Source: Clytia hemisphaerica (lineage: Eukaryota > Cnidaria > Hydrozoa > Leptothecata > Clytiidae). Taken from it: a DNA stretch of 64,000 nt. The translations under genes were made by a program, and so were the position numbers. A model generated the notes under the pieces. It saw only the letters and a program-made list of their open reading frames with translations, ran no database searches and had not been told where the DNA came from. Positions 1-64,000 of the stretch are shown one piece after another; positions within the stretch are counted from its first letter, which is position 1, and each line of letters begins with the position of its first letter. The stretch lies in assembly GCA_902728285.1 (NCBI GenBank), contig CACVBU010000050.1, forward strand, positions 3,558,919 to 3,622,918, in the 5' to 3' direction.

Positions 1-240
1 ATCATTTCGGTTGGTGAATCTGAGGATCTCAATGACACGGCTACGAACATATTGCTTCAGTGATTTGGTTTCATTGCTGATCCAGTAGAGTGTGATTTGA
101 CTGTCAGTCAGCTTTGTTGATGATTTGTGCCATTTTTTGAAGGATCTTCTAACAATTTCACTTGTGTGTGCATTGAGTAGGGCTGCAAGCAGTTCAGCAC
201 GTGGTTGAGAGGTTCCTTCTGGTACTAATTTGGAACGAGA
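1..240 (-). pseudogene. Continuation of BEL/Pao RNase H region in a shifted frame
   Basis: Upstream of the stop at 225 the minus strand stays open in another frame to the window edge. It carries an RNase H-like stretch with the PRAELLAA motif (about 181-205) and a downstream TDSQ-x-LYWI-like motif that holds a typical catalytic Asp. The frame that ends at 225 already holds the first RNase H motif (FADAS). A single small indel near position 240 therefore separates the two halves of RNase H. This is a degraded retroelement, not a separate gene. Confidence 0.75.
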
Positions 241-3200
241 GAAACTAATTGACTTGAGTATGAACCACATCGCCTTTTGAAACGAGCGTAGATAGATACA
301 CATATCAAAGATTTGCTAGCATCAGCGAAGTCAACAGTAGTGAGATCGAGGTTTGTTGCATCTTCTGGGACGATGGTTCTGTTGAATCTGAGTGAGTCGA
401 GCTCTTCCATCATCTCAAAGTTACTGATCCAAAGTGGGTGAAGGTCGTCTGGGATTTGATCATCCCAATCCAGCTTTCTTGTGACGAGTTGGTGTAAGTC
501 AAGCTTCAGTGATGCAGTGATCGGACAGAGTAATCCGAGTAGATCAAAGATTTCACCGGTGCGTGATACACAATGCCTTCGGGTGAGCTTGTCTGGAATC
601 TGATTGAGACGTAATGTTGATTTCTTACCCCTCTTCTTGGCTGAGAAATTCATTGGAGGAATATGGATGGATAGCTGATCTTCCTTAGGCCACCATTTCA
701 TACCAGCCACAAAGACTGAGCTGCCATCATCACTCATTGATGTTGGTGGGTCTTCACCTGAAATGACAACTCCTTTGAGCATGAATCCTCCTCCGTTGCT
801 GATTGTTTCCAATTCCTGTGTACGCTGAATGGCGAGTTTCTTGGACGACTCACCGCTGACACAATCATCCACATACATATCATTGTGGACAATTTCAGCA
901 GCTTCTGGAAACTGGTTGGATGATAATTTTGCGACTTCTCGGAGTGCATATTCCGCTTGGTTGCCGCTTGATCGTACTCCATATATTAAGGTCTTGATTA
1001 CCTTTTGTTTTGGACGTTCGTCAAAAGATAAATTTTCTTGCCATAAGTAGCGTTGATATTGCCAGTGGCTAACATCCAATCGAATCGTGTTATACATTTT
1101 GCGAACATCTGTCGTGAATGCGGAAGCATGGATCCTCCAGCGAAGAGCAATGTCTTGTAATCGGTTCAAACTGTTGATGCCCTTTGCTAAGATGTCATTC
1201 AGTGAATTGCCAGTTGGAGTTGGACTTGATGCGTCAAACACAACTCGACAAGGAGTGCTGACAGAGTTTGGTTTCCATACTGCTCTCCAAGGTATAAAGT
1301 GATGAAGTTGATTTGACAATGATTGTTGGACTGATTCTGGGAGATTTTCGACATAATCTACATACCCAAGGTCTTGCATCTTCTTTTCGGATAGGATGAT
1401 GTCTTGTTTGTCGGTTAAGTTTTCTGCCTTGTTTAGCTTTCGAAGTTGTTGATAGTAAATTTTGAGCGCTTTGTCTTCGTTTGACGATAGCTTGATTGAT
1501 GGCTCATGGATGAACGGCAGTTTGGCGGTAACAACTTTTGATTCTGTATTGATAGTGATGGATTTCTTGATAAGATCTTGCTCCACTTCCTCTTTGATGC
1601 TGATGTCTTCGATATGGCTCTTACATGCCTTGCAATCACGACACGTGACACATCTGTAAGTAATTTCTGATCCAACGTTCTCTGAAGCTTCAAAGTTCTT
1701 CATTGAGTTGATATGGAAGCATGACGTATCAAAGGCGACCAATGATTGGTAACTGAGATTTGATTTGAATGTCGAGGTGTTGAATTGCCCAAAATGTTGT
1801 TTGTGACTTTCAGCAAATGACTGATGTGGTCCCCCAATGATGCCGAGACTACCGTCAGCACCCTTGAAGACGGATTCAAAGATTGATAGACCATTTGCCA
1901 GTCTGAAGATGATGTGTGGGTGAAATTTAAAATACTCCATACCTATCATCATGTCAACATCACCTCCAACTGATTTTGGAAGTCTGGGTAGGTATGATGG
2001 ATTTTCATGGAATGCTTGACGAATTGTTGATTCCGCTTCGCCAAGTTGATACGTAGGGAACGTTTGTGTCAGTTTGTCGAGACAAACTCCTGTCATTGTT
2101 GCGAGCTGACCATTTGCAAGTGGGATGTTGACTGTGTAGACGCCATGGTTTGATGATGTTGTTGCTCCTCCGATACCACTGATCTGAAAGCTTCCATCAC
2201 CAACCTTCGTTGCATGTTGTCCAAGTCTTTCGACAGCATCTTTCGTGATTACAAAATCGCTGCAGCCATTGTCGAAGAAGATGGTAAAGGTTTGATTGTT
2301 GACAGTGATTTGTTGAAGTAGATAAATACCAACCACGCTTGGCTGCTCGGCGCCATTGGCTGTGAAGAATGATAGTTGAATGTCACGTGAGAAGCTTTGT
2401 AGTGAAGGATTCCGGTTAATGAATCTGGATTTGAACTTGTTGAGAAGCTCTTCGTTTTCTTGTGTTGCTTTGTGCTCCTCACATACAAGCACATGGTGTT
2501 TCACGGTATATTGCTGATGAGATGGATGTTTGCATATGAAGTCATGTTGGCATTGACCGTTCTTATGCTTCAAGTCTTGACGTTTTGCCCCTGGTAGGAG
2601 GCATTGGTGACAAAGTCCTTTCTTCCAAAGTGTTGATAACCGTTCAGCTGGAGTTTTGTCTGTGAAATCTTTACAAGCAAAGTATTGGATCACCATGGAA
2701 CCTCCTGGCCCCTTGGTTGGCACGTGTTGGTCTTTACAATTGCCATCACAGAAGTAGCATTTTGATTGAGATGATCCAGTTGATGGTCCAGTTGATGGTC
2801 CAGTTGATGGTCCAGTTGATGGTGGAGGATTTGGTGATGGTGCGTGATATCCTCCACTCCCTCGTGGAAGAGATGGTTTCTTTGGTGGCTTGTCCTCTTG
2901 AAGATTAACCAATGCGCGTTGCTGTTGGACTTTGACCTCCTTTTCAAGGAAGTCGATGAGATGACTCCATTGTTGTTTTTCATTCAGGTCGAGGTCGCAG
3001 ACTGAGGAAAACCATCGTGTGCATCTTGCGTCACCGAGTAGAGCGTAGATGTTGTTCAAGCCATCACCAAAATAGAGGTTGTTTTCTATATCGTGAGTCT
3101 TGGCCAAGCTGACCAAGTCCTTGATGGTGTTGATAAGTTGAGTGATGAACGACATAATCTTTGTTGGATCCTTAGATTTGGAGACAGAGTCGAGGCTTTT

Positions 3201-3689
3201 AAGTTCCTTGAGTTTCTTGGTGAGTAGAACCTTTGTGTTGCCGTACGCGTGAATGAGTCGTTTCCAAATTAAGTTGATGTCTGTCATACCCTTGACCAGC
3301 GACAGTGCAGGTTCGGATAGGTAATTGTTGATAAGAAGATCTGCAAGTAGAAGTTTTGGAGTGTTGCGCAAGTTGATCTTCTCAAAGTCTGATCTGAAGG
3401 TGTAAATGTCTGTGTTGGAATCGTAACCAGAGAATTTTTGCAAGTCGATTCCGAGTTTGGCTTCGTCGAAAGATTTGAATTTCATTACTTCTCTCGATTC
3501 GATTGCTGATTTGATTTTTGAAGCTATTGAAGACTTCTTGGCTTTTACACTCTTGTAAGATACACCAATATTTGCAATTAATTTTGAAAGTTCGATGTTC
3601 ATAACAGGAAATTTAATGAGTCTCTCATACCTGTCAGCAATGGTGGATAACTTTTTGTCGAAGATCGGTAATTCAGTTTTACATTGCAA
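225..3689 (-). CDS. BEL/Pao Gag-Pol polyprotein fragment (Gag, protease, reverse transcriptase, start of RNase H)
   Basis: This 1154-codon frame has no ATG at its left end. Position 3689 is TTG and an in-frame TGA lies just upstream, so it is probably entered by a -1 shift from the preceding Gag frame or was separated by an indel. Residues about 70-260 resemble DUF1759 Gag. Residues about 285-310 hold four near-perfect Gly-Pro-Ser-Thr repeats (12-bp units, 2776-2822). Residues about 311-410 form a Cys/His-rich zinc-knuckle-like cluster. An aspartic protease motif, FFDNGCSDF, lies near residue 468. The reverse transcriptase spans about 800-960, with NSLNDIL and the catalytic YVDD near 935. The Pao A17-like segment with DLLGLLCPI follows, then FADAS of RNase H. 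The stop at 225 is a frameshift product. Confidence 0.88.
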   Translation of the reverse strand: MQCKTELPIFDKKLSTIADRYERLIKFPVMNIELSKLIANIGVSYKSVKAKKSSIASKIKSAIESREVMKFKSFDEAKLGIDLQKFSGYDSNTDIYTFRSDFEKINLRNTPKLLLADLLINNYLSEPALSLVKGMTDINLIWKRLIHAYGNTKVLLTKKLKELKSLDSVSKSKDPTKIMSFITQLINTIKDLVSLAKTHDIENNLYFGDGLNNIYALLGDARCTRWFSSVCDLDLNEKQQWSHLIDFLEKEVKVQQQRALVNLQEDKPPKKPSLPRGSGGYHAPSPNPPPSTGPSTGPSTGPSTGSSQSKCYFCDGNCKDQHVPTKGPGGSMVIQYFACKDFTDKTPAERLSTLWKKGLCHQCLLPGAKRQDLKHKNGQCQHDFICKHPSHQQYTVKHHVLVCEEHKATQENEELLNKFKSRFINRNPSLQSFSRDIQLSFFTANGAEQPSVVGIYLLQQITVNNQTFTIFFDNGCSDFVITKDAVERLGQHATKVGDGSFQISGIGGATTSSNHGVYTVNIPLANGQLATMTGVCLDKLTQTFPTYQLGEAESTIRQAFHENPSYLPRLPKSVGGDVDMMIGMEYFKFHPHIIFRLANGLSIFESVFKGADGSLGIIGGPHQSFAESHKQHFGQFNTSTFKSNLSYQSLVAFDTSCFHINSMKNFEASENVGSEITYRCVTCRDCKACKSHIEDISIKEEVEQDLIKKSITINTESKVVTAKLPFIHEPSIKLSSNEDKALKIYYQQLRKLNKAENLTDKQDIILSEKKMQDLGYVDYVENLPESVQQSLSNQLHHFIPWRAVWKPNSVSTPCRVVFDASSPTPTGNSLNDILAKGINSLNRLQDIALRWRIHASAFTTDVRKMYNTIRLDVSHWQYQRYLWQENLSFDERPKQKVIKTLIYGVRSSGNQAEYALREVAKLSSNQFPEAAEIVHNDMYVDDCVSGESSKKLAIQRTQELETISNGGGFMLKGVVISGEDPPTSMSDDGSSVFVAGMKWWPKEDQLSIHIPPMNFSAKKRGKKSTLRLNQIPDKLTRRHCVSRTGEIFDLLGLLCPITASLKLDLHQLVTRKLDWDDQIPDDLHPLWISNFEMMEELDSLRFNRTIVPEDATNLDLTTVDFADASKSLICVSIYARFKRRCGSYSSQLVSLVPN

Positions 3690-4513
3690 AAGTTCTGAGT
3701 CATCAAATTGGTGATGTCAATATCAAGAGACAATTTTAGTTCACTAATATGATCTACAATATCATTTGCGGAGAACATCATTGCTTCTAGTTCGTTTTTA
3801 AAATTGGTTGATTCAACAACAGTGTTTGAGAGTGTGGCGTTGGCCTCGTCGATGTGACTTTTCGCTGCTACAATGAAGTCTTTGATGAGATCGAATACAT
3901 TTTGGATACTCGGCTGAATTGATTTATACTCGTCGGGAGCTAATTTCGAGAAAGTTTTGACATTTGCACGGAGTCCCTTTCGTAGCTCTTTCAGTTCGGT
4001 AAGGATACTTTCAGTGTCTTTGATTGAAGCATTATGGATTGAGTGTTCATCAATCAAGTCAGTTACCTCATCCAAACAAAGTTCAATATCAGATTGTAGT
4101 ATGTATACTTGATTGAGTTGAAGTTTGATGTCTCTCATGGCAGACGGTGGTGTCTCGGTCAACGGTTTGATCCGTCTAGATGGAGTTGATGGGTCCGCTG
4201 CCGGTGGTTGTTCCTTAGGGAGGTCTTTTGTCTCATCAGGAGTTGCAGACGCTTGAGACGCAGAATCAGGAGATTCATCCTCTTGAGATGCGTTTAAATC
4301 GGTTGTAATAAGTAATTGTTGGTCGGTTTCGACTGAATGAGGTGTAGATAATCTATCTCTGTCTGGAGGTTGCTCCATCTTGATAGTTTGGTCTGATGTA
4401 CTTTGTGACTGAGTGGACATATTATCATCAAGTGGTGGTGGTACCTTTCGACCGTCTGATCCGTAAATCGCAAAGTCGAATCGCTGGATATTGCGTCTTG
4501 GGCGGTCTGTCAT
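3599..4513 (-). CDS. N-terminal Gag-like protein of the BEL/Pao element
   Basis: This is a 304-residue frame beginning at an ATG with MTDRPRRNIQRFDFAIYG. Residues about 25-115 are polar and rich in Pro, Ser, Asp and Gln. Residues about 125-290 look like a helical coiled region, typical of the N-terminal part of BEL/Pao Gag. It overlaps the following Gag-Pol frame by 91 bases, and a -1 change of frame near 3690-3700 would connect the two. I see no canonical slippery heptamer there, so an indel is at least as likely as programmed frameshifting. The last residues after the overlap are probably read-through noise. Confidence 0.7.
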   Translation of the reverse strand: MTDRPRRNIQRFDFAIYGSDGRKVPPPLDDNMSTQSQSTSDQTIKMEQPPDRDRLSTPHSVETDQQLLITTDLNASQEDESPDSASQASATPDETKDLPKEQPPAADPSTPSRRIKPLTETPPSAMRDIKLQLNQVYILQSDIELCLDEVTDLIDEHSIHNASIKDTESILTELKELRKGLRANVKTFSKLAPDEYKSIQPSIQNVFDLIKDFIVAAKSHIDEANATLSNTVVESTNFKNELEAMMFSANDIVDHISELKLSLDIDITNLMTQNFCNVKLNYRSSTKSYPPLLTGMRDSLNFLL

Positions 4514-4616
4514 GGAACGTCAGTGATACATGCGGTGAACAGAAGTCGGTTTGAATATGATATCTGTTTGAATGTGGTCGAATTGAAGTTTGGCAAGATA
4601 ATATGTGAGTTGACAA

Positions 4617-5300
4617 AGCAACGATTTGTAACTTTTACTGATTCTTGAGCGTAGCGTTCAAACTGAAATACAAAATTGAATGACTAATAAATAAACTGAA
4701 AATATGACAATGCGTGAAAATGACTAAGTATGAAAAATTGACTAAGTATTGAGCTCATATTGATTGATTAAGCAAAAAGTAATTGGAAAAATAAGGTTTG
4801 ATTGAATAATTGAAATTGAAAAAGTTTGAGTAACTAAAAACTAAAAAATGAAAAAATCCAAGATGGCCGCCAGGACCATGTGCTGACCTAAACCTAAAGT
4901 GACTTGAGGCAAAGACACACCTGGATGAAAACAAAAGGGATGAGAAGCAAAAGCAAACAAGAAAGCTTACCAGCTGCCATATGGAATCTTGCTGAGAGTG
5001 AGTGAATCAAATATGGCTATACTGATAGCTGAGTGAACATTCAAAAGAATTCTTTGACATGTAAATCAAATTTAATGTTTGAGTAGTGACATCCTGACTT
5101 GACCAATGTCAGATGTCAACTGACTATGCTCAAAAAGTGGGTGGTCAAAAAAGTGAGGCATGACTGTGGTCTGGTGTGAAAAGTCACCAAATGTGCACCA
5201 AAAAGTGATGATGTCATCATGTCAAAATCAAAACAAATATGCTAACCTAAAAATGTAAACAAACTACCAAACCTACGAAATATGAAAATTATAATATAAA
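4617..5300 (-). other. Probable 5' leader/LTR side of the BEL/Pao element; no gene seen
   Basis: This stretch lies upstream of the Gag start on the minus strand, where the 5' LTR and primer-binding site should be. No second LTR is in the window to align with it, so I cannot place LTR borders. It is AT-rich, has no convincing reading frame, and contains several TGACT/TGAGT-type short words. Confidence 0.35.
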
Positions 5301-5659
5301 ATGAAATTTCTGAGAAAATATATTGAATTTATCTTACAAGGTATCAAATTTACTAAAATATGTATATTCACATCGATTTTTGATCTTTTTTTCAATTCCC
5401 AAACTGTTTGGAAAATAAAAATTTCCCACCCAAAAAGTCATGTTTTCCAACCAGCCTTGGAAAATTGTCATTTCTACATGGTTTTTTTTTCACTTGATTT
5501 TTCAAGGGCATTGGTTTATTCTACAAAACCTATGAGTAATTTACGTTTTCCAAATCAGCTAAAGGTAATCGCTCAAATTTCCAACCTTCAATTATAAAAC
5601 CAAAATTTTCAACCCAAAAATATTGAATTTCCAACCTTGGAAATCGAAAATTTTTTCCT

Positions 5660-6016
5660 GTGATGTTTGGTGTAAATAAATTTAGTCCGGTTAATCATCA
5701 CTTTAAAGACTTAGGCGCGCTTAATATCTATCAAATAAACATCTACCAGACAATTGCATTTATGCAAAGCGTTAAAACTAAAACCTGTCCTGACTTATTT
5801 TTTAACCAATTTCCTCAAATAAATCATATATACCAAACAAGATACTCAAAAAATGCTTTTAAAATACAGGGTGCACGATTAGATGTCAAAAGGTTTGCTA
5901 TTAGATATAGGGGTCCTTTTATGTGGAACAATGTTCTTAGTAGTGATCTCAAAGAAACTTGTGGAGAAAAATCAAAACTATGTTTCCAAAAGGCTGTAAA
6001 GAAATATATTTTTTAA
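5660..6016 (+). pseudogene. 3' end of a non-LTR retrotransposon (LINE) reverse transcriptase frame
   Basis: The 118-codon frame ends with a block, roughly residues 45-118, that matches in pattern the extreme C-terminus of CR1/L2/jockey-type LINE proteins. It has a run of Tyr/Thr/Arg residues, then RYRGPFMWNN and a Lys/Phe-rich tail. In active LINEs this part follows the reverse transcriptase. Everything upstream is missing, as expected of a 5'-truncated insertion. AT-rich 3' sequence follows to about 6320. It belongs to a different LINE family from the copy at 40918. Confidence 0.55.
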
Positions 6017-6315
6017 CACAGATGTTGAGAAATATTACTAATGACAATTTATCACATAGGTGTAAATAAATTATATAATCCTTTTTTTCTTCTTTATTCT
6101 TTTATTTCTCTTTTTCTATTATATGAAACATGTAGCAGATGTAAATAAACACTTTCGCAATCAAGGGGATAGGTGAAAAGGTAGCAATGCCTTCTTCTAT
6201 CTCCTGCGAATGTTTTTTAGCGTAAACATTTTTTTATCTCACAAACAATAGCTATAAAACTTTTAACGTGTAATTTTATGATAGCTTAGTGATTAAACGC
6301 AAATAATTAAACGGA

Positions 6316-6590
6316 AAAAAAAAAAAAAAAAATTGCACTCCTCTAAACCAATCAGATTCGAGTAATTTTGCACGGCTGACGATTAGTACTAGTAATCGTA
6401 TGGTTTGGAGTGCAATTAACGATTAATCACGAGTAACAAAGGAGAAAATAGTAATTTGCACGAGTCCGAAGGACGAGTGCAAATTACGGTATTTTCTCCT
6501 TTGTTACGAGTGATTAATCGTTAATTGCACTCCAAACCATACGATTCCGAGGTAATCGTCAGTAAATAATCATTAGTAAATCATAGTTTT
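6316..6590. mobile_element. Foldback (MITE-like) element with a ~150-bp near-perfect palindrome
   Basis: A poly(A) run (about 6316-6332) is followed by a sequence whose two halves, about 6394-6468 and 6474-6546, are reverse complements almost base for base. They carry GGTTTGGAGTGCAATTAACG on one side and its complement on the other. The outer part (6334-6386) recurs at 11230-11284, showing a dispersed repeat family. There is no coding capacity. Confidence 0.8.
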
Positions 6591-6667
6591 TTCAGAAAAA
6601 GGGAAAATTTTTGACATTCGAATTCTTTGTTTTCAATTAAAAGAAGCTATTGTAACGTAAAATTTCT

Positions 6668-7039
6668 TTGTTCTTTTTTATATTGAAGAAAAAAAATGTC
6701 TTTTTTTTTTATTATATAGTAAACAAGGCGCCCAAGGGCGTGAAGGCCCAGCTAAAAAAATCTGTAATAGAGACAAAATACAAGGATACTTGCTACATGA
6801 TTAAGGGCTCTGACCATAGTGAATTTTTCATAATTGTCGTGTTTAAAATGTGTTTTCTGACTGATGTAACCAACAAAACTATGGCATGTTATACATTTTC
6901 TGTTAGACAAACTATTCTTGAATCTGAAAATTCAAAAATTGCATTGAAAAAATTTGATGAAGAAGAAAATGAAGACTTTTGCGAGGAAGAGTATTTCAAC
7001 TTTGAAGAGCTTAGTTTCGGCGAAGAAAAAACATTTTGA
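6668..7039 (+). CDS. Unassigned small open frame with acidic C-terminus
   Basis: This frame has 123 codons. The first 20 residues are translation of an A/T-rich tract and are unlikely to be real. Residues about 21-95 have ordinary composition, and residues 96-123 are rich in Glu, Asp and Phe. A possible splice acceptor (TTATATAG) precedes the better part at 6719, so this could be one exon of a gene or a relic. A 16-bp word (AGGGCTCTGACCATAG, about 6805) recurs inverted near 7500, suggesting that part of the region belongs to a repeat. I recognise no domain. Confidence 0.2.
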   Translation: MFFFILKKKNVFFFYYIVNKAPKGVKAQLKKSVIETKYKDTCYMIKGSDHSEFFIIVVFKMCFLTDVTNKTMACYTFSVRQTILESENSKIALKKFDEEENEDFCEEEYFNFEELSFGEEKTF

Positions 7040-7581
7040 AAACATTTTCGCAGTAGATGGTGTATCTTTTACCAAACAATAAAAATTTTTGCGGAAAATT
7101 TTTGTAAATGCTTCTTTGTCTCGAAATCTTCAAAATAGTGGTTTTTCATCAATTTTTCATCCGGATTTTGCTTAAAAAAACAGTAATAACTTTTGACACA
7201 TCTTTTTAGAAAAATTTTCCGCAAAATTTAAAATAGTTCAATTCTTTGCGGACAGTGTAAAGAAATTTTGAAACAAAAAAGATAATTACCCATTAAAACT
7301 AAGCACTTTTTGTAAAAGAGGGTGATGCAACATATTATTATCATCTTTTTAAAGTTCATAACGTCATTTTTGCAATTAAATTCTAAATTACTCTTAAGGG
7401 ATTCGATTAAAAAGCAATTTATAAAGGCAATTCTTTGTTAAAAGTGTTAAGGTACCTGAAATATAACTTTTATGTTCAAATACCAAAATTAATTTTTGGA
7501 CTATGGTCAGAGCCCTCAATTTGAAAAATAATCCGCAAAATTGATTTTCTATAATTTCCGCTTTTGTTTTATCTTATGACT

Positions 7582-7693
7582 TACAGTAGATTGATTAAAA
7601 CGAATTGATTGATTAATCTTAAAACGAATTTTTCAGTTATTCTAAGTAAATTCTTATCCCCCTTGGAGCTTCGAATAACCGGGAGTCTACTGT
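7582..7693. mobile_element. Short pogo/Tigger-like MITE
   Basis: The ends are inverted copies, ACAGTAGATTGATTAAAACG at the left and a right end whose complement begins ACAGTAGACTCCCGGTTATT. The pattern CAGTAGACTCC...TTCGAA...CCAAGGGG is typical of pogo-type non-autonomous elements. A diverged piece with the same words is at 25390-25425. There is no coding sequence. Confidence 0.55.
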
Positions 7694-7799
7694 TTTTTTT
7701 TTCACATTGTAGGGATCGATGATCAAACAACTGGACGAGCAAGAGTTCCTGAATATGTAAATATCAATAGCAGTTTTTAACATGTAATATATCTAGACA

Positions 7800-7951
7800 T
7801 TGTCACTTTTTAATGGTACTAAAAAAATCTCCCTTCACTATTTCACACCCCCCCCCCCACCTTTTTTTGAAGGGAAAATTGTACCCTTCGTTTGCAAAAT
7901 TGATTGTCACTTTGTAAAGATAGTAAAAAATCTCCCGTCACTATTTCACAA
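7800..7951. repeat. Pair of ~48-bp direct repeats around a C-rich tract
   Basis: Two copies of a segment starting TGTCACTTT and containing TCACTATTTCACA occur at about 7800-7847 and 7905-7951. Between them is a run of C (7848-7858). An open frame of 79 codons crosses the repeats but shows no recognisable protein features. Confidence 0.6.
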
Positions 7952-8313
7952 GTTGTCTGATATGGAGAGTTCTACCATGACCACAGACAAAGAAAGTTTT
8001 GAAGTTTTGCTTGAAATAGAAGAGTTGACTACTAAATGACGATAAATTGAGCGGAGATCATATTGCCTTGTCCCGTTAAAGTTGCCGATTGAACTACGGG
8101 ATGCTTCGATTGATATCATGTTTTGAAAAGGGGAATTTAAAAAAATGATAAATACGTCAGTTTCAAATATAATGTATATTTATTTTAATAGCCTATTGTT
8201 TTTTAAAAAAGCTGAGCAAGTAAGTGGTAACCAATGAAATGTCAAAAAAAAATCATAAATTCCGGGTTAGCCTCGAAAATATGAGTTACCCAAATGAAAC
8301 ACAAGTTAATTGA

Positions 8314-8505
8314 ATCAAGTGAGCGAGTACTATCAAGTTAGCCGAGTAATATCAAGTTAGCTGAGTAGTGTCAAGTTAGCTGAGTAATATCAAGTTAGCC
8401 GAGTAATATCAAGTGAGCCGAGTAATATCAAGTGAGCCGAGTAATATCAAGTGAGCCGAGTAGTATCAATTGAGCCGTGTAAAACCAAATAAACTGAGTA
8501 AAACA
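8314..8505. repeat. 19-bp minisatellite, about nine to ten units
   Basis: The unit ATCAAGTGAGCCGAGTAAT is repeated in tandem with single-base variants (GTTAGC or GTGAGC in the middle), and decays into partial copies towards about 8540. The array has no coding frame and no link to a neighbouring gene. Confidence 0.85.
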
Positions 8506-8952
8506 AAGTATTCCAAGTGTATTCTGGTGAGCCAAGTGAATCGAGGGGAATCCTTTAAATCTGAGTTAACTGTGTAAATCCAAGTTAGCTTTGTATAACC
8601 AAGCCTATCTAATATAAATCCAGATTGACCAGAGTAGCTATACACTGAATGATGAACCCTGAAAAATAAAAACAAAAACGAAATTACGCAAACAGTCGCG
8701 TTCAACTGGAGTATACTACCATGTTCATAAATCGTAAAGCTCAAGTGCAGCGTAAGCTTGTTCCAAGTTCTGGAAGACTTTCATAATTATGTCCACCCGT
8801 TAGGAAGACACTTGCTTTTTGTTGAAAATTGAGGCGTGCAAGCATTTGTAGGTCACAATTTTTTCGCACAACACAAAGAACCCAAGATGAAATCTGATCA
8901 TGATGTTTTACAAATACAAGTGAAAATCTCATTTCCAGGGTAGCTACCTTAA

Positions 8953-9255
8953 AGGGATAACCAGATAAAAAATAAAATTCAGCCCAAAGATTCCTTCCAT
9001 AGTCCTTAGCAAAACCTCCAAATTTTACAGGCTACTTGTTTTTCAAAGTTGAAATATTTAGGTTTTTTAATTTTTAATTTCTGCTGGAAAACAATAGAAT
9101 TTCAACGTGAGGTACGTGTGAGGTACGAAAAACTGAGATTTCTAATTGTCATATTATGAATCTGGAAGGTTATTTCTCAAAAATATTTGGAGGGCTTACT
9201 AAGGACCGTGGAAAGAATCTTTTAGCCAATTTTCATATTTTATCTGGTTATCCCT
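8953..9255. mobile_element. TTAA-flanked MITE (303 bp)
   Basis: Terminal inverted repeats begin AGGGATAACCAGATA at both ends and continue with mismatches for about 60 bp. TTAA lies directly outside each end (8949-8952 and 9256-9259). TTAA duplication is the hallmark of piggyBac-type insertion, but the terminal bases are not the usual CCY, so the superfamily is uncertain. No transposase is present. Confidence 0.7.
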
Positions 9256-9914
9256 TTAAAAGTTTCAAACAAAAAGGACAAAAAAAAATTACGAATCAAA
9301 AAAAGAAATCCTTCTCTAGACTATAACCAACAATGGGCTTCTCTTTACCACGCTTCCCCCAACCTCACAAAGATTTTGTAGTAAATGGTAATACACAACT
9401 TGATTTTCACTTAGGTCATTAGGTTCTTAAGCCTTTTAATGATAAATCCTGAAGAAAATCAAATTCAAACTCACCTTAAGATTGGGTATCAATCAATCAG
9501 TGGGAACCAATCAGTCTGGATATGATGTACGATAACAGTCTTGATGTATATAGATGATGGTCCAAAACTGTTCAAAAAGAAAAACAAATATGATTCTTAT
9601 TAACAAAAAGTACAATCATTAGGCATGGCCTGGAGTAATACCTTTAAGGGAACATTTTTATTTTTTGGCAAGAACTTAATTTGGCAAACAACTAAAGTCA
9701 GCAAAAATTTTTATCTTCGTGAGAACGAATTTTGGTGAATGAATATATTTTAAATTTTGACAAGAACTTATTTTGGCGGATGGCCAGGCAAATCTTCCTT
9801 TTCTATTACCTTTTTTTAATGATTGACGGCAAGAATCAATTTTGGTTAGAACTGAAATTGGTGAATTTCAAGTTTTTGCTACCTCAAGTAAAATTTTTTT
9901 CTCCATTTCGATCA

Positions 9915-10183
9915 GACGATCTCAATCAAACGGAATTGAAATTCGATTGTCGAACGCAATCGAATCTCAATCCAACGACCGAATTCTAGGTAATATTTGA
10001 TTTGATTGAGATTTTTGTTCGAGTCATTGAATCGAATACAATCGAACCCAATCGAACCCAATCAAATCTCAATCGAACATATATTCGATTGAGATTCGAT
10101 TGCGTTCAACAATCAAATTTTAATCGTTCGCTTACGTTCGATCTGGCTCAATCATCGGTTCTGTTCGATTGAGATCGTCTGGT
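9915..10183. mobile_element. Foldback repeat rich in AATCGAAT words
   Basis: CAGACGATCTCAATC near 9915 is mirrored by GATTGAGATCGTCTGG near 10166. Inner segments around 9940-9975 and 10087-10125 are also reverse complements. The middle is a dense array of AATCGAA words. This is a non-coding inverted-repeat element. Confidence 0.6.
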
Positions 10184-10595
10184 TTCGAGTATCGACCGAC
10201 CGACCCTATTATTGGCAGACGGAAGTAATAGATAGAATAGTTGTTTTCAAAATCAAAGCATACGCCAAACAACCCGATAGTGACCTGCACTGCATTTTTT
10301 GTAAGTGGAATTGCCTGATTCTTACCCCTCCTACCTAGCCCTTAATTTGAGAATGTCTTGTTGCAAAAGGCCAATCAATTCTAATCGTTCGATTGCATTC
10401 GATCTGGTTCGATTGGCTTGATCATCGGTTCCGTTTCATTGAGATCGTCTGGTTTCGAGTATCGACCGACCGACCAACGTAATCGATAGAATAGCTGTTT
10501 TCAAAATAAAAGCAGACGCCAAACGACCCAATAGTGACCTGCGCTGCACTTTTTGTATAAGTGGAATTGCCTGATTCTTACCCTACCTAGCCCTT
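10132..10595. repeat. Direct duplication of a ~210-bp segment
   Basis: Bases 10132-10345 and 10387-10595 are diverged copies of one segment. Both carry GAGATCGTCTGGTTTCGAGT, a run of CGACCGACC, and the stretch ending in GTGGAATTGCCTGATTCTTA. The right arm of the foldback at 9915-10183 lies inside the first copy, so duplication probably followed insertion of the element. No gene is seen here. Confidence 0.7.
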
Positions 10596-11219
10596 TGGAT
10601 TTGAGAATTAACCTTGCAGATTTTTTGTATTTCCCAGAGCCAGAGTGTCTTGTTGCAAAAGGCCAATATTCTTATGATACTACTGGAGCACACAATAGAG
10701 ATTTACCTTTATGAATGGCAGCAGCAGTCAGTGACAGTGAAATCTTGATTTATCCTCTTTACTTCTTGAACTCTTTACTTCTCAGTCTTTGAGAGAAAGA
10801 GAGCTCACGTTGAACACTCCACGTTGAGTTGAAGATAGTCTATGTAGGTGGTAGACTATACGAAATACAGACAATAACAAGATACGGTCTTCAGCCATAT
10901 ATCAACATATGGCTTTGCTCGGCTTTGTTAGAGGATAGATAATTGTATGCTAGCCGACAGACAACATTGACTATGACGATCCCTGTCGATCCCTTTACAT
11001 TATAGCGCTGAGTTTAGCCTGGAAAATATATGTACTCTCGCGGAACACCGCCTAATTGCTTTGCGTAACTAACAAACGTACGGGCACTGTGCAGATGAAA
11101 GGCCCACTACGCTGCGCTGCTGGGCCAAAAAAAGTCTCTGACACAGGACTTGGGAGAGAAAAGAATAAGGGGACAAAAGTGTCCCCCCGCCGAAGAGTGC
11201 AAAAAGTGGTAATAGTGCA

Positions 11220-11300
11220 ATTAACGATTAATTGCACTCCTCTAAACCAATCAGATTCGAGTAATTTTGCACGGCTGACGATTACGTAAATAATTGTTTC
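11220..11300. mobile_element. Fragment of the 6334-type foldback family
   Basis: Bases 11230-11284 repeat 6334-6386 almost exactly (TTGCACTCCTCTAAACCAAT and onward). The preceding 170 bp hold GC-rich words (GGCCCACTACGC, CCCCCCGCCG) unlike the surrounding AT-rich DNA. These are probably part of the same or a nested element. Confidence 0.6.
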
Positions 11301-12108
11301 GATGTCCGTAAAAAAAGGGGAGATATAGACGGGCTAGGGCTCATTCATAAATCGTGTAATTCAATTGAAATTCCCTCTAGAAATTGGTATTCTTGATCCA
11401 AGAACAGTTTTGAAGCCTTTCAGAGTCGAAATTCATGTAAAAGTTTCAATTTTCCGCTTTCAGATCCCTTTTTACGTCTTCTGAACTTCATTCACTGAGG
11501 TAGTGCTAAATTAAGGAAAGTGTTTTTATCACATAGAGCAAATTGTCGGCAGTTCTACGAGAATTTACATTATTTCAGATATAAAAAAAGTGCTTACAAT
11601 TCACAAACATAAATTATGATGGATTTTCTGTTGTTCAAGATCATAGAAATAAAAGGTTGTCAAGTTTTCATATATTTAGGACGAGAAGTCACTCCCTCTA
11701 GGTAGGAAAAATAAAATTTTTAAGATTTCACAATTTACACTGACAGACTGAAGAGGTAATGTATGTGCCAAATTTAAGCAGGAAAGAATGTTTTCTCACC
11801 TTTATAGTCAAGCCTTCATCTTTTTTGCCTGTGTAAAGCCTTTGGGCTACGCCCAAAATGTCCAAAATTATATTTCTCGAATAAATGTTTTGATATACTT
11901 TATTTCTGATCCTGAGGAGTGAATGTGCCAAATTTGAGCGGGATTCAATCACTGTGTGTCTCATTTCCAACATAATTTGGGTAGTTGGGTAGATGGAAAA
12001 AGATTGATTTGAGGGCACAAACCTTATTCCACAAAAAGGCTTCCCACATTTTTTTTCTTCATTTTTGTTCAAAAATAATTTAGTTTGACATTTTTTGAAA
12101 AATCACCC
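11301..12108. other. Intergenic, no gene recognised
   Basis: This is AT-rich sequence. The only longer frame (11728-12072, minus) lacks recognisable features. I see no RNA gene or promoter here. Confidence 0.4.
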
Positions 12109-12464
12109 TGTATAGGGGGGGGGGGTTTCATGGTTGGCGGAGGAGCGGAATCGGCCCTTTTTTCGGACGGAGTGGCGGAATTTGGCGAAAATTAAGACGG
12201 AATTACGGAAATTGGGTCCTCTGACGGAGACGGAAAATTAGACAATTTTAGTGCGGAAAAACGGAATTTAGCAAAACAAATTGCGGAAAAACGGAATTTA
12301 GCAAAAAAATTTGCGGAATTTCGGAATTTTCGACAAAAATATTGAATTTCAAAGGAATTTTCGGTGACGGAAATTTGGTTCAATTTAAGACGGTTTGACG
12401 GAAATTGGGTAAAAAATTGACGGAATTGCGGAATCGGGTACCCCCTGAAACCCCCCCTGTATAG
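12109..12464. mobile_element. MITE with G-run terminal inverted repeats
   Basis: The left end reads TATAGGGGGGGGGGGTTTCA, and the right end reads TGAAACCCCCCCTGTATA, its near complement. TA lies at both borders, compatible with a Tc1/mariner-type insertion. The interior is an irregular array of CGGAA/GGAATTT words in many orientations. No protein is encoded. Confidence 0.7.
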
Positions 12465-13305
12465 CCCACTCCTACTATAAAGGTTAGGAAATTATTTGAA
12501 AGCCGTCTCTCTACGGGTGACTTTTTTCGCAAAAGTCTACTCTCTAATGGTAGTCTGAATCGCAAACCTCCAAACTTTTTTCGCTAGAGGATGAGCAGAG
12601 AAGCCTACTCTAATAGTCGCTTTTTGGGGGTCCGGTCCGCACAACCTGCACCCCCGAATAGTTTTAGAGCTTGTAAGATTGTTTATTATATATTAAGAAT
12701 TTTTTTATTGCTGCTCTAAGTCGAGCTCAAAGTGGGTATATCACTCTCCAGGTACAGGACTTTAAAGAATTCTTTCTAGAGCTTTGTATGAGTTATCTTT
12801 TCTAAAATTACCTGGATAAAATTATAGTCTGGATACCCAGTGTAGAGCATGGAGACCCAGTAATTTTAATATATTTTGAAAAAGGAAAATACTGTTTTGT
12901 TTGTCAAAGAGAAAGTTCCTCCGGTAAAAATTTAAAAAGAATGAATGGTATCTAAACGGTATGAAAATAAATTTTGTAGCGTGCAATTCGCAATTTTGTG
13001 GTATTAATTATTCAATGTTAACAATAATAATTGCTTTGAAGACAACAAAAACGTTAAGGTATTATCTGCAAATCCTTCCTTGTCTTATTATTATTTGATA
13101 CGTGTTCAGTAGTTGAAAATACTGGTGGTCTACATACATACCCGAAGAGCAAAATGAAAATCGCTTTTGTAGAAATTGGTTTTGGTTTTCTGAAAGCCAA
13201 TACTGGTTTAATATGAGTGTAGCATTAAAATCTATGCTGGACATAAGTTAAGCATATTCTAAAAAATTATGATGTCATTTTCGAAAGAAATTGAAAATTA
13301 TTGCT
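12465..13305. other. Intergenic, no gene recognised
   Basis: AT-rich DNA left of the tandem duplication. Bases 12520-12610 share words with 19390-19500 (the AGTCTGAATCGCA type in opposite orientations). No exon-like frame or RNA gene is visible. Confidence 0.4.
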
Positions 13306-14224
13306 ACTAAAATCTAAATTCCACCCGTTTGAAATTGTTTTGGCTACTTACGTTTCCAAAGTTTAAATTTTAAGTCAAAAGCTATTAAAATTATCATCCC
13401 AACGGTGAACGAGAACTACATATGCGTGCCATGTTGCTAATAAGACATAACAAAAAGTCACAAAGTTTCAGAGCACCCAGAAAAAATCTGCTCTGAATTA
13501 TTAAAGTCTGTCTCAAAAGTGTGTGGACAGTTAAGTTTACTCAGCACCCATTTATGCTAATGTTAAAAAGTTATATTATACTATACACCGTTGGAAAAAT
13601 ATTTCCAAGGGAAATAATCTAAAGGATAAAATATTTTTGAAAAGTCGAAAAATGAAGAAGAAAAAAGAAGATGTAACAAATGAATATTATTTCTGCTGTT
13701 TTAAAAATCATGAAATTTGTTAAAATATTTGAACCTTGCTGATTTCAAATTTGTGTTCATATACAGGGCTTTAAAGAAGGTCAAAAACGGCCAAAAATGA
13801 CCAAAAATGACCAAAAACGGCCAACATCACAGTGCTGTAACTTTTTATCTAAAGGCAAGGTTCAAATATTCTAAAAAACAGTAAAAAAATCTTCATTTGT
13901 TTCATTTTCACTTTTCAAAAAATGTTTTATCATTTAGATTATTAAATATAATATGGTATAAATATTAAGGGTCGGTGGTTATAGCAGATTTTACAGAAAT
14001 AGAAATTGAGCTACAAGTCCAGCCCTGAGCCGGAATCGGGGTTGCTTTATATAAAGAATGTGTCTCTAAAGGCCAGGAGAAGAAAAAACATTTGAGGAGG
14101 AAGAAGATATGCCCTTCCTTGTCAAAAACATCAATAAATAATAATAATAAAATATCAAGTCCCCGAGCGCAATTTCATGAAGATTTTCAGATGCAATAGA
14201 CGTAAACTTCCTCGTGTTAAAAGG

Positions 14225-14232
14225 TATAAATA
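14225..14232 (+). promoter_or_regulatory. TATA box of family-A gene 1
   Basis: TATAAATA lies 65 bp before the ATG, within a block (ACTTCCTCGTGTTAAAAGG just upstream, AGTTGGCAAAAT just downstream) that recurs before all five cysteine-rich genes. The conservation between two very divergent families supports it as the functional core promoter. Confidence 0.75.
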
Positions 14233-14289
14233 GTTGGCAAAATCTTTCAAATTCATCATTTGACAAGAAGAAAACAAAGCAACATCAGA

Positions 14290-15408
14290 ATGAAGATTTT
14301 GAAAGTTCTATTACTTCTATCTTTCTTGTCTGCCACAGTTTACTGTAAGTATTCGTCATTAAATCACCATAAGTCTAAACTCGAAACCAGTCCCTTGTTT
14401 GCTTTTTTATGATTTTGAAAGCGAACACGTTTGTATAGCTCTGGGAATGACTGGAGATCACCAAAAGACACGAAGATACAAAGCTTTAATGTACGTAAAA
14501 TTATAGATTCTTTTGCTGTTGAAATTTCATAACAAATAATTTTCTCTCTGCACACAGGTGAAGAAAGCGAAGATTTTGTTGAAAACGAAAGTGAAAGTGA
14601 AGATTTTGTTGAAGAAGAACCTTCAGATGACGAGCCTTCGGAAGACGAGCCTTTAGATGACGAGCCTTCAAAAGATGAAAATGAAGATGTCCAGGATGAA
14701 GAAAACCAAAGCGAAGAAAATGACGAGGATGAACAAAATGGTATTTACTCATCTTGCTGTCAACGTGCTTTTTTTGTCAAACCTACAGATTAATTTATAC
14801 AACCAATTTTCCAGAGTTCCAGTTTTCCATTTCCCTTTGAGAAGTAGCCCTTTACAATGAATACTAAAATAACAAAACAATGCTCGCGTTTCCCTGTTTT
14901 TGCGAAAATTAATTCTGTTGAAAATCTTTGGAAATTGAAAGAAATTAGATTGAATAGAGGCTTATCCTGAACTCTAATCACAACAAAAATCAAGATTTGT
15001 AATTCCAGGCTAAAATAAAACCACTTTAAAGTCGCATAATATCCCAACATTCCAAATTATTTTTCAGATCCCAGTTACAGTCCAAGAACGCACAAGAAAT
15101 ACGTCGGAGGGCCACGAAGAGAACACTGCAGATTAATCAATCCTGTTGTGAAAAGCTGCTGGAAGAAAAGAACATGCGTACGACATATGTATGGTAGATG
15201 TGCCCGAACCAAGTTGGAAAAATATTGCAGAGTGCAATACGATTTTGAATGCAACGTCTGTAGACCTTTTGTCATCCGAACATGTACCAGATATGGATGT
15301 AAAGATGGAGCAAGACAAAAAGAATGCACCGGCCGTAAAGTTGTCCGAAAGAAGTTTATCCGAAAATTCAAAGGAGTATCATACATCAACCATAACTTGT
15401 ACGGTTGA
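14290..15408 (+). CDS. Secreted acidic/basic cysteine-rich protein, family A copy 1
   Basis: Three exons, 14290-14344, 14558-14740 and 15068-15408, give 192 residues. Both introns are GT-AG and phase 1. Exon 1 encodes a signal peptide ([18 protein letters not shown]). Exon 2 encodes about 61 residues, of which 34 are Asp or Glu, with repeated DEPS units. Exon 3 encodes about 113 residues with ten cysteines and roughly 30 Lys/Arg against 7 acidic residues. The cysteine spacing is C-x9-C-x5-C-x7-C-x8-C-x7-C-x2-C-x7-C-x4-C-x8-C. The ATG follows a TATA box by 65 bp, and AATAAA lies at 15495. The product is presumably secreted and disulfide-bonded. The acidic part may be a charge-neutralising propiece. 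I recognise no named family; a defence, venom or matrix peptide are all possible. Confidence 0.85.
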
Positions 15409-15967
15409 ACAAAAGACGAACAAAGACCCTTTGATCTAGACCGATTTTTCTTGTAAAATATTTGCATGCATTTTTTTTTTACTATTGTGGGATAAATAAA
15501 ATGTTGAAAGCTAATAATATGTTTCTATCAATTAAATTATCGTGTTGTCATCAAAAACCTAAGCTTTTGCTCATCCTCTAGCGAAAATATTATTATTACC
15601 GTTGGAAAAAGCAAACGTTTATAGAAAACAGGTCAACTCTAAGGAAGCTGTTCAAGTTATCTTATTATAAAGATTTAAAAAACTTCAATTTGAAAAATAG
15701 AAAACAGTTGATAAAGTGTCTTATTTATGGTTTCGAGTTAAGGAATTGTCTAGCAAATAAAGTAAATTTTACAGGCTACAAAAAAAACAATGAATCTGGG
15801 AATTTTGGTTCAGAATCCATGATTACATGTTCACGTTAGTTAGGATAGTTCACATCCATTTTAGAGGACTCCGAGTGTATTTTCGAGCTCCAAGAACCAC
15901 AAACGTACAGCCAAAGAATACTTCGCTCTGATCGTTCATCGCGAAAACTCGAGAAAAAGTTCAATAA

Positions 15968-16053
15968 AAAGGTTCACTTCCTGCATCCAACAAACTTATT
16001 GCCGACTCTCTGATCAAATGTAAAAATCTTCGTAATTCTTACTTTTGGAAAAG
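15968..16053 (-). pseudogene. Broken duplicate of the Nup107 terminal exon
   Basis: On the minus strand this copies the functional last exon at 19970-20098, including the splice acceptor (ATTTCAG). One base change turns the fifth codon into a stop (CAA AAG TAA), and the 3' part with the natural stop is missing. It was carried along when the family-A gene was tandemly duplicated. It has no exons behind it and cannot function. Confidence 0.8.
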
Positions 16054-16536
16054 CTGAAATAAGAAGAAAATATACCCTAAAGTAATTATGAGTCAAAATC
16101 GTTTAAAACCACACTAAGGAAAGTCTCATTACTGTTGCTTTGCATTCATCAATAATTATGCTCAATCACGAAGGTCCAAAAAAGAAATATGGACCAACTT
16201 CAACTTTTCAAATTTGCATTGTCCAGGGGGGAAATTTGCTCTGTCCGGGGGATAAAACTAAAATCTAAATTCCACCCGTTTGAACTTGTTTTGGGTACTT
16301 ACGTTTCAAAAGTTTTAATTTTAAGTCAAAAGCTATTAAAATTATCGTCCCAACGGTGAACGAGAACTACGTATGCATGCCAATAAGACATAACAAAAAG
16401 TCACGAAGTTTCAGAGCACCCAGAAAAAATCTTCTCTGAATTATTAAAGTCTGTCTCAAAAGTGTGTGGACAGTTAAGTTTTCTGAAATTTTCTCAGCAC
16501 CCATTTATGCTAATGATAAAAAGTTATACTACACTA

Positions 16537-16787
16537 CAGGGTGTCCCTAATTAAAGTATCGAGTCGTAACACAACTATGAGTAGAAAGTTTTATGTGCGT
16601 GTTCACAAAATTGTATTTTAAGCTCTCCCTCTTTTTTCTTTGTCATTACGACTAATTTATACGTTGTAACTACCTTTTGTAATAAGCCTGTGTGATGGAG
16701 AACGTTCTTATATTTTAGCGATAACACACACAAACTTTTCTACTCAATCGCGTGCTCAAACTCGATACTTTAATTAGGGACACCCTG
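16537..16787. mobile_element. Tc1/mariner-type MITE, 251 bp
   Basis: Both ends begin CAGGGTGTCCCTAATTAAAG as inverted copies, flanked by TA on each side (16535-16536 and 16788-16789). The matching place in unit 1 (about 13578) has uninterrupted sequence, so this is a clean insertion after the duplication. It has no coding capacity. Confidence 0.92.
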
Positions 16788-17030
16788 TATTGTATACACC
16801 GTTGGAAAGATATTTCCAAGGGAAATAATCTAAAGGATAAAAGATTTTTGAAAAGTCGAAAAATGAAGAAGAAAAAAGAATATGTAACAAATGAAGATTA
16901 TTTCTACTGTTGTGAAATTTGTTAGAATATTTGAACCTTGCTGATTTCAAATCTGTGTTCATATACAGGGCTTTAAAGAAGGTCAAAAACGGCCAAAAAT
17001 GACCAAAAATGACCTATAACAGCCAACATC

Positions 17031-17550
17031 CAAGAGCAGCCACCGACTAAGAAGTATGAAATATCTGTTCTTGAGGTCCCTTTCTCCTGTAAAAAACTAT
17101 CTCTTCTGTATCCTGGGCTCTCCTGGATTTTATCATCTGTTCTGGGAAAAATGGGACTCCTGGAAAATGAATATCTGTTCTCTAGAAATTTTATGCTCCT
17201 GGAAAAATATAACAGCTATTATCTAAGAAAGCTAAAATACTTCTAGAAAATGAGACCTTTTGAGAAAATTATGAAGCTTCCTGGAAAAAAAAATCTGTTA
17301 TCTGGTAGTGTTTTTCATAATTTTTCATAATTTAGCTCCTGGATTTTCTGAACAGATTGTCCGCTGGAAAATTGGAAATGTTTTTTCCTTAAAATGTGCT
17401 CCTGGATTTTAAGAACAGATGTCTTTAAGGTGACCCCTGGATTTTACCTGGTTGTTTTGAGGAAAGTCTCTCCTAGACTTATCCATAAAATTTACTCTCC
17501 TGGAAAAAAAGGACAGATATTTAAAAAAAATCTGCCGGCGGATGTTCTTG
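17031..17550. mobile_element. 520-bp inserted element of unknown class with 6-bp target duplication
   Basis: AACATC flanks both ends (17025-17030 and 17551-17556), and unit 1 has a single AACATC at the empty site near 13827. The ends are imperfect inverted repeats (CAAGAGCAGCCACCG and CAAGAACATCCGCCGG). The interior is an irregular array of (CT)CCTGGAAAA and ATCTGTT words in both orientations. No transposase is seen, and I do not recognise the family. Confidence 0.8.
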
Positions 17551-17990
17551 AACATCACAGTGCTATAACTTTTTATCTAAGAAAAATAAGAAAAATCTGA
17601 ATACAAATTTGAAATCGGCAAGGTTCAAATATTCTAAAAAACAGTAAAAAATTTTTCATTTGTTTCATTTTCACTTTTCAAAAGTGTTTAATCATTTAGA
17701 TTATTAAATATAATATGGTATAAATATTAAGGGTTGGTGGTTATAGCAGATTTTACAGAAATAGAAATTGAGCTGCAACTCCAGCCCTGAGCCCGAATCG
17801 GGGTTGCTTTATATAAAGAATGTGTCTCAAAAGGCCAGGAGAAGAAAAAAACATTTGAAGAAGGAAGAAGATAATGTTCTTCCTTGTCAAAAACTATCAA
17901 CAAATAGTAATAATAAAATATCAAGTCCCCGAGCGCAATTTCATGAAGATTTTCAGATACAATAGACGTAAACTTCCTCGTGTTAAAAGG

Positions 17991-17998
17991 TATAAATA
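17991..17998 (+). promoter_or_regulatory. TATA box of family-A gene 2
   Basis: TATAAATA lies 65 bp before the ATG, in the same conserved block as copy 1 (14225). Confidence 0.75.
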
Positions 17999-18055
17999 GT
18001 TGGCAAAATCTTTCAAATTCATCATTTGACCAGAAGAAAACAAAGCAACATCAGA

Positions 18056-19217
18056 ATGAAGATTTTGAAAGTTCTATTACTTCTATCTTTCTTGGCTGCC
18101 ACAGTTTACTGTAAGTATTCATCATTAAATGCATGCAAAATCACCAAAAGTCTATACTCGAACCAAGTCCCTTTTGCTTTTTTATGATTCTGAAAGCGAA
18201 CACTTGATATCACGTCCATCAGTTGGATCGAATCGTAAAAGTGGTTTGGAATGACTGGAGATTACAAAAGACACGAAAATACAAAGCTTTAATGTACGCA
18301 AAATTATAGATTTTTTTATGCTGTTGAAATTTGATAACATATATTTATCTCTCTGCACAAAGGTGAAGAAAGCGAAGATTTTGTTGAAAACGAAAGTGAA
18401 GATTTTGTTGAAGATGAACCTTCAGATGATGAGCCTTCGGAAGACGAGCCTTCAGATGATGAGCCTTCAAAAGATGAAAATGAAGATGTTCAGGATGAAG
18501 AAAGCCAAGGCGAAGAAAATGACGAGAATGAACAAAATGGTATTTACTCATCTTCCTCTTGTCAACGTGCTTTTTTTGTCAAACCTACAGCTTAGTTTAT
18601 ACAACCCATCTACCAGAGTTCCAGTTTTCCATTTCCCCTTTTCCTTTGAGAAGTAGCCCTTTACAATGAATACTAAAATAACAAAACAATGGTCGCGTTT
18701 CCCTGTTTTTGCGAAAATTAATTCTCTTGAAAATCTTTGGAAATCGAAAGAAATTAGATTGAATAGAGGCTTATCCTGAACTCTAATCACAACAAAAATT
18801 AAGATTTGTAATTCCAGGCTAAAATAAAACCACTTTAAAGTCGCATAATATCCCAACATTCCAAATTATTTTTCAGATCCCAGTTACAGTCCAAGAACGC
18901 ACAAGAAATACGTCGGAGGGCCACGAAGAGAACACTGCAGATTAATCAATCCTGTTGTGAAAAGCTGCTGGAAGAAAAGAACATGCGTACGACATATGTA
19001 TGGTAGATGTGCCCGAACCAAGTTGGAAAAATATTGCAGAGTGCAATACGATTTTGAATGCAACGTCTGTAGACCTTTTGTCATCCGAACATGTACCAGA
19101 TATGGATGTAAAGATGGAGCAAGACAAAAAGAATGCACCGGCCGTAAAGTCGTCCGAAAGAAGTTTATCCGAAAATTCAAAGGAGTATCATACATCAACC
19201 ATAACTTGTACGGTTGA
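18056..19217 (+). CDS. Secreted acidic/basic cysteine-rich protein, family A copy 2
   Basis: Exons 18056-18110, 18363-18539 and 18877-19217 give 190 residues, with the same phases as copy 1. The signal peptide differs by one residue. Exon 2 is two codons shorter and carries several substitutions in its acidic repeats. Exon 3 appears to encode the same protein as copy 1, with silent change only (for example GTT to GTC at about 19150). This contrast suggests that the cysteine-rich part is constrained while the acidic part drifts, though a very recent duplication or gene conversion would look similar. AATAAA is at 19312. The gene ends about 750 bp from the 3' end of Nup107 on the opposite strand. 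Confidence 0.85.
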
Positions 19218-19969
19218 ACAAAAGACGAACAAAGACCCTTTGATCTAGACCGATTTTTCTTGTTAAATATTTAAATATTTGCATGCATTTTTTTTTTACT
19301 ATTGTGGGATAAATAAAATGTTTAAAGCCAACAATATGTTTCTATCAATTACGTCAACGTGTTGTCATCAAAAAACTAACCTAAGCTTCTACTCATCTTT
19401 TAGCGAAAAGAGTTTCTTATAGGAAGTTTATCTATAAAAGTCTGCGATTCAGACTATAGCTAACCGTCCTTTAGCTAACTAAAGTTAAGAAATCTAAGAA
19501 GTCTTATTGTTATTAGTAACGTTGGAAAAAGCAAACGTTTATAGAAAACAGATCAACTCTAAGGAAGCTGTTCAAGTTATCTTATTAAAAAGATTTTAAA
19601 AACTTCAATTTGAAAAATAGAAAATAGTTGATAAAGTTCAATGTCTTATTTATGGTATCGAGTTAAGGAATGGTCTAGCAAATAAAGTAAATTTTACAGG
19701 CTACAAACAAAACAATGAATCTGGGAATTTTGGTTCAGAATCCATGATTACATGTTCACGTTAGTTAGGATAATTCATATCCATTTGAGAGGACTCCGAG
19801 TGTATATTCGAGCTCCAAGAACCACAAACATCCAGTCAAGGAATACTTTGCTCTGATCGTTCATCACGAAAACTCGAGAAAAAGTTCAATTGAAAAGATT
19901 TGATTTCAATTTGAACAATTTGAAATTCGAAAAGTTCAATCGACTCCTGATGGAATACAATCTTTCCCA

Positions 19970-22900
19970 TTACGATCGATCCATTTTATAGACATGAAGT
20001 GACTCATAACCAAAAGGTTCACTTCCTGCATCCAACAAACTGATTGCTGACTCTCTGATCAAATGTAAAAATCTTCGTAATTCTTCCTTTTGGAAAAGCT
20101 GAAATAAGAAGAAATTATACCCTAGAGTAATTATGAGTCAAAATCGTTTAAAACCACACTAAGGAAAGTCTCATTACTGTTGCTTCGCATTCATCAATAA
20201 TTATGCTCAATCAAAAAGCAGTGGTCAAAGCAGCTTTTTTCTGTGAGACGGAAAATTTGTCGATAGAGATATTTTGGTACTATACAGTAACACCCGCAGG
20301 CCCCACTATGGTTGGGGCGGAGGGCCAGAAAATGTTCAGATTTTTTACCCCCTAGATTGGCTATAAAGGCACTAAAATTTGTTAATTATAATAACACAGA
20401 ATGTTCTTAAAATACCTATCATGCAGCGAAAATATATATCTTTCTAAAATAGGTTGAAAAATAAAAATATATGAACGTCATACTATGTATATACAAGGCC
20501 ATCAGCCATCATAAACACAGTTTTAATACGAGATTTCTTTCTGATGGAATTATTCCAGAGATTAAAATCACTATTTCTTGCTAAATAACCATTTCTAACT
20601 GAGGCGGAAAACTTTGACAACAATTTCTGTGAGACGGAAATCCGTGTGAAACGGAAGAACTTTGATCACTGAAAAAGGTCCAAAAAAGAAATATGGACCA
20701 ACTTCAACTTTTCAAATTTGTCTTGTCCATGGGGAAAATTTGCTCTGTCTGGGGGGTAATTTGGGTTGTCCGGGGGGTCAACTGATTCTTATCCGGGGGG
20801 GGGGGGGGTAAATCACTGAAAATTGTTATATCCTCCACCCCCATATTCAATTTTTTTCTGGAAAAGCCCAATGTAGTAAGAAGATTAACGATTTCTGTTC
20901 GTTACCGATTTTCCTGTAAAAGGGTTGAATAGGCAATAAAGAAATGCTTACCTCGTAAAGACGATATTTTGACGATTGGATAATTTCAGCCAATTGGAAA
21001 CACTAGGTAGGAAGAGAGAGATGATAACATAAAAAATATGGGAATATCAATCCACACTGAGTTTCAGTCCGTTCTTTTACCCCCACTGGCTGATAAAATC
21101 CTACCGGGTCTGTGAGAAGGGATGTGCGTTGGGTTTACAAGGCTATGAGACTCACAATTAACCTTGAAGAGGTGCAAAACTAACATTAAATTTAGGTAGA
21201 AAACCTCAGAAAAGAAAAGGGAACAGCAAATTAAGCATATCATAATAACGAGACATGTAATTAGTACGAACGGGAAAAATTCATGTTAAGCCACCTTTAA
21301 TTTCAACCAGCCGTGTTGTGAAAACGATAAACAAGTGATTCGTAAATTAAGTTATAAACGTATTAATTTAAAGGCCATTTATTTAATACCTGTCGATGTT
21401 GTTTGTTGGAGGATAGGACTTTATGAAGAAGAAGTGTAAGATAAGGAATGCATAACTGTCGCAATAAAGAAATCTGCTCTTGACGATCGCCGTCAGTATT
21501 CGTTTCCTGTACAGAAATAGTTGTAAAACAATGTATATCTCTCGGCCATAAAAGTCAACCATACTGAGGTCGTCAGATGTTCAGTTCTGCCTCTAAAAAA
21601 ATCTGAAGATTGGATAAGGGCCACTACCCCCACATTGAGAGTATCTAGAAAATCAACCAGAGTCAACAAAACTTTTCACATGAGTAGAAATGCTACATAA
21701 ACTTGTGATCACATTACATTGAAAATGAAAAGCCACGTGGAGAAGGAACAGTACATACCTTTCTTTGGTCGACAAGCCATCCACCAGGAAATAAGAAGAC
21801 GTTATATACCGCTTCTGACGTGGCCTACAAAAAAATGGAAACAAAAGTAATTAGAACGGTATTGACTAATCTATGTTGTAGGGATACAAAGTTTTTGAAC
21901 GTAAATTTGGTGCCTGTAAAGAATTAAGGAAGTCTGCGCTCGCTGTAGGGGATGATTTGAAGGCTCCTCTTTCGAAAGCTATCTAGGGGAGGGTGTCACT
22001 CTTTCTTAATGGATTTGCTCCATAATCCTTAATTTCTGAGCATCAAGTAGAGAGTACCATACGATGTCTTTGCGAAAAAAGCAAAGCCCCGTGTTTAAAC
22101 TGGACTGGAAGGTGAAAAAAATTATACTGAGTATCGAAGGGTTTCAAGCGTAAGGTAATAAAGAAAAAAGATTAGCTTACATTGATGTGAATTTCCAGTG
22201 ATTTTTGCCACCTTTCACATTCAACCTAAAAGTGAAGTGAATGCAAAAACAATACTGTTATAACATAGCCGCTGTTGACAAATACAATTATCGCTCTAAT
22301 TCGATTTTCAAGGGGAATCGGATTTTCATCGAATAAGGGAGCTTATGGACTAGAGCGTGGTTCATGAAAGTTCCTTGTTAACGTTAACTTTCAAAATTAT
22401 TGAATAATGGAGCGTTTTGTATAGTAGAACGTCGGATTAGATCATGTATCGCACAATTTGTAACTCCTTTTAATCGTATTATCAGTTAGATAGTTGACAT
22501 GCTTACAGTATATTCTTTCACAGCTTCATCGTATGCGATTTTCTCTTTGAAAGTTCGTTTGCCAACACCGCTGTCCTTTGGTTTCACCTGTAGAAAAACA
22601 AAAAGAATGTTCAGGACTCAAAAAGCAGACTCTTTTTTTCTCCCTTACCTTCTATCAAAAAGTTTTTTAAAAGAAAATCTTTAAAAAATTGCATTGTCTA
22701 GGATGTGTTTTAATCCAATATACCTTTTTCAAAAATTAAAACGACTAGTAGGGCTTCCGATATGCCTTTTACCATAGTGCGTATAAAAAACCCGGTCTGG
22801 AAGCCTTTTGTTTCTTTCCATTGTTTCTTTCCTTTGTTTCTTACTTGAATTTGCGTTAAAGTTTAGTTTGCTCACTTTTTGATCATGTGATTTTGTTATG

Positions 22901-25900
22901 ATTAAATCTTAAACCAATCCCAAGAGGAGTACTTGGTAACGTGATCAAAAACTGAGTAAATCAATTTTCCTTTGATAATAACAAAAGAAAAAGCTAACAA
23001 AAAGTTAAAACAATAAGCTTCCAGACCAGGGTTTTTTATAAAGACTATATGCTTTTACTGATGCAGTTAGTAGTACATCAATACCATGAAGATTATTAAC
23101 GAGAAACACAATCTATTTCTAAAATACAGCCTACCGGTGCTTTGTTATGGTAATGATCGAACCAAGCATTGAACGCGTCGTGTGCACTCTAGGAAAAAGT
23201 AAGAATAATTCCAGGTCATTGATATATTTTCGATATCACTTAGCAGTTGAAATCGAGATAAACGCGAAAATAGCAAATCTAATTCAAATGATTACAGTGT
23301 ACCACAAAACTTTCGCTAAAAACTAAAAAGTTCCTTTCGGAAACAAAGCTGCAATGTACCTCTCCAATCCTTAGTTGTTCACTTCGAAATAAGGATTTAT
23401 TACATGAAAACATTCACTAGAAAGCCAAACATCAAATTCGTGATTATTTTTTTACTTATACCAAGTTCATAAAATTGTTAAGAAAGAAAACGATATTCAA
23501 GTCTTTCTGTAGCATAAAGCCATATCTCCTCTCCTCTCTTTTCCAGGATTTGATGCAAAAAATAAAGACTTCATTCAACTCGTACCAGGTAAGCTTTGAT
23601 GGAGAGATATTCGTGGACGGCGTTATCGTCAGCAGGTGGAAGTGCTTTCTCGCCCGCCTGAAAAGAAAGAAAGTTCAGTCGTTATATATCTACAATAATA
23701 GTTTGAGGCCAGTAAAGCCTTTTTTATTCAAAAGTAGAGAAATTACAAGGGCTTGATTGTTTAACTTAGACCAATGCTTATCTTAGGTAGGAACTTTGAT
23801 CATTTGGGGAAGTTTAAACTTAATAAACCTCATGCCCTGAAACCTCATTGTACTTCTAAATAAGGGATTTAAATGATACGGAAGTTCATTGTCTTTTTCA
23901 AACGAAACGTAGTAGCATTGTTTATTTTACCTTAATTGATAATTTGGGGAAGCGTGTCATAAAAATCTGCTATCCTACACAACTTTTGCGCCCCTCTTGT
24001 CTACGCTACAGTTTGAGGTCAGTTTGATTGTTTGTTTCAGACGTAGTAGCAATGTTTATTTTACCATCACTTATCCAGTGTTAAATTTCATGCGTGTTAT
24101 TTGTGTTGCATAAATTTATGGTTTTGAAACTGTTTGGTATCTGAAGGGGTTCCACTGTACTTTGGATCGTATTATGCCAAATAATTTGACTTAAGCTAAA
24201 TCATTAATTTAATTTTATATTTCGAGTTTTAAAATACAAGTTAGCAATTGTTTGAGAAAATCGGCTTCAGGTAAAAGATGGGCGCCAGGTTTAACACAAA
24301 ATGTCTTTTATCTTTTTCAGGATGCAATAAATTATGTAACAGTTTTATAAAAAAGGCCACTGAATAATCAGGTAATGTCTGAATCAGATAAGAGAGAGCA
24401 TAATGCTCATGGTGGAAGAAAAGAAAATGTTGAAAACGAGGCCTCAGTGAATCCGAATCACTACAAAGAGTTATCCACTGCTGAAAGGAGAATCGAACAA
24501 AATGAAGGTTCGAGAGATGATTTAAGACAAGAACTTGAGAGCTTGAAGAAGGAAAAGGAACTCCAAAAATTGAAAATGGAAAACAAACAGCTGAAAGCTG
24601 AGGTTGAAAAACTTAGACAGCTACCAAAAGGTCATTTGGAACAGAGCTTTGAAGTAGAGAACCTGAGACTTGAAGTCGCCATGTTGAAAGCTGAAAATCG
24701 TGTCAAAGATTTGGAGATGGAGAATGGGAAGTTAGTAAAGGAAAAGCAGGAGACTTTGGAAGAGATTAAATGTTTGAAAGATGAGAAGAAAACTGTTGAA
24801 GAAAAATTGAAAACTTTGGATACGAAGGAAAAACAACTTATTACAGAGAATGTTGAACTGAATGAGAAAGCACTTGCAATTCAGAACAGGGAAAAAGAGC
24901 TAAGACAAGAATTTGAAACACTGGCAATAAAGCGACGTATGACTGGCCAAACGGTAGTTGGTCAAATATTGAGTAAATTCATTCATCAAATTAACGGGGA
25001 CGAGAAAGTACCGCTTTACAAAAAGTATTACGAGGAATTGTTTAATGAAGTTCGTGAAAAAGCATGGTGTACGTACGTAGGGTTATGTAGGGTTCTCAAA
25101 GTACAAAACAGTACAACAGACTTCGAGATGGTTAAGGTATTGCATCCAATTGATATCAAGAAATCTCGAAACATGAATTATGATTCGTTCTTCAGAGAAT
25201 GGTCGTGTTCGCTATCGGAAGATTTTAATCAAGATCATGTTTTGGTGTGCCTTTTTGAAAAAGAGTCACCTGAAACAAGAGCTCGAACTAATGACCTAAT
25301 GAAAGGAGGAATCAGTTATATAGTGCAGATAAGCCCTACATTATTTGCTCGATACTAAGTATACCAAAAACTATGCGTAACTGAACTTACAGTAGACTAC
25401 CGATCATTCGAAGTTCCAAGGGGGATGTGAATCTATATATTAATATACGCTAAATCGTGTGTGTTTACAACATTTAATAAAAAGTTTTCGAAAATATAAC
25501 AAAGCTCCACAAAGCCTCCTCTTAATGGCGTTGAACCACCATCTTTTCGCACCTTAAGCAGATTTGCTACCACTGGACTAACTGTGGGATACCGAAATAC
25601 GATTTTCTAACAGAGAGTCTGGAGATGGATGGGTTAAAATCACTCTTCTTCCAATACATTTTAACTTTTAGTTTTCTTTTTCGTTTTGAAGAATTAGTAT
25701 TCAGATGCTCTTCAAAAGCTTTTTTTACATTGGCGGCTCCCAAACACTTTCAAAACTTTTCAAAGTCTTTCAAAGTCACCCTTGATTGCCCAGCCAGATG
25801 GCTAGCCACGATGACTAAAAAGATCTAAAATATAATTCTTCTCAGTCATTAACTTAATTGTGGTCGATAATTGCTTTACAAGGTTATCTATTTTGTCCTT

Positions 25901-28900
25901 TAATATATGATAATATATGAATCATGGACAAAAATATGTATTTGCCAAATTGTTTTCAAGACAGAACTAAGAACAATTGATTTTCAATCATTCTTTTATA
26001 GAATAAGAATCGTATAATCCTTCGGCAGCTATCTTTCTTCCGTTAGACCTTTTTTATGTATACCAGGCGACCCAGAAAAATGTATAAGGGTTTGGAGAAA
26101 TAATTTGAATATTTACTAAATTCTTCAAGAGCTTATAACTTGAGAACCACTAAACCAAATTTAAAAAGTCATACACCAAATTTCAAGTTTGCCTTTCCTC
26201 TTTACAACGGAAAAAGAATTTAGTAAAAATTCAAATTATTTCGGACACAGTTACCCTTCAAACCCTTTTTTCTGGGTCAACCGGTAGTGATTTAGTGGAT
26301 TGGGACACGCAGGGCATACAGCCAGTTTATTTTGAATAACTGGTAGTTCGAATACCTGAAAACCTCTGCACGTACCGAATGTATAAAAGTTCACAAACTT
26401 TAAAGAAATATTGTGAGATATGAACTGTTGTAGAATCTGCTTGAATATTGTAGATAAATGTAAGGATTTCTTTCTGCGAAAAGATTGTGCTTTATCACAG
26501 AAAGTTTCTTTTTCACATAAACTTCGAATAAGTGATAGGAATTTATTTAGCTTAAGGTGAATAAGAAACCACTTCATATGACTGAAATTTCGTATACTTA
26601 ATTGAAGAGTTATTCGAATGATCGAGTATTTGAAAAAAAGTTTACAAGCTTAACGCCTGCAAAGAAGCTAAGCCGTTTGTAGAAAAACAAGCTAGATGCA
26701 GAATGGACCTACCTAATGATGAAAATTAGATAGCAATAAGGAGAAACATAAAAACAATCAATCAGAAAATATAGCGGCTAGTGAAATTGAATTGAATTTC
26801 ATCATTGATAGTTGATTGGAGGAGAGGGAAGGGAGTAGGGAAAAAAGAAATAGAAAGTTCCGGTTGCAAAAATCAGTTTTATTGACAATTGAAACATGCT
26901 TGATGGTGGCATTGTTATCAATAATGTTTTGTGTGAAAAAACAAAGAAAAACAAAAAGCCCAATTAGAAAATGTCAAAAAACCGGTTTTTCCGGCATATT
27001 TCCGGCATTTTCGGCCGGAAAAGAATGTTTTTCAAAAATCGGGCTCCGTCACATTTTAGGTATTGTCATTTTGCATCAGTGTACAAAATTTCATAAAAAA
27101 ATATAAAGTACAGCTCGAGAAATTCAAGAAATACTGTCTTTCCGGCAAAAATAGGTTGTTCCGGCGATTTTAAAATAGTTCCGGCTTCAAAAATCAATTT
27201 TGTTGAAAATTGAAACATGCTTGATGGTGGGCATTGCTATTAATAATGTTTTTGAATGAAAAAACAACCAATTATAAGGAAAAAGTCCAATGTAAATCCA
27301 CGAAAACGGCGATTTCCGGCATTTTCGGACGGAAAAAATTTTTTTCTCTAAAATCGGACTCGGCCATGTTTTGGGCATTGTTAATACGCATCTTTGAGCA
27401 CAAAATCAGAAAAAAATTAAAAAAAATAGAAAGTTCCGGTTGCAAAATTGCAAAAGTTTTATTGACGATTGAATCATGCTTGATGGTTGCATTGTCATCA
27501 ATAATAATATTTTTGCGTGAAAAAAACAAAGAAATATCAGGAAAAGGTCCAATGACTATGTTTTGGGCATTGCTATTATTACGCATCTTTGTGCAAAAAA
27601 TCAGAAAAAACTAATGATGAAATCTCGAGAAATGCCAAAAAAACGGTTTTTTCCGGTATATTTCCGGCATTTTCGACCGGAAAAAATGTTTTTCGAAAAT
27701 CGGTCTCCGTCACATTTTGGACATTGCCATTTTGCATCATTGTGCCAAAAATTAGAAAAAACTAATGAGCCGATCCTGAGAAAAGCTGGTAACAGACGGA
27801 CGAACGAACGGACAGACGGACGGACGGACATCGGTTAATTTATAGGACCTCCAAGGTAGGTCCAAAAACTAATGAGCATATCTCGAGAAAAGCTGGTAAC
27901 AGACGAACGGACGGACGGACGAACGAACGAACGAAAGAACGAACGAACGAACGAACGAACGAACGAACGAACGAACGAACGAACGAACGAACGAACGAAC
28001 GAACGAACGAACGAACGAACGAACGAACGAACGAACGAACGAACGAACGAACGAACGAACGAACGAACGAACGAACGAACGAACGAACGAACAGCGGTTA
28101 ATTTATAGGACCTCCAGGTAGGTCAAAAACTTGACTGAAAGGCGAATGAATAATATTCAATAATTTTCTAATTTTTCAACAATGTAGGTTTAGGATGGTT
28201 TAGAATGTAAATATTTGTAAAAATCTATATAGATTCTTCATATTTTATACGTGCATACTTCTTTATCTCGAGAAAACTGTTTTTCGTGAAAGTTGGACGC
28301 ATTTGCGCACACCCTTTTAACAATTCGAAAGTTGAAAAATGGGTTCGACAAAACCTACCCTCATTCTCCATTGTTTGTAGACAATATCAATGGAATCGGT
28401 CGGGATTTTACTGAACACACTTCGTGCTGCATCATGATTCTTCAGACCTGTAGTAAGAAAAAGTACCACAAATTGTAATACAGACGGCAACTGTATATGG
28501 ATTTTGGATGGATTAGATGGGAAAACTGAAGGTTTATTCCGGCAAGAATTTAATAAAAAAACTGTAAGCAATAAAATATCAGCGCTCTTGAATAAAGAAA
28601 ATAAGCATATTGTATATGCAAAAAACATTTCCATACGAAAAGATTCAACTGGAAGCACTTACCAAGGAAATTTCTGATGATAGCATTAGCCTGTTTGATA
28701 GCTTCGATACGTTGTGAAGGATTGAAGACCAGCCAATCAATCGCACCGATGATTCGCTTCTCGTCCTACACAAAAAGGATACAAAGGGGAGAGGGAAGAA
28801 GTAGTGGGAGTTTTAGGATTTTTGAAGATGTGCTTGACGAATGAATAATATTTTATAGTTTCAGTTAGCCTCATACAAACTTTCTCCGTATTATTGAAAA

Positions 28901-31900
28901 GTTCGCATAAGCTTTAGTTTGAATTTTCATTTTACAGTGTGAATTTCATTGCATCTGAGATACAAGTAAATAAGGCACAGACAAAATGGGTTTCACCTAT
29001 TTAAATGGTATTTCCCCAGTGAAAAGTTTGACAGTGTCGGGGAGATTTAATATTGATAATTTTATCGTCCTGTCTAGCCGATTTTAATGAGTAAATTTTT
29101 AGAAATCTTAAGGAAATCTTTCGATCGTTCCATAAGTTTATCGAGAAAAGAATCTGTAAAAAAATTCATTTTTCTAAAAATGGATAAGGAAGTGGGCGTG
29201 GCAATAAATATAACAAATGGTAAAATATCATAATTTTTTGGTTGTTTAATATCATTCTGATAGTTTGTAACAGTGGGGACGTTCTTGCATTGAATGGAAT
29301 TTTTCCTTCATAATCGAGGCATATTGCGTTTGAAAAAGTTAAGTGAGAGAAGACGAGGAAGTAATTATCTTTGATCCGCTCTTAAAACACAAAAACAAAA
29401 ACAAAATTATACCTCTGTATTTGCACTGTCTTGAAAATTCTATAAAGAAGAAAAATCGAAAAAACTTGAAATGAGTTTTTTGCCCTTAAAGTGGTGTGCT
29501 TCTAAAACTCTACTAGGTATTGCCTTGCCCCTAGCCTATTTCAATATAAGAATGACACTGTTAAAACTCATTTTGGTTTCGAAGAAATGTTGCACGGAAA
29601 CTCTACGAGTGTTTTAATAGGTACTCAAATCGCTAGGATAGCACTTTTCATGCTTTTTCTGGGTAAAAAAGTTTCCTTCATGTTTCATTTCACCAATCAA
29701 TTTCCTTAGGGTCCGGTACAAATCAACAGCGCAGAATATTTTCCTAGGTCGATTCTGCCAGACCCTCCCGATATTCAAAATAACCCTCCAACCGAGCAAA
29801 ATTACCCAAACAGAGCCAGTTCACCCCCAGACATAACCAATTTTGTAGATTTTTCACTGCCCCCCCCCCGTACACTATATCATCCACCCTCCATGTACGG
29901 ACATTTTGTGGAAGAGCTCATTAGCAGGGGGTGAAAAGGTCGAAATTAAGATAATCTTCCGTCCACTAAAACGTTAATACCTTATTTTCATTACTTCTAT
30001 TTTCTTTTCTTTGGATTTTTGAAAACTTTTAAGGAGACTTTTGGGAATTTGGACAGATATTTCTTTTTATTATAGTTCTCGCGAAAGTTAAACCATCCCT
30101 TCAAAAACCTTGCTGAAAATAAAGAAAGTCATTGAACAGATTCCCAGTTTTTAAAACTTTTGCAAATGTTCGGAGCTAGCTTAGACAAACTTATCAGTTT
30201 AACACAATTAAGAATTCTCTGAAGGATGCTTAGACACGCCTTATTTTAACATAAATGCAAGATAATTTATCACACAATATAAAAAATCATTCTACAAATC
30301 ATTATATAAATTTGAAACAACAGGGAAGTTTCACAGATATCTTAAATAAAACACCAAATAGAGCTACTCTGTCTTTTCTCAAGCCAGGACAATTGAAGCA
30401 AAATAATGCGCCATCTTTGACACCACTTCGGTCACGGCAATTTGTTTAATTCGAATAATCAACTGATATAACAGGAAACGAGGTGGGAAGAGATTGCTCT
30501 TGATTGATCAAATTGCCGGCACTGAACTGTGGTATACTTATAAAGATGGCGCATTTCTTCAGTCTGGGACAGAGTATCTCAATCTAGTGTTTTATATAAG
30601 ATGTCCGTGGGTAGAGTGTATATTTCCTCGAAATAAATTTCGAATGCACCATATACTTCTTCTACTTCCGCTTAGAAGAAAATATAATTAAATTAATTGT
30701 TAGATATGGGGGAGGGGATAAAGCTGGGCTCAATTATGTAAAGAAAACCGAAAGCAAATACATTTGCAAGTTGTTCCTTACACCAGATAAGGTCGAATGA
30801 ATTGAAACAAACTTCTCCTACCTCAGTTCGGATGTTTTCAACGATTCGTTTGGTGATCAATTTAAGCTCCAATCCTGAAAATCAGGTCAAAAGATTTAAA
30901 TTCGCTTCAATGATCAGACAACGATGCATGCAAAAAATAAATACGTACGTAGAGCTCTGAAGGGGCGGGCCAATCCCTCATCAACAAGGAACGGCCTTTA
31001 ATGTACCGCATCCCTATTTTGGCTCCAATGTCCTTATTCGTAAACATTAAATAAAGTTTAGCTGGTTCTGACAATCAACTAAAGCCGGTGCCGTTGTTCT
31101 TGGATTCATCATTTGCAGGGCAGGCGAAATAACGTGACCTAAACCTTCCAGATGTTGAAAACTTATCTCGACCTTCAGAGAATTTTAACGTGTTGAAAGA
31201 AAGTATCTACGTTGGGTGCTAGATACTGGTTTATTTTGAGTCAGCTACTCTGTTCTATCAAAGTTAAGAATTGATTGAGATGCATATCCAGCAATATAAA
31301 AACTTATGTGACCTTATTTAAACACCACCAACGCGCAAGCCTGTGCAAGCGACACTAATAAAGGGAAGCCTTAAAAAATCTTCATTTAAAAACAATAACA
31401 AAATCAATCTGGATTTTCATTTTCAAGTTATATAATACAAGGGAATATGAAATGGCTTATACCGAATTGATCAGCTGTGTCCAAAGCATTTCTTTTAATT
31501 TCTGCATCGTTGATACCTTGGAAAAAATATCATCATAAAAAATCAATCAAATAAAAGTCTTTACGTTAGCTCCTGGCCTAGTCATTGATTACCAGAACGC
31601 ATCACACGTATAAAAACGTAGCGTGGTACGTCAATGAATTTGAAATTTCCATAAATATCGGATTTTTCTGATTGAATGGTAGGGTTGGGAAACAACTTAA
31701 TAGTGAGTTTTAATCACTAAATTTAAGGATAAAAATAGTTTTCTTCAAAACCTTTGTAAATTTTGAGGAAGTTCAAGGTAAAGCTTTGCTCGGGAAAATA
31801 ATAAAATTACTTTTAAACGTAGACCACTAGCTTTACTATTGTGGATTGGAACGGGCATACCTTGCAGGAACTTGGCATAAATTTCGACTTGTAACTCAGA

Positions 31901-34900
31901 AGGAAGACACGCTGTGTATGCTGCTACCAAATCATGTTGTTGGTTTTCTATCAAGTTCTATGAAAGAAAATTAATGAAGTCAAAACATTTACAAAGGACT
32001 GTCTTTCGAAGTTAAGAAGAACAGGGAAGTAGTTTAGACTCATCAATTCTGTCGATCGATATGAAACTTTAAATGGAGTCAAAAGGTGGTTAGGGTGACA
32101 GTCCATTCTTTAGGGACTCCTAAATAATTACGCATGTAAAAACTTGACTGAAATCAGAAAACAAATCACATATTTAAAAAATTCGAGGCGTTGAAGCTTT
32201 CCTCTGAGATTATCGAAGTATTCAACAGCAAAACAAAAAAACAGTGAAAAGCTCAACGATTTTTTGCAAATTCTTTTGATTAGCTTCCATTGATAAATGT
32301 TTTTTGACTGTTTGTTTGGGAAAGCTTATTCCAGGTCGAGTAACTGAACTTTTAGCATATACATTTTTTCAAAACTCACAAAAGGAGGAAGTGCCTGGAG
32401 GCATACTAAAAAAGATATAAACACCAAAAAGGCTCAAAGGTTCGAAACAATTAGCATCAAATACAAATAACTATGAGGGGAATTGAAAAATTATTGGAAT
32501 ATTGGAATACGAGTTCTATCGATGAAAGAAATATAATTTTCAAATGCATTGTTAATCTAAGAGGAAGTGCCCTGATGCCATGAAAAAGAACAAAAAACTG
32601 TTAAAATACCAGATAATAGTTTTGAAAGGATTATAGCACCAAATACAAGCAACTATGAAGGGAATTAGAAAATTACTGGAAAATATTGGAATACTACATG
32701 AATGAAAAGAATATATTATAATAATACGACTGATTCCCTAATCACAACCAAAAAAGAAAAACTTCCTCGTCTTAAAAGGTATAAATAGTTGGCAGAATTT
32801 CCAGAAAATCATCATCTTTCAAATTCATCATTTGACAAGAAGAAAACAAAGCAACATCAGAATGAAGATTTGGAAAGTTTTATTACTTCTATCTTTCTTG
32901 GCTGCCACAGTTTACTGTAAGTACTTTGAATTTGTTACTGAAACTGATTGTATAAGAAATAATTTCTCATTACTGAAAAGCGGGCGGGTAAAAGGACGTT
33001 TTGAAATAGCGGGGAAATCAATTGAAAATGATTGATCTTGTTTTGATTATACTGAAGAGCATGATGATTTTAAAAATAAGCCTCTTACTCCTTCTTAAAA
33101 CACAAGGTGAAGAGAGCCAAGAAGTGGAAGAAATTCAAGATGAGCCAATGGAAGTTCAAGATGAACCAATGACAGCTCAAGAAGATGAAGTTGAGGAAGT
33201 TGAGGAAGATGAAATCTATGGAGAAGAAGAAGACATTGAAGAAATTGAAGAAAATGGTGAGAAAAAAATCTTGTTCAGTTTAAAATGTCATCCTCTTTTC
33301 TTCAGAAATAATGTATAACACAAAGAATGAAATCTGTTGTATTTTCTACGTCTATTTCATACGATTTTTAGTCGGTTTGAGTATCCATAACCGAAAGGGC
33401 ATAATTAGCAAGTTGTCATTAAAGTTAGTCAATAGCTGTTACTTTTAACCATCTTTTCACTAATTTAGACGCTGCCAAAAAACCACCTAAGAAGGCGGTC
33501 AAAACCAAAGTTTACGTGGAAAAAAACAAGAATGCTGGAGAATGCAAACAAGTTCATGTCAAACGTACCAAACACTGTTTCGTCAAGAAAGTTTGCGTAC
33601 ACAAAGTCAACTACAAATGTAAGAAATTGCGAATCCAAAAATTCTGCAAATTTACTTTCAAGAAAGAATGCAAAGTCTGCTCCCGATTCTATTTCAAAAC
33701 ATGCACTAAGAAGCAAGGGTCGCCTACATTATCATGCAAAAAGGGACCATTACAACCCCGACAATGTGCAAGGAAAATCGTTGGTCATGGATCTGTTTTG
33801 AAAGTAGTCGACACAAAACACCAAGCTGTATAATTACAACAATGACATCGAAAGGAGGTTTTTCCATTTTGTAAATTATTATTTCTAGGTTTCTAGGTGC
33901 AGGGTCCAACTATTTACTATGATTATCTTGGTACACTTATGATTTTAAATACATCGCGTGCTATCAGGGAGAAAGTTATTATTGTGTCCAATTGTGTACC
34001 TTTTGCTTTGCTTCGATTAAGCTTAGCGAATTTTAAGAAAAATAAGGAGTCTTTTGAGAGACAGACATTCGAATCGAAAAAGTTCTTTATATCCCTTTAA
34101 GTGCCACGGTCTTTTTTTCTTAGTTCTTTTAAAGAAGATCGCTAGTTTAAACTTTAAAGGCTTACATCTCTAGATCTAGAAGGAGTTAGAAGCTCGTTCA
34201 TAGCTCGTTGGATAGCTTAGAGTCGTTGCGTGGACCTGACTAAGTAGCGGTCTGGCTTAATTTTCTCAGCGGTGCAAACTATAAAATTGGGTCCCCCGGT
34301 GTTTTTGTCCTTTTTGGCGCCCTCCATCATCAAGTGAAAATATTCAACTGGTTGAAAGTAAGGCCCGGAATCTTTGAGTTAAGAAACATCTTTTATTTAT
34401 ACGAAAATGGTGGTAATGGTAACTTGATATCTTTTGCCTTGTCATTTAAAAGTCAAAGATTTCTGGGCGAGTAGGCGCAACCATGGCTTGCGCCGACATT
34501 TCACCTTTGAATCTGTCTAAAATCATCTAAATGTAAATGAATCCCCTCAAATTGGACTCAAATCGGATTAATCAAATTGAAATCGAAATTTTGTTACTAG
34601 TAAGGTGGTTTGATGAATATTTTTGTTTTAGAAAAATTTCTCAGAAAAATTACATGATAAGCTATGCGCCGCTGGTCTTCATTCACGCTCTATTAAAACT
34701 CAATGGTAGGGACCGCAATGATTTTTTCAAATTGTTTTTAGCGCATTGAAACCATGCTCATTGGAAAGAGCATCAAAAAAGAAAAAAAATGAGGGGTCAT
34801 TCATCAAAATCGGCCAAGCCGTTCTCGAGATATGAAATTTTCTATCTCCTGAAAATGACCCTTTTTATGGAACGATTTTCGAGGATTTTTGTAAAAATCA

Positions 34901-37900
34901 TGGTTAAATAGGTTTAAAAGTGAAAATCCGGGGGTTATGTCGAAAAATACATTTTTTGCAATAACTTTACTTCTATTAATGCTATAACATTGAAACTTGG
35001 CACGAAGGTTCTCAAGACAAAGTTTTAATTTTTTATCAATTTTTTTTTTCAAAATTCTCGTTTGCCGTACGAATGAATCGAAAATATCCTGTATGCCGGA
35101 GAGCTGGCAGATTGTCACTCTCCGTGGACTTTGAACTTTCGAATTGTAAACAAACACGCGCTCGACAAGTCTGTCTCGATAATTCGAATACCAATAAACT
35201 TTGAGCCAAAAAAGACAGCAGAGCGCGGTTGAAAATGTTAATTTTTATTAACAAAGAATATGTAAAAAAGGTTGAAATTTCATATTATCTTTGTCTTAAT
35301 GCCGGGGAGGACAGCTAAAGCCCTCAAAAGTGGCTTTTTCCCAGAAAAAACTGAATAATTTTTTGTAGGATTTGATTGGGTCAATGAGACAAAAAAAACA
35401 AACAGCGCTGATCTCTTCCAGTTCCAAAAATGTATAACATCATGGGGGTTTGAGGACGCGCTCACCTGTCTAAATCCAATTTTCTGTTGGTAGGTCGTCT
35501 GCCATTCAAAATTTTACAAAATTGCTCATATTTTCATAAAAAATAAAGTTATGGCCACCAAACTTTTACAGGACATTTATTTAATGATAAGAATGCTTCT
35601 AAAACTTATCCCATGGTTATAGGTGGTCTAAAACCTAAAAACAACATTTTGGTCGATTCCAACCATTTTACCCCCGTCTTTCGCGGTCCCTATCAATGGT
35701 TAATAGAACTCCCAAAAAAATTCAAAAGTTGACTAGAATAAGGGGCACAAAAATAAAAAACCGCTTGTTTTAAATTTTGGCCCTGAAAGCAAAATTTTCA
35801 TGGTATAATAACTTAAAAGAACCCCTAAAAAGAGAAAGTTAGTCAGCATAAGATACAAAAACTAGAGTGAGTAGCAACAAGTTTCGATCTTTTTGGGGAA
35901 GGACAAGCACCTTCTTGAACCCCTGGTAGATGAACAACACTCCTCTTGCTTTTGCTTTTCGCAATTTAATAATGATGGTCGTTTCCGGCTGATGAGAAAA
36001 TAAAGAGCAAATCATGCAAGAGCGCAAATCAAAACGAAGCGCCGTAGGCGAAAAAAATCAACATTGTATTTTCTAAAGGGCGCTAAACGATCGTTAGATA
36101 ATGAAAGGGCACTAAATCGCTCAATTAAACATCGACGGAATTTTGACGCCCACTTGAATAGCTCTTTTGGCGCCCCTCTCAGTTCTGTCTGGGGTGTGCT
36201 GCACACCCTGCACCCCCTGTCAGGCCGCCACTGACCTGACCGAATGATGGAAAGGTGCCCAGTGGTAAAGCTTCAAATCAGTTCGCTAAAGGACAGAATA
36301 AAGTAAAACAGGGCCAAATTTGGAGGTTCTTGGATCACTCGTTGACTAAAAATAGTCTAAAAACGGTCAAAATCTCAAAAAAGTGTACTTTTGTCAAATT
36401 TTTGCATTTTTTGGCTTTTTGGCTTAAAATCTCGCTGGAAAGACTCACTTTTGCATCTCTTTTTGCTTGACCATGAGGCACAATCCAATTTCTACGAGTT
36501 AGACCAAAAATGACGATTTCTAACTCAAACTGAACTCAAACTTTTGTCAAAAAATATACTTGACATGGGCACAGAAAGGATTATATTAAATTCTATTTAC
36601 AAAAAGTATGCACTAGTTCTTATTTTTCGTTTATTTCTCAACTTGTTTTTCAACTCTCATTATATGGCAGTACTTTCGATATATATCTGAAGTCTGTCTT
36701 TTTTTCTACTAGCTTTAAAAATATTTAAAAATATTTGAATCTTGCTGATTTAAAACCTGTTGAATCTGTTTTTTTTGTATCTTTCTTAAATCATAGTCAT
36801 TATAAAAACTCTGGTCTGTCAATGTATTGTTTTAGTTTATTCTGTCAAATTTTCCTTTGTTATAAATAAAAGGCAAGTTGCGATTTGCATACTTTTTGAT
36901 CACGTTACCAAATTCTCCCCTTAGGATTGGTCTAATTTCTAATCACATGATAAAAAAGTATGCAAAACAAGTCAATTTGCGCACGCAAGCTCTAACCTGT
37001 TAACAAAAGAAGGAAACAAAAGCTTTCCAGAGCTGAGTTTTTCATATTGATTATTCTATACCCCCAAAGAGAAGTATTCTGGAAAGTCTTCTTGGGTTTA
37101 ATGATAGTAGACATAAGTCAAGTTGAAGAAGGCTGTCAAACATTACATTTCTATCATCGGAGAAATCAGAGCAATGCATCAGAAACTGCTGTGTAGTAGA
37201 GTTATTTCGACAGTTATAAAAAGGATCAACTGTGTCTGCAAAATTTTGTTTGGATTTATGTTCCCGAAGATGACGGATGAGGCTATTCAGCTCACTGATA
37301 CGAAAAGGAAAAAAAGGAAGCACGATATCGTTCGGTTCGACAAAAAGGTGGCACAAAAGGAGGTCTAATCCTTCGTCTTTCACCAGCATCCTCATCTTTA
37401 TCAACTTCCTCCCCCTCTTGGGAGGGTGGGGGGTACTAGGGTTGCGAGCTGACCACCCGACTTTTAACCATCGGACCCTTACCGGGGCTAAAAAGGAGAA
37501 AACAAAGGAAAATTTTGTGAATTTTACGACCCTTACCGGGACAAATTTGACCAATTTTGACCAAATTTTGATCTTTCTGGGGGTAATAAGTTGAAATTTT
37601 CCCATTTCTCATACCCTTAGTTGATTTTTTCGACCCTTAGCAGGACTTTGGAAATCCGGAAAAGGTACCCTTAAGGGCGGCACATACCGTACCCTCCATT
37701 TGCCTAAGTACCCCCCGGATGTGGTCTTACATGGGCTTTGTAAATAGTGAGAAGCAAGACCCTGGGGAGGAATTCGCAAAGCCGGTTGATGAGACCAATA
37801 CCTTGATTGGCTTGTTTAATTTTTTCATCAAGATGACGAACAAAGGCTAAATTTTGATCAAGTATGAAACCAAGATGCTTTTGATGATCTTGAACCTAAA

Positions 37901-40900
37901 TGGGTAAGTTGTTTAATGTAATTACTGGAGGATCTAGTAGGTTTACCCTCTGTAAAGTAGACTTCAACCGTCTGTTTAGAAGGATCAGGGTTGAAGGACA
38001 TCTTCTATTGATGAGCCAACTCATTTATCCTCTGCAAGTCACTGTTCAGTTCTTGAGAACAGTGAATCTGATCAAGAATTTGGCTTTTTGGTTTAAAATC
38101 TCGCTGGGAAGAATGTTCTTTGACGGTTTGTTTGGGAAAGCTTATTCCAGGTCGAATAACTGAACTTTTGGCATATACATTTTTTCAAAACTCACAAAAG
38201 GAGGAAGTGTCTGGAGGCATACTAAAAAAGATATAAACACCAAAAAGTCTCAAAGGTTCGAAACAATTAGCATCAAATACAAATAACTATGAGGGGAATT
38301 GAAAAATTATTGGAATATTGGAATACGAGTTCTATCGATGAAAGAAATATAATTTTCAAATGCATTGTTAATCTAGGAGGAAGTGCCCTGATGCCATGAA
38401 AAAGAACAAAAAACTGTTAAAATACCAGATAATAGTTTTGAAAGGATTATAGCACCAAATACAAGCAACTATGAAGGGAATTAGAAAATTACTGGAAAAT
38501 ATTGGAATACTACATGAATGAAAAGAATATTATAATAATACGACTGATTCCCTAATCACAACCAAAAAAGAAAAACTTCCTCGTCTTAAAAGGTATAAAT
38601 AGTTGGCAGAATTTCCAGAAAATCATCATCTTTCAAATTCATCATTTGACAAGAATAAAACAAAGCAACATCAGAATGAAGATTTGGAAAGTTTTATTAC
38701 TTCTTTCTTTCTTGGCTGTCACAGTTTACTGTAAGTACTTTGAATTTGTTACTGAAACTGATTGTATAAGAAATAATTTCTCATTACTGAAAAGCGGGCG
38801 GGTAAAAGGACGTTTTGAAATAGCGTGGGAATCAAGTCTGCAAAATCGAATCATGAAAGCAAAATGATTGATCTTGTTTTGATTTTACTGAAGAGCATGA
38901 TGATTTTAAAAATAATCCTGTTACTCCTTCTTAAAACACAAGGTGAAGAGAGCCAAGAAGTGGAAGAAATTCAAGATGAGCCGATGGAAGTTCAAGATGA
39001 ACCAATGACAGCTCAAGAAGATGAAGTTGAGGAAGTTGAAGAAGATGAAATCTATGGAGAAGAAGAAGACATTGAAGAAATTGAAGAAAATGGTGAGAAA
39101 AAATTCTTGTTCAGTTTAAAATTTCATCCTTTTTTCTTCAAAAATAATGTATAAATACACAAAGAATGAAATCTGTTTTACTTTCGACGTCTATTTCATA
39201 CGATTTTTAGTCGATTTGAGTATCCAAAACCGAAAGGGCATAATTAGCATAAAAAGTTGTCAGTAAAATTAGTCAATATAGCTGTTCCTTAACCATCTTT
39301 TCACTAATTTAGACGCTGCCAAAAAACCACCTAAACCTAAGAAGGCGGTCAAAACCAAAGTTTACGTGGAAAAAAACAAGAATGCTGGAGAATGCAAACA
39401 AGTTCATGTCAAACGTACCAAACACTGTTTCGTCAAGAAAGTTTGCGTCCACAAAGTCAACTACAAATGTAAGAAATTGCGAATCCAAAAATTCTGCAAA
39501 TTTACTTTCAAGAAAAAATGCAAAGTCTGCTCCCGATTCTATTTCAAAACATGCACTAAGAAGCAAGGGTCGCCTACATTATCATGCAAAAAGGGACCAT
39601 TACAACCCCGACAATGTGCAAGGAAAATCGTTGGTCATGGATCTGTTTTGAAAGTAGTCGACACAAAACACCAAGCTGTATAATTACAACAATGACATCG
39701 AAAGGAGGTTTTTCCATTTTGTAAATTATTATTTCTAGGTTACTAGGTGCAGGGTTCAACTATTTACTATGATTATCTTTGTACAATCACTTATGATTTT
39801 AAATACATCGCGTGCTATCAGGGAGAAAGTTATCATTGTGTCCTATTGTGTACCTTTTGCTTTGCTTCGATTAAGCTTAGCGAATTTTAAGAAAAATAAG
39901 AAGACCTTTTGAGAGACAGACATTCTAATCGAAAAAGTTCTTTATATCCCTTTAAGTGCCACGGTCTTTTTTTCTAAGTTTTTTAAGAAGATCGCTAGTT
40001 TAAACTTTAAAGGCTTATATCTCTGGATCTAGAAGGAGTTAGAAGCTCGTTCATAGCTCATTGGATAGCTTAGAGTCGCTGCGCGGACCTGACTGAATGA
40101 TGGAAAGGTGCCCAGTGGTAAAGTTTCAAATCAGTTCACTAAAGGACAGAATAAAACAAGTGATATGGACCTACCTGGTTATGAATTTAACACATATATA
40201 ATTGATATCTACGTGAGCATGACGTGAGCATGACCGTTAGACAGTCATTCAGAACACAAATAGTGACGGTCTATTAAAATTAGTTGTTTGTTTCTTATAG
40301 GAAAACGTTCAGAAACCAAAATTTCATGCTCTTGAAATATTCTTTCATATTCAAGACTTCGTGAGCAAAAAAAACATCTATCTCATCAAAAAATTGAGTA
40401 GTTTGGCTAAGAACATTGATGTATGCTTATTAATAGTGATTCTTATAGATAAAGATGCGTTTTTTGAGATGAAAAATTCTTTTTTTACAGATATCTGCTT
40501 GAGCCATCTTTTACCAATGATGGTACCCTACTTTCATGCAAAAAAGCAGAAAAAACAATGATCCAATATTTCATTAAGTCCAAAAAACCCTTTTTTTAGC
40601 TGTTTTTTTGGCCCAAATTTGCCCAAAAACATTTTTTTTCGAAAATCGGGCACCGTCACATTCGAGGGTTTATAGTTATGAATCTTTGTGCAAAAAATCA
40701 TAAAGAATGAAAGAGCCAATCTCGAGAAAAGCTAATACCTAATGTGCTTATAAAAAATATCGAATTTGGCCAGTTTTTCTATAAAAACACGCCAAGCAAC
40801 CAAAATTTGATGTCTAGACACACATATTCTTCAAAAGTAAGCCCTCATGAGCAAAGAAAATATCTATCTCATAAAAGAATTGAGTAATTTGACTAGGAAC

Positions 40901-43900
40901 ATTGATGTATGCTTATCAATCCTCTCGTCTTGGCAACTCTTTAAATGATCCAAACATAAGAAGTAAGAAATACTGGTCTATTCTGAAGCAGTTTCTGAAC
41001 GAACGTAAAACCCCGAAAATTCCACCTATTCGAAATGAAAGAAAAGTCCTTGTAAGCGATGTTTCTGAGAAGGCCGATATTTTCAACTCTTTTTTCTCAA
41101 ACCAATGCTCACTTATCGATACTGGCGGTGCTTTGCCACCTGAACAATTTCTTACTAACTCTAGACTCAATAATCTTGTATTTGAAGAAGAAAAAATCGA
41201 GTCTATTATTAATTCTTTGAATGTTAACAAGGCCCATGGGTGGGATACTATTTCTACTCGTATGGTCAGAATCTGTGGTAAGTCTCCAGTAAAACCTTTG
41301 CTTAGTATATTCAATCTTTCTATCAACTCTGGCATCTTCCCATCACAGTGGAAGAAAGGTAACGTGGTTCCTGTCTATAAAAAGGGAGACAGGAGCATAG
41401 CCAAAAACTACAGACCAGTGTCTCTTCTTCCTGTGTTTGGAAAAATATATGAAAAGTGTATTTATGATACACTTTACAGGTATTTTGAAATTATATATTA
41501 GGTATTTTGGTGTAGACATTTCAAAGGCATTCGATCGGGTGTGGCACGATGGCTTAATCTTTAAACTCAAATCTTATGGGGTAACTGGACCGTTGCTTTC
41601 CTTAATTCGCAGCTTTCTTGACGATAAGCATCAGAGAGTTGTGTTGAATGGGAAAACATCTGAGTGGAAGCAAATCAATGCAGGGTTACCTCAAGGCTAA
41701 ATTCTTGGTCCATTGTTCTTCTTAATTTATATTAATGATCTTCCAAAAAACCTTGAGTCAAAACCCAAGATTTTTGCTGACGATACCTCTTTATTCTCTC
41801 TTGATCAACTCTTGAGCCTTGATGTACTTAACAGAGATCTCTCCAGGATAACTGATTGGGCTCATCAATGGAAGATGTCTTTTAACCCTGACCCATCTAA
41901 GCAAGCTGTTGAAGTCTATTTTACCTGTAGACTCACTCCTCCTAATGCTCCAGTAATATCTTTTAATAATTCTAATATCGCGACCAGTGAGTACCAGAAA
42001 CATCTTGGTCTAATCTTAGATTCAAAACTTTCTTTTGATCGCCATCTAGATGAGAAGATACAAAAGGCCAATAAAGGAATTGGTCTTATTAACCGACTTC
42101 GCAAGCATGTGCCTAGGAGATCTCTATTAACCATTTATAAATCTTTCATTAGGCCTCATCTTGATTATGGTGATATCGTATATTATGACCGTCCAGGAAA
42201 TGCTACCTTTGTACCTAACGAACTGAGCGTTTCCGTAACACTTTTTTTCCTTACTGCATATCTCAGTGGAATGTTCTGGGAGGTAATATACAAGATCTAC
42301 CTTCAATTAAAACTTTCAAAAAAGCAATCTGTAAATTTTTGAGACCCAAGCAATCTCATGTTTTTGATGTTCCTGACATTGAAGGAGTGATCTTTCTTAA
42401 TCGACTTCGGGTTTCAGCCATCTCAACGAGCATAAATTTAGACATGGATCCGCGACACTTTAGACCCTTTCTGTGGTTGCCAAACTAACTCTGTTGAAAA
42501 CACTCAGCACTTTATCCTGCACTGCTCTATATATTCCAATGCAAGACAATCTTTGTTCGACAAACTTCAGACCCTAAGCATTGTTTTTCATCCACTTAGT
42601 CCTCCTTTTTTCTGTCGGCTTTCATTATATGGGGATGAAAGTTTGACTTCAAATCTAAATAAATCTATTCTTTGTTCTGTTGTTGAATTTCTTAACGAAA
42701 CTGGAAGGTTTAGCGGTGCTTTATTTTAGGCTTTTACCTAACAATGGGCCATTCCATTTTATATCCATACAGGGGGGTGGACAAACATTTCCAAAGGGTA
42801 ATCCGATAACAATTTCCAGGAGGTATTTTTTCATTTTTCCAAGGGGGTAAAAAGTTATTCTCAAATATCCAGGGGATAAAGGACTGATTTTAGTTCGTCC
42901 ACCCTCACTTTAAGGTATGAAAAGAACTTTTCCATAAGGGTATTTTTGGAAATTTTACCATTTTCCAGGGGGTATCCACACATTTTCAATAATTTTTTTT
43001 TGACTTGAAAAGGTTCGTCCACCCCCTTGTATGGTTTTTTAATGGAACAGCCCAATTGTAGCTTCCTTCTCCAAGATTTTTTAATTTTTTATTTACTTAT
43101 TTATTTATTTTTCTTTCTTTCTTTTACATAGTCTAGTACCTCTGGCGATATAACGTTAGTTCCTAGCGGGTGAGGGACTATATTTTATGTTTAAGTAATG
43201 TTTTGCAATATATGTTCGTAGTGTCTAAAAGTCCAAAATATTTGAAACGATTAGCATCAAATACAAATAACTATGAGGGGAATTGAAAAATTATTGGAAT
43301 ATTGGAATACGAGTTCTATCGATGAAAGAAATATAATTTTCAAATGCATTGTTAATCTAGGAGGAAGTGCCCTGATGCCATGAAAAAGAACAAAAAACTG
43401 TTTAAATACCAGATAATATTTTGAAAGGATAATAGCACCGAATACAAATAACTAAGAAGGGAATTAGAAAATTACTGGAAAATATTGGAATAAATGAAAA
43501 GAATATTATAATAATACGACTGATTCCCTAATCACAACCAAAAAAGAAAAACTTCCTCGTCTTAAAAGGTATAAATAGTTGGCAGAATTTCCAGAAAATC
43601 ATCAACTTTCAAATTCATCATTTGACAAGAAGAAAACAAAGCAACATCAGAATGAAGATTTGGAAAGTTTTATTACTTCTATCTTTCTTGGCTGCCACAG
43701 TTTACTGTAAGTACTTTGAATTTGTTACTGAAACTGATTGTATAAGAAATAATTTCTCATTACTGAAAAGCGGGCGGGTAAAAGGACGTTTTGAAATAGC
43801 CTGGGAATCAAGTCTGCGAAATCATCATGAAAGAAAAATGATTGATCTTGTTTTGATTTTACTGAAGAGCATGATGATTTAAAAAATAATCCTGTTACTC

Positions 43901-46900
43901 CTTCTTAAAACACAAGGTGAAGAGAGCCAAGAAGTGGAAGAAATTCAAGATGAGCCAATGGAAATTCAAGCTGAACCAATGACAGCTCTAGAAGATGAAG
44001 TTGAGGAAGATGAAATCGAAGGAATTCAAGACTATGAAGAAGAAGAAGACATTGACGAAACTGAAGAAAATGGTGAGAATAAAATATTGTTCAGTTTAAA
44101 ATTTCATCCTTTTTTCTTCAGAAATAATGTATAAATACACAAAGAATGAAATCTGTTGTACTTTCGACGTCTATTTCATACGATTTTTAGTCGATTTGAG
44201 TATCCATAACCGAAAGGGCATAATTAGCATAAAGTTGTCAGTAAAATTAGTCAATAGCTGATATTTAACCATCTTTTCACTAATTTAGACGCTGCCAAAA
44301 AACCACCTAAACCTAAGAAGGCGGTCAAAACCAAAGTTTACGTGGAAAAAAACAAGAATGCTGGAGAATGCAAACAAGTTCATGTCAAACGTACCAAACA
44401 CTGTTTCGTCAAGAAAGTTTGCGTCCACAAAGTCAACTACAAATGTAAGAAATTGCGAATCCAAAAATTCTGCAAATTTACTTTCAAGAAAGAATGCAAA
44501 GTCTGCTCCCGATTCTATTTCAAAACATGCACTAAGAAGCAAGGGTCGCCTACGTTATCATGCAAAAAGGGACCATTACAACCCCGACAATGTGCAAGGA
44601 AAATCGTTGGTCATGGATCTGTTTTGAAAGTCGTCGACACAAAACACCAAGCTGTATAATTACAACAATTACAACAGGTTTTTCCATTTTGTAAATTATT
44701 ATTTCTAGGTTACTAGGTGCAGGGTCCAACTATTTACTATGATTATCTTTGTACAACCACTTCTGATTTTAAATACATCGCGTGCTATCAGGGAGAAAGT
44801 TATTATTGTGTCCTATTGTGTACCTTTTGCTTTGCTTCGATTAAGCTTAGCGAATTTTAAGAAAAATAAGAAGACCTTTTGAGATACAGACATTCCAATC
44901 GAAAAAGTTCTTTAAATCCCTTTAAGTGCCACGGTCTTTTTTTCTAAGTTTTTTAAGAAGATCGCTAGTTTAAACTTTAGAGGCTTATATCTCTAGATCT
45001 AGAAGGAGTTAGAAGCTCGTTCATAGCTCGTTGGATAGCTTAGAGTCGCTGCGCGGACCTGACTGAATGATGGAAAGGTGCCCAGGGGTAAAGTTTCAAA
45101 TCAATTCACTAAAGGACAGAATAAAATGAAACAGGGCCATATTTGGAGGTTCTTGGATCACTCGTTGACCAAAAATGGTCAAATGGTTGCATTTTGACTT
45201 TTTGGCTTAAAATCTGGCTGGAAAGACTCACTTTTGAATTTTTTTTTTGCTTGACCATGAAGCACAATCCAATGTCTACGGGTTAGACCAAAAATGACGA
45301 TTTCTAACTCAAACTGGACTCAAAGTGGACTTAAAAAATATACTTGACATGGGCACGGAGAGGGTTATATTAAATTCTATTTACAATAAGTATGCACTTG
45401 TTCTTATTTTGCGTTTATTTGTTTTTCAACTCTTAAATGGCAGTATTTTCGATATATCTTAAGTCTGTCTATTTTCTACTAGCTTTAAAAATATTTTAAA
45501 ATATTTTAACCTTGCTGATTCAAAATCTGTTTTCAAATTTTTTATATCTTTCTTAAACCATAGTCATTATAAAATCTCTTGTCTGTCAATGTATTGTTTT
45601 AGCTTTTTTGTCAAATTTTTCTTTGTTATAAATAAAGGCAAGCTGCGATTTGCATACTTTTTGATCAAGTTACCAAATTATCCCCTTAGGATTGGTCTAA
45701 TTTCTAATCACATGATCAAAAAAATGCAAAACAAATCGATATGTGGACGAAAGCTCTAACCTGTTAACAAAAGAAGGAAACAAAAGCTTTCCAGAGCGGA
45801 GTTTTTTATATTGATTATGCCTAAACAAAGGCAACAGCACATCACTTTGAAGTAGGGCTGTAGCACAAAGGCTGAATTAAATTCGGCAGACTTATTAAAA
45901 TACGATAAAAAGCAAACTTTCATAGAAATGCTCAGTTTAGCCACTGCATTCAATCTATCGTTCGAGTAACAATTTTAATATTTCGAAGCGTCTTACCTCG
46001 ACAAATTTCTTGAGAACTGCAACACAAATCTCCTCCTAAAACAAATTGAAAATAATCGTATCAATCGATGAGTTATTCCATCACAAACTGCGAGTTTATG
46101 CACCATTTTTAATCAAGTGACATCACGTGAACCTTGAAATTTTCAAATCGTCACAGTGTCGAAATTCTTCAACAGTGAAAAGCAAGGTTTCTGCTGCGGT
46201 CTACTTTTTAGATGGTGCATTACTTTGCTTCACTTGCCATGGCCTTGGAAAGAGTAGATCTATCTAGTGTTTTTAAGAATATCTGAGCATTTAACATCAT
46301 TTGACCTTGGTAAACTCGATCCCAGTCTACTTAGCGAGTTGGGGTGATAAGTTTTTAGCAATTTAGCTGACTTTTTCTAAAACTAAAGCTTTTTGTTCCT
46401 CAAATTGACCAATAGCAAAAATAGCGCCTTTTGTCAAGAAAATTGTTGCATGTAATATGTATTCTTTTCTCTCGGGAAATTGAGGAAAAAATATATTTTT
46501 AAAGAATTCTTTTACATTATAATATATATTTTTTCGTAGGGTTTGAAAACCTCGTAGACAGGTACCCTGATGAAAAAGTCATTTTCAAGGAATCATTGGG
46601 AAAACTACAAAAACCAATTTCCGAAACTGTTTCCAATCAAAAAAGGAATTAATGACATCAAAACAGTTTGATAGACATAGTAGTTTAAAATTTAAACTGA
46701 ATCTTTTTAAAAAAATAACTTTTTGACAATGGGAGACTTTTGAAAAAAGATATTTGAAATCATAGAGTCCTTTTAGAGAGTCTTTACCTTATTTTTCTTT
46801 AAAGAAATAGATAGGCGCCAGGGAGTCTCTCTTGATATGGAAGTCAGCGAATACTATTTCTTAGTTTGGTCTAGTCAAGAAAGCTTTTAAAACCTAAATT

Positions 46901-49900
46901 TAGTCTTAAAATTACCCAAGCCCTGTGTATACAAATATTGAGAAGAAGGAAATTTGAGAAAAAGTAACCGTTTGCTATAAGGTTGGCAAAACACCACTCA
47001 TCACTACCATACGCAATGAATAAAGAAATCGAAGCAGATTTTCAACGTTTTGAGAAAGCAGCTACTGATGCTCAAAAGTATAAGGTAAAAGAAATCCCAA
47101 TCTTTTAGTATCTTCTATGTTCAATTACATTCTATTCATTTTCTTACTTTCTTTCAATACTATAATTCTTTTTGCCCATGGCCACTGTGTTTAGAACAAC
47201 TAAGATGGTGCTTTTATGTTGGACGCTTGAATTTCTCTTCGTGTAGGGAAGAGCGAAATTCACCGATTCGCCAAAAAGTATATCAAATGTGACTAAGTGA
47301 TATATAATTTCTGAAGGTGATTTCTCTTCCAGCTGAATTTCGGAATTTCAATTTATTTATTCTTTCGTAGGATTTGGTTGCCTTAACGGAATATCTCGAT
47401 TCGTACAAATATGTGATCAGCAAGTACAAATTAACATGGCAGACATTGGTAAAAATTATCAGTTGGAAGATGGGAGGTAACTGGACTTCAACCACCGAAC
47501 ATGATATGAGGTCTGGTTTGAAATGGGCTGAATTGGTTCAATACAGGGCTGGAGTCTCACGCATTGCTATCATTATCATTGCTGTATTCGCGGTCGTCGG
47601 TGTTTTTGGTAATTCTATGATCATTTCTTTTTTCGTCAAAAAACACTGGAAAAATATTCGTAAGATGTCTTCTTATCATTTTTTGATTATTGTGTTAGCC
47701 GTAATCGACTTGCTGATGTGTTTTGCTTTGACCTACTGTTATTACTTCGAGTGGGAATTTCTACTGTGGAAGTTAGATAACTGGTCATGCGAGTACGGGT
47801 TAACTTACTTGAAGATGGGCTTTCCAAATCTTTCTTATTGGCTAGTGGTCTTTATCTCGTACGAGCGCTACCGAAATATCGTACACCCGTTTGATGGGAA
47901 AACCAGCCGGTTGAAGTACACAGCTGTCATACTACTAGTGTTCGCGTCAACTGCCGGTCTACCATTTTTAATCGGGACGATGGTTAAACAACAAATCATT
48001 GTCCGGGAAGGTGTTAACGGGGAACAGTGTAACAACATGAATCCCATTGCTGATACAACACCCTTGAAGTTCCATGGCACTTGGACAATTTTAGCGATTA
48101 TTAAATTCGTTATACCTATCTCGCTCATGATTCATTATTATCGTAAGATTTCTTCTTACATGAAAAGCGAGGAGAAAAATTCACAAAATGTTGGTCAAGT
48201 CTTCGAGCGAATTCGCAAGCGAAATAAACGAGCTTTAAAGGTGATTCGGTACTTGGGTCTCATTTTTTTCTTCAGTGCAGTACCTGCTAGAGCCTTTCTT
48301 TGGTTTTATCTCCATATCATAAGTTACGTGCCTAACGTGATCGAGGTTTATGATTTGGAGGCCATATCAGTACTGGGGTATGCAGCATCTTGGCTTGTAA
48401 CCATGAATAATATCCTCAATTTCATCGTTTATGCTTACATTATGAAAGATTATCGAGAGTTTTTGTTTAATTGCTTGACATGCGGTTTGAGGAGAAGATG
48501 GAAGCAAACCGATGAAGCCACGACTGACAAATAACATGTTTTTAAACGCATTGACGAAGATATCTCGTCTTTTGAATCGTCTTTTGAATCGGGTTGTCTA
48601 ATAAACGGTATAAATTCGTTGCATTTCGGAAACTTCACAGTAATGGAAACGTCCGAAACAAAATATTTCCTTCGGCGAAGAGCAAGACAAGATTCGAGTT
48701 TCAAAGAACCGAAAACTTAACATCTTTACAATTGAAGAGATTAATAAAACTTTGAACACAAGAAACACTAGAAGCCACAAGAAAAGATAAAGGTGGTTCA
48801 TTTTTTAGAAGACTTTATTAAGAATGAGTAGAATTTATGTAGTGAAATTATTAATCGGACGACATTAGCATTAAAACATCCACTGGTAAATAAAGCCCCG
48901 CCCTATGAATCTCTTTTTATGTAAAATTATCGGGAGACAGCGAACGCTATATCTTTATCATAATAGAGTGTGTCTCACACATGGCGTGGCGTAGTTTAAT
49001 GAATATTTAAATTTCCGTAGATATCGCGACCCGTTTATAGAAGTTCTCTCACTTTCATTGCATTTGTTCTTACCTGTGTTTGAAGGCCGATTGCTTGTAA
49101 AAACAAAACCATGTGAGCCTGAAAACAAAAATTAATGAAAAGTAAAAAAAGGCATTATTACAAAGCTATAAATGTAACTAATTTGGCCATAATGAATTCT
49201 TTTACCTTTCGATGTTTTTAAAATGTTTGCCTTCAAACAAGCCTAGGTTTCAGGGTCAGTCGCTTAGGACCGAAATTTTCTCTTTTGCTTTTGATATCTA
49301 TCAAATTTTCATCCCAAGGAGGCACCGGTGCAAGTTTATTCTGTTCACTTTTTTAATGACGATCTTAAGGTGGTACCAGGGGAATTAAGGGTTTTTTTCC
49401 AAAAAATAGTCCAATTTGGCTCAAATTTGGACCAGTGATGTGTGAAACAAAGTATTTTGGGGAAAAAATTACATTTCCGACATTTTGATGACGTCAGCGG
49501 CCGAAAAACCGTCAAAAATGAGCGAAAAACCATGGTCCCGCTCAACAAAAATTGGCAAGCCAGGAAATCTTATTTCAATCCCAAAGTTTGTAAACTCTCT
49601 CATTAAATGTAGTTACATGTGGTGAGTGAATTAGAATTTCGGGAGATAGTTTAGATTTTATATTTTAGTGACTTTAATTGGGAATTTAGGTAAAAATATC
49701 ATTTTCAGTCCCTCCAGTCAAATAGAAAGGCTCTTTAAATTACAAAATAAGAAGTCTTTTGAAAATCTGATCCATTCACCACATGCTCATACTACAAAAT
49801 AAACTCTGTGGAAAATTTGACGGCTCAAATCTATTGCTAGAGTTCACAATCCTTGTTAAGAGTTGTGCAATTGACCATTTTGAAGTTTCCGAGAAAATCA

Positions 49901-52900
49901 CCTTTTTATGTCGTTCAACGTCATGCTGCCAAGCAAAGACGGTCCTGGTGAGCTTTTGACCTCTTTCAATAAGCCGAAAAAGGCCATTTTGTGAAGTACA
50001 ACTCATCAGCTTACAGTTTCAGAGCTATATTTGACAATTTTTGATGGTTTTGGTATGCTAATGAGGTATAATCCAACCTTCATGACCCGAAGCCCCTTTT
50101 AAAGTAATAAAGATTACTGCCTACCCATGGCAACTTTAAAGTCTCTCTGGACCCTATACCATTGGTTTGCTGTCCCAATTTTGATTGTTGTCGAAAGAAG
50201 ACGTATTCAAAAGACTATTTCATGTGAAATGGGAACACTTAAGTGAAAAAAAGGCAACAAATTTGAGCTAAATTGCACTTTTCTGGCTATAAAACGCAGG
50301 ACGAATTTCTAGAATTAACTCCATCGAAGTCTTTCAAAGTCACTGCTATCCCCACTTGCTTTCGCCCAAGGGCTTTCGCCTTGAACCATCGAGTCTGTAC
50401 AAAGCACAGAGTGCTAGATAACTTCTTGTGGTTTGGAGATATGTGTTGAGAGGGAAATTCCCCATTTCGGACTCCTTGACATCTGAGACAGGGATATATC
50501 AGTTTTTTGGAAACATGAAAAATGCCTAATAATTCCCCTGGAACCACCTTAATAGAATGAGATATCTTGAAAAGGTCAGGTGGCAACAAATATTACACTC
50601 GCTATTACAAGTTTACCGAATCTGAGACGAAAATTTGTTGATATTAGTAGGAGCGGGGAAAGAAGCCCTGGTTCAAGCCTTACCATGCATCGAAGTAGGT
50701 GAGAATTTTCTTTGTCTTCTGTCACCAATTGATACATATTGTTTAACAATTCTATAAAAAATGAATTTGAATTTCCTTGACCAAATTGACCAAATTATAT
50801 CATCAGTACCTCTAAACTTAGAGGGAGTCTAATGGAGCCGTTTTGGATTTATATAAACCCAAGCGTAGGAGTCTCTAAGCTCAATGTAAACAATTATTAT
50901 AGTATTCTGTTCATTTTTTAGTTGTTATGAAGCCTGGGCTCTAATCTAATAAACAAAAGGTGAATTCAAGAGGGTTTTACCAGGACGGTTTTTTTATTAG
51001 AAAATTTAACTTCTTTAACAGCTTTTGTCTTCAGTGTTACGAAAAAGAATAGCACAAACAACTATCACCTTCTTAAAGAATTTTTAGCGGGAACTTAATT
51101 CTGCGGATGAGGGGGAAAAACTCTGCCAAATCCGCCTAATTTTCTTTCAAAGGTAGTAAAATATTAAAATATTCAAGACATTTTTAGGGAAGTGGGGGGG
51201 GGGGTGGCAAGATGTTCGTTGAGTAAATCTAGATTAAAACTTTGTGGTAGAAATTCTACAATCGAATTGCATTATACAATTTTCCAGCTTTCCGAGCGAT
51301 TTTCCGGGAAAGATGGCGAGTAAAGGATATCATAAAAGCTGTCACTTTATTAGGGAGGCAGTTGATAAATTTGTCCAGATCAAGAAAATCAACCGAAATT
51401 TTACGAGGAGAATTAATAAATTAAGAGTTGTTTAAACCCTTCTTCCGTCCTAGGAAGTACCAAGCAGGGAATTCAAAATATTTGTTTATAGAAAAACACG
51501 TTAATGAGTTTTTTTTAATTATTTTCTCCTTGAAAGAAACTTTACTTTAAAACAAATGAATCATGAAATTTCATTTACCACTTTGAAACTTGATGAAACT
51601 TGATCGAAACTACCCCTTAAAAAAGTTCAAAGAAAGGTAAAGGCTGCTTAGCACTAAATTCCAAAAGAGTATAAAATTCAAACAAAAATTTATTTGTAAA
51701 TAGATATTGAAAATAGGCAGTCGGTACCACTACACAAAAAAGGCAACTATTGCCTAATCCGGAAATATTTCCCGAACGGAAAGCTGAAAATAACCCGAAA
51801 AGGAAACTGTTTCCAGATTGAAAATTTTCTTTTTCATCACTTTTCTGTTTCCAGTTTTGAACTTTTCATCGTTCCCAAACGGGAAACATTTTTGTAAACA
51901 AAACAGATTTTTGTTTCCCTATCGAGAAAAAGTTTCCAAATAGGGAAGTTTTTAATTGGGAATGGGGAAAGTAGAATTAAGAAGCGATTACCCGGTGGAT
52001 TTCTTAACTACCTGGTGAATATTATTTATTCTCCCTCCTTTACAAAAGGGGCAAGTTTTAAACTTTCCACAGGCATTTCCGGAGTGCTCAGAAGCCACTT
52101 TCCCGATCGGAAAACTGGTGAACTTCCCGATTTGGAAATTGTAGCCATTTTGGTAAGTTTTCCACCTTCCTGTTCGGGAAATATTTCCCGTTAAGGTAAT
52201 AGTTGCCTTTTCCATGTAGTGGTCCCGACTGATAGGGAAGATGTTTTATCATAAACAAGTGATACTTTTATGGACCTACCTGGTTATGCATTTAACACAT
52301 ATATAATTGATATCTACATAATCGTGACCATTAAACAATCATTCAGAACACACATAGTGACGATCGATTAAAATTAGTCGTTTGTTTCTTATATTCTTCA
52401 TATTCAAGACTTCGTGAGCAAAAAAAACATCTATCTCATAAAAAATTGAGTAATTTGACTAAGAACATTGATGTATGCTTTTTTGAGCCAACAAATCTTT
52501 ATTGCTAAAATCTGCTTAAGCCATCTTTTACCTATGATAGTACCCTACTTTCATGCAAAAAAATTGGAAAAAATTAATAATCCAATTTTTCTCAAAGTCC
52601 AAAAAGCCCTTTTTTTAGTCGTTTTTTGGCCCAAATTTGCCCCCAAAATTTTTTTTAACACAGGTTAATTTATAGGACATCCACCGGGGGTAGGTCCAAA
52701 AATTGGTCTCCAATTAAATTTGAAGAGAGTTGTTCTTAATTATGGCTACCTAAGCTGTAACAACTACAAAAAATTCTAAAAATTTCCCTCAACTAGAAGA
52801 TTCATAAAATTTTAAAATACTACTACAAAAATGTACAATTTTGCAAAATTACATTTTTCTTCTGAATTTCATCTCCATGAAATCTGGCTCAACATTCGCA

Positions 52901-55900
52901 TTATTGTTCCAAGTGATTTCACCGTTCGAATTACCAGCGCTGAATTTGAACAATCCAGTGAGAAGTGTAGCATAACATTTATTATACCACCAGCCAGCTC
53001 TGCCATAACGTACATGGATCGAATTAGCGTATCGCATTTCGCAATTCGCGATGCGTTTTTGGATTACTTATAAGCTAAAAATTGAAAATTGATCCATTTT
53101 AGGATGCAAAATCATGCTTATCAAAAAATTGCAATGCATTTTCTATCCCTTATTTCGATGCCTGACGTAACGCACAACTTGATCCATCTTGGTCATTATC
53201 TGCATCAAAGATGGAGAACTTTTGGTTGTTATGGTACATCAAGTGTCCTGGTACACCAACCGTTCCCGAAGCACCACTAATCTTCAACGTATATTTACTG
53301 GCTTCGTCACAACTTCAAAAGTATCATATTTGACGTAAACATCTCCAGGTTTGCTCTTGATTCGCATATTGATCAGCAGTTCTGATTGGTTAGTTGCAAA
53401 AGAAGGATTCGTAAGGTCATGAATGCTCTGATTTCCAAGCCAAAATTCACCATTGAGGGACCCGACGCCAGATTTGTAAGTAGCCCAGCCCTGTACAAAG
53501 CTGACCACCTCCTTGAGTTTGTTGGTCACAAAAAACATCCAAAGCAGTGAAATGTGTGGTACGTAAGTGGTAAAAACCACTCTTCTTAATTCAAGCCTGA
53601 TAGATTTCCAGACAATCCTTCATTGGTTCAATGTTTCGGCAATCACAAAGTTTACTTCCAAGGATAGATTTGCAAGGTTCACAAGGTCCATGGAGACTTT
53701 TAAGGTAAGATATTTGTCCTTGTAGCTTCAACAAAGTTCGATCCAACAGTGTACCGACAGTGAAAGCCGAACAAAACAAGCAGTGAAGAGACCGCAGTAA
53801 AAGAAACTTGAACGCCATATTATCATATGCACCTTTCCGCAGGTAGAAATTTAACGAAAAACACTTTCTCAGGGAACAGATTTATGGCGTTCTTTCTTGC
53901 TTGCGTTGACGCGTATTTACCAATGTTTAGCAAAGGGCATTAAAATACACGATGCTGATTGGTTATCAAAGGTACGGGAATATTACTCAATACAATTTTC
54001 ATTCTTATAAAATGCTTAACACGTGATAAACAAAATGTGTTCTAAAGTGTTTTCACAAATATTATTCAAGGGAAAGTTCATCATCATCATAACTGCAAAC
54101 CCTGCATAATTATTTCATCATTCTTTTCTCGGAGGAAGTTAATTCTCAGAATTCAAAAGTTGGCATTTTACAGTTATTCAGCAAGTAAATTCATTTTTCA
54201 ACATATTCAACGGGTATGCTAAACCCACAGATTAAAAGTAAAGAAAGGTTAGAGATAAAGTATAAAAAGTGGACAATGTAATATTTTGATTTTGAATGTT
54301 TCTTTTCCAAGAAACTTTTATAAATGTTATCATAATTCTTCACTAAATTATCAGTAATTACCCAAATTCTCTTTTCCTCAACGAAAAAATAGTAATGGGG
54401 ATAAAGAAAAGTTTATGCTATACAAAGCTAAAAAGGGTTGAAAATCTAAAATCCGCCATTATGGAAATTTGTGCCTGATCCAAATAACGCCACACACGTT
54501 TTCTGACTCTTCAAGGACTATACTTTCATGATAAAAAAAAAATCACTATACGCCGATGCGCATACGGGACCTAACTCAGCCCCTAGAGTAAATCTACAAA
54601 CCCCATGAAAAAATACTTTAATAAAACACCAATTAAAAAAAATATACCCAAAGACGACGTAATATTTTCAAATATGTTACAGAAAATTAAAAACAAAAAT
54701 TATACTTTTCTTCTGATCTTCATTTCAACAAACTCCGGCTTGACTTTATCATTGTTATTCCAAACAATTTCATCTTCGCTACGACGAAACCTATACACTC
54801 CGGTCAAGAGGGTCCGGAAACAACTTCGGAACCACCATCCAACTCTTCCATGTCGGTGACAACAGCTTCTACCGATCACAAGATCGTTATCGGAATCGTA
54901 GGTGGAGAACTTTTGCAGGTTATGGTACATCATGTGTCCTGGGTCGGGAACAGTTCCCGATGGTCCACTCATGTTCAATGTATACTTGCTCGCCTCATCA
55001 CCAATTTCAAAGGTATCATATTTAGCGTACACATTATTAGTTTGACCTTTGATTCTCATATTGATCAAAAGTTCTGATCTCATCGAAGCAAACGATGGTT
55101 TAGTCAGGTCATGGATATTTTGATTCCCAAGCCAGAATTCTCCTAGAAGATCGCCAAATCCTGCTTTGTATGATTGCCAGTTCTGCACAAAGTTGACAGA
55201 ACCATCCTTTCGCCTCATGAGCACGGTCCAGCCACCGCCTTGAGTTTGTTGATCGCAGTAGACAGTTGCATTGGCACCTCTCATCCGAATAGTATACGGA
55301 CCACTCCTTCTGTATCCAGACTGATAGAAAGCCAAACAGTCTTCCATGGGTTCAAGGTGCCGACAATCACAACCATTGCCTCCTTTAATTGGCTTACACG
55401 ATCCACAAAGGAAGACATCCTTCAGATTGTTGATTTGTTCTTGAAAGTTAGCAAGTGCTTTGTCTAACACAGTGCCAGCTGACAATGTCGAGCAGCAAGA
55501 GAATTGAAGACTTAAGAAGAGTAAGACTGCGATCTTGAAATCCATGTTTATCAGTATGAATGTGCTTGTGGTTTGTGGTTTGTGTCTCACTCATCAAACC
55601 TTCTTTTATAAAGTTTAATAAATATTCATACCAACCCGTTAACAAGATTTTTTGATTTTAAAGTCAATGTTACTACAGATGGCGGAAGTTTAAAGTTCCA
55701 AATTTCATCCAATAAGAAAGTTAGACAACAGAATCATATCAAGTCCCCGCTAACTTTGTTTGAACGTGTATAACATTGAAAGTCGGATGTTTCAGATATC
55801 AAATCATCCAATCATCCAATCATTATAATGCTCATGAATTGAATTATTCATTTATAAGTCTCTTCTAAACTTTCATTCAACATTCTTAGTTTTGGGAACC

Positions 55901-58658
55901 GATCATTTCTAAAACTAGGATAGTTACGGCCATTCCAAAGTAAGAGGTAAGTTAAGTCACGCTCTTTTTTGACTAAGGTACCACCAGTAGGGATGTAGGA
56001 ATGCTGTGACCCTTGCACCATTTGATAGCACCCAGAGGTGGTTCAATCAGGTACTTATAGACTCCAATAGGGTATTTATAGACTCCAATAGGGTATTTAT
56101 AGACTCCAATCGTTGTTGACAATTTCTCGGAATGACCCGTTTAGGATTCAGAATATGTATACCTTATCGGCCAAAACTTGGTCGGCCCTAAGTGACTAAA
56201 TTTTGGCTTGGTGACTAAAATTAGGGCCGACTAAAAATTTGGGCCGACTAAAGTTTGGCCGACTAAAAATTTGGGCCAAATTAAAACTTTATAATTAAGC
56301 TTTCCTTAAAGGGAACGACGCATGGTATATTTATGAAATGCTGATCTAGCATTGGCACAAACACCCATACGGAGGAGTATTTAGGAGTGCTGGATCATAA
56401 CAAAAACCAAAAGTGACTTTATTCCAAAAAATATATTCAAAAAAGTGAATATAATTTACTATAATGTTCAACAACAACACAAAAAGACTTACATAAAACT
56501 GAAAGAAAAAAAGAATGTCTTTTTCTTTTGAATGAAATCGAGTGTTTCTATTTTTAAATGAAGACATTCTATTGTGAATTTATTCGAAAACTTCTTTGCA
56601 ATCTTTTTGTTTACATTTTGTCTTCATTCACTTTCGTTTACTGTTGAAAACATAACAAAGTTTTAGCTATACTCTCAAACCACGTATAACTGTCGGTTAA
56701 GCCAATCAGCTTTCGGGCTGACATCAGCATGTATTTCAAAGTATACCATGGAACTACCAGCAACTCCGACCCCTACTATAAGTATAGCGCTATTCCCTTT
56801 AATCCACTTTTCATATCGATATTACCTTGAAGTAAATAAAGCGGAAAATAGTACTTTAATTAGAAGTCGGTCCTTGGTGACTAAATTTTGACGAGGTGAC
56901 TAAAATTAGGGCCGACTAAAAATTAAGGCCGACTAAAATTAAGGCCGACTAAGTTTTGGCCGATAAGGTCGTTTATATACTCTAAACCCTCGGGTTAAGC
57001 TAAAGTATTTATTCATGGCAACCGAACTATCGAACTAGGAAGATAGCGACAGTAGAAAATATAATTACTCCCCTTACCCCTGGTATATATCAGTAGAGTA
57101 CACAGTGCAACTGTCTCATTTTCGAGGAGGGTAAGTTGGGGAGAGGATGTTAAAAATGGTACCAAGATTTGGCTTATGAGAGCCGGTTTTCATATTTACA
57201 AAGTTTGAAAACCACAACTTGCTATCAATATTGCATTCACAGTTAACAGTAAAATTCTGTTTCATAAGGCAATAAAAAAAATATATATCGACCTCAGAAA
57301 ATCGCTCAGTACTCGCCTGTTTATGTTGGCTAGTTGGAAGTGTTTGTGGGGGATTTGGGTCACTCAAATTCATTGATAAGAGGGGAAGGGGAGAAAAACT
57401 CTTTAATGAACTTTAATGTCCATTCTACTGCCAAAAGTATATTAACTGATTGTAGAACTATGTGCATACTAGAGCCATTCATTTCTCTAGGAAGAAGGAA
57501 ATATTAGAATCCAAAGGCAATACTCGACTTTTAATTAAGGCTGTTAACTTATCGGATTAGATCAACCACTTTGAACGAAGCAGTATTATTAATCCCAGAT
57601 GCTATGCATGTAGTAAAATTTAGAATCAAACGATGATAGCTTTTAAGCAAAGAACCCAAAGATTATCATTGAGTCGTGGAATTATCTAATCCAGTTTGGA
57701 TTCTAAAAAACTATTAAATTGAGTTTAACTAAAGGATGAGTACAACAGGATCGCAATAAGCAGACATACAGTAAAATCACACTACCATAACAAACGATGC
57801 TTTAAACTTCCTGTTACTGTGAAAGTGCAATCCTTTGTTCCATATATTTATGTCAAATATAGTCCCTATCCTAAAATTTACCCTCGGCCTCAATGAGGAA
57901 CGTGGAATTTTTCTCACTTAGAAGACATAATTTTTTTTAATTTTATCGCATTATCAATGATATGGTGATGTAACGTGCATGCGAATCTTATATTTCTCGA
58001 TATTTCGCTCAAACCATGAAGGTAATAAAGATATAGATGGAGAGAAAACGTCGCTGTAATGACCTAAATGGTCGTTCAAATTTTTTATAAATCTATTCAA
58101 AGCGGCTTTCCTTTGATGTACCATCATTGGAAGCAAAAAATATCAATTTATAACTTTAAAAGGTTTCCTAACTATGACATGTAATTTCTTTTTTTAAATT
58201 CATCAGTGGTTTTGTGGGCAGCTACCCCTAGAACTTTGGGGGTATTGTGCTTATTATATGAAGTTTTTCTCAATTTTTCATGACAATGCTATCATCTTTC
58301 AATATACTTGTTAAAAATTTATTGTCTTTCCATTCAGATTCTATCATCTTAAATAATATATACATTCCCACGAGTGCACGCAAAATTAATCAATTTATTC
58401 CCAAAGCAACAAAACAGCTGTTTGCTTCCGATGATTAGTTAGAATTGGTTAGAATAGAATAAATAAAAGGCATTGACTCTCCATCTATTTTTATTACCTT
58501 CATGCTCGAACTATTACTATTTTTTCTTGAGCACTTTGTTTATGATTCCATTCATTTTACTGTAAGGAGATAATAAAGTAGAGCGTACCTTCGATTTCAT
58601 TGAGAATGATATTGCTCTGGAACATTCGATATGGTTCTTGTCCTTGACCACGAATGTC
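19970..58658 (-). CDS. NUP107: Nup107-type nucleoporin, C-terminal 419 residues in 18 exons (5' part beyond the window)
   Basis: Exons in transcript order are 58658-58589, 50751-50684, 49118-49074, 46035-45997, 31957-31861, 31516-31463, 30874-30822, 29439-29413, 28765-28663, 28447-28359, 23657-23586, 23188-23135, 22587-22507, 22225-22181, 21824-21759, 21506-21390, 21002-20952 and 20098-19970 (stop 19972-19970). All internal junctions are GT/AG, and the total of 1260 nt stays in frame. The translation follows the known C-terminal half of animal Nup107, the scaffold subunit of the Y-complex of the nuclear pore. Landmarks are [71 protein letters not shown] and [11 protein letters not shown]. The protein end matches the family end. 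Introns reach 14 kb and contain other genes on both strands. The N-terminal half must lie to the right; I found no further exon between 58.7 and 64 kb. Confidence 0.92.
20219..20670. mobile_element. hAT-like MITE in the last Nup107 intron
   Basis: The ends are CAGTGGTCAAAGCAGC and, on the other strand, CAGTGATCAAAGTTC. CAGTG-type ends are usual for hAT elements. Inner CTGTGAGACGGAAA words occur near both ends. Unit 1 at about 16172-16182 shows the uninterrupted sequence (CTCAATCACGAAGGTCC). The flanking duplication is imperfect, with about six bases (AAAAAG) visible. No transposase is encoded. Confidence 0.8.
22783..23042. mobile_element. Foldback MITE in a Nup107 intron
   Basis: The ends are inverted copies (TATAAAAAACCCGGTCTGGA at the left, TCCAGACCAGGGTTTTTTAT at the right). 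Internal words (TGATCATGTGA, AACGTGATCAAAAA) are also mirrored. Related elements lie at about 36801-37048 and 45568-45815. It is non-coding. Confidence 0.7.
24375..25358 (+). CDS. Intronless coiled-coil protein of unknown function
   Basis: This is a 327-codon frame from ATG (24375) to TAA, with AATAAA at about 25477. Residues 1-30 are polar. Residues about 30-190 are Glu/Lys/Leu-rich with heptad-like spacing (repeated [15 protein letters not shown] and [11 protein letters not shown] types), so a long coiled coil is likely. Residues about 195-327 look globular and aromatic, with [11 protein letters not shown] and [14 protein letters not shown] recognise no family. There is no signal peptide or membrane segment. 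It lies inside the Nup107 intron 23658-28358 on the opposite strand. The lack of introns could mean a retrocopy, but I see no poly(A) tract or target duplication. Confidence 0.65.
   Translation: MSESDKREHNAHGGRKENVENEASVNPNHYKELSTAERRIEQNEGSRDDLRQELESLKKEKELQKLKMENKQLKAEVEKLRQLPKGHLEQSFEVENLRLEVAMLKAENRVKDLEMENGKLVKEKQETLEEIKCLKDEKKTVEEKLKTLDTKEKQLITENVELNEKALAIQNREKELRQEFETLAIKRRMTGQTVVGQILSKFIHQINGDEKVPLYKKYYEELFNEVREKAWCTYVGLCRVLKVQNSTTDFEMVKVLHPIDIKKSRNMNYDSFFREWSCSLSEDFNQDHVLVCLFEKESPETRARTNDLMKGGISYIVQISPTLFARY
25390..25430. mobile_element. Fragment related to the pogo-like MITE at 7582
   Basis: ACAGTAGACTACCGATCATTCGAAGTTCCAAGGGGG-type sequence is the same end as the complement of 7640-7693. 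The opposite end is not seen. It is only a remnant, just downstream of the coiled-coil gene. Confidence 0.45.
26063..26284. mobile_element. Tc1/mariner-like MITE, 222 bp
   Basis: The left end CCAGGCGACCCAGAAAAA and the right end TTTTTTCTGGGTCAACCGG are inverted repeats, with TA directly outside each (26061-26062 and 26285-26286). The interior is non-coding and AT-rich. Confidence 0.75.
26704..28125. mobile_element. Composite TGGACCTACC-ended element with internal repeats
   Basis: It starts TGGACCTACCT and ends CCAGGTAGGTC. A second right end (CCAAGGTAGGTCCA) lies at about 27851-27864. The inside contains at least three diverged copies of a ~250-bp segment with TTCCGGCATTTTCGG, TTGAAACATGCTTGATGGTG and a tail ending CTCGAGAAAAGCTGGTAACA. 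Relatives are at 40166 and 52271. Open frames here are repeat translations and not genes. Confidence 0.65.
27913..28092. repeat. (CGAA)n tetranucleotide microsatellite, ~180 bp
   Basis: About 45 tandem copies of a four-base unit (GAAC/CGAA) occur with two or three irregularities at the left (CGGA, GAAAG). It grows from a short ACGGACGAACG tract that also occurs at 27795-27830 in the same element, so the expansion arose inside the mobile element. Confidence 0.95.
32383..32720. repeat. ~170-bp direct repeat upstream of the family-B promoter
   Basis: Two diverged tandem copies (about 32383-32560 and 32561-32720) share GGAAGTGCC, TACAA-TAACTATGA and GGAATT-GAAAAATTA words. The same pair precedes the other two family-B genes. 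It could contain shared regulatory DNA, but no motif can be assigned. Confidence 0.6.
32780..32787 (+). promoter_or_regulatory. TATA box of family-B gene 1
   Basis: TATAAATA lies 82 bp before the ATG, preceded by ACTTCCTCGTCTTAAAAGG. The spacing is identical in all three family-B genes (32780, 38594, 43570). Confidence 0.75.
32862..33833 (+). CDS. Secreted acidic/basic cysteine-rich protein, family B copy 1
   Basis: Exons 32862-32916, 33107-33256 and 33469-33833 give 189 residues, with GT-AG introns in phase 1. Exon 1 encodes the signal peptide [18 protein letters not shown]. Exon 2 encodes 50 residues, 27 of them Asp/Glu and none Lys/Arg, with EPM-containing repeats. Exon 3 encodes about 121 residues with ten cysteines and about 35 Lys/Arg against 5 acidic residues. 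Spacing is C-x10-C-x5-C-x7-C-x8-C-x7-C-x2-C-x7-C-x10-C-x9-C, matching family A exactly from cysteine 2 to cysteine 8. The gene lies inside the Nup107 intron 31860-46036... read on the opposite strand. It is presumably secreted. The biological role is unknown. Confidence 0.85.
34242..36233. mobile_element. Non-autonomous hAT-like element, 1,992 bp
   Basis: ACCTGACT (34234-34241) and ACCTGACC (36234-36241) form an 8-bp target duplication with one mismatch. The ends are AAGTAGCGGTCTGGC and, on the other strand, CAGTGGCGGCCTGAC, the usual hAT CAGTGGCGG type. Both paralogous units show the unbroken site (about 40087-40100 and 45057-45070). A nested inverted pair (34689-34716 and 35683-35708, GGTAGGGACCGC) suggests another element inside. 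No transposase frame is present. Confidence 0.88.
36801..37048. mobile_element. Foldback MITE related to 22783-23042
   Basis: TATAAAAACTCTGGTCTG at the left is mirrored by CCAGAGCTGAGTTTTTCATA at the right. It includes the TTGATCACGTTACCAAATTC word seen complemented in the element at 22783. The same element lies in the third family-B unit at 45568-45815. Confidence 0.6.
37051..38090 (-). pseudogene. CR1/L2-like LINE fragment, 3' part of the reverse transcriptase frame
   Basis: Read on the minus strand, 38090-37850 carries a decayed thumb region with [11 protein letters not shown], the same words as in the plus-strand LINE at 41870. The part at about 37345-37051 carries the usual LINE tail with [14 protein letters not shown], a Cys-containing DPFYNC and [13 protein letters not shown]. 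Between them is unrelated or heavily decayed sequence with a GGGAGGGTGGGGGG run. There are many frame breaks. This LINE separates family-B units 1 and 2. Confidence 0.75.
38594..38601 (+). promoter_or_regulatory. TATA box of family-B gene 2
   Basis: TATAAATA lies 82 bp before the ATG, in the conserved block described for 32780. Confidence 0.75.
38676..39683 (+). CDS. Secreted acidic/basic cysteine-rich protein, family B copy 2
   Basis: Exons 38676-38730, 38943-39092 and 39313-39683 give 191 residues. The signal peptide has Val for Ala at one position. Exon 2 is the same length as in copy 1. Exon 3 has a two-residue insertion near its start (Lys-Pro doubled) and Lys for Glu before cysteine 6; otherwise it is the same, with all ten cysteines kept. 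Transcription opposes the host gene Nup107. Confidence 0.85.
40166..40917. mobile_element. TGGACCTACC-type element, partial and internally duplicated
   Basis: It starts TGGACCTACCTGGTTATGAA, as does the element at 52271, and contains the CTCGAGAAAAGCTAATACC tail near 40717. A second diverged copy of its middle (ATTGATGTATGCTTAT) runs to 40917, where LINE sequence begins abruptly. Frames at 40361-40561 are not genes. Confidence 0.6.
40918..43230 (+). pseudogene. 5'-truncated CR1/L2-like LINE with broken reverse transcriptase
   Basis: The endonuclease part is missing. Bases 40918-41500 encode the fingers region ([40 protein letters not shown]). A deletion near 41490-41510 removes part of the next block. 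[14 protein letters not shown] follows in another frame to a stop at 41698. Then come [21 protein letters not shown] (catalytic Asp pair near 41775), [16 protein letters not shown] and [13 protein letters not shown] second frame break at about 42215 leads to the tail ([11 protein letters not shown], about 42525) and stop near 42729. The 3' end holds a nested MITE and a T-rich tail to about 43230. The element is dead. Confidence 0.9.
42746..43054. mobile_element. MITE nested in the LINE 3' end
   Basis: GGCCATTCCATTTTATATCC at the left is mirrored by TTTTTTAATGGAACAGCCCA at the right, with CATACAGGGGGGTGGAC and its complement continuing inward. Several internal CCAGGGGGTA words are present. It is non-coding. 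The LINE tail resumes after it. Confidence 0.8.
43570..43577 (+). promoter_or_regulatory. TATA box of family-B gene 3
   Basis: TATAAATA lies 82 bp before the ATG in the same conserved block. Confidence 0.75.
43652..44659 (+). CDS. Secreted acidic/basic cysteine-rich protein, family B copy 3
   Basis: Exons 43652-43706, 43917-44072 and 44289-44659 give 193 residues. Exon 2 is two codons longer than in the other two copies and is the most divergent part ([11 protein letters not shown] in place of the IYGEEED region). Exon 3 has the Lys-Pro doubling of copy 2 but keeps the Glu before cysteine 6 of copy 1, so the three exon 3 sequences are mosaic. All ten cysteines and the basic character are retained. 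Confidence 0.85.
45568..45815. mobile_element. Foldback MITE, same insertion as 36801-37048
   Basis: It is the counterpart of the element in unit 1 and so was present before the family-B units duplicated. The ends TATAAAATCTCTTGTCTG and CCAGAGCGGAGTTTTTTATA are imperfect inverted copies. Confidence 0.55.
46036..47015. other. Nup107 intron and upstream region of the GPCR gene; no gene seen
   Basis: AT-rich DNA without a convincing frame or RNA gene. Any GPCR promoter must lie here, but no clear TATA box stands out. Confidence 0.4.
47016..47084 (+). CDS. Possible first coding exon upstream of the GPCR frame
   Basis: ATG at 47016 starts 23 codons ([20 protein letters not shown] and onward) ending exactly at a GTAAAA donor. 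A TTTCGTAG acceptor at 47370 would join it in frame to the open sequence that continues into the GPCR. The resulting hydrophilic, helical N-terminus is unusual for a receptor of this class. The exon may instead be untranslated, chance or another gene. RNA evidence is needed to decide. Confidence 0.3.
47470..48534 (+). CDS. Class A (rhodopsin-like) G protein-coupled receptor
   Basis: From ATG at 47470 the product has 354 residues. The frame stays open 96 bases upstream to a possible splice acceptor at 47370 but has no ATG there. Seven hydrophobic segments are visible. TM1 has GNS (Asn 1.50) and TM2 LAVIDLL (Asp 2.50). A Cys precedes TM3 (WSCEYG), and TM3 ends in ERY, the DRY equivalent. A Cys in extracellular loop 2 (EQCNN) would pair with it. 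TM6 has FSAVP instead of the usual CWxP, and TM7 has NFIVY instead of NPxxY. NWTS near the N-terminus is a glycosylation site. Such features fit a peptide-type receptor, but the ligand cannot be told. It lies in a Nup107 intron on the opposite strand. Confidence 0.85.
   Translation: MGGNWTSTTEHDMRSGLKWAELVQYRAGVSRIAIIIIAVFAVVGVFGNSMIISFFVKKHWKNIRKMSSYHFLIIVLAVIDLLMCFALTYCYYFEWEFLLWKLDNWSCEYGLTYLKMGFPNLSYWLVVFISYERYRNIVHPFDGKTSRLKYTAVILLVFASTAGLPFLIGTMVKQQIIVREGVNGEQCNNMNPIADTTPLKFHGTWTILAIIKFVIPISLMIHYYRKISSYMKSEEKNSQNVGQVFERIRKRNKRALKVIRYLGLIFFFSAVPARAFLWFYLHIISYVPNVIEVYDLEAISVLGYAASWLVTMNNILNFIVYAYIMKDYREFLFNCLTCGLRRRWKQTDEATTDK
49369..50548. mobile_element. TTAA-flanked element, 1,180 bp
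   Basis: TTAA lies outside both ends (49365-49368 and 50549-50552). The ends GGTGGTACCAGGGGAATTAA and, on the other strand, GGTGGTTCCAGGGGAATTAT are inverted repeats. No transposase frame is visible; the frames at 49776 and 50287 are short and featureless. It lies in the Nup107 intron 49119-50683. Confidence 0.8.
51718..52231. mobile_element. Long-TIR MITE, 514 bp
   Basis: Both ends start CAGTCGG and continue with ACCACTACA, AAAGGCAACTATT and GGAAATATTTCCCGAAC, inverted for about 65 bp. The interior repeats GGGAAA/TTTCCC words. CAGT-type ends hint at hAT. The flanks share ATAGG, so the target duplication is unclear. Confidence 0.8.
52271..52698. mobile_element. TGGACCTACC-type MITE, 428 bp
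   Basis: It starts TGGACCTACCTGGTTATGCA and ends GGGGGTAGGTCCA. The interior matches 40166-40620 closely, for example CATATATAATTGATATCTAC. It is non-coding. Confidence 0.75.
52849..53818 (-). pseudogene. Fibrinogen-related protein pseudogene
   Basis: The parts match the intact gene at 54700-55545 in order. A signal peptide and short Cys region starts at 53818 (ending CLEIYQA and a TGA at 53593-53591). A middle fibrinogen part follows ([29 protein letters not shown]), then the C-terminal part ([31 protein letters not shown]). Between them are the in-frame stop and further frame breaks near 53530, 53284 and 53040. The homologous sequence is still present across these breaks without splice signals, so this is decay and not intron structure. 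It lies in a Nup107 intron on the same strand. Confidence 0.85.
53819..54699. other. Region between the two fibrinogen-related loci; no gene seen
   Basis: AT-rich intronic DNA of Nup107. No frame with features, RNA gene or obvious repeat. Part of it would be the former promoter of the pseudogene. Confidence 0.4.
54700..55545 (-). CDS. Secreted fibrinogen-related (FReD) protein, intronless
   Basis: I chose the ATG at 55545 because it starts a clear signal peptide ([19 protein letters not shown]) and lies downstream of a TATA box. An upstream in-frame ATG at 55590 would add 15 hydrophilic residues. The product has 281 residues. After a short linker comes a Cys-rich stretch ([15 protein letters not shown]), then a complete fibrinogen C-terminal domain. 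Its marks are the DC-x-YQSG start, [30 protein letters not shown] (calcium-site region), [10 protein letters not shown] and IVWNNN. Proteins of this kind are sugar-binding, pattern-recognition or matrix factors (ficolin/FREP type). It is nested in a Nup107 intron on the same strand, with a decayed sister copy downstream. Confidence 0.9.
   Translation of the reverse strand: MDFKIAVLLFLSLQFSCCSTLSAGTVLDKALANFQEQINNLKDVFLCGSCKPIKGGNGCDCRHLEPMEDCLAFYQSGYRRSGPYTIRMRGANATVYCDQQTQGGGWTVLMRRKDGSVNFVQNWQSYKAGFGDLLGEFWLGNQNIHDLTKPSFASMRSELLINMRIKGQTNNVYAKYDTFEIGDEASKYTLNMSGPSGTVPDPGHMMYHNLQKFSTYDSDNDLVIGRSCCHRHGRVGWWFRSCFRTLLTGVYRFRRSEDEIVWNNNDKVKPEFVEMKIRRKV
55603..55610 (-). promoter_or_regulatory. 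TATA box of the fibrinogen-related gene
   Basis: TATAAAAG on the minus strand lies about 60 bp before the chosen ATG at 55545 and about 15 bp before the upstream ATG at 55590, which would be too close. This supports the internal start. Confidence 0.6.
56051..56113. repeat. Three tandem copies of a 21-bp unit
   Basis: GGTATTTATAGACTCCAATA is repeated three times, the first copy with one change. It is non-coding. Confidence 0.85.
56161..56969. mobile_element. Inverted-repeat element with GGCCGACTAAA arrays, ~810 bp
   Basis: ACCTTATCGGCCAAAACTTG at the left is mirrored by AAGTTTTGGCCGATAAGGT at the right. Next to each end lie several GGGCCGACTAAAAATT words. The middle is AT-rich without a transposase. 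The superfamily is not recognised. Confidence 0.75.
56970..58588. other. Nup107 intron, no gene recognised
   Basis: AT-rich. Short frames on both strands lack features. No RNA gene or clear repeat is seen. Confidence 0.4.
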
Positions 58659-59084
58659 CTGCAGAGGAATTAAAACACATCAATGTAACGTAACTGTTTG
58701 CTTACACAGTATTTTTAAACAAAAGGAAGAACTAACTAATTTCTAACTAATTTCTCCCGAAATTTTGAGAAATTCTTTTGTTTATTACATTTTGGCGCGC
58801 CCACCTTCTTTCTATATCTGTCTACCGGGTGCACCAAAAAAAAGTATACAGGTTTGTCAAGATATTGAGAGCTTCAGGATTTAAATTTTTTGTTCATTCT
58901 TTTTTTATCGTATAGAGGATGCTCTAACTTGAATCTTGAGCTATCATACATAAAGTTTGAAAAATTAGTTCGAAAATTAGTTCGAAAACTTTTTTTTAAT
59001 GTCGAAATTTCAAAAAATCATCAAAAACAGCAAACAAACTTTTCTCTTGACACACTCCTTCTTTGCACATAAAAATACCAAAAA

Positions 59085-59351
59085 ATGCAACTGTGTTCAT
59101 CAAAACTCGTTATGGAATTTAGAAATATGGTAAAAAAAGCCTCGAAAAAAGCTATTCCCATGTGGAATAATATTTTTGGAAAAGCTAAAAAAAAAGTTTT
59201 GGAAATCTCAAAGAGAGGTTTCGATATTATGTGTGTGCTATGTGAGAAAACTTTTGAAAAAATAGATCACTATTCCTCAACTAGTTGCCCAAAGAATTTG
59301 GATCTGCATCGAGTTTGCTCGTGTTGGAAATATTTCATGACTTGCAAATAA
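59085..59351 (+). CDS. Unassigned small open frame
   Basis: The frame has 88 codons, Lys-rich at first, then five cysteines in the last third (MCVLCEKTF, SCPKN, VCSCW, TCK). AATAAA follows at about 59407. No signal peptide or known domain. The flanking GGGTGCACCAAAAAAAAGTA at 58828 looks like a mobile-element end, so this may be a remnant. The evidence for a real gene is weak. Confidence 0.2.
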   Translation: MQLCSSKLVMEFRNMVKKASKKAIPMWNNIFGKAKKKVLEISKRGFDIMCVLCEKTFEKIDHYSSTSCPKNLDLHRVCSCWKYFMTCK

Positions 59352-59429
59352 GATGGAGAAACTGTTGGTAAAATTTAAATAAGAAAAAAAACACCAAAAA
59401 AAAAACAATAAAATTATGTTTTTGTCATC

Positions 59430-61120
59430 TTGTCTTATTTATAGCTTGATTGCTGTTTTAATAAACCAGCTGCGCTGGAAGGTCAGCCTAAATTGCTTAA
59501 TATGATTAGAAAGATATGTTGTTAAAAATTGATATGATTTACTAAAACGAGAGTGAAAAAATCATCAAATTTACGTTTGTATACAATATGGATTAAAAAT
59601 ATGCCATGTTACAATCTGTATGACAGAATAATTATTCGTCTCTTAATTAGGATAGATATTTAGATAATAAAAATTAGATATACAGATGAACAGCAACAAA
59701 AGGCTATACATCAACAACAGATTCATGAAAATAAAAATCCTTGCAAGGAAGTTAAAAGCAAGGCATACTGTACTTATCAAAAATCACAAAATTGTATACA
59801 CTTTTCATTTTTCACTAAGCTTAGACTTATTATTATATTCTAGCTAAAGCTGGACAAAAGATCAAAAAAGTTTCAAAAACAAAGATGCTGTAAATCAGTA
59901 AAAGTTAAAATGGTGTCATTCTTATTCATCTTAAAACTGCAGAGAAATAGTTTAGCTTAAAACTACATGCACATGTTTTTTATAATAAGCAATGAAAAAT
60001 TCAAAAAAAGTTTACACCGATCTAGATTTTATTCAAATTTAAAGTTTTATGTTTAGCATACCCAGTGTCGTCCCAGAAAGACTGTAATTATTGTACTGTA
60101 TTTTCCCTAATCTGAGCCTAAATATGCTTAAAAGTGTAATATTTATCCATTAAAAAATATTTAATCCATCTATATACATTTATTATTTATCATTATTAGT
60201 CCAAAATGTATAAGTGTCCGCCATCAAATCACAGTGAAAAAATGCAAGTCTAGAAAAACATAATTTTTGTCAATAATTTGATGAAGAATACTTACAGCCT
60301 TTCTGAAATTTACAAAGGTGCTGCACTTTAACAGTTAGCCACACTAGCGTCCCGCCAAAATGCTTATCAAAGATTAATGCTGCGAAAGCGCTATATCGTT
60401 TACTTGTCTCTCAAGCAAAAAAATGCACCGCAAAACTTCTAAAAGGATTCATGAAAAAAATAACCCGGCGCTTTTTAATGAAATTAACATTTTCAAAAAC
60501 TTTGAGAAATTGCCTAAAATTTGAGCCATAGATGAAAAAATTTGAGCCAAGCCAACCTTGAAAACTAATTTGAAGATCAACTTCCCAAGAAAAAGATCTA
60601 CGGGGGAGGCGGAACCCACCTAGATCCGCGCACTGTCGGATAGGCTATCTCCCGGAAATTTTGCCGGACCTCAAACAATGACCCGTTTACATGTGCGTAA
60701 TTGTTTTTACTTTAGCGTATAAACAAGGCCTTAAAAATCAAAGCGCTGTCTCGGGAATTGAATGACAAATTTTGGTTGGTTGATTTTGGCTGCTGCACGT
60801 TTTATTTTGCTTCCAACTTTCAAGTTTTAATTAATATTGTCTTGCGAACTTGATTCAGGTAACTCTCATCCTTGTTGTTGAAATGTATCCTGTAGATGAC
60901 TGATGTTGTTTTTTCTGGAAGCTAGATTTCCTAGTGTGACTAACTGTTTAAATATATATAGTTGATTAATTTCCATTTAGGCTTGATCATAATTATCTCC
61001 AAGTCAAAAAGAACAAATGCAAGTGTCAGCTTTCAAATCGCAGTGAAAACTTAAGTCTAGAAAAAATCATTTTTACGTCAATAATTTGATAGGCTATTTA
61101 TTTTTAATAGACCTTTTTTT
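59430..61120. other. AT-rich DNA with dispersed repeats; no gene seen
   Basis: No exon-like frame is visible. I looked for more Nup107 exons here and found none. Two copies of a ~120-bp repeat are present (see 60175). Confidence 0.4.
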
Positions 61121-61123
61121 AAT

Positions 61124-61275
61124 GAGGCCACCCTGTTGAATAATTATGTAGTCCAGCAAAAAAAACAATGATATAGCCATGCATAATTATTATAATATGC
61201 ATGAAACAGTAATTATGCATGGCTGTATCATTGTTTTTATGCTGGACTACATAATTATTCAACAGGGTTGCCTCT
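61124..61275. repeat. ~150-bp near-perfect palindrome
   Basis: GAGGCCACCCTGTTGAATAA at the left is complemented by TTATTCAACAGGGTTGCCTC at the right, with about 70-bp arms meeting at 61195-61203. The arms contain ACTACATAATTATTC and CATGCATAATTA words. It lies just before the LINE ORF1 start. Confidence 0.9.
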
Positions 61276-61328
61276 TTTTTGACGTCAAATTTTTTTCTGG
61301 CTGGTTGTGCTCGTCGAAATGCATCAAA

Positions 61329-62320
61329 ATGGCGAAAACTAAAGAAATACCAAAAAAAATCGAAATTCAACAAAATAATGGATTCTGCACCCCTGACAAC
61401 TGCTTCATGAACGAGATTGTGAAGGACAATGATGTGCTACAATGTAGAAGATGCGAAAGGTTTGTCCATTATGCATGCACGGAGCTACCTGCCTATCAGA
61501 TACAGCTGTGTCTCCAATACAAAAGCCGGTGCTTCGAATGTGCCAAATGTGTTACAGTCACGCCAATTCTTCTGGAAAAGATCAAAACAAGTACAGAAAG
61601 AGTGCGTAAGGACAAGGCAACAAATACTGATAAGGTTAATAATGGAGAGCAACAAGGAGATAAATCTACAAACGCTCGATTGGACAGGCTGGAGAAGAAA
61701 ATCGAGAAACTTTTAGATAAGGAAGATGTCGCTAAAGATAAAAAAACAAAGGACATACGCAGAAACTACCAAAGAAGAACTGAAGAAGCAAGAGGTAACT
61801 ATGAAACAACAGACATATGCTAGCATTACAGAGTTAAAGAAACAAGAGGTAACGATCAAGAACTTCATCAAAGAAGAGAAAGAAGAAGTACGATGGCTGA
61901 ACCTGACAAAGTGCAATATCATTGTTCACAACATTGGTGAACTCAAACATGAAACCCTTGAAGAACAGCGAACAAGTGATAAAGATTACGTCGAAGAATT
62001 TGTGAGCAGCCAAATGGGACTAAAGGTAAACATCGTCAGCGCAGAAAGAATAGGAGCTCGAAAGAACGAGATGTTCAGGACGAAACGTTGGCGACCCTTA
62101 AAAGTTGTGTTAAGGAATGAAGGAGAGGAACGTCAGATTCTAGCATCAGTCCACAAGCTAAAGAAAATTGTAACTGATTTACGAGTAACCGATGATTTTT
62201 CTAAAAAAGAACGCGAAACCATCAAAGAATGGCATAGGAACGCAAAAGAGAAGACAAAGTTACAAAAGGATGGCAGTCAAATAAAGGTTAGAGGAAGTCC
62301 TCGGACTACAATCCGTGCCA
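61329..62320 (+). pseudogene. LINE ORF1-like protein with PHD-type finger and coiled coil (frame-shifted)
   Basis: From ATG 61329 (MAKTKEIPKK) a Cys/His pattern follows (FCTPDNC, VLQCRRCERFVHYACTELP, CFECAKC), the PHD-like finger seen in ORF1 of some CR1/L2-type LINEs. A coiled-coil segment follows (LDRLEKKIEKLLDKED). The frame is lost near 61740-61820. An overlapping frame (61726 onward) carries the next ORF1 part: NLTKCNIIVHNIGE, RWRPLKVVLRNEGE, VTDDFSKKERETIKEW and IKVRGSP. After about 62310 the similarity ends, and no reverse transcriptase follows. It is an inactive LINE fragment, not a host PHD gene. Confidence 0.75.
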
Positions 62321-63350
62321 TAATATATTTGCACTTTTGGCTAATTTACCATTTTTCAAAAATTGAAGTTCGAGCGAGAATGTCAATTTCAGGCCCTCAA
62401 CTTGATTTCATCGATTATTTCGATCTGGGAGGGATTTATTGGTTTCTAGGCTATATTTCAAGCCCTACTGGACCATTTTTAAACTTTTGGATCCCCAGAT
62501 CCTAAGGTCCTAAGTCTTAAGTCTAGCGTTAAAACTCAGAGTTAAAACTCTACCCTTCGAACCTACTTTAGAGCACTTACAAATCGATTGTGGTTTCAAA
62601 ACACCCCGGTGAATTTCCCTTTTGTGCCAAGTCTTTTGTCCCTGATTGTAGACTCTATTTCAAGAAGATCTGCTGTGACTTACGCGTTACTGAAAATGAA
62701 ATATTGTAAAGACGACTGATTTAGAGGCCAACTGTGCGCCTACAAAATGTTAAATAAATATGATTATTTCATAGAGGTCGATAGACCTGCGAAATATATT
62801 ACTATAAATAAATAATTAAAAAAAGGTCTATATACTTGATCAATTTCCATTTACACTTTATCAATATTATCTCCAAGTCCAGAAGAACAAGCATATAAAA
62901 TGCCTATCAAATCAAAAGATAGAAAACACTTAAGTTCGAGAAAACATTATTTTTGTGAATAATCAGATAATTAAGTTGTGAACTGTAATATATATACACT
63001 CCATCAAATTCCAGTAATTGTTGGTGGTTATTCTATATTCAAGTCCAAAATGAAAAAATATGTTTTCATACTACAAAATAAATAAATGAGGTCTATAGCA
63101 TGTAAAAAAATAACTCACAATTCAGGAAAAAACTTGAGCAAATAAGTTAAAATCTTCATACTTTAAAGAAAAGAACATCCTTATAATTTAACTCCAGTGT
63201 TGCATCTTCCTTAGTTATAAGTTTAAAAGCCATTTCAACAAGATGTAATGATTGTATAAATAAAAGCTGGCAAGAGATGAGAGATAAACACCGAACGAAC
63301 GAAAAGGACGAAAAAGACTTATTGCTTGAGCCGCCATCTTGAAAGGTGAA
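62321..63350. other. No gene recognised
   Basis: AT-rich DNA with one dispersed repeat copy (62833-62960). The protein frame from the LINE runs on to 62505 without family features. Confidence 0.35.
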
Positions 63351-63825
63351 AGCTTCTTCGTAAAGACGAAAGACATGTATCTATTTTTCGGATCCGGTAT
63401 GCGGGAATAGTGTCAGGACCTGCAGGCGACCTGGTAGGGTTGGGTTTGGGTGTGGTTACGTATCAGATTAGCTAGGAATTGGGTTATTATCAGTTAGGGT
63501 TAGGGTTGGAGCTCGAAAAAAGCACTCTTTTGTGATTTTCTCTTAATACAGTCTGGTCTGCAGTTTGTACAATATAAATAGCCATCAGAAACGCTATCTC
63601 GGCATGAATCCGTGGCGCAGTGGATAAGGCATTGGTTTTCAATACATCGGATCTTTGCATTTAGTGGGTTCGAATCCCACCGGTGACGATCTGTCGGTAA
63701 GTCATTCAGTAAGTTAGAAAACATAGTAAATAACTCACACAGAACCAGAAAGTCAGAAAAACTACGAACAAGAGACTGGAAAGTACGAAATAAGTCCAGA
63801 TCTGTCTTTCGTCTTTACGAAGAAG
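63351..63825. mobile_element. Inverted-repeat element containing a tRNA-like core
   Basis: AGCTTCTTCGTAAAGACGAA (63351) is mirrored by TTCGTCTTTACGAAGAAGC (63807-63825). Inside are short TTAGGG-type words (about 63496-63509) and the tRNA-like sequence at 63606. This could be a foldback carrier or a SINE between older repeats. Confidence 0.5.
63606..63687 (+). tRNA. tRNA-like sequence (degenerate tRNA or SINE head)
   Basis: It has an A-box-like D arm (TGGCGCAGTGGATAAGGC) and a perfect T arm (GTGGGTTCGAATCCCAC) with standard spacing to a 7-nt acceptor strand. The acceptor stem has about three mismatches, and the anticodon stem (around TTTTCAA) pairs poorly. The D-arm style resembles animal tRNA-Arg, while the loop would read TTC. 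Probably a tRNA-derived repeat and not a working tRNA. Confidence 0.45.
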
Positions 63826-64000
63826 CCACGACCATCTTGAAACACCACATTATGATCTGTAAAAACAACGCACGCTAAAAGTACGCAAAAAGTTAACCCG
63901 ATCGGAAGAAAGTTTAGAAATCAAAGTGATATTGGGAAATCGGAATAAAAAAACCAAACTCTTAAGTTGCGGCGGCGGCGGCTGGAAAAAAGGGATTTGA

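Follow-up and report, generated by a model that had tools for sequence, protein, structure and literature searches.

Five genes in a 64,000-nucleotide stretch of Clytia hemisphaerica DNA (the window) appear to encode secreted, disulfide-rich proteins that fall into two divergent groups, A and B, which raises the question of whether the groups share an ancestor and what their products might do. Direct reading and a script agree with an earlier sequence-only reading on the positions of the genes and on three exons in each (Table 1). All five have a hydrophobic leader of 19 residues, judged by eye to be a signal peptide, and all ten introns, two per gene, are GT–AG and in phase 1. Exon 2 is acidic (net charge −27 to −33) and exon 3, with ten cysteines, is basic (+23 to +33). 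Database protein models support the exon joins: P0004 (NCBI, 192 amino acids; a copy on contig C735 rather than A1 or A2) crosses both family-A joins, and P0001 (UniRef A0A7M5UKB4) crosses both in family B. Protein matches at 99% agree with C. hemisphaerica as the source of the window. Scans with Rfam (gathering threshold) and for tRNAs gave no match.

Table 1. Exons and conserved 5′ modules of the five genes (positions in the window)
Gene	Feature	Position	Strand	Basis or remark
A1	5′ module: core promoter (TATAAATAG at 14225), 5′UTR, signal exon, donor site	14203..14351	+	85–87% identity to three B genes over aligned 165 columns; background outside
A1	Exon 1 (signal peptide)	14290..14344	+	script; P0004 spans same join
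A1	Exon 2, acidic pro-region, net −33	14558..14740	+	script
A1	Exon 3, basic ten-cysteine domain, net +23, to stop codon	15068..15408	+	script; AlphaFold model
A2	5′ module	17970..18117	+	alignment
A2	Exon 1	18056..18110	+	script
A2	Exon 2, acidic, net −31	18363..18539	+	script
A2	Exon 3	18877..19217	+	protein identical to A1 exon 3; 340/341 bases identical
B1	5′ module, TATAAATAG at 32780	32759..32923	+	alignment
B1	Exon 1	32862..32916	+	script
B1	Exon 2, acidic, net −27	33107..33256	+	script
B1	Exon 3, basic ten-cysteine domain, net +30	33469..33833	+	script
B2	5′ module, TATAAATAG at 38594	38573..38737	+	alignment
B2	Exon 1	38676..38730	+	script
B2	Exon 2, acidic, net −27	38943..39092	+	script
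B2	Exon 3, net +33	39313..39683	+	script
B3	5′ module, TATAAATAG at 43570	43549..43713	+	alignment; genome search
B3	Exon 1	43652..43706	+	script
B3	Exon 2, acidic, net −27	43917..44072	+	script
B3	Exon 3, net +31	44289..44659	+	script; AlphaFold model

The cysteine framework proposed for both groups is present in all five genes, with C2 to C8 spaced 5, 7, 8, 7, 2 and 7; the remaining spacings are 9, 4 and 8 in A and 10, 10 and 9 in B. The accompanying statement that few residues other than cysteines are identical was slightly overstated. BLASTP aligned A and B with 23 identities in 71 positions (E = 4e-11, for a single comparison), and their local score of 118 was reached by none of 1,000 shuffles with fixed cysteines (mean of 48.5). 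The homology of A and B therefore extends past the cysteines and is more than a common cysteine pattern.

Genome-wide the family has about twelve subfamilies, A and B among them, with exon-3 matches at 38 places on seven contigs (34 are full and open). The constancy of the core spacing is partly selected for, because the pattern used to find exon 3 allowed only x7–9, x6–8, x2, x6–8; D3-like copies have a spacing of 6 at C4–C5. A search with the 5′ region of B3 (43540–43720) found 32 places. The 32 signal exons that were tried (one on C281, beside N, was dropped and C195:894430 added) yielded 25 automatic gene models, which are not transcript-checked and include one, at C195:897624, that appears mis-spliced, with a short exon 2. 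The other seven comprise three on C480, one each on C671 and C735 and two truncated copies on C94; exon 3 of the C480, C671 and C735 copies was read by hand. All 25 models, the five window genes included, have the charge split, with an acidic part of −12 to −46 and a mature part of +23 to +41. The paralogues are clustered and have a common exon structure, except for seven models on C94 without intron 1.

Searches for named relatives support the earlier failure to recognize any. No Pfam profile (defensin, ShK, WAP, three-finger and others) matched two full precursors and 10 exon-3 representatives above the cut-off; at E of 0.1 or better, the representatives gave only PF08008, for one member (E = 0.07). 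Searches of PDB sequences and with Foldseek returned no convincing relative, and the top structural matches (pore complexes, LptE and affimers) have only long β-hairpins in common with the models. The best row from the viral library, a phage autotransporter β-domain protein, was also rejected (E = 0.011, TM of 0.33 by query, A model only). Among 5.8 billion proteins, searched by a method that needs shared 5-residue words, six were returned, none labelled Hydra. Those with a species name are all from Clytia; P0006, from a 697-base ENA contig, has its best match in the C. hemisphaerica genome at 53%, and viral contigs scanned for P0006 contained no relative. Among the literature matches listed, none described the framework of cysteines, their loss in pairs, the architecture of charge or the 5′ module. 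The family is real, as the sequence-only reading held, but to call it undescribed is unsafe: its proteins are already in UniRef and NCBI as ‘uncharacterized’ or ‘Cnidarian restricted protein’ (the latter P0003 and P0005), and its sequence-level features fit the PF1 proteins as described in part of PMC12225738.

Disulfide connectivity may be readable from sequence alone, because paired losses of cysteines constitute a natural experiment. Three subfamilies have each lost a pair: D1 and D2 lack C3 and C4, J lacks C7 and C10, and K lacks C2 and C5; unpaired losses are C1 in E3 and C3 in J3, an interrupted copy. The most variable spacing by far is that of C8–C9 (4–16), a predicted turn, followed by the other predicted turn, C3–C4 (7–11); C1–C2 (8–11) is nearly as variable as the latter. 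AlphaFold, run for A1 and B3 with an input of only 7 sequences, gave models with a pTM of 0.54 and 0.50 (one of five A models had a pLDDT of 44). In both models C2 lies exactly opposite C5 and C8 opposite C9, and C3–C4 is off by 3 residues; C1 is closer to register with C7 (off by 1 and 0) than with C6 (off by 2 and 3). Paired losses and registers together suggest two disulfide-laddered hairpins, C1–C6/C2–C5/C3–C4 and C7–C10/C8–C9, in which C3–C4 follows from paired loss and C1–C6 from elimination because the registers support neither. This map is testable by mass spectrometry. β-Amphipathicity at 170 degrees was not significant in four sequences (z of 0.7 to 1.2).

In Hydra periculins the acidic part comes first, and the Clytia precursors are likewise built from a signal peptide (by eye), an acidic part and a cationic, cysteine-bearing part, in clustered paralogues with a common exon structure. 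The available part of PMC10945409 describes Hydra antimicrobial peptides as secreted, mostly bipartite in charge, complex in cysteine pattern, encoded by paralogous gene families and taxonomically restricted, and periculins as having bipartite charge, a signal peptide and cysteine bridges; the Clytia family resembles periculins in secretion, bipartite charge, cysteine pattern, clustered paralogues of similar exon structure and probable taxonomic restriction. Unlike it, periculins are reportedly confined to Hydra and, in that description, have no reported ten-cysteine double-hairpin framework. Our best reading is that the family is a hydrozoan-restricted counterpart of periculin-like antimicrobial precursors, and probably that its products are surface-defence peptides made by hydrozoans only.

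Behind its signal peptide each precursor joins a strongly acidic pro-region to a strongly basic domain, and we hypothesize that the basic domain forms two long β-hairpins with five disulfides as the rungs of a ladder (C1–C6, C2–C5 and C3–C4; C7–C10 and C8–C9). While stored in secretory vesicles, the basic part would be masked by the acidic one. Once released, the rigid cationic ribbon would attach to surfaces of negative charge, bacterial envelopes and mucus or glycocalyx being the likeliest, and would act against microbes or shape the microbiome in the manner of a Hydra periculin. Where the acidic and basic parts meet, inspection by eye revealed neither a dibasic nor a furin-type site that is conserved, so the sequence does not support release of the basic part. 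Most antimicrobial peptides are also shorter than this mature domain of about 98–153 residues, which counts against an antimicrobial role, and a structural or adhesive function is equally possible. Taken whole, from a large hydrozoan-restricted multigene family to periculin-like action of an acidic pro-region and basic double-hairpin domain, we give the proposal an even chance; it gives a large family of orphan secreted proteins in a model jellyfish a hypothesis that is concrete.

Adhesion leads back to PF1. The accessible part of PMC12225738 (2025) describes short, secreted Clytia proteins whose cysteines are conserved. They are encoded by several homologous genes (‘many’ in neurosecretory cells), their expression is largely planula-restricted, and in that account they have neither a detected similarity to proteins outside Clytia nor a fold match. 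The present family is likewise short, secreted, multigene, conserved in its cysteines and without a convincing fold match. That description gives no sequence or framework, and we neither equate PF1 with the family nor separate the two; the family may be PF1, named from planula neurosecretory cells, and is a candidate identity for those unexplained proteins. Its members would then serve in adhesion or in the crosslinking of mucus, being secreted for settlement at the aboral pole of the planula, and their basic disulfide ribbon would bind acidic mucins. The family has the sequence-level features of PF1 and the authors offer adhesion as an alternative to antimicrobial action (PMC12225738, as far as accessible), but identity with PF1 is putative, and the family-B transcript TCONS_00047653, of which the literature searched made no mention, was interpolated between published TCONS/XLOC pairs to a place near XLOC_0304xx rather than the marker xloc_042849, a placement that is silent on other members. 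We consider this role rather unlikely.

Venom peptide families also combine a conserved leader, a pro-region, a divergent cysteine-rich mature part and tandem arrays, so that the same architecture could indicate a venom made by nematocytes or gland cells. Against this, the basic domain is large, Pfam gave no match above its cut-off, and in exon 3 of the recent pair A1–A2 amino-acid change does not exceed silent change (dN of 0.000, dS of 0.014), leaving venom improbable. We regard developmental ligands or antagonists as more improbable still: the label ‘Cnidarian restricted protein’ on P0003 and P0005 is a term used in a Wnt3-knockdown study in Clytia, which in its accessible part proposes signalling roles for secreted members (PMC4169000), but the label may be generic, and thirty-odd similar, fast-changing, highly charged copies are unlike a specific ligand.

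The two ends of these genes have evolved very differently. The 5′UTR and signal exon, and in A/B also the TATA region, are near-identical between subfamilies whose other DNA is saturated, a contrast well suited to telling gene conversion and selection apart in the evolution of defence peptides. Strong selection on promoter, 5′UTR and leader, with no exchange between paralogues, would fit the end of similarity at or just beyond exon 1 in A/B, G/H and G/I, where gene conversion need not stop, and the near-identical exon 1 of F (C149) and G/H/I (C94) across contigs (silent differences at 1–2 of 11.3 sites). However, exon-1 silent sites do change between most clusters (7.0/12.8 for A1–E1) and are nearly unchanged in G2–H6 (0/11.3), A1–B3 (1/13) and, on different contigs, A3–B3 (0/12.3), pairs whose exon-3 silent sites are 0.75–0.79 different. 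Furthermore, H/I similarity runs about 45 bases past exon 1, and A3 (C735), with an exon 1 identical to that of B3, carries a B-like module between A-type flanks. We put selection alone at slightly below an even chance. A rule that similarity of exon 1 follows genomic cluster would have exceptions in F and A3.

The module tree rejects other arrangements (AU p = 0.0001) and does not place A3 inside B. The exon-3 tree prefers B with D1/D2 (bootstrap of 73); because it leaves A with B unrejected (AU p = 0.104), which also suits selection alone, we do not claim the contradiction between trees that was expected. With some reserve, as possible rather than probable, we propose a new fold, a five-rung disulfide-laddered double β-hairpin, in a hydrozoan two-speed gene: exchange between paralogues would keep the 5′UTR, the signal exon and, in A/B, the core promoter alike within arrays, leaving the mature exon free except for disulfides, mostly lost as whole pairs, to form a private antimicrobial or adhesive repertoire. 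Anuran skin antimicrobial precursors, as described in part of PMC6245896, similarly join a conserved signal and acidic propeptide to a variable cationic mature part. They belong to another phylum with no sequence relation seen, whereas in Clytia a large disulfide domain makes up the mature part, and conservation reaches the 5′UTR and, in A/B, the core promoter.

The five secreted genes first noticed in the window were borne out when exons, intron phases and splice sites were read directly and by script. Each precursor begins with a hydrophobic leader of 19 residues, followed by an acidic and then a basic part, with net charges of these two parts of −33/+23 and −31/+23 in the family A genes A1 and A2, and of −27/+30, −27/+33 and −27/+31 in the family B genes B1, B2 and B3. 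The ten framework cysteines (C1–C10) all lie in the basic exon 3, and one extra cysteine is at the end of the leader. Family A matches an NCBI protein (P0004) and family B a UniRef protein (P0001, A0A7M5UKB4), each at 99% and each labelled Clytia hemisphaerica. At the level of these database models, P0004 (A) and P0001 (B) cross both exon joins, which had been the main doubt of the sequence-only reading. Residues 1–35 of P0001 are translated 5′ untranslated region (UTR).

The family is real, and far larger than the five window genes had indicated. In searches of the genome (417 Mb, 951 contigs, with the window at 3558919–3622918 of contig C38), the promoter and exon 1 of B3 found 32 places and those of a subfamily H copy 33; exon-3 queries found 21 (P0006, a database relative), 31 (H type) and 5 (K type). 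All queries combined gave 38 distinct places by our tally, a number that is, like all genome-wide counts here, a lower bound: 5 on contig C38, 4 on C735, 6 on C480, 7 on C195, 11 on C94, 3 on C149 and 2 on C671. Exon 3 is full and open at 34 of the 38; of the other four, two lie on C735 and are interrupted by an in-frame TGA, and two lie on C94 and have a truncated exon 3. The TAA flagged at the D1 copy sits just 5′ of its exon 3. On contig C281, a signal exon adjoins a gap of N. On contig C239 there are two acidic exons, each preceded by signal-exon matches, with one readable leader; no ten-cysteine exon was found in either of its two intervals (table), and a five-cysteine basic stretch occurs on one side only.

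Among the copies we distinguish twelve subfamilies: A, B, D1/D2, D3-like, D6, E, F, G, H, I, J and K. Scripted gene models, including those of the five window genes, were completed for 25 of 32 signal exons tried. Every model has the acidic middle and basic end; the mature part has ten cysteines in 22, nine in one and twelve in two. The C4–C8 spacing is 8, 7, 2, 7 in 25/25, a spacing that the search pattern favoured, and D3-like copies, which are outside these models, have a C4–C5 spacing of 6. Two introns are present in 18 models; in the remaining seven, which all lie on C94, intron 1 is absent and the signal exon is still the same.

A and B are homologous beyond their cysteines: their cores score 118 in local alignment, against 48.5 ± 10.8 in shuffles with the cysteines held in place, and none of 1,000 shuffles reached 118. 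P0003 (8 cysteines) and P0006 (10 cysteines) bridge the two families. Protein searches of 5.8 billion sequences yielded six proteins, four of which (P0001, P0003, P0004 and P0005) carry the Clytia name; P0002, from EukProt, bears a TCONS transcript number in Clytia style. P0006 derives from an ENA contig of 697 bases; its best match in the Clytia genome is just 53%, so another hydrozoan is the probable source.

AlphaFold models of A (pLDDT 88.6, pTM 0.54) and B (pLDDT 82.3, pTM 0.50) are all-beta, with two hairpins and very long strands, and the predicted fold is possibly new. In both models, C2/C5 and C8/C9 are in exact across-turn register. Elsewhere the pairing is less clear: register offsets (A and B, respectively) are 1 and 2 for C7–C10, 2 and 1 for C6–C10, 1 and 0 for C1–C7, 2 and 3 for C1–C6, and 3 in both for C3–C4. 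Most of the disulfide map appears to be decided by paired cysteine losses: C3 and C4 are jointly lost in D1 and D2 (one alignment gap), C7 and C10 in J (read at full length in J1, and as pieces only in J2 and J3), and C2 and C5 in K (K1 and K2). Losses and models together suggest the pairs C2–C5, C3–C4, C7–C10 and C8–C9; with these taken, elimination suggests C1–C6, contrary to the AlphaFold register. The chance that three disjoint random pairs all fall within the five of the map is 5/45 × 4/28 × 3/15 = 0.003, which is a guide and not a test, because the arithmetic came after the losses had been seen. Counter to the map, C1 is lost alone in E3 and C3 alone in J3, an interrupted copy. Two cysteines are gained near C9 in I1 and I2. 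Spacing varies most widely by far at C8–C9 (4–16), and at C3–C4 (7–11) little more than at C1–C2 (8–11).

The 5′ end and exon 3 have diverged at different speeds. A1 and B3 are nearly identical from a point about 20 bases 5′ of the TATA box up to the donor site of exon 1, with flanks at background identity. In the block before the ATG, 65/66 aligned bases are identical, setting aside a 17-base segment that is missing from A1 and A2; exon 1 is identical at 52/55. Silent differences number 1/13 in exon 1 and 51/67 in exon 3 (Fisher p = 5e-6). A3, an A copy on C735, has A-type flanks before and after an exon 1 that equals that of B3 at 55/55, and has the 17-base segment. On C94, G, H and I are alike over about 60 bases of 5′ UTR plus exon 1; identity declines through the TATA region and past exon 1, except that the likeness of H and I continues into exon 2. 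Exon-1 silent sites are not simply frozen, because they differ between most clusters (A1–E1, 7.0/12.8). This two-speed pattern could result from exchange between paralogues, from selection or from both; the comparison of F with G/H/I is at odds with a purely local exchange. The exon-3 tree is compatible with a grouping of A with B.

For the mode of action we offer a reasoned guess by analogy, in which the closest functional analogues would be Hydra antimicrobial peptides (AMPs) and anuran AMP precursors (PMC6245896). PMC10945409 and two reviews (PMC12194522 and PMC4820302) describe the Hydra AMPs as taxonomically restricted secreted peptides with cysteines, encoded by paralogous genes and in most cases bipartite in charge. 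Within Clytia, the nearest description is that of the secreted protein family PF1, for which the authors of PMC12225738 mention antimicrobial action and adhesion, both as possibilities; we lean slightly towards PF1 being the family described here. Among the papers listed, no title or abstract opening describes the ten-cysteine framework.

Other frames share the window with these genes (table). Fibrinogen-related proteins, represented by two neighbouring frames, are a class often tied to innate immunity.

Coordinates of features in the window and on two further contigs
Location	Coordinates	Strand	Feature	Evidence
Window	228-3716	-	BEL/Pao-type retrotransposon frame	Peptidase_A17, E 1.2e-20
Window	3602-4519	-	Frame adjoining BEL/Pao frame	No Pfam match above cut-off
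Window	14290-14344	+	A1 exon 1	
Window	27800-28120		Simple repeat (ERTN/SFVR repeats); no gene	Several open frames on both strands
Window	32759-32862		Stretch compared with the translated 5′ UTR of P0001	Comparison of P0001 with this stretch and its copies
Window	40893-42339	+	Frames resembling LINE reverse transcriptase	Visual likeness; two pieces tested had no Pfam hit at E 0.001
Window	43652-43706	+	B3 exon 1	
Window	47371-48531	+	Rhodopsin-type GPCR, single open frame, 3′ of B array	7tm_1, E 3.8e-18
Window	53287-53619	-	Fibrinogen-related frame	Fibrinogen_C, E 1.5e-11
Window	54703-55590	-	Fibrinogen-related frame	Fibrinogen_C, E 6.6e-54
C239	43500-50100		Family acidic exon and signal-exon matches	
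C239	54700-61500		Family acidic exon and signal-exon matches	
C94	711000-750600		Seven complete models without intron 1; two further copies with truncated exon 3	Scripted models; exon-3 query (H type)
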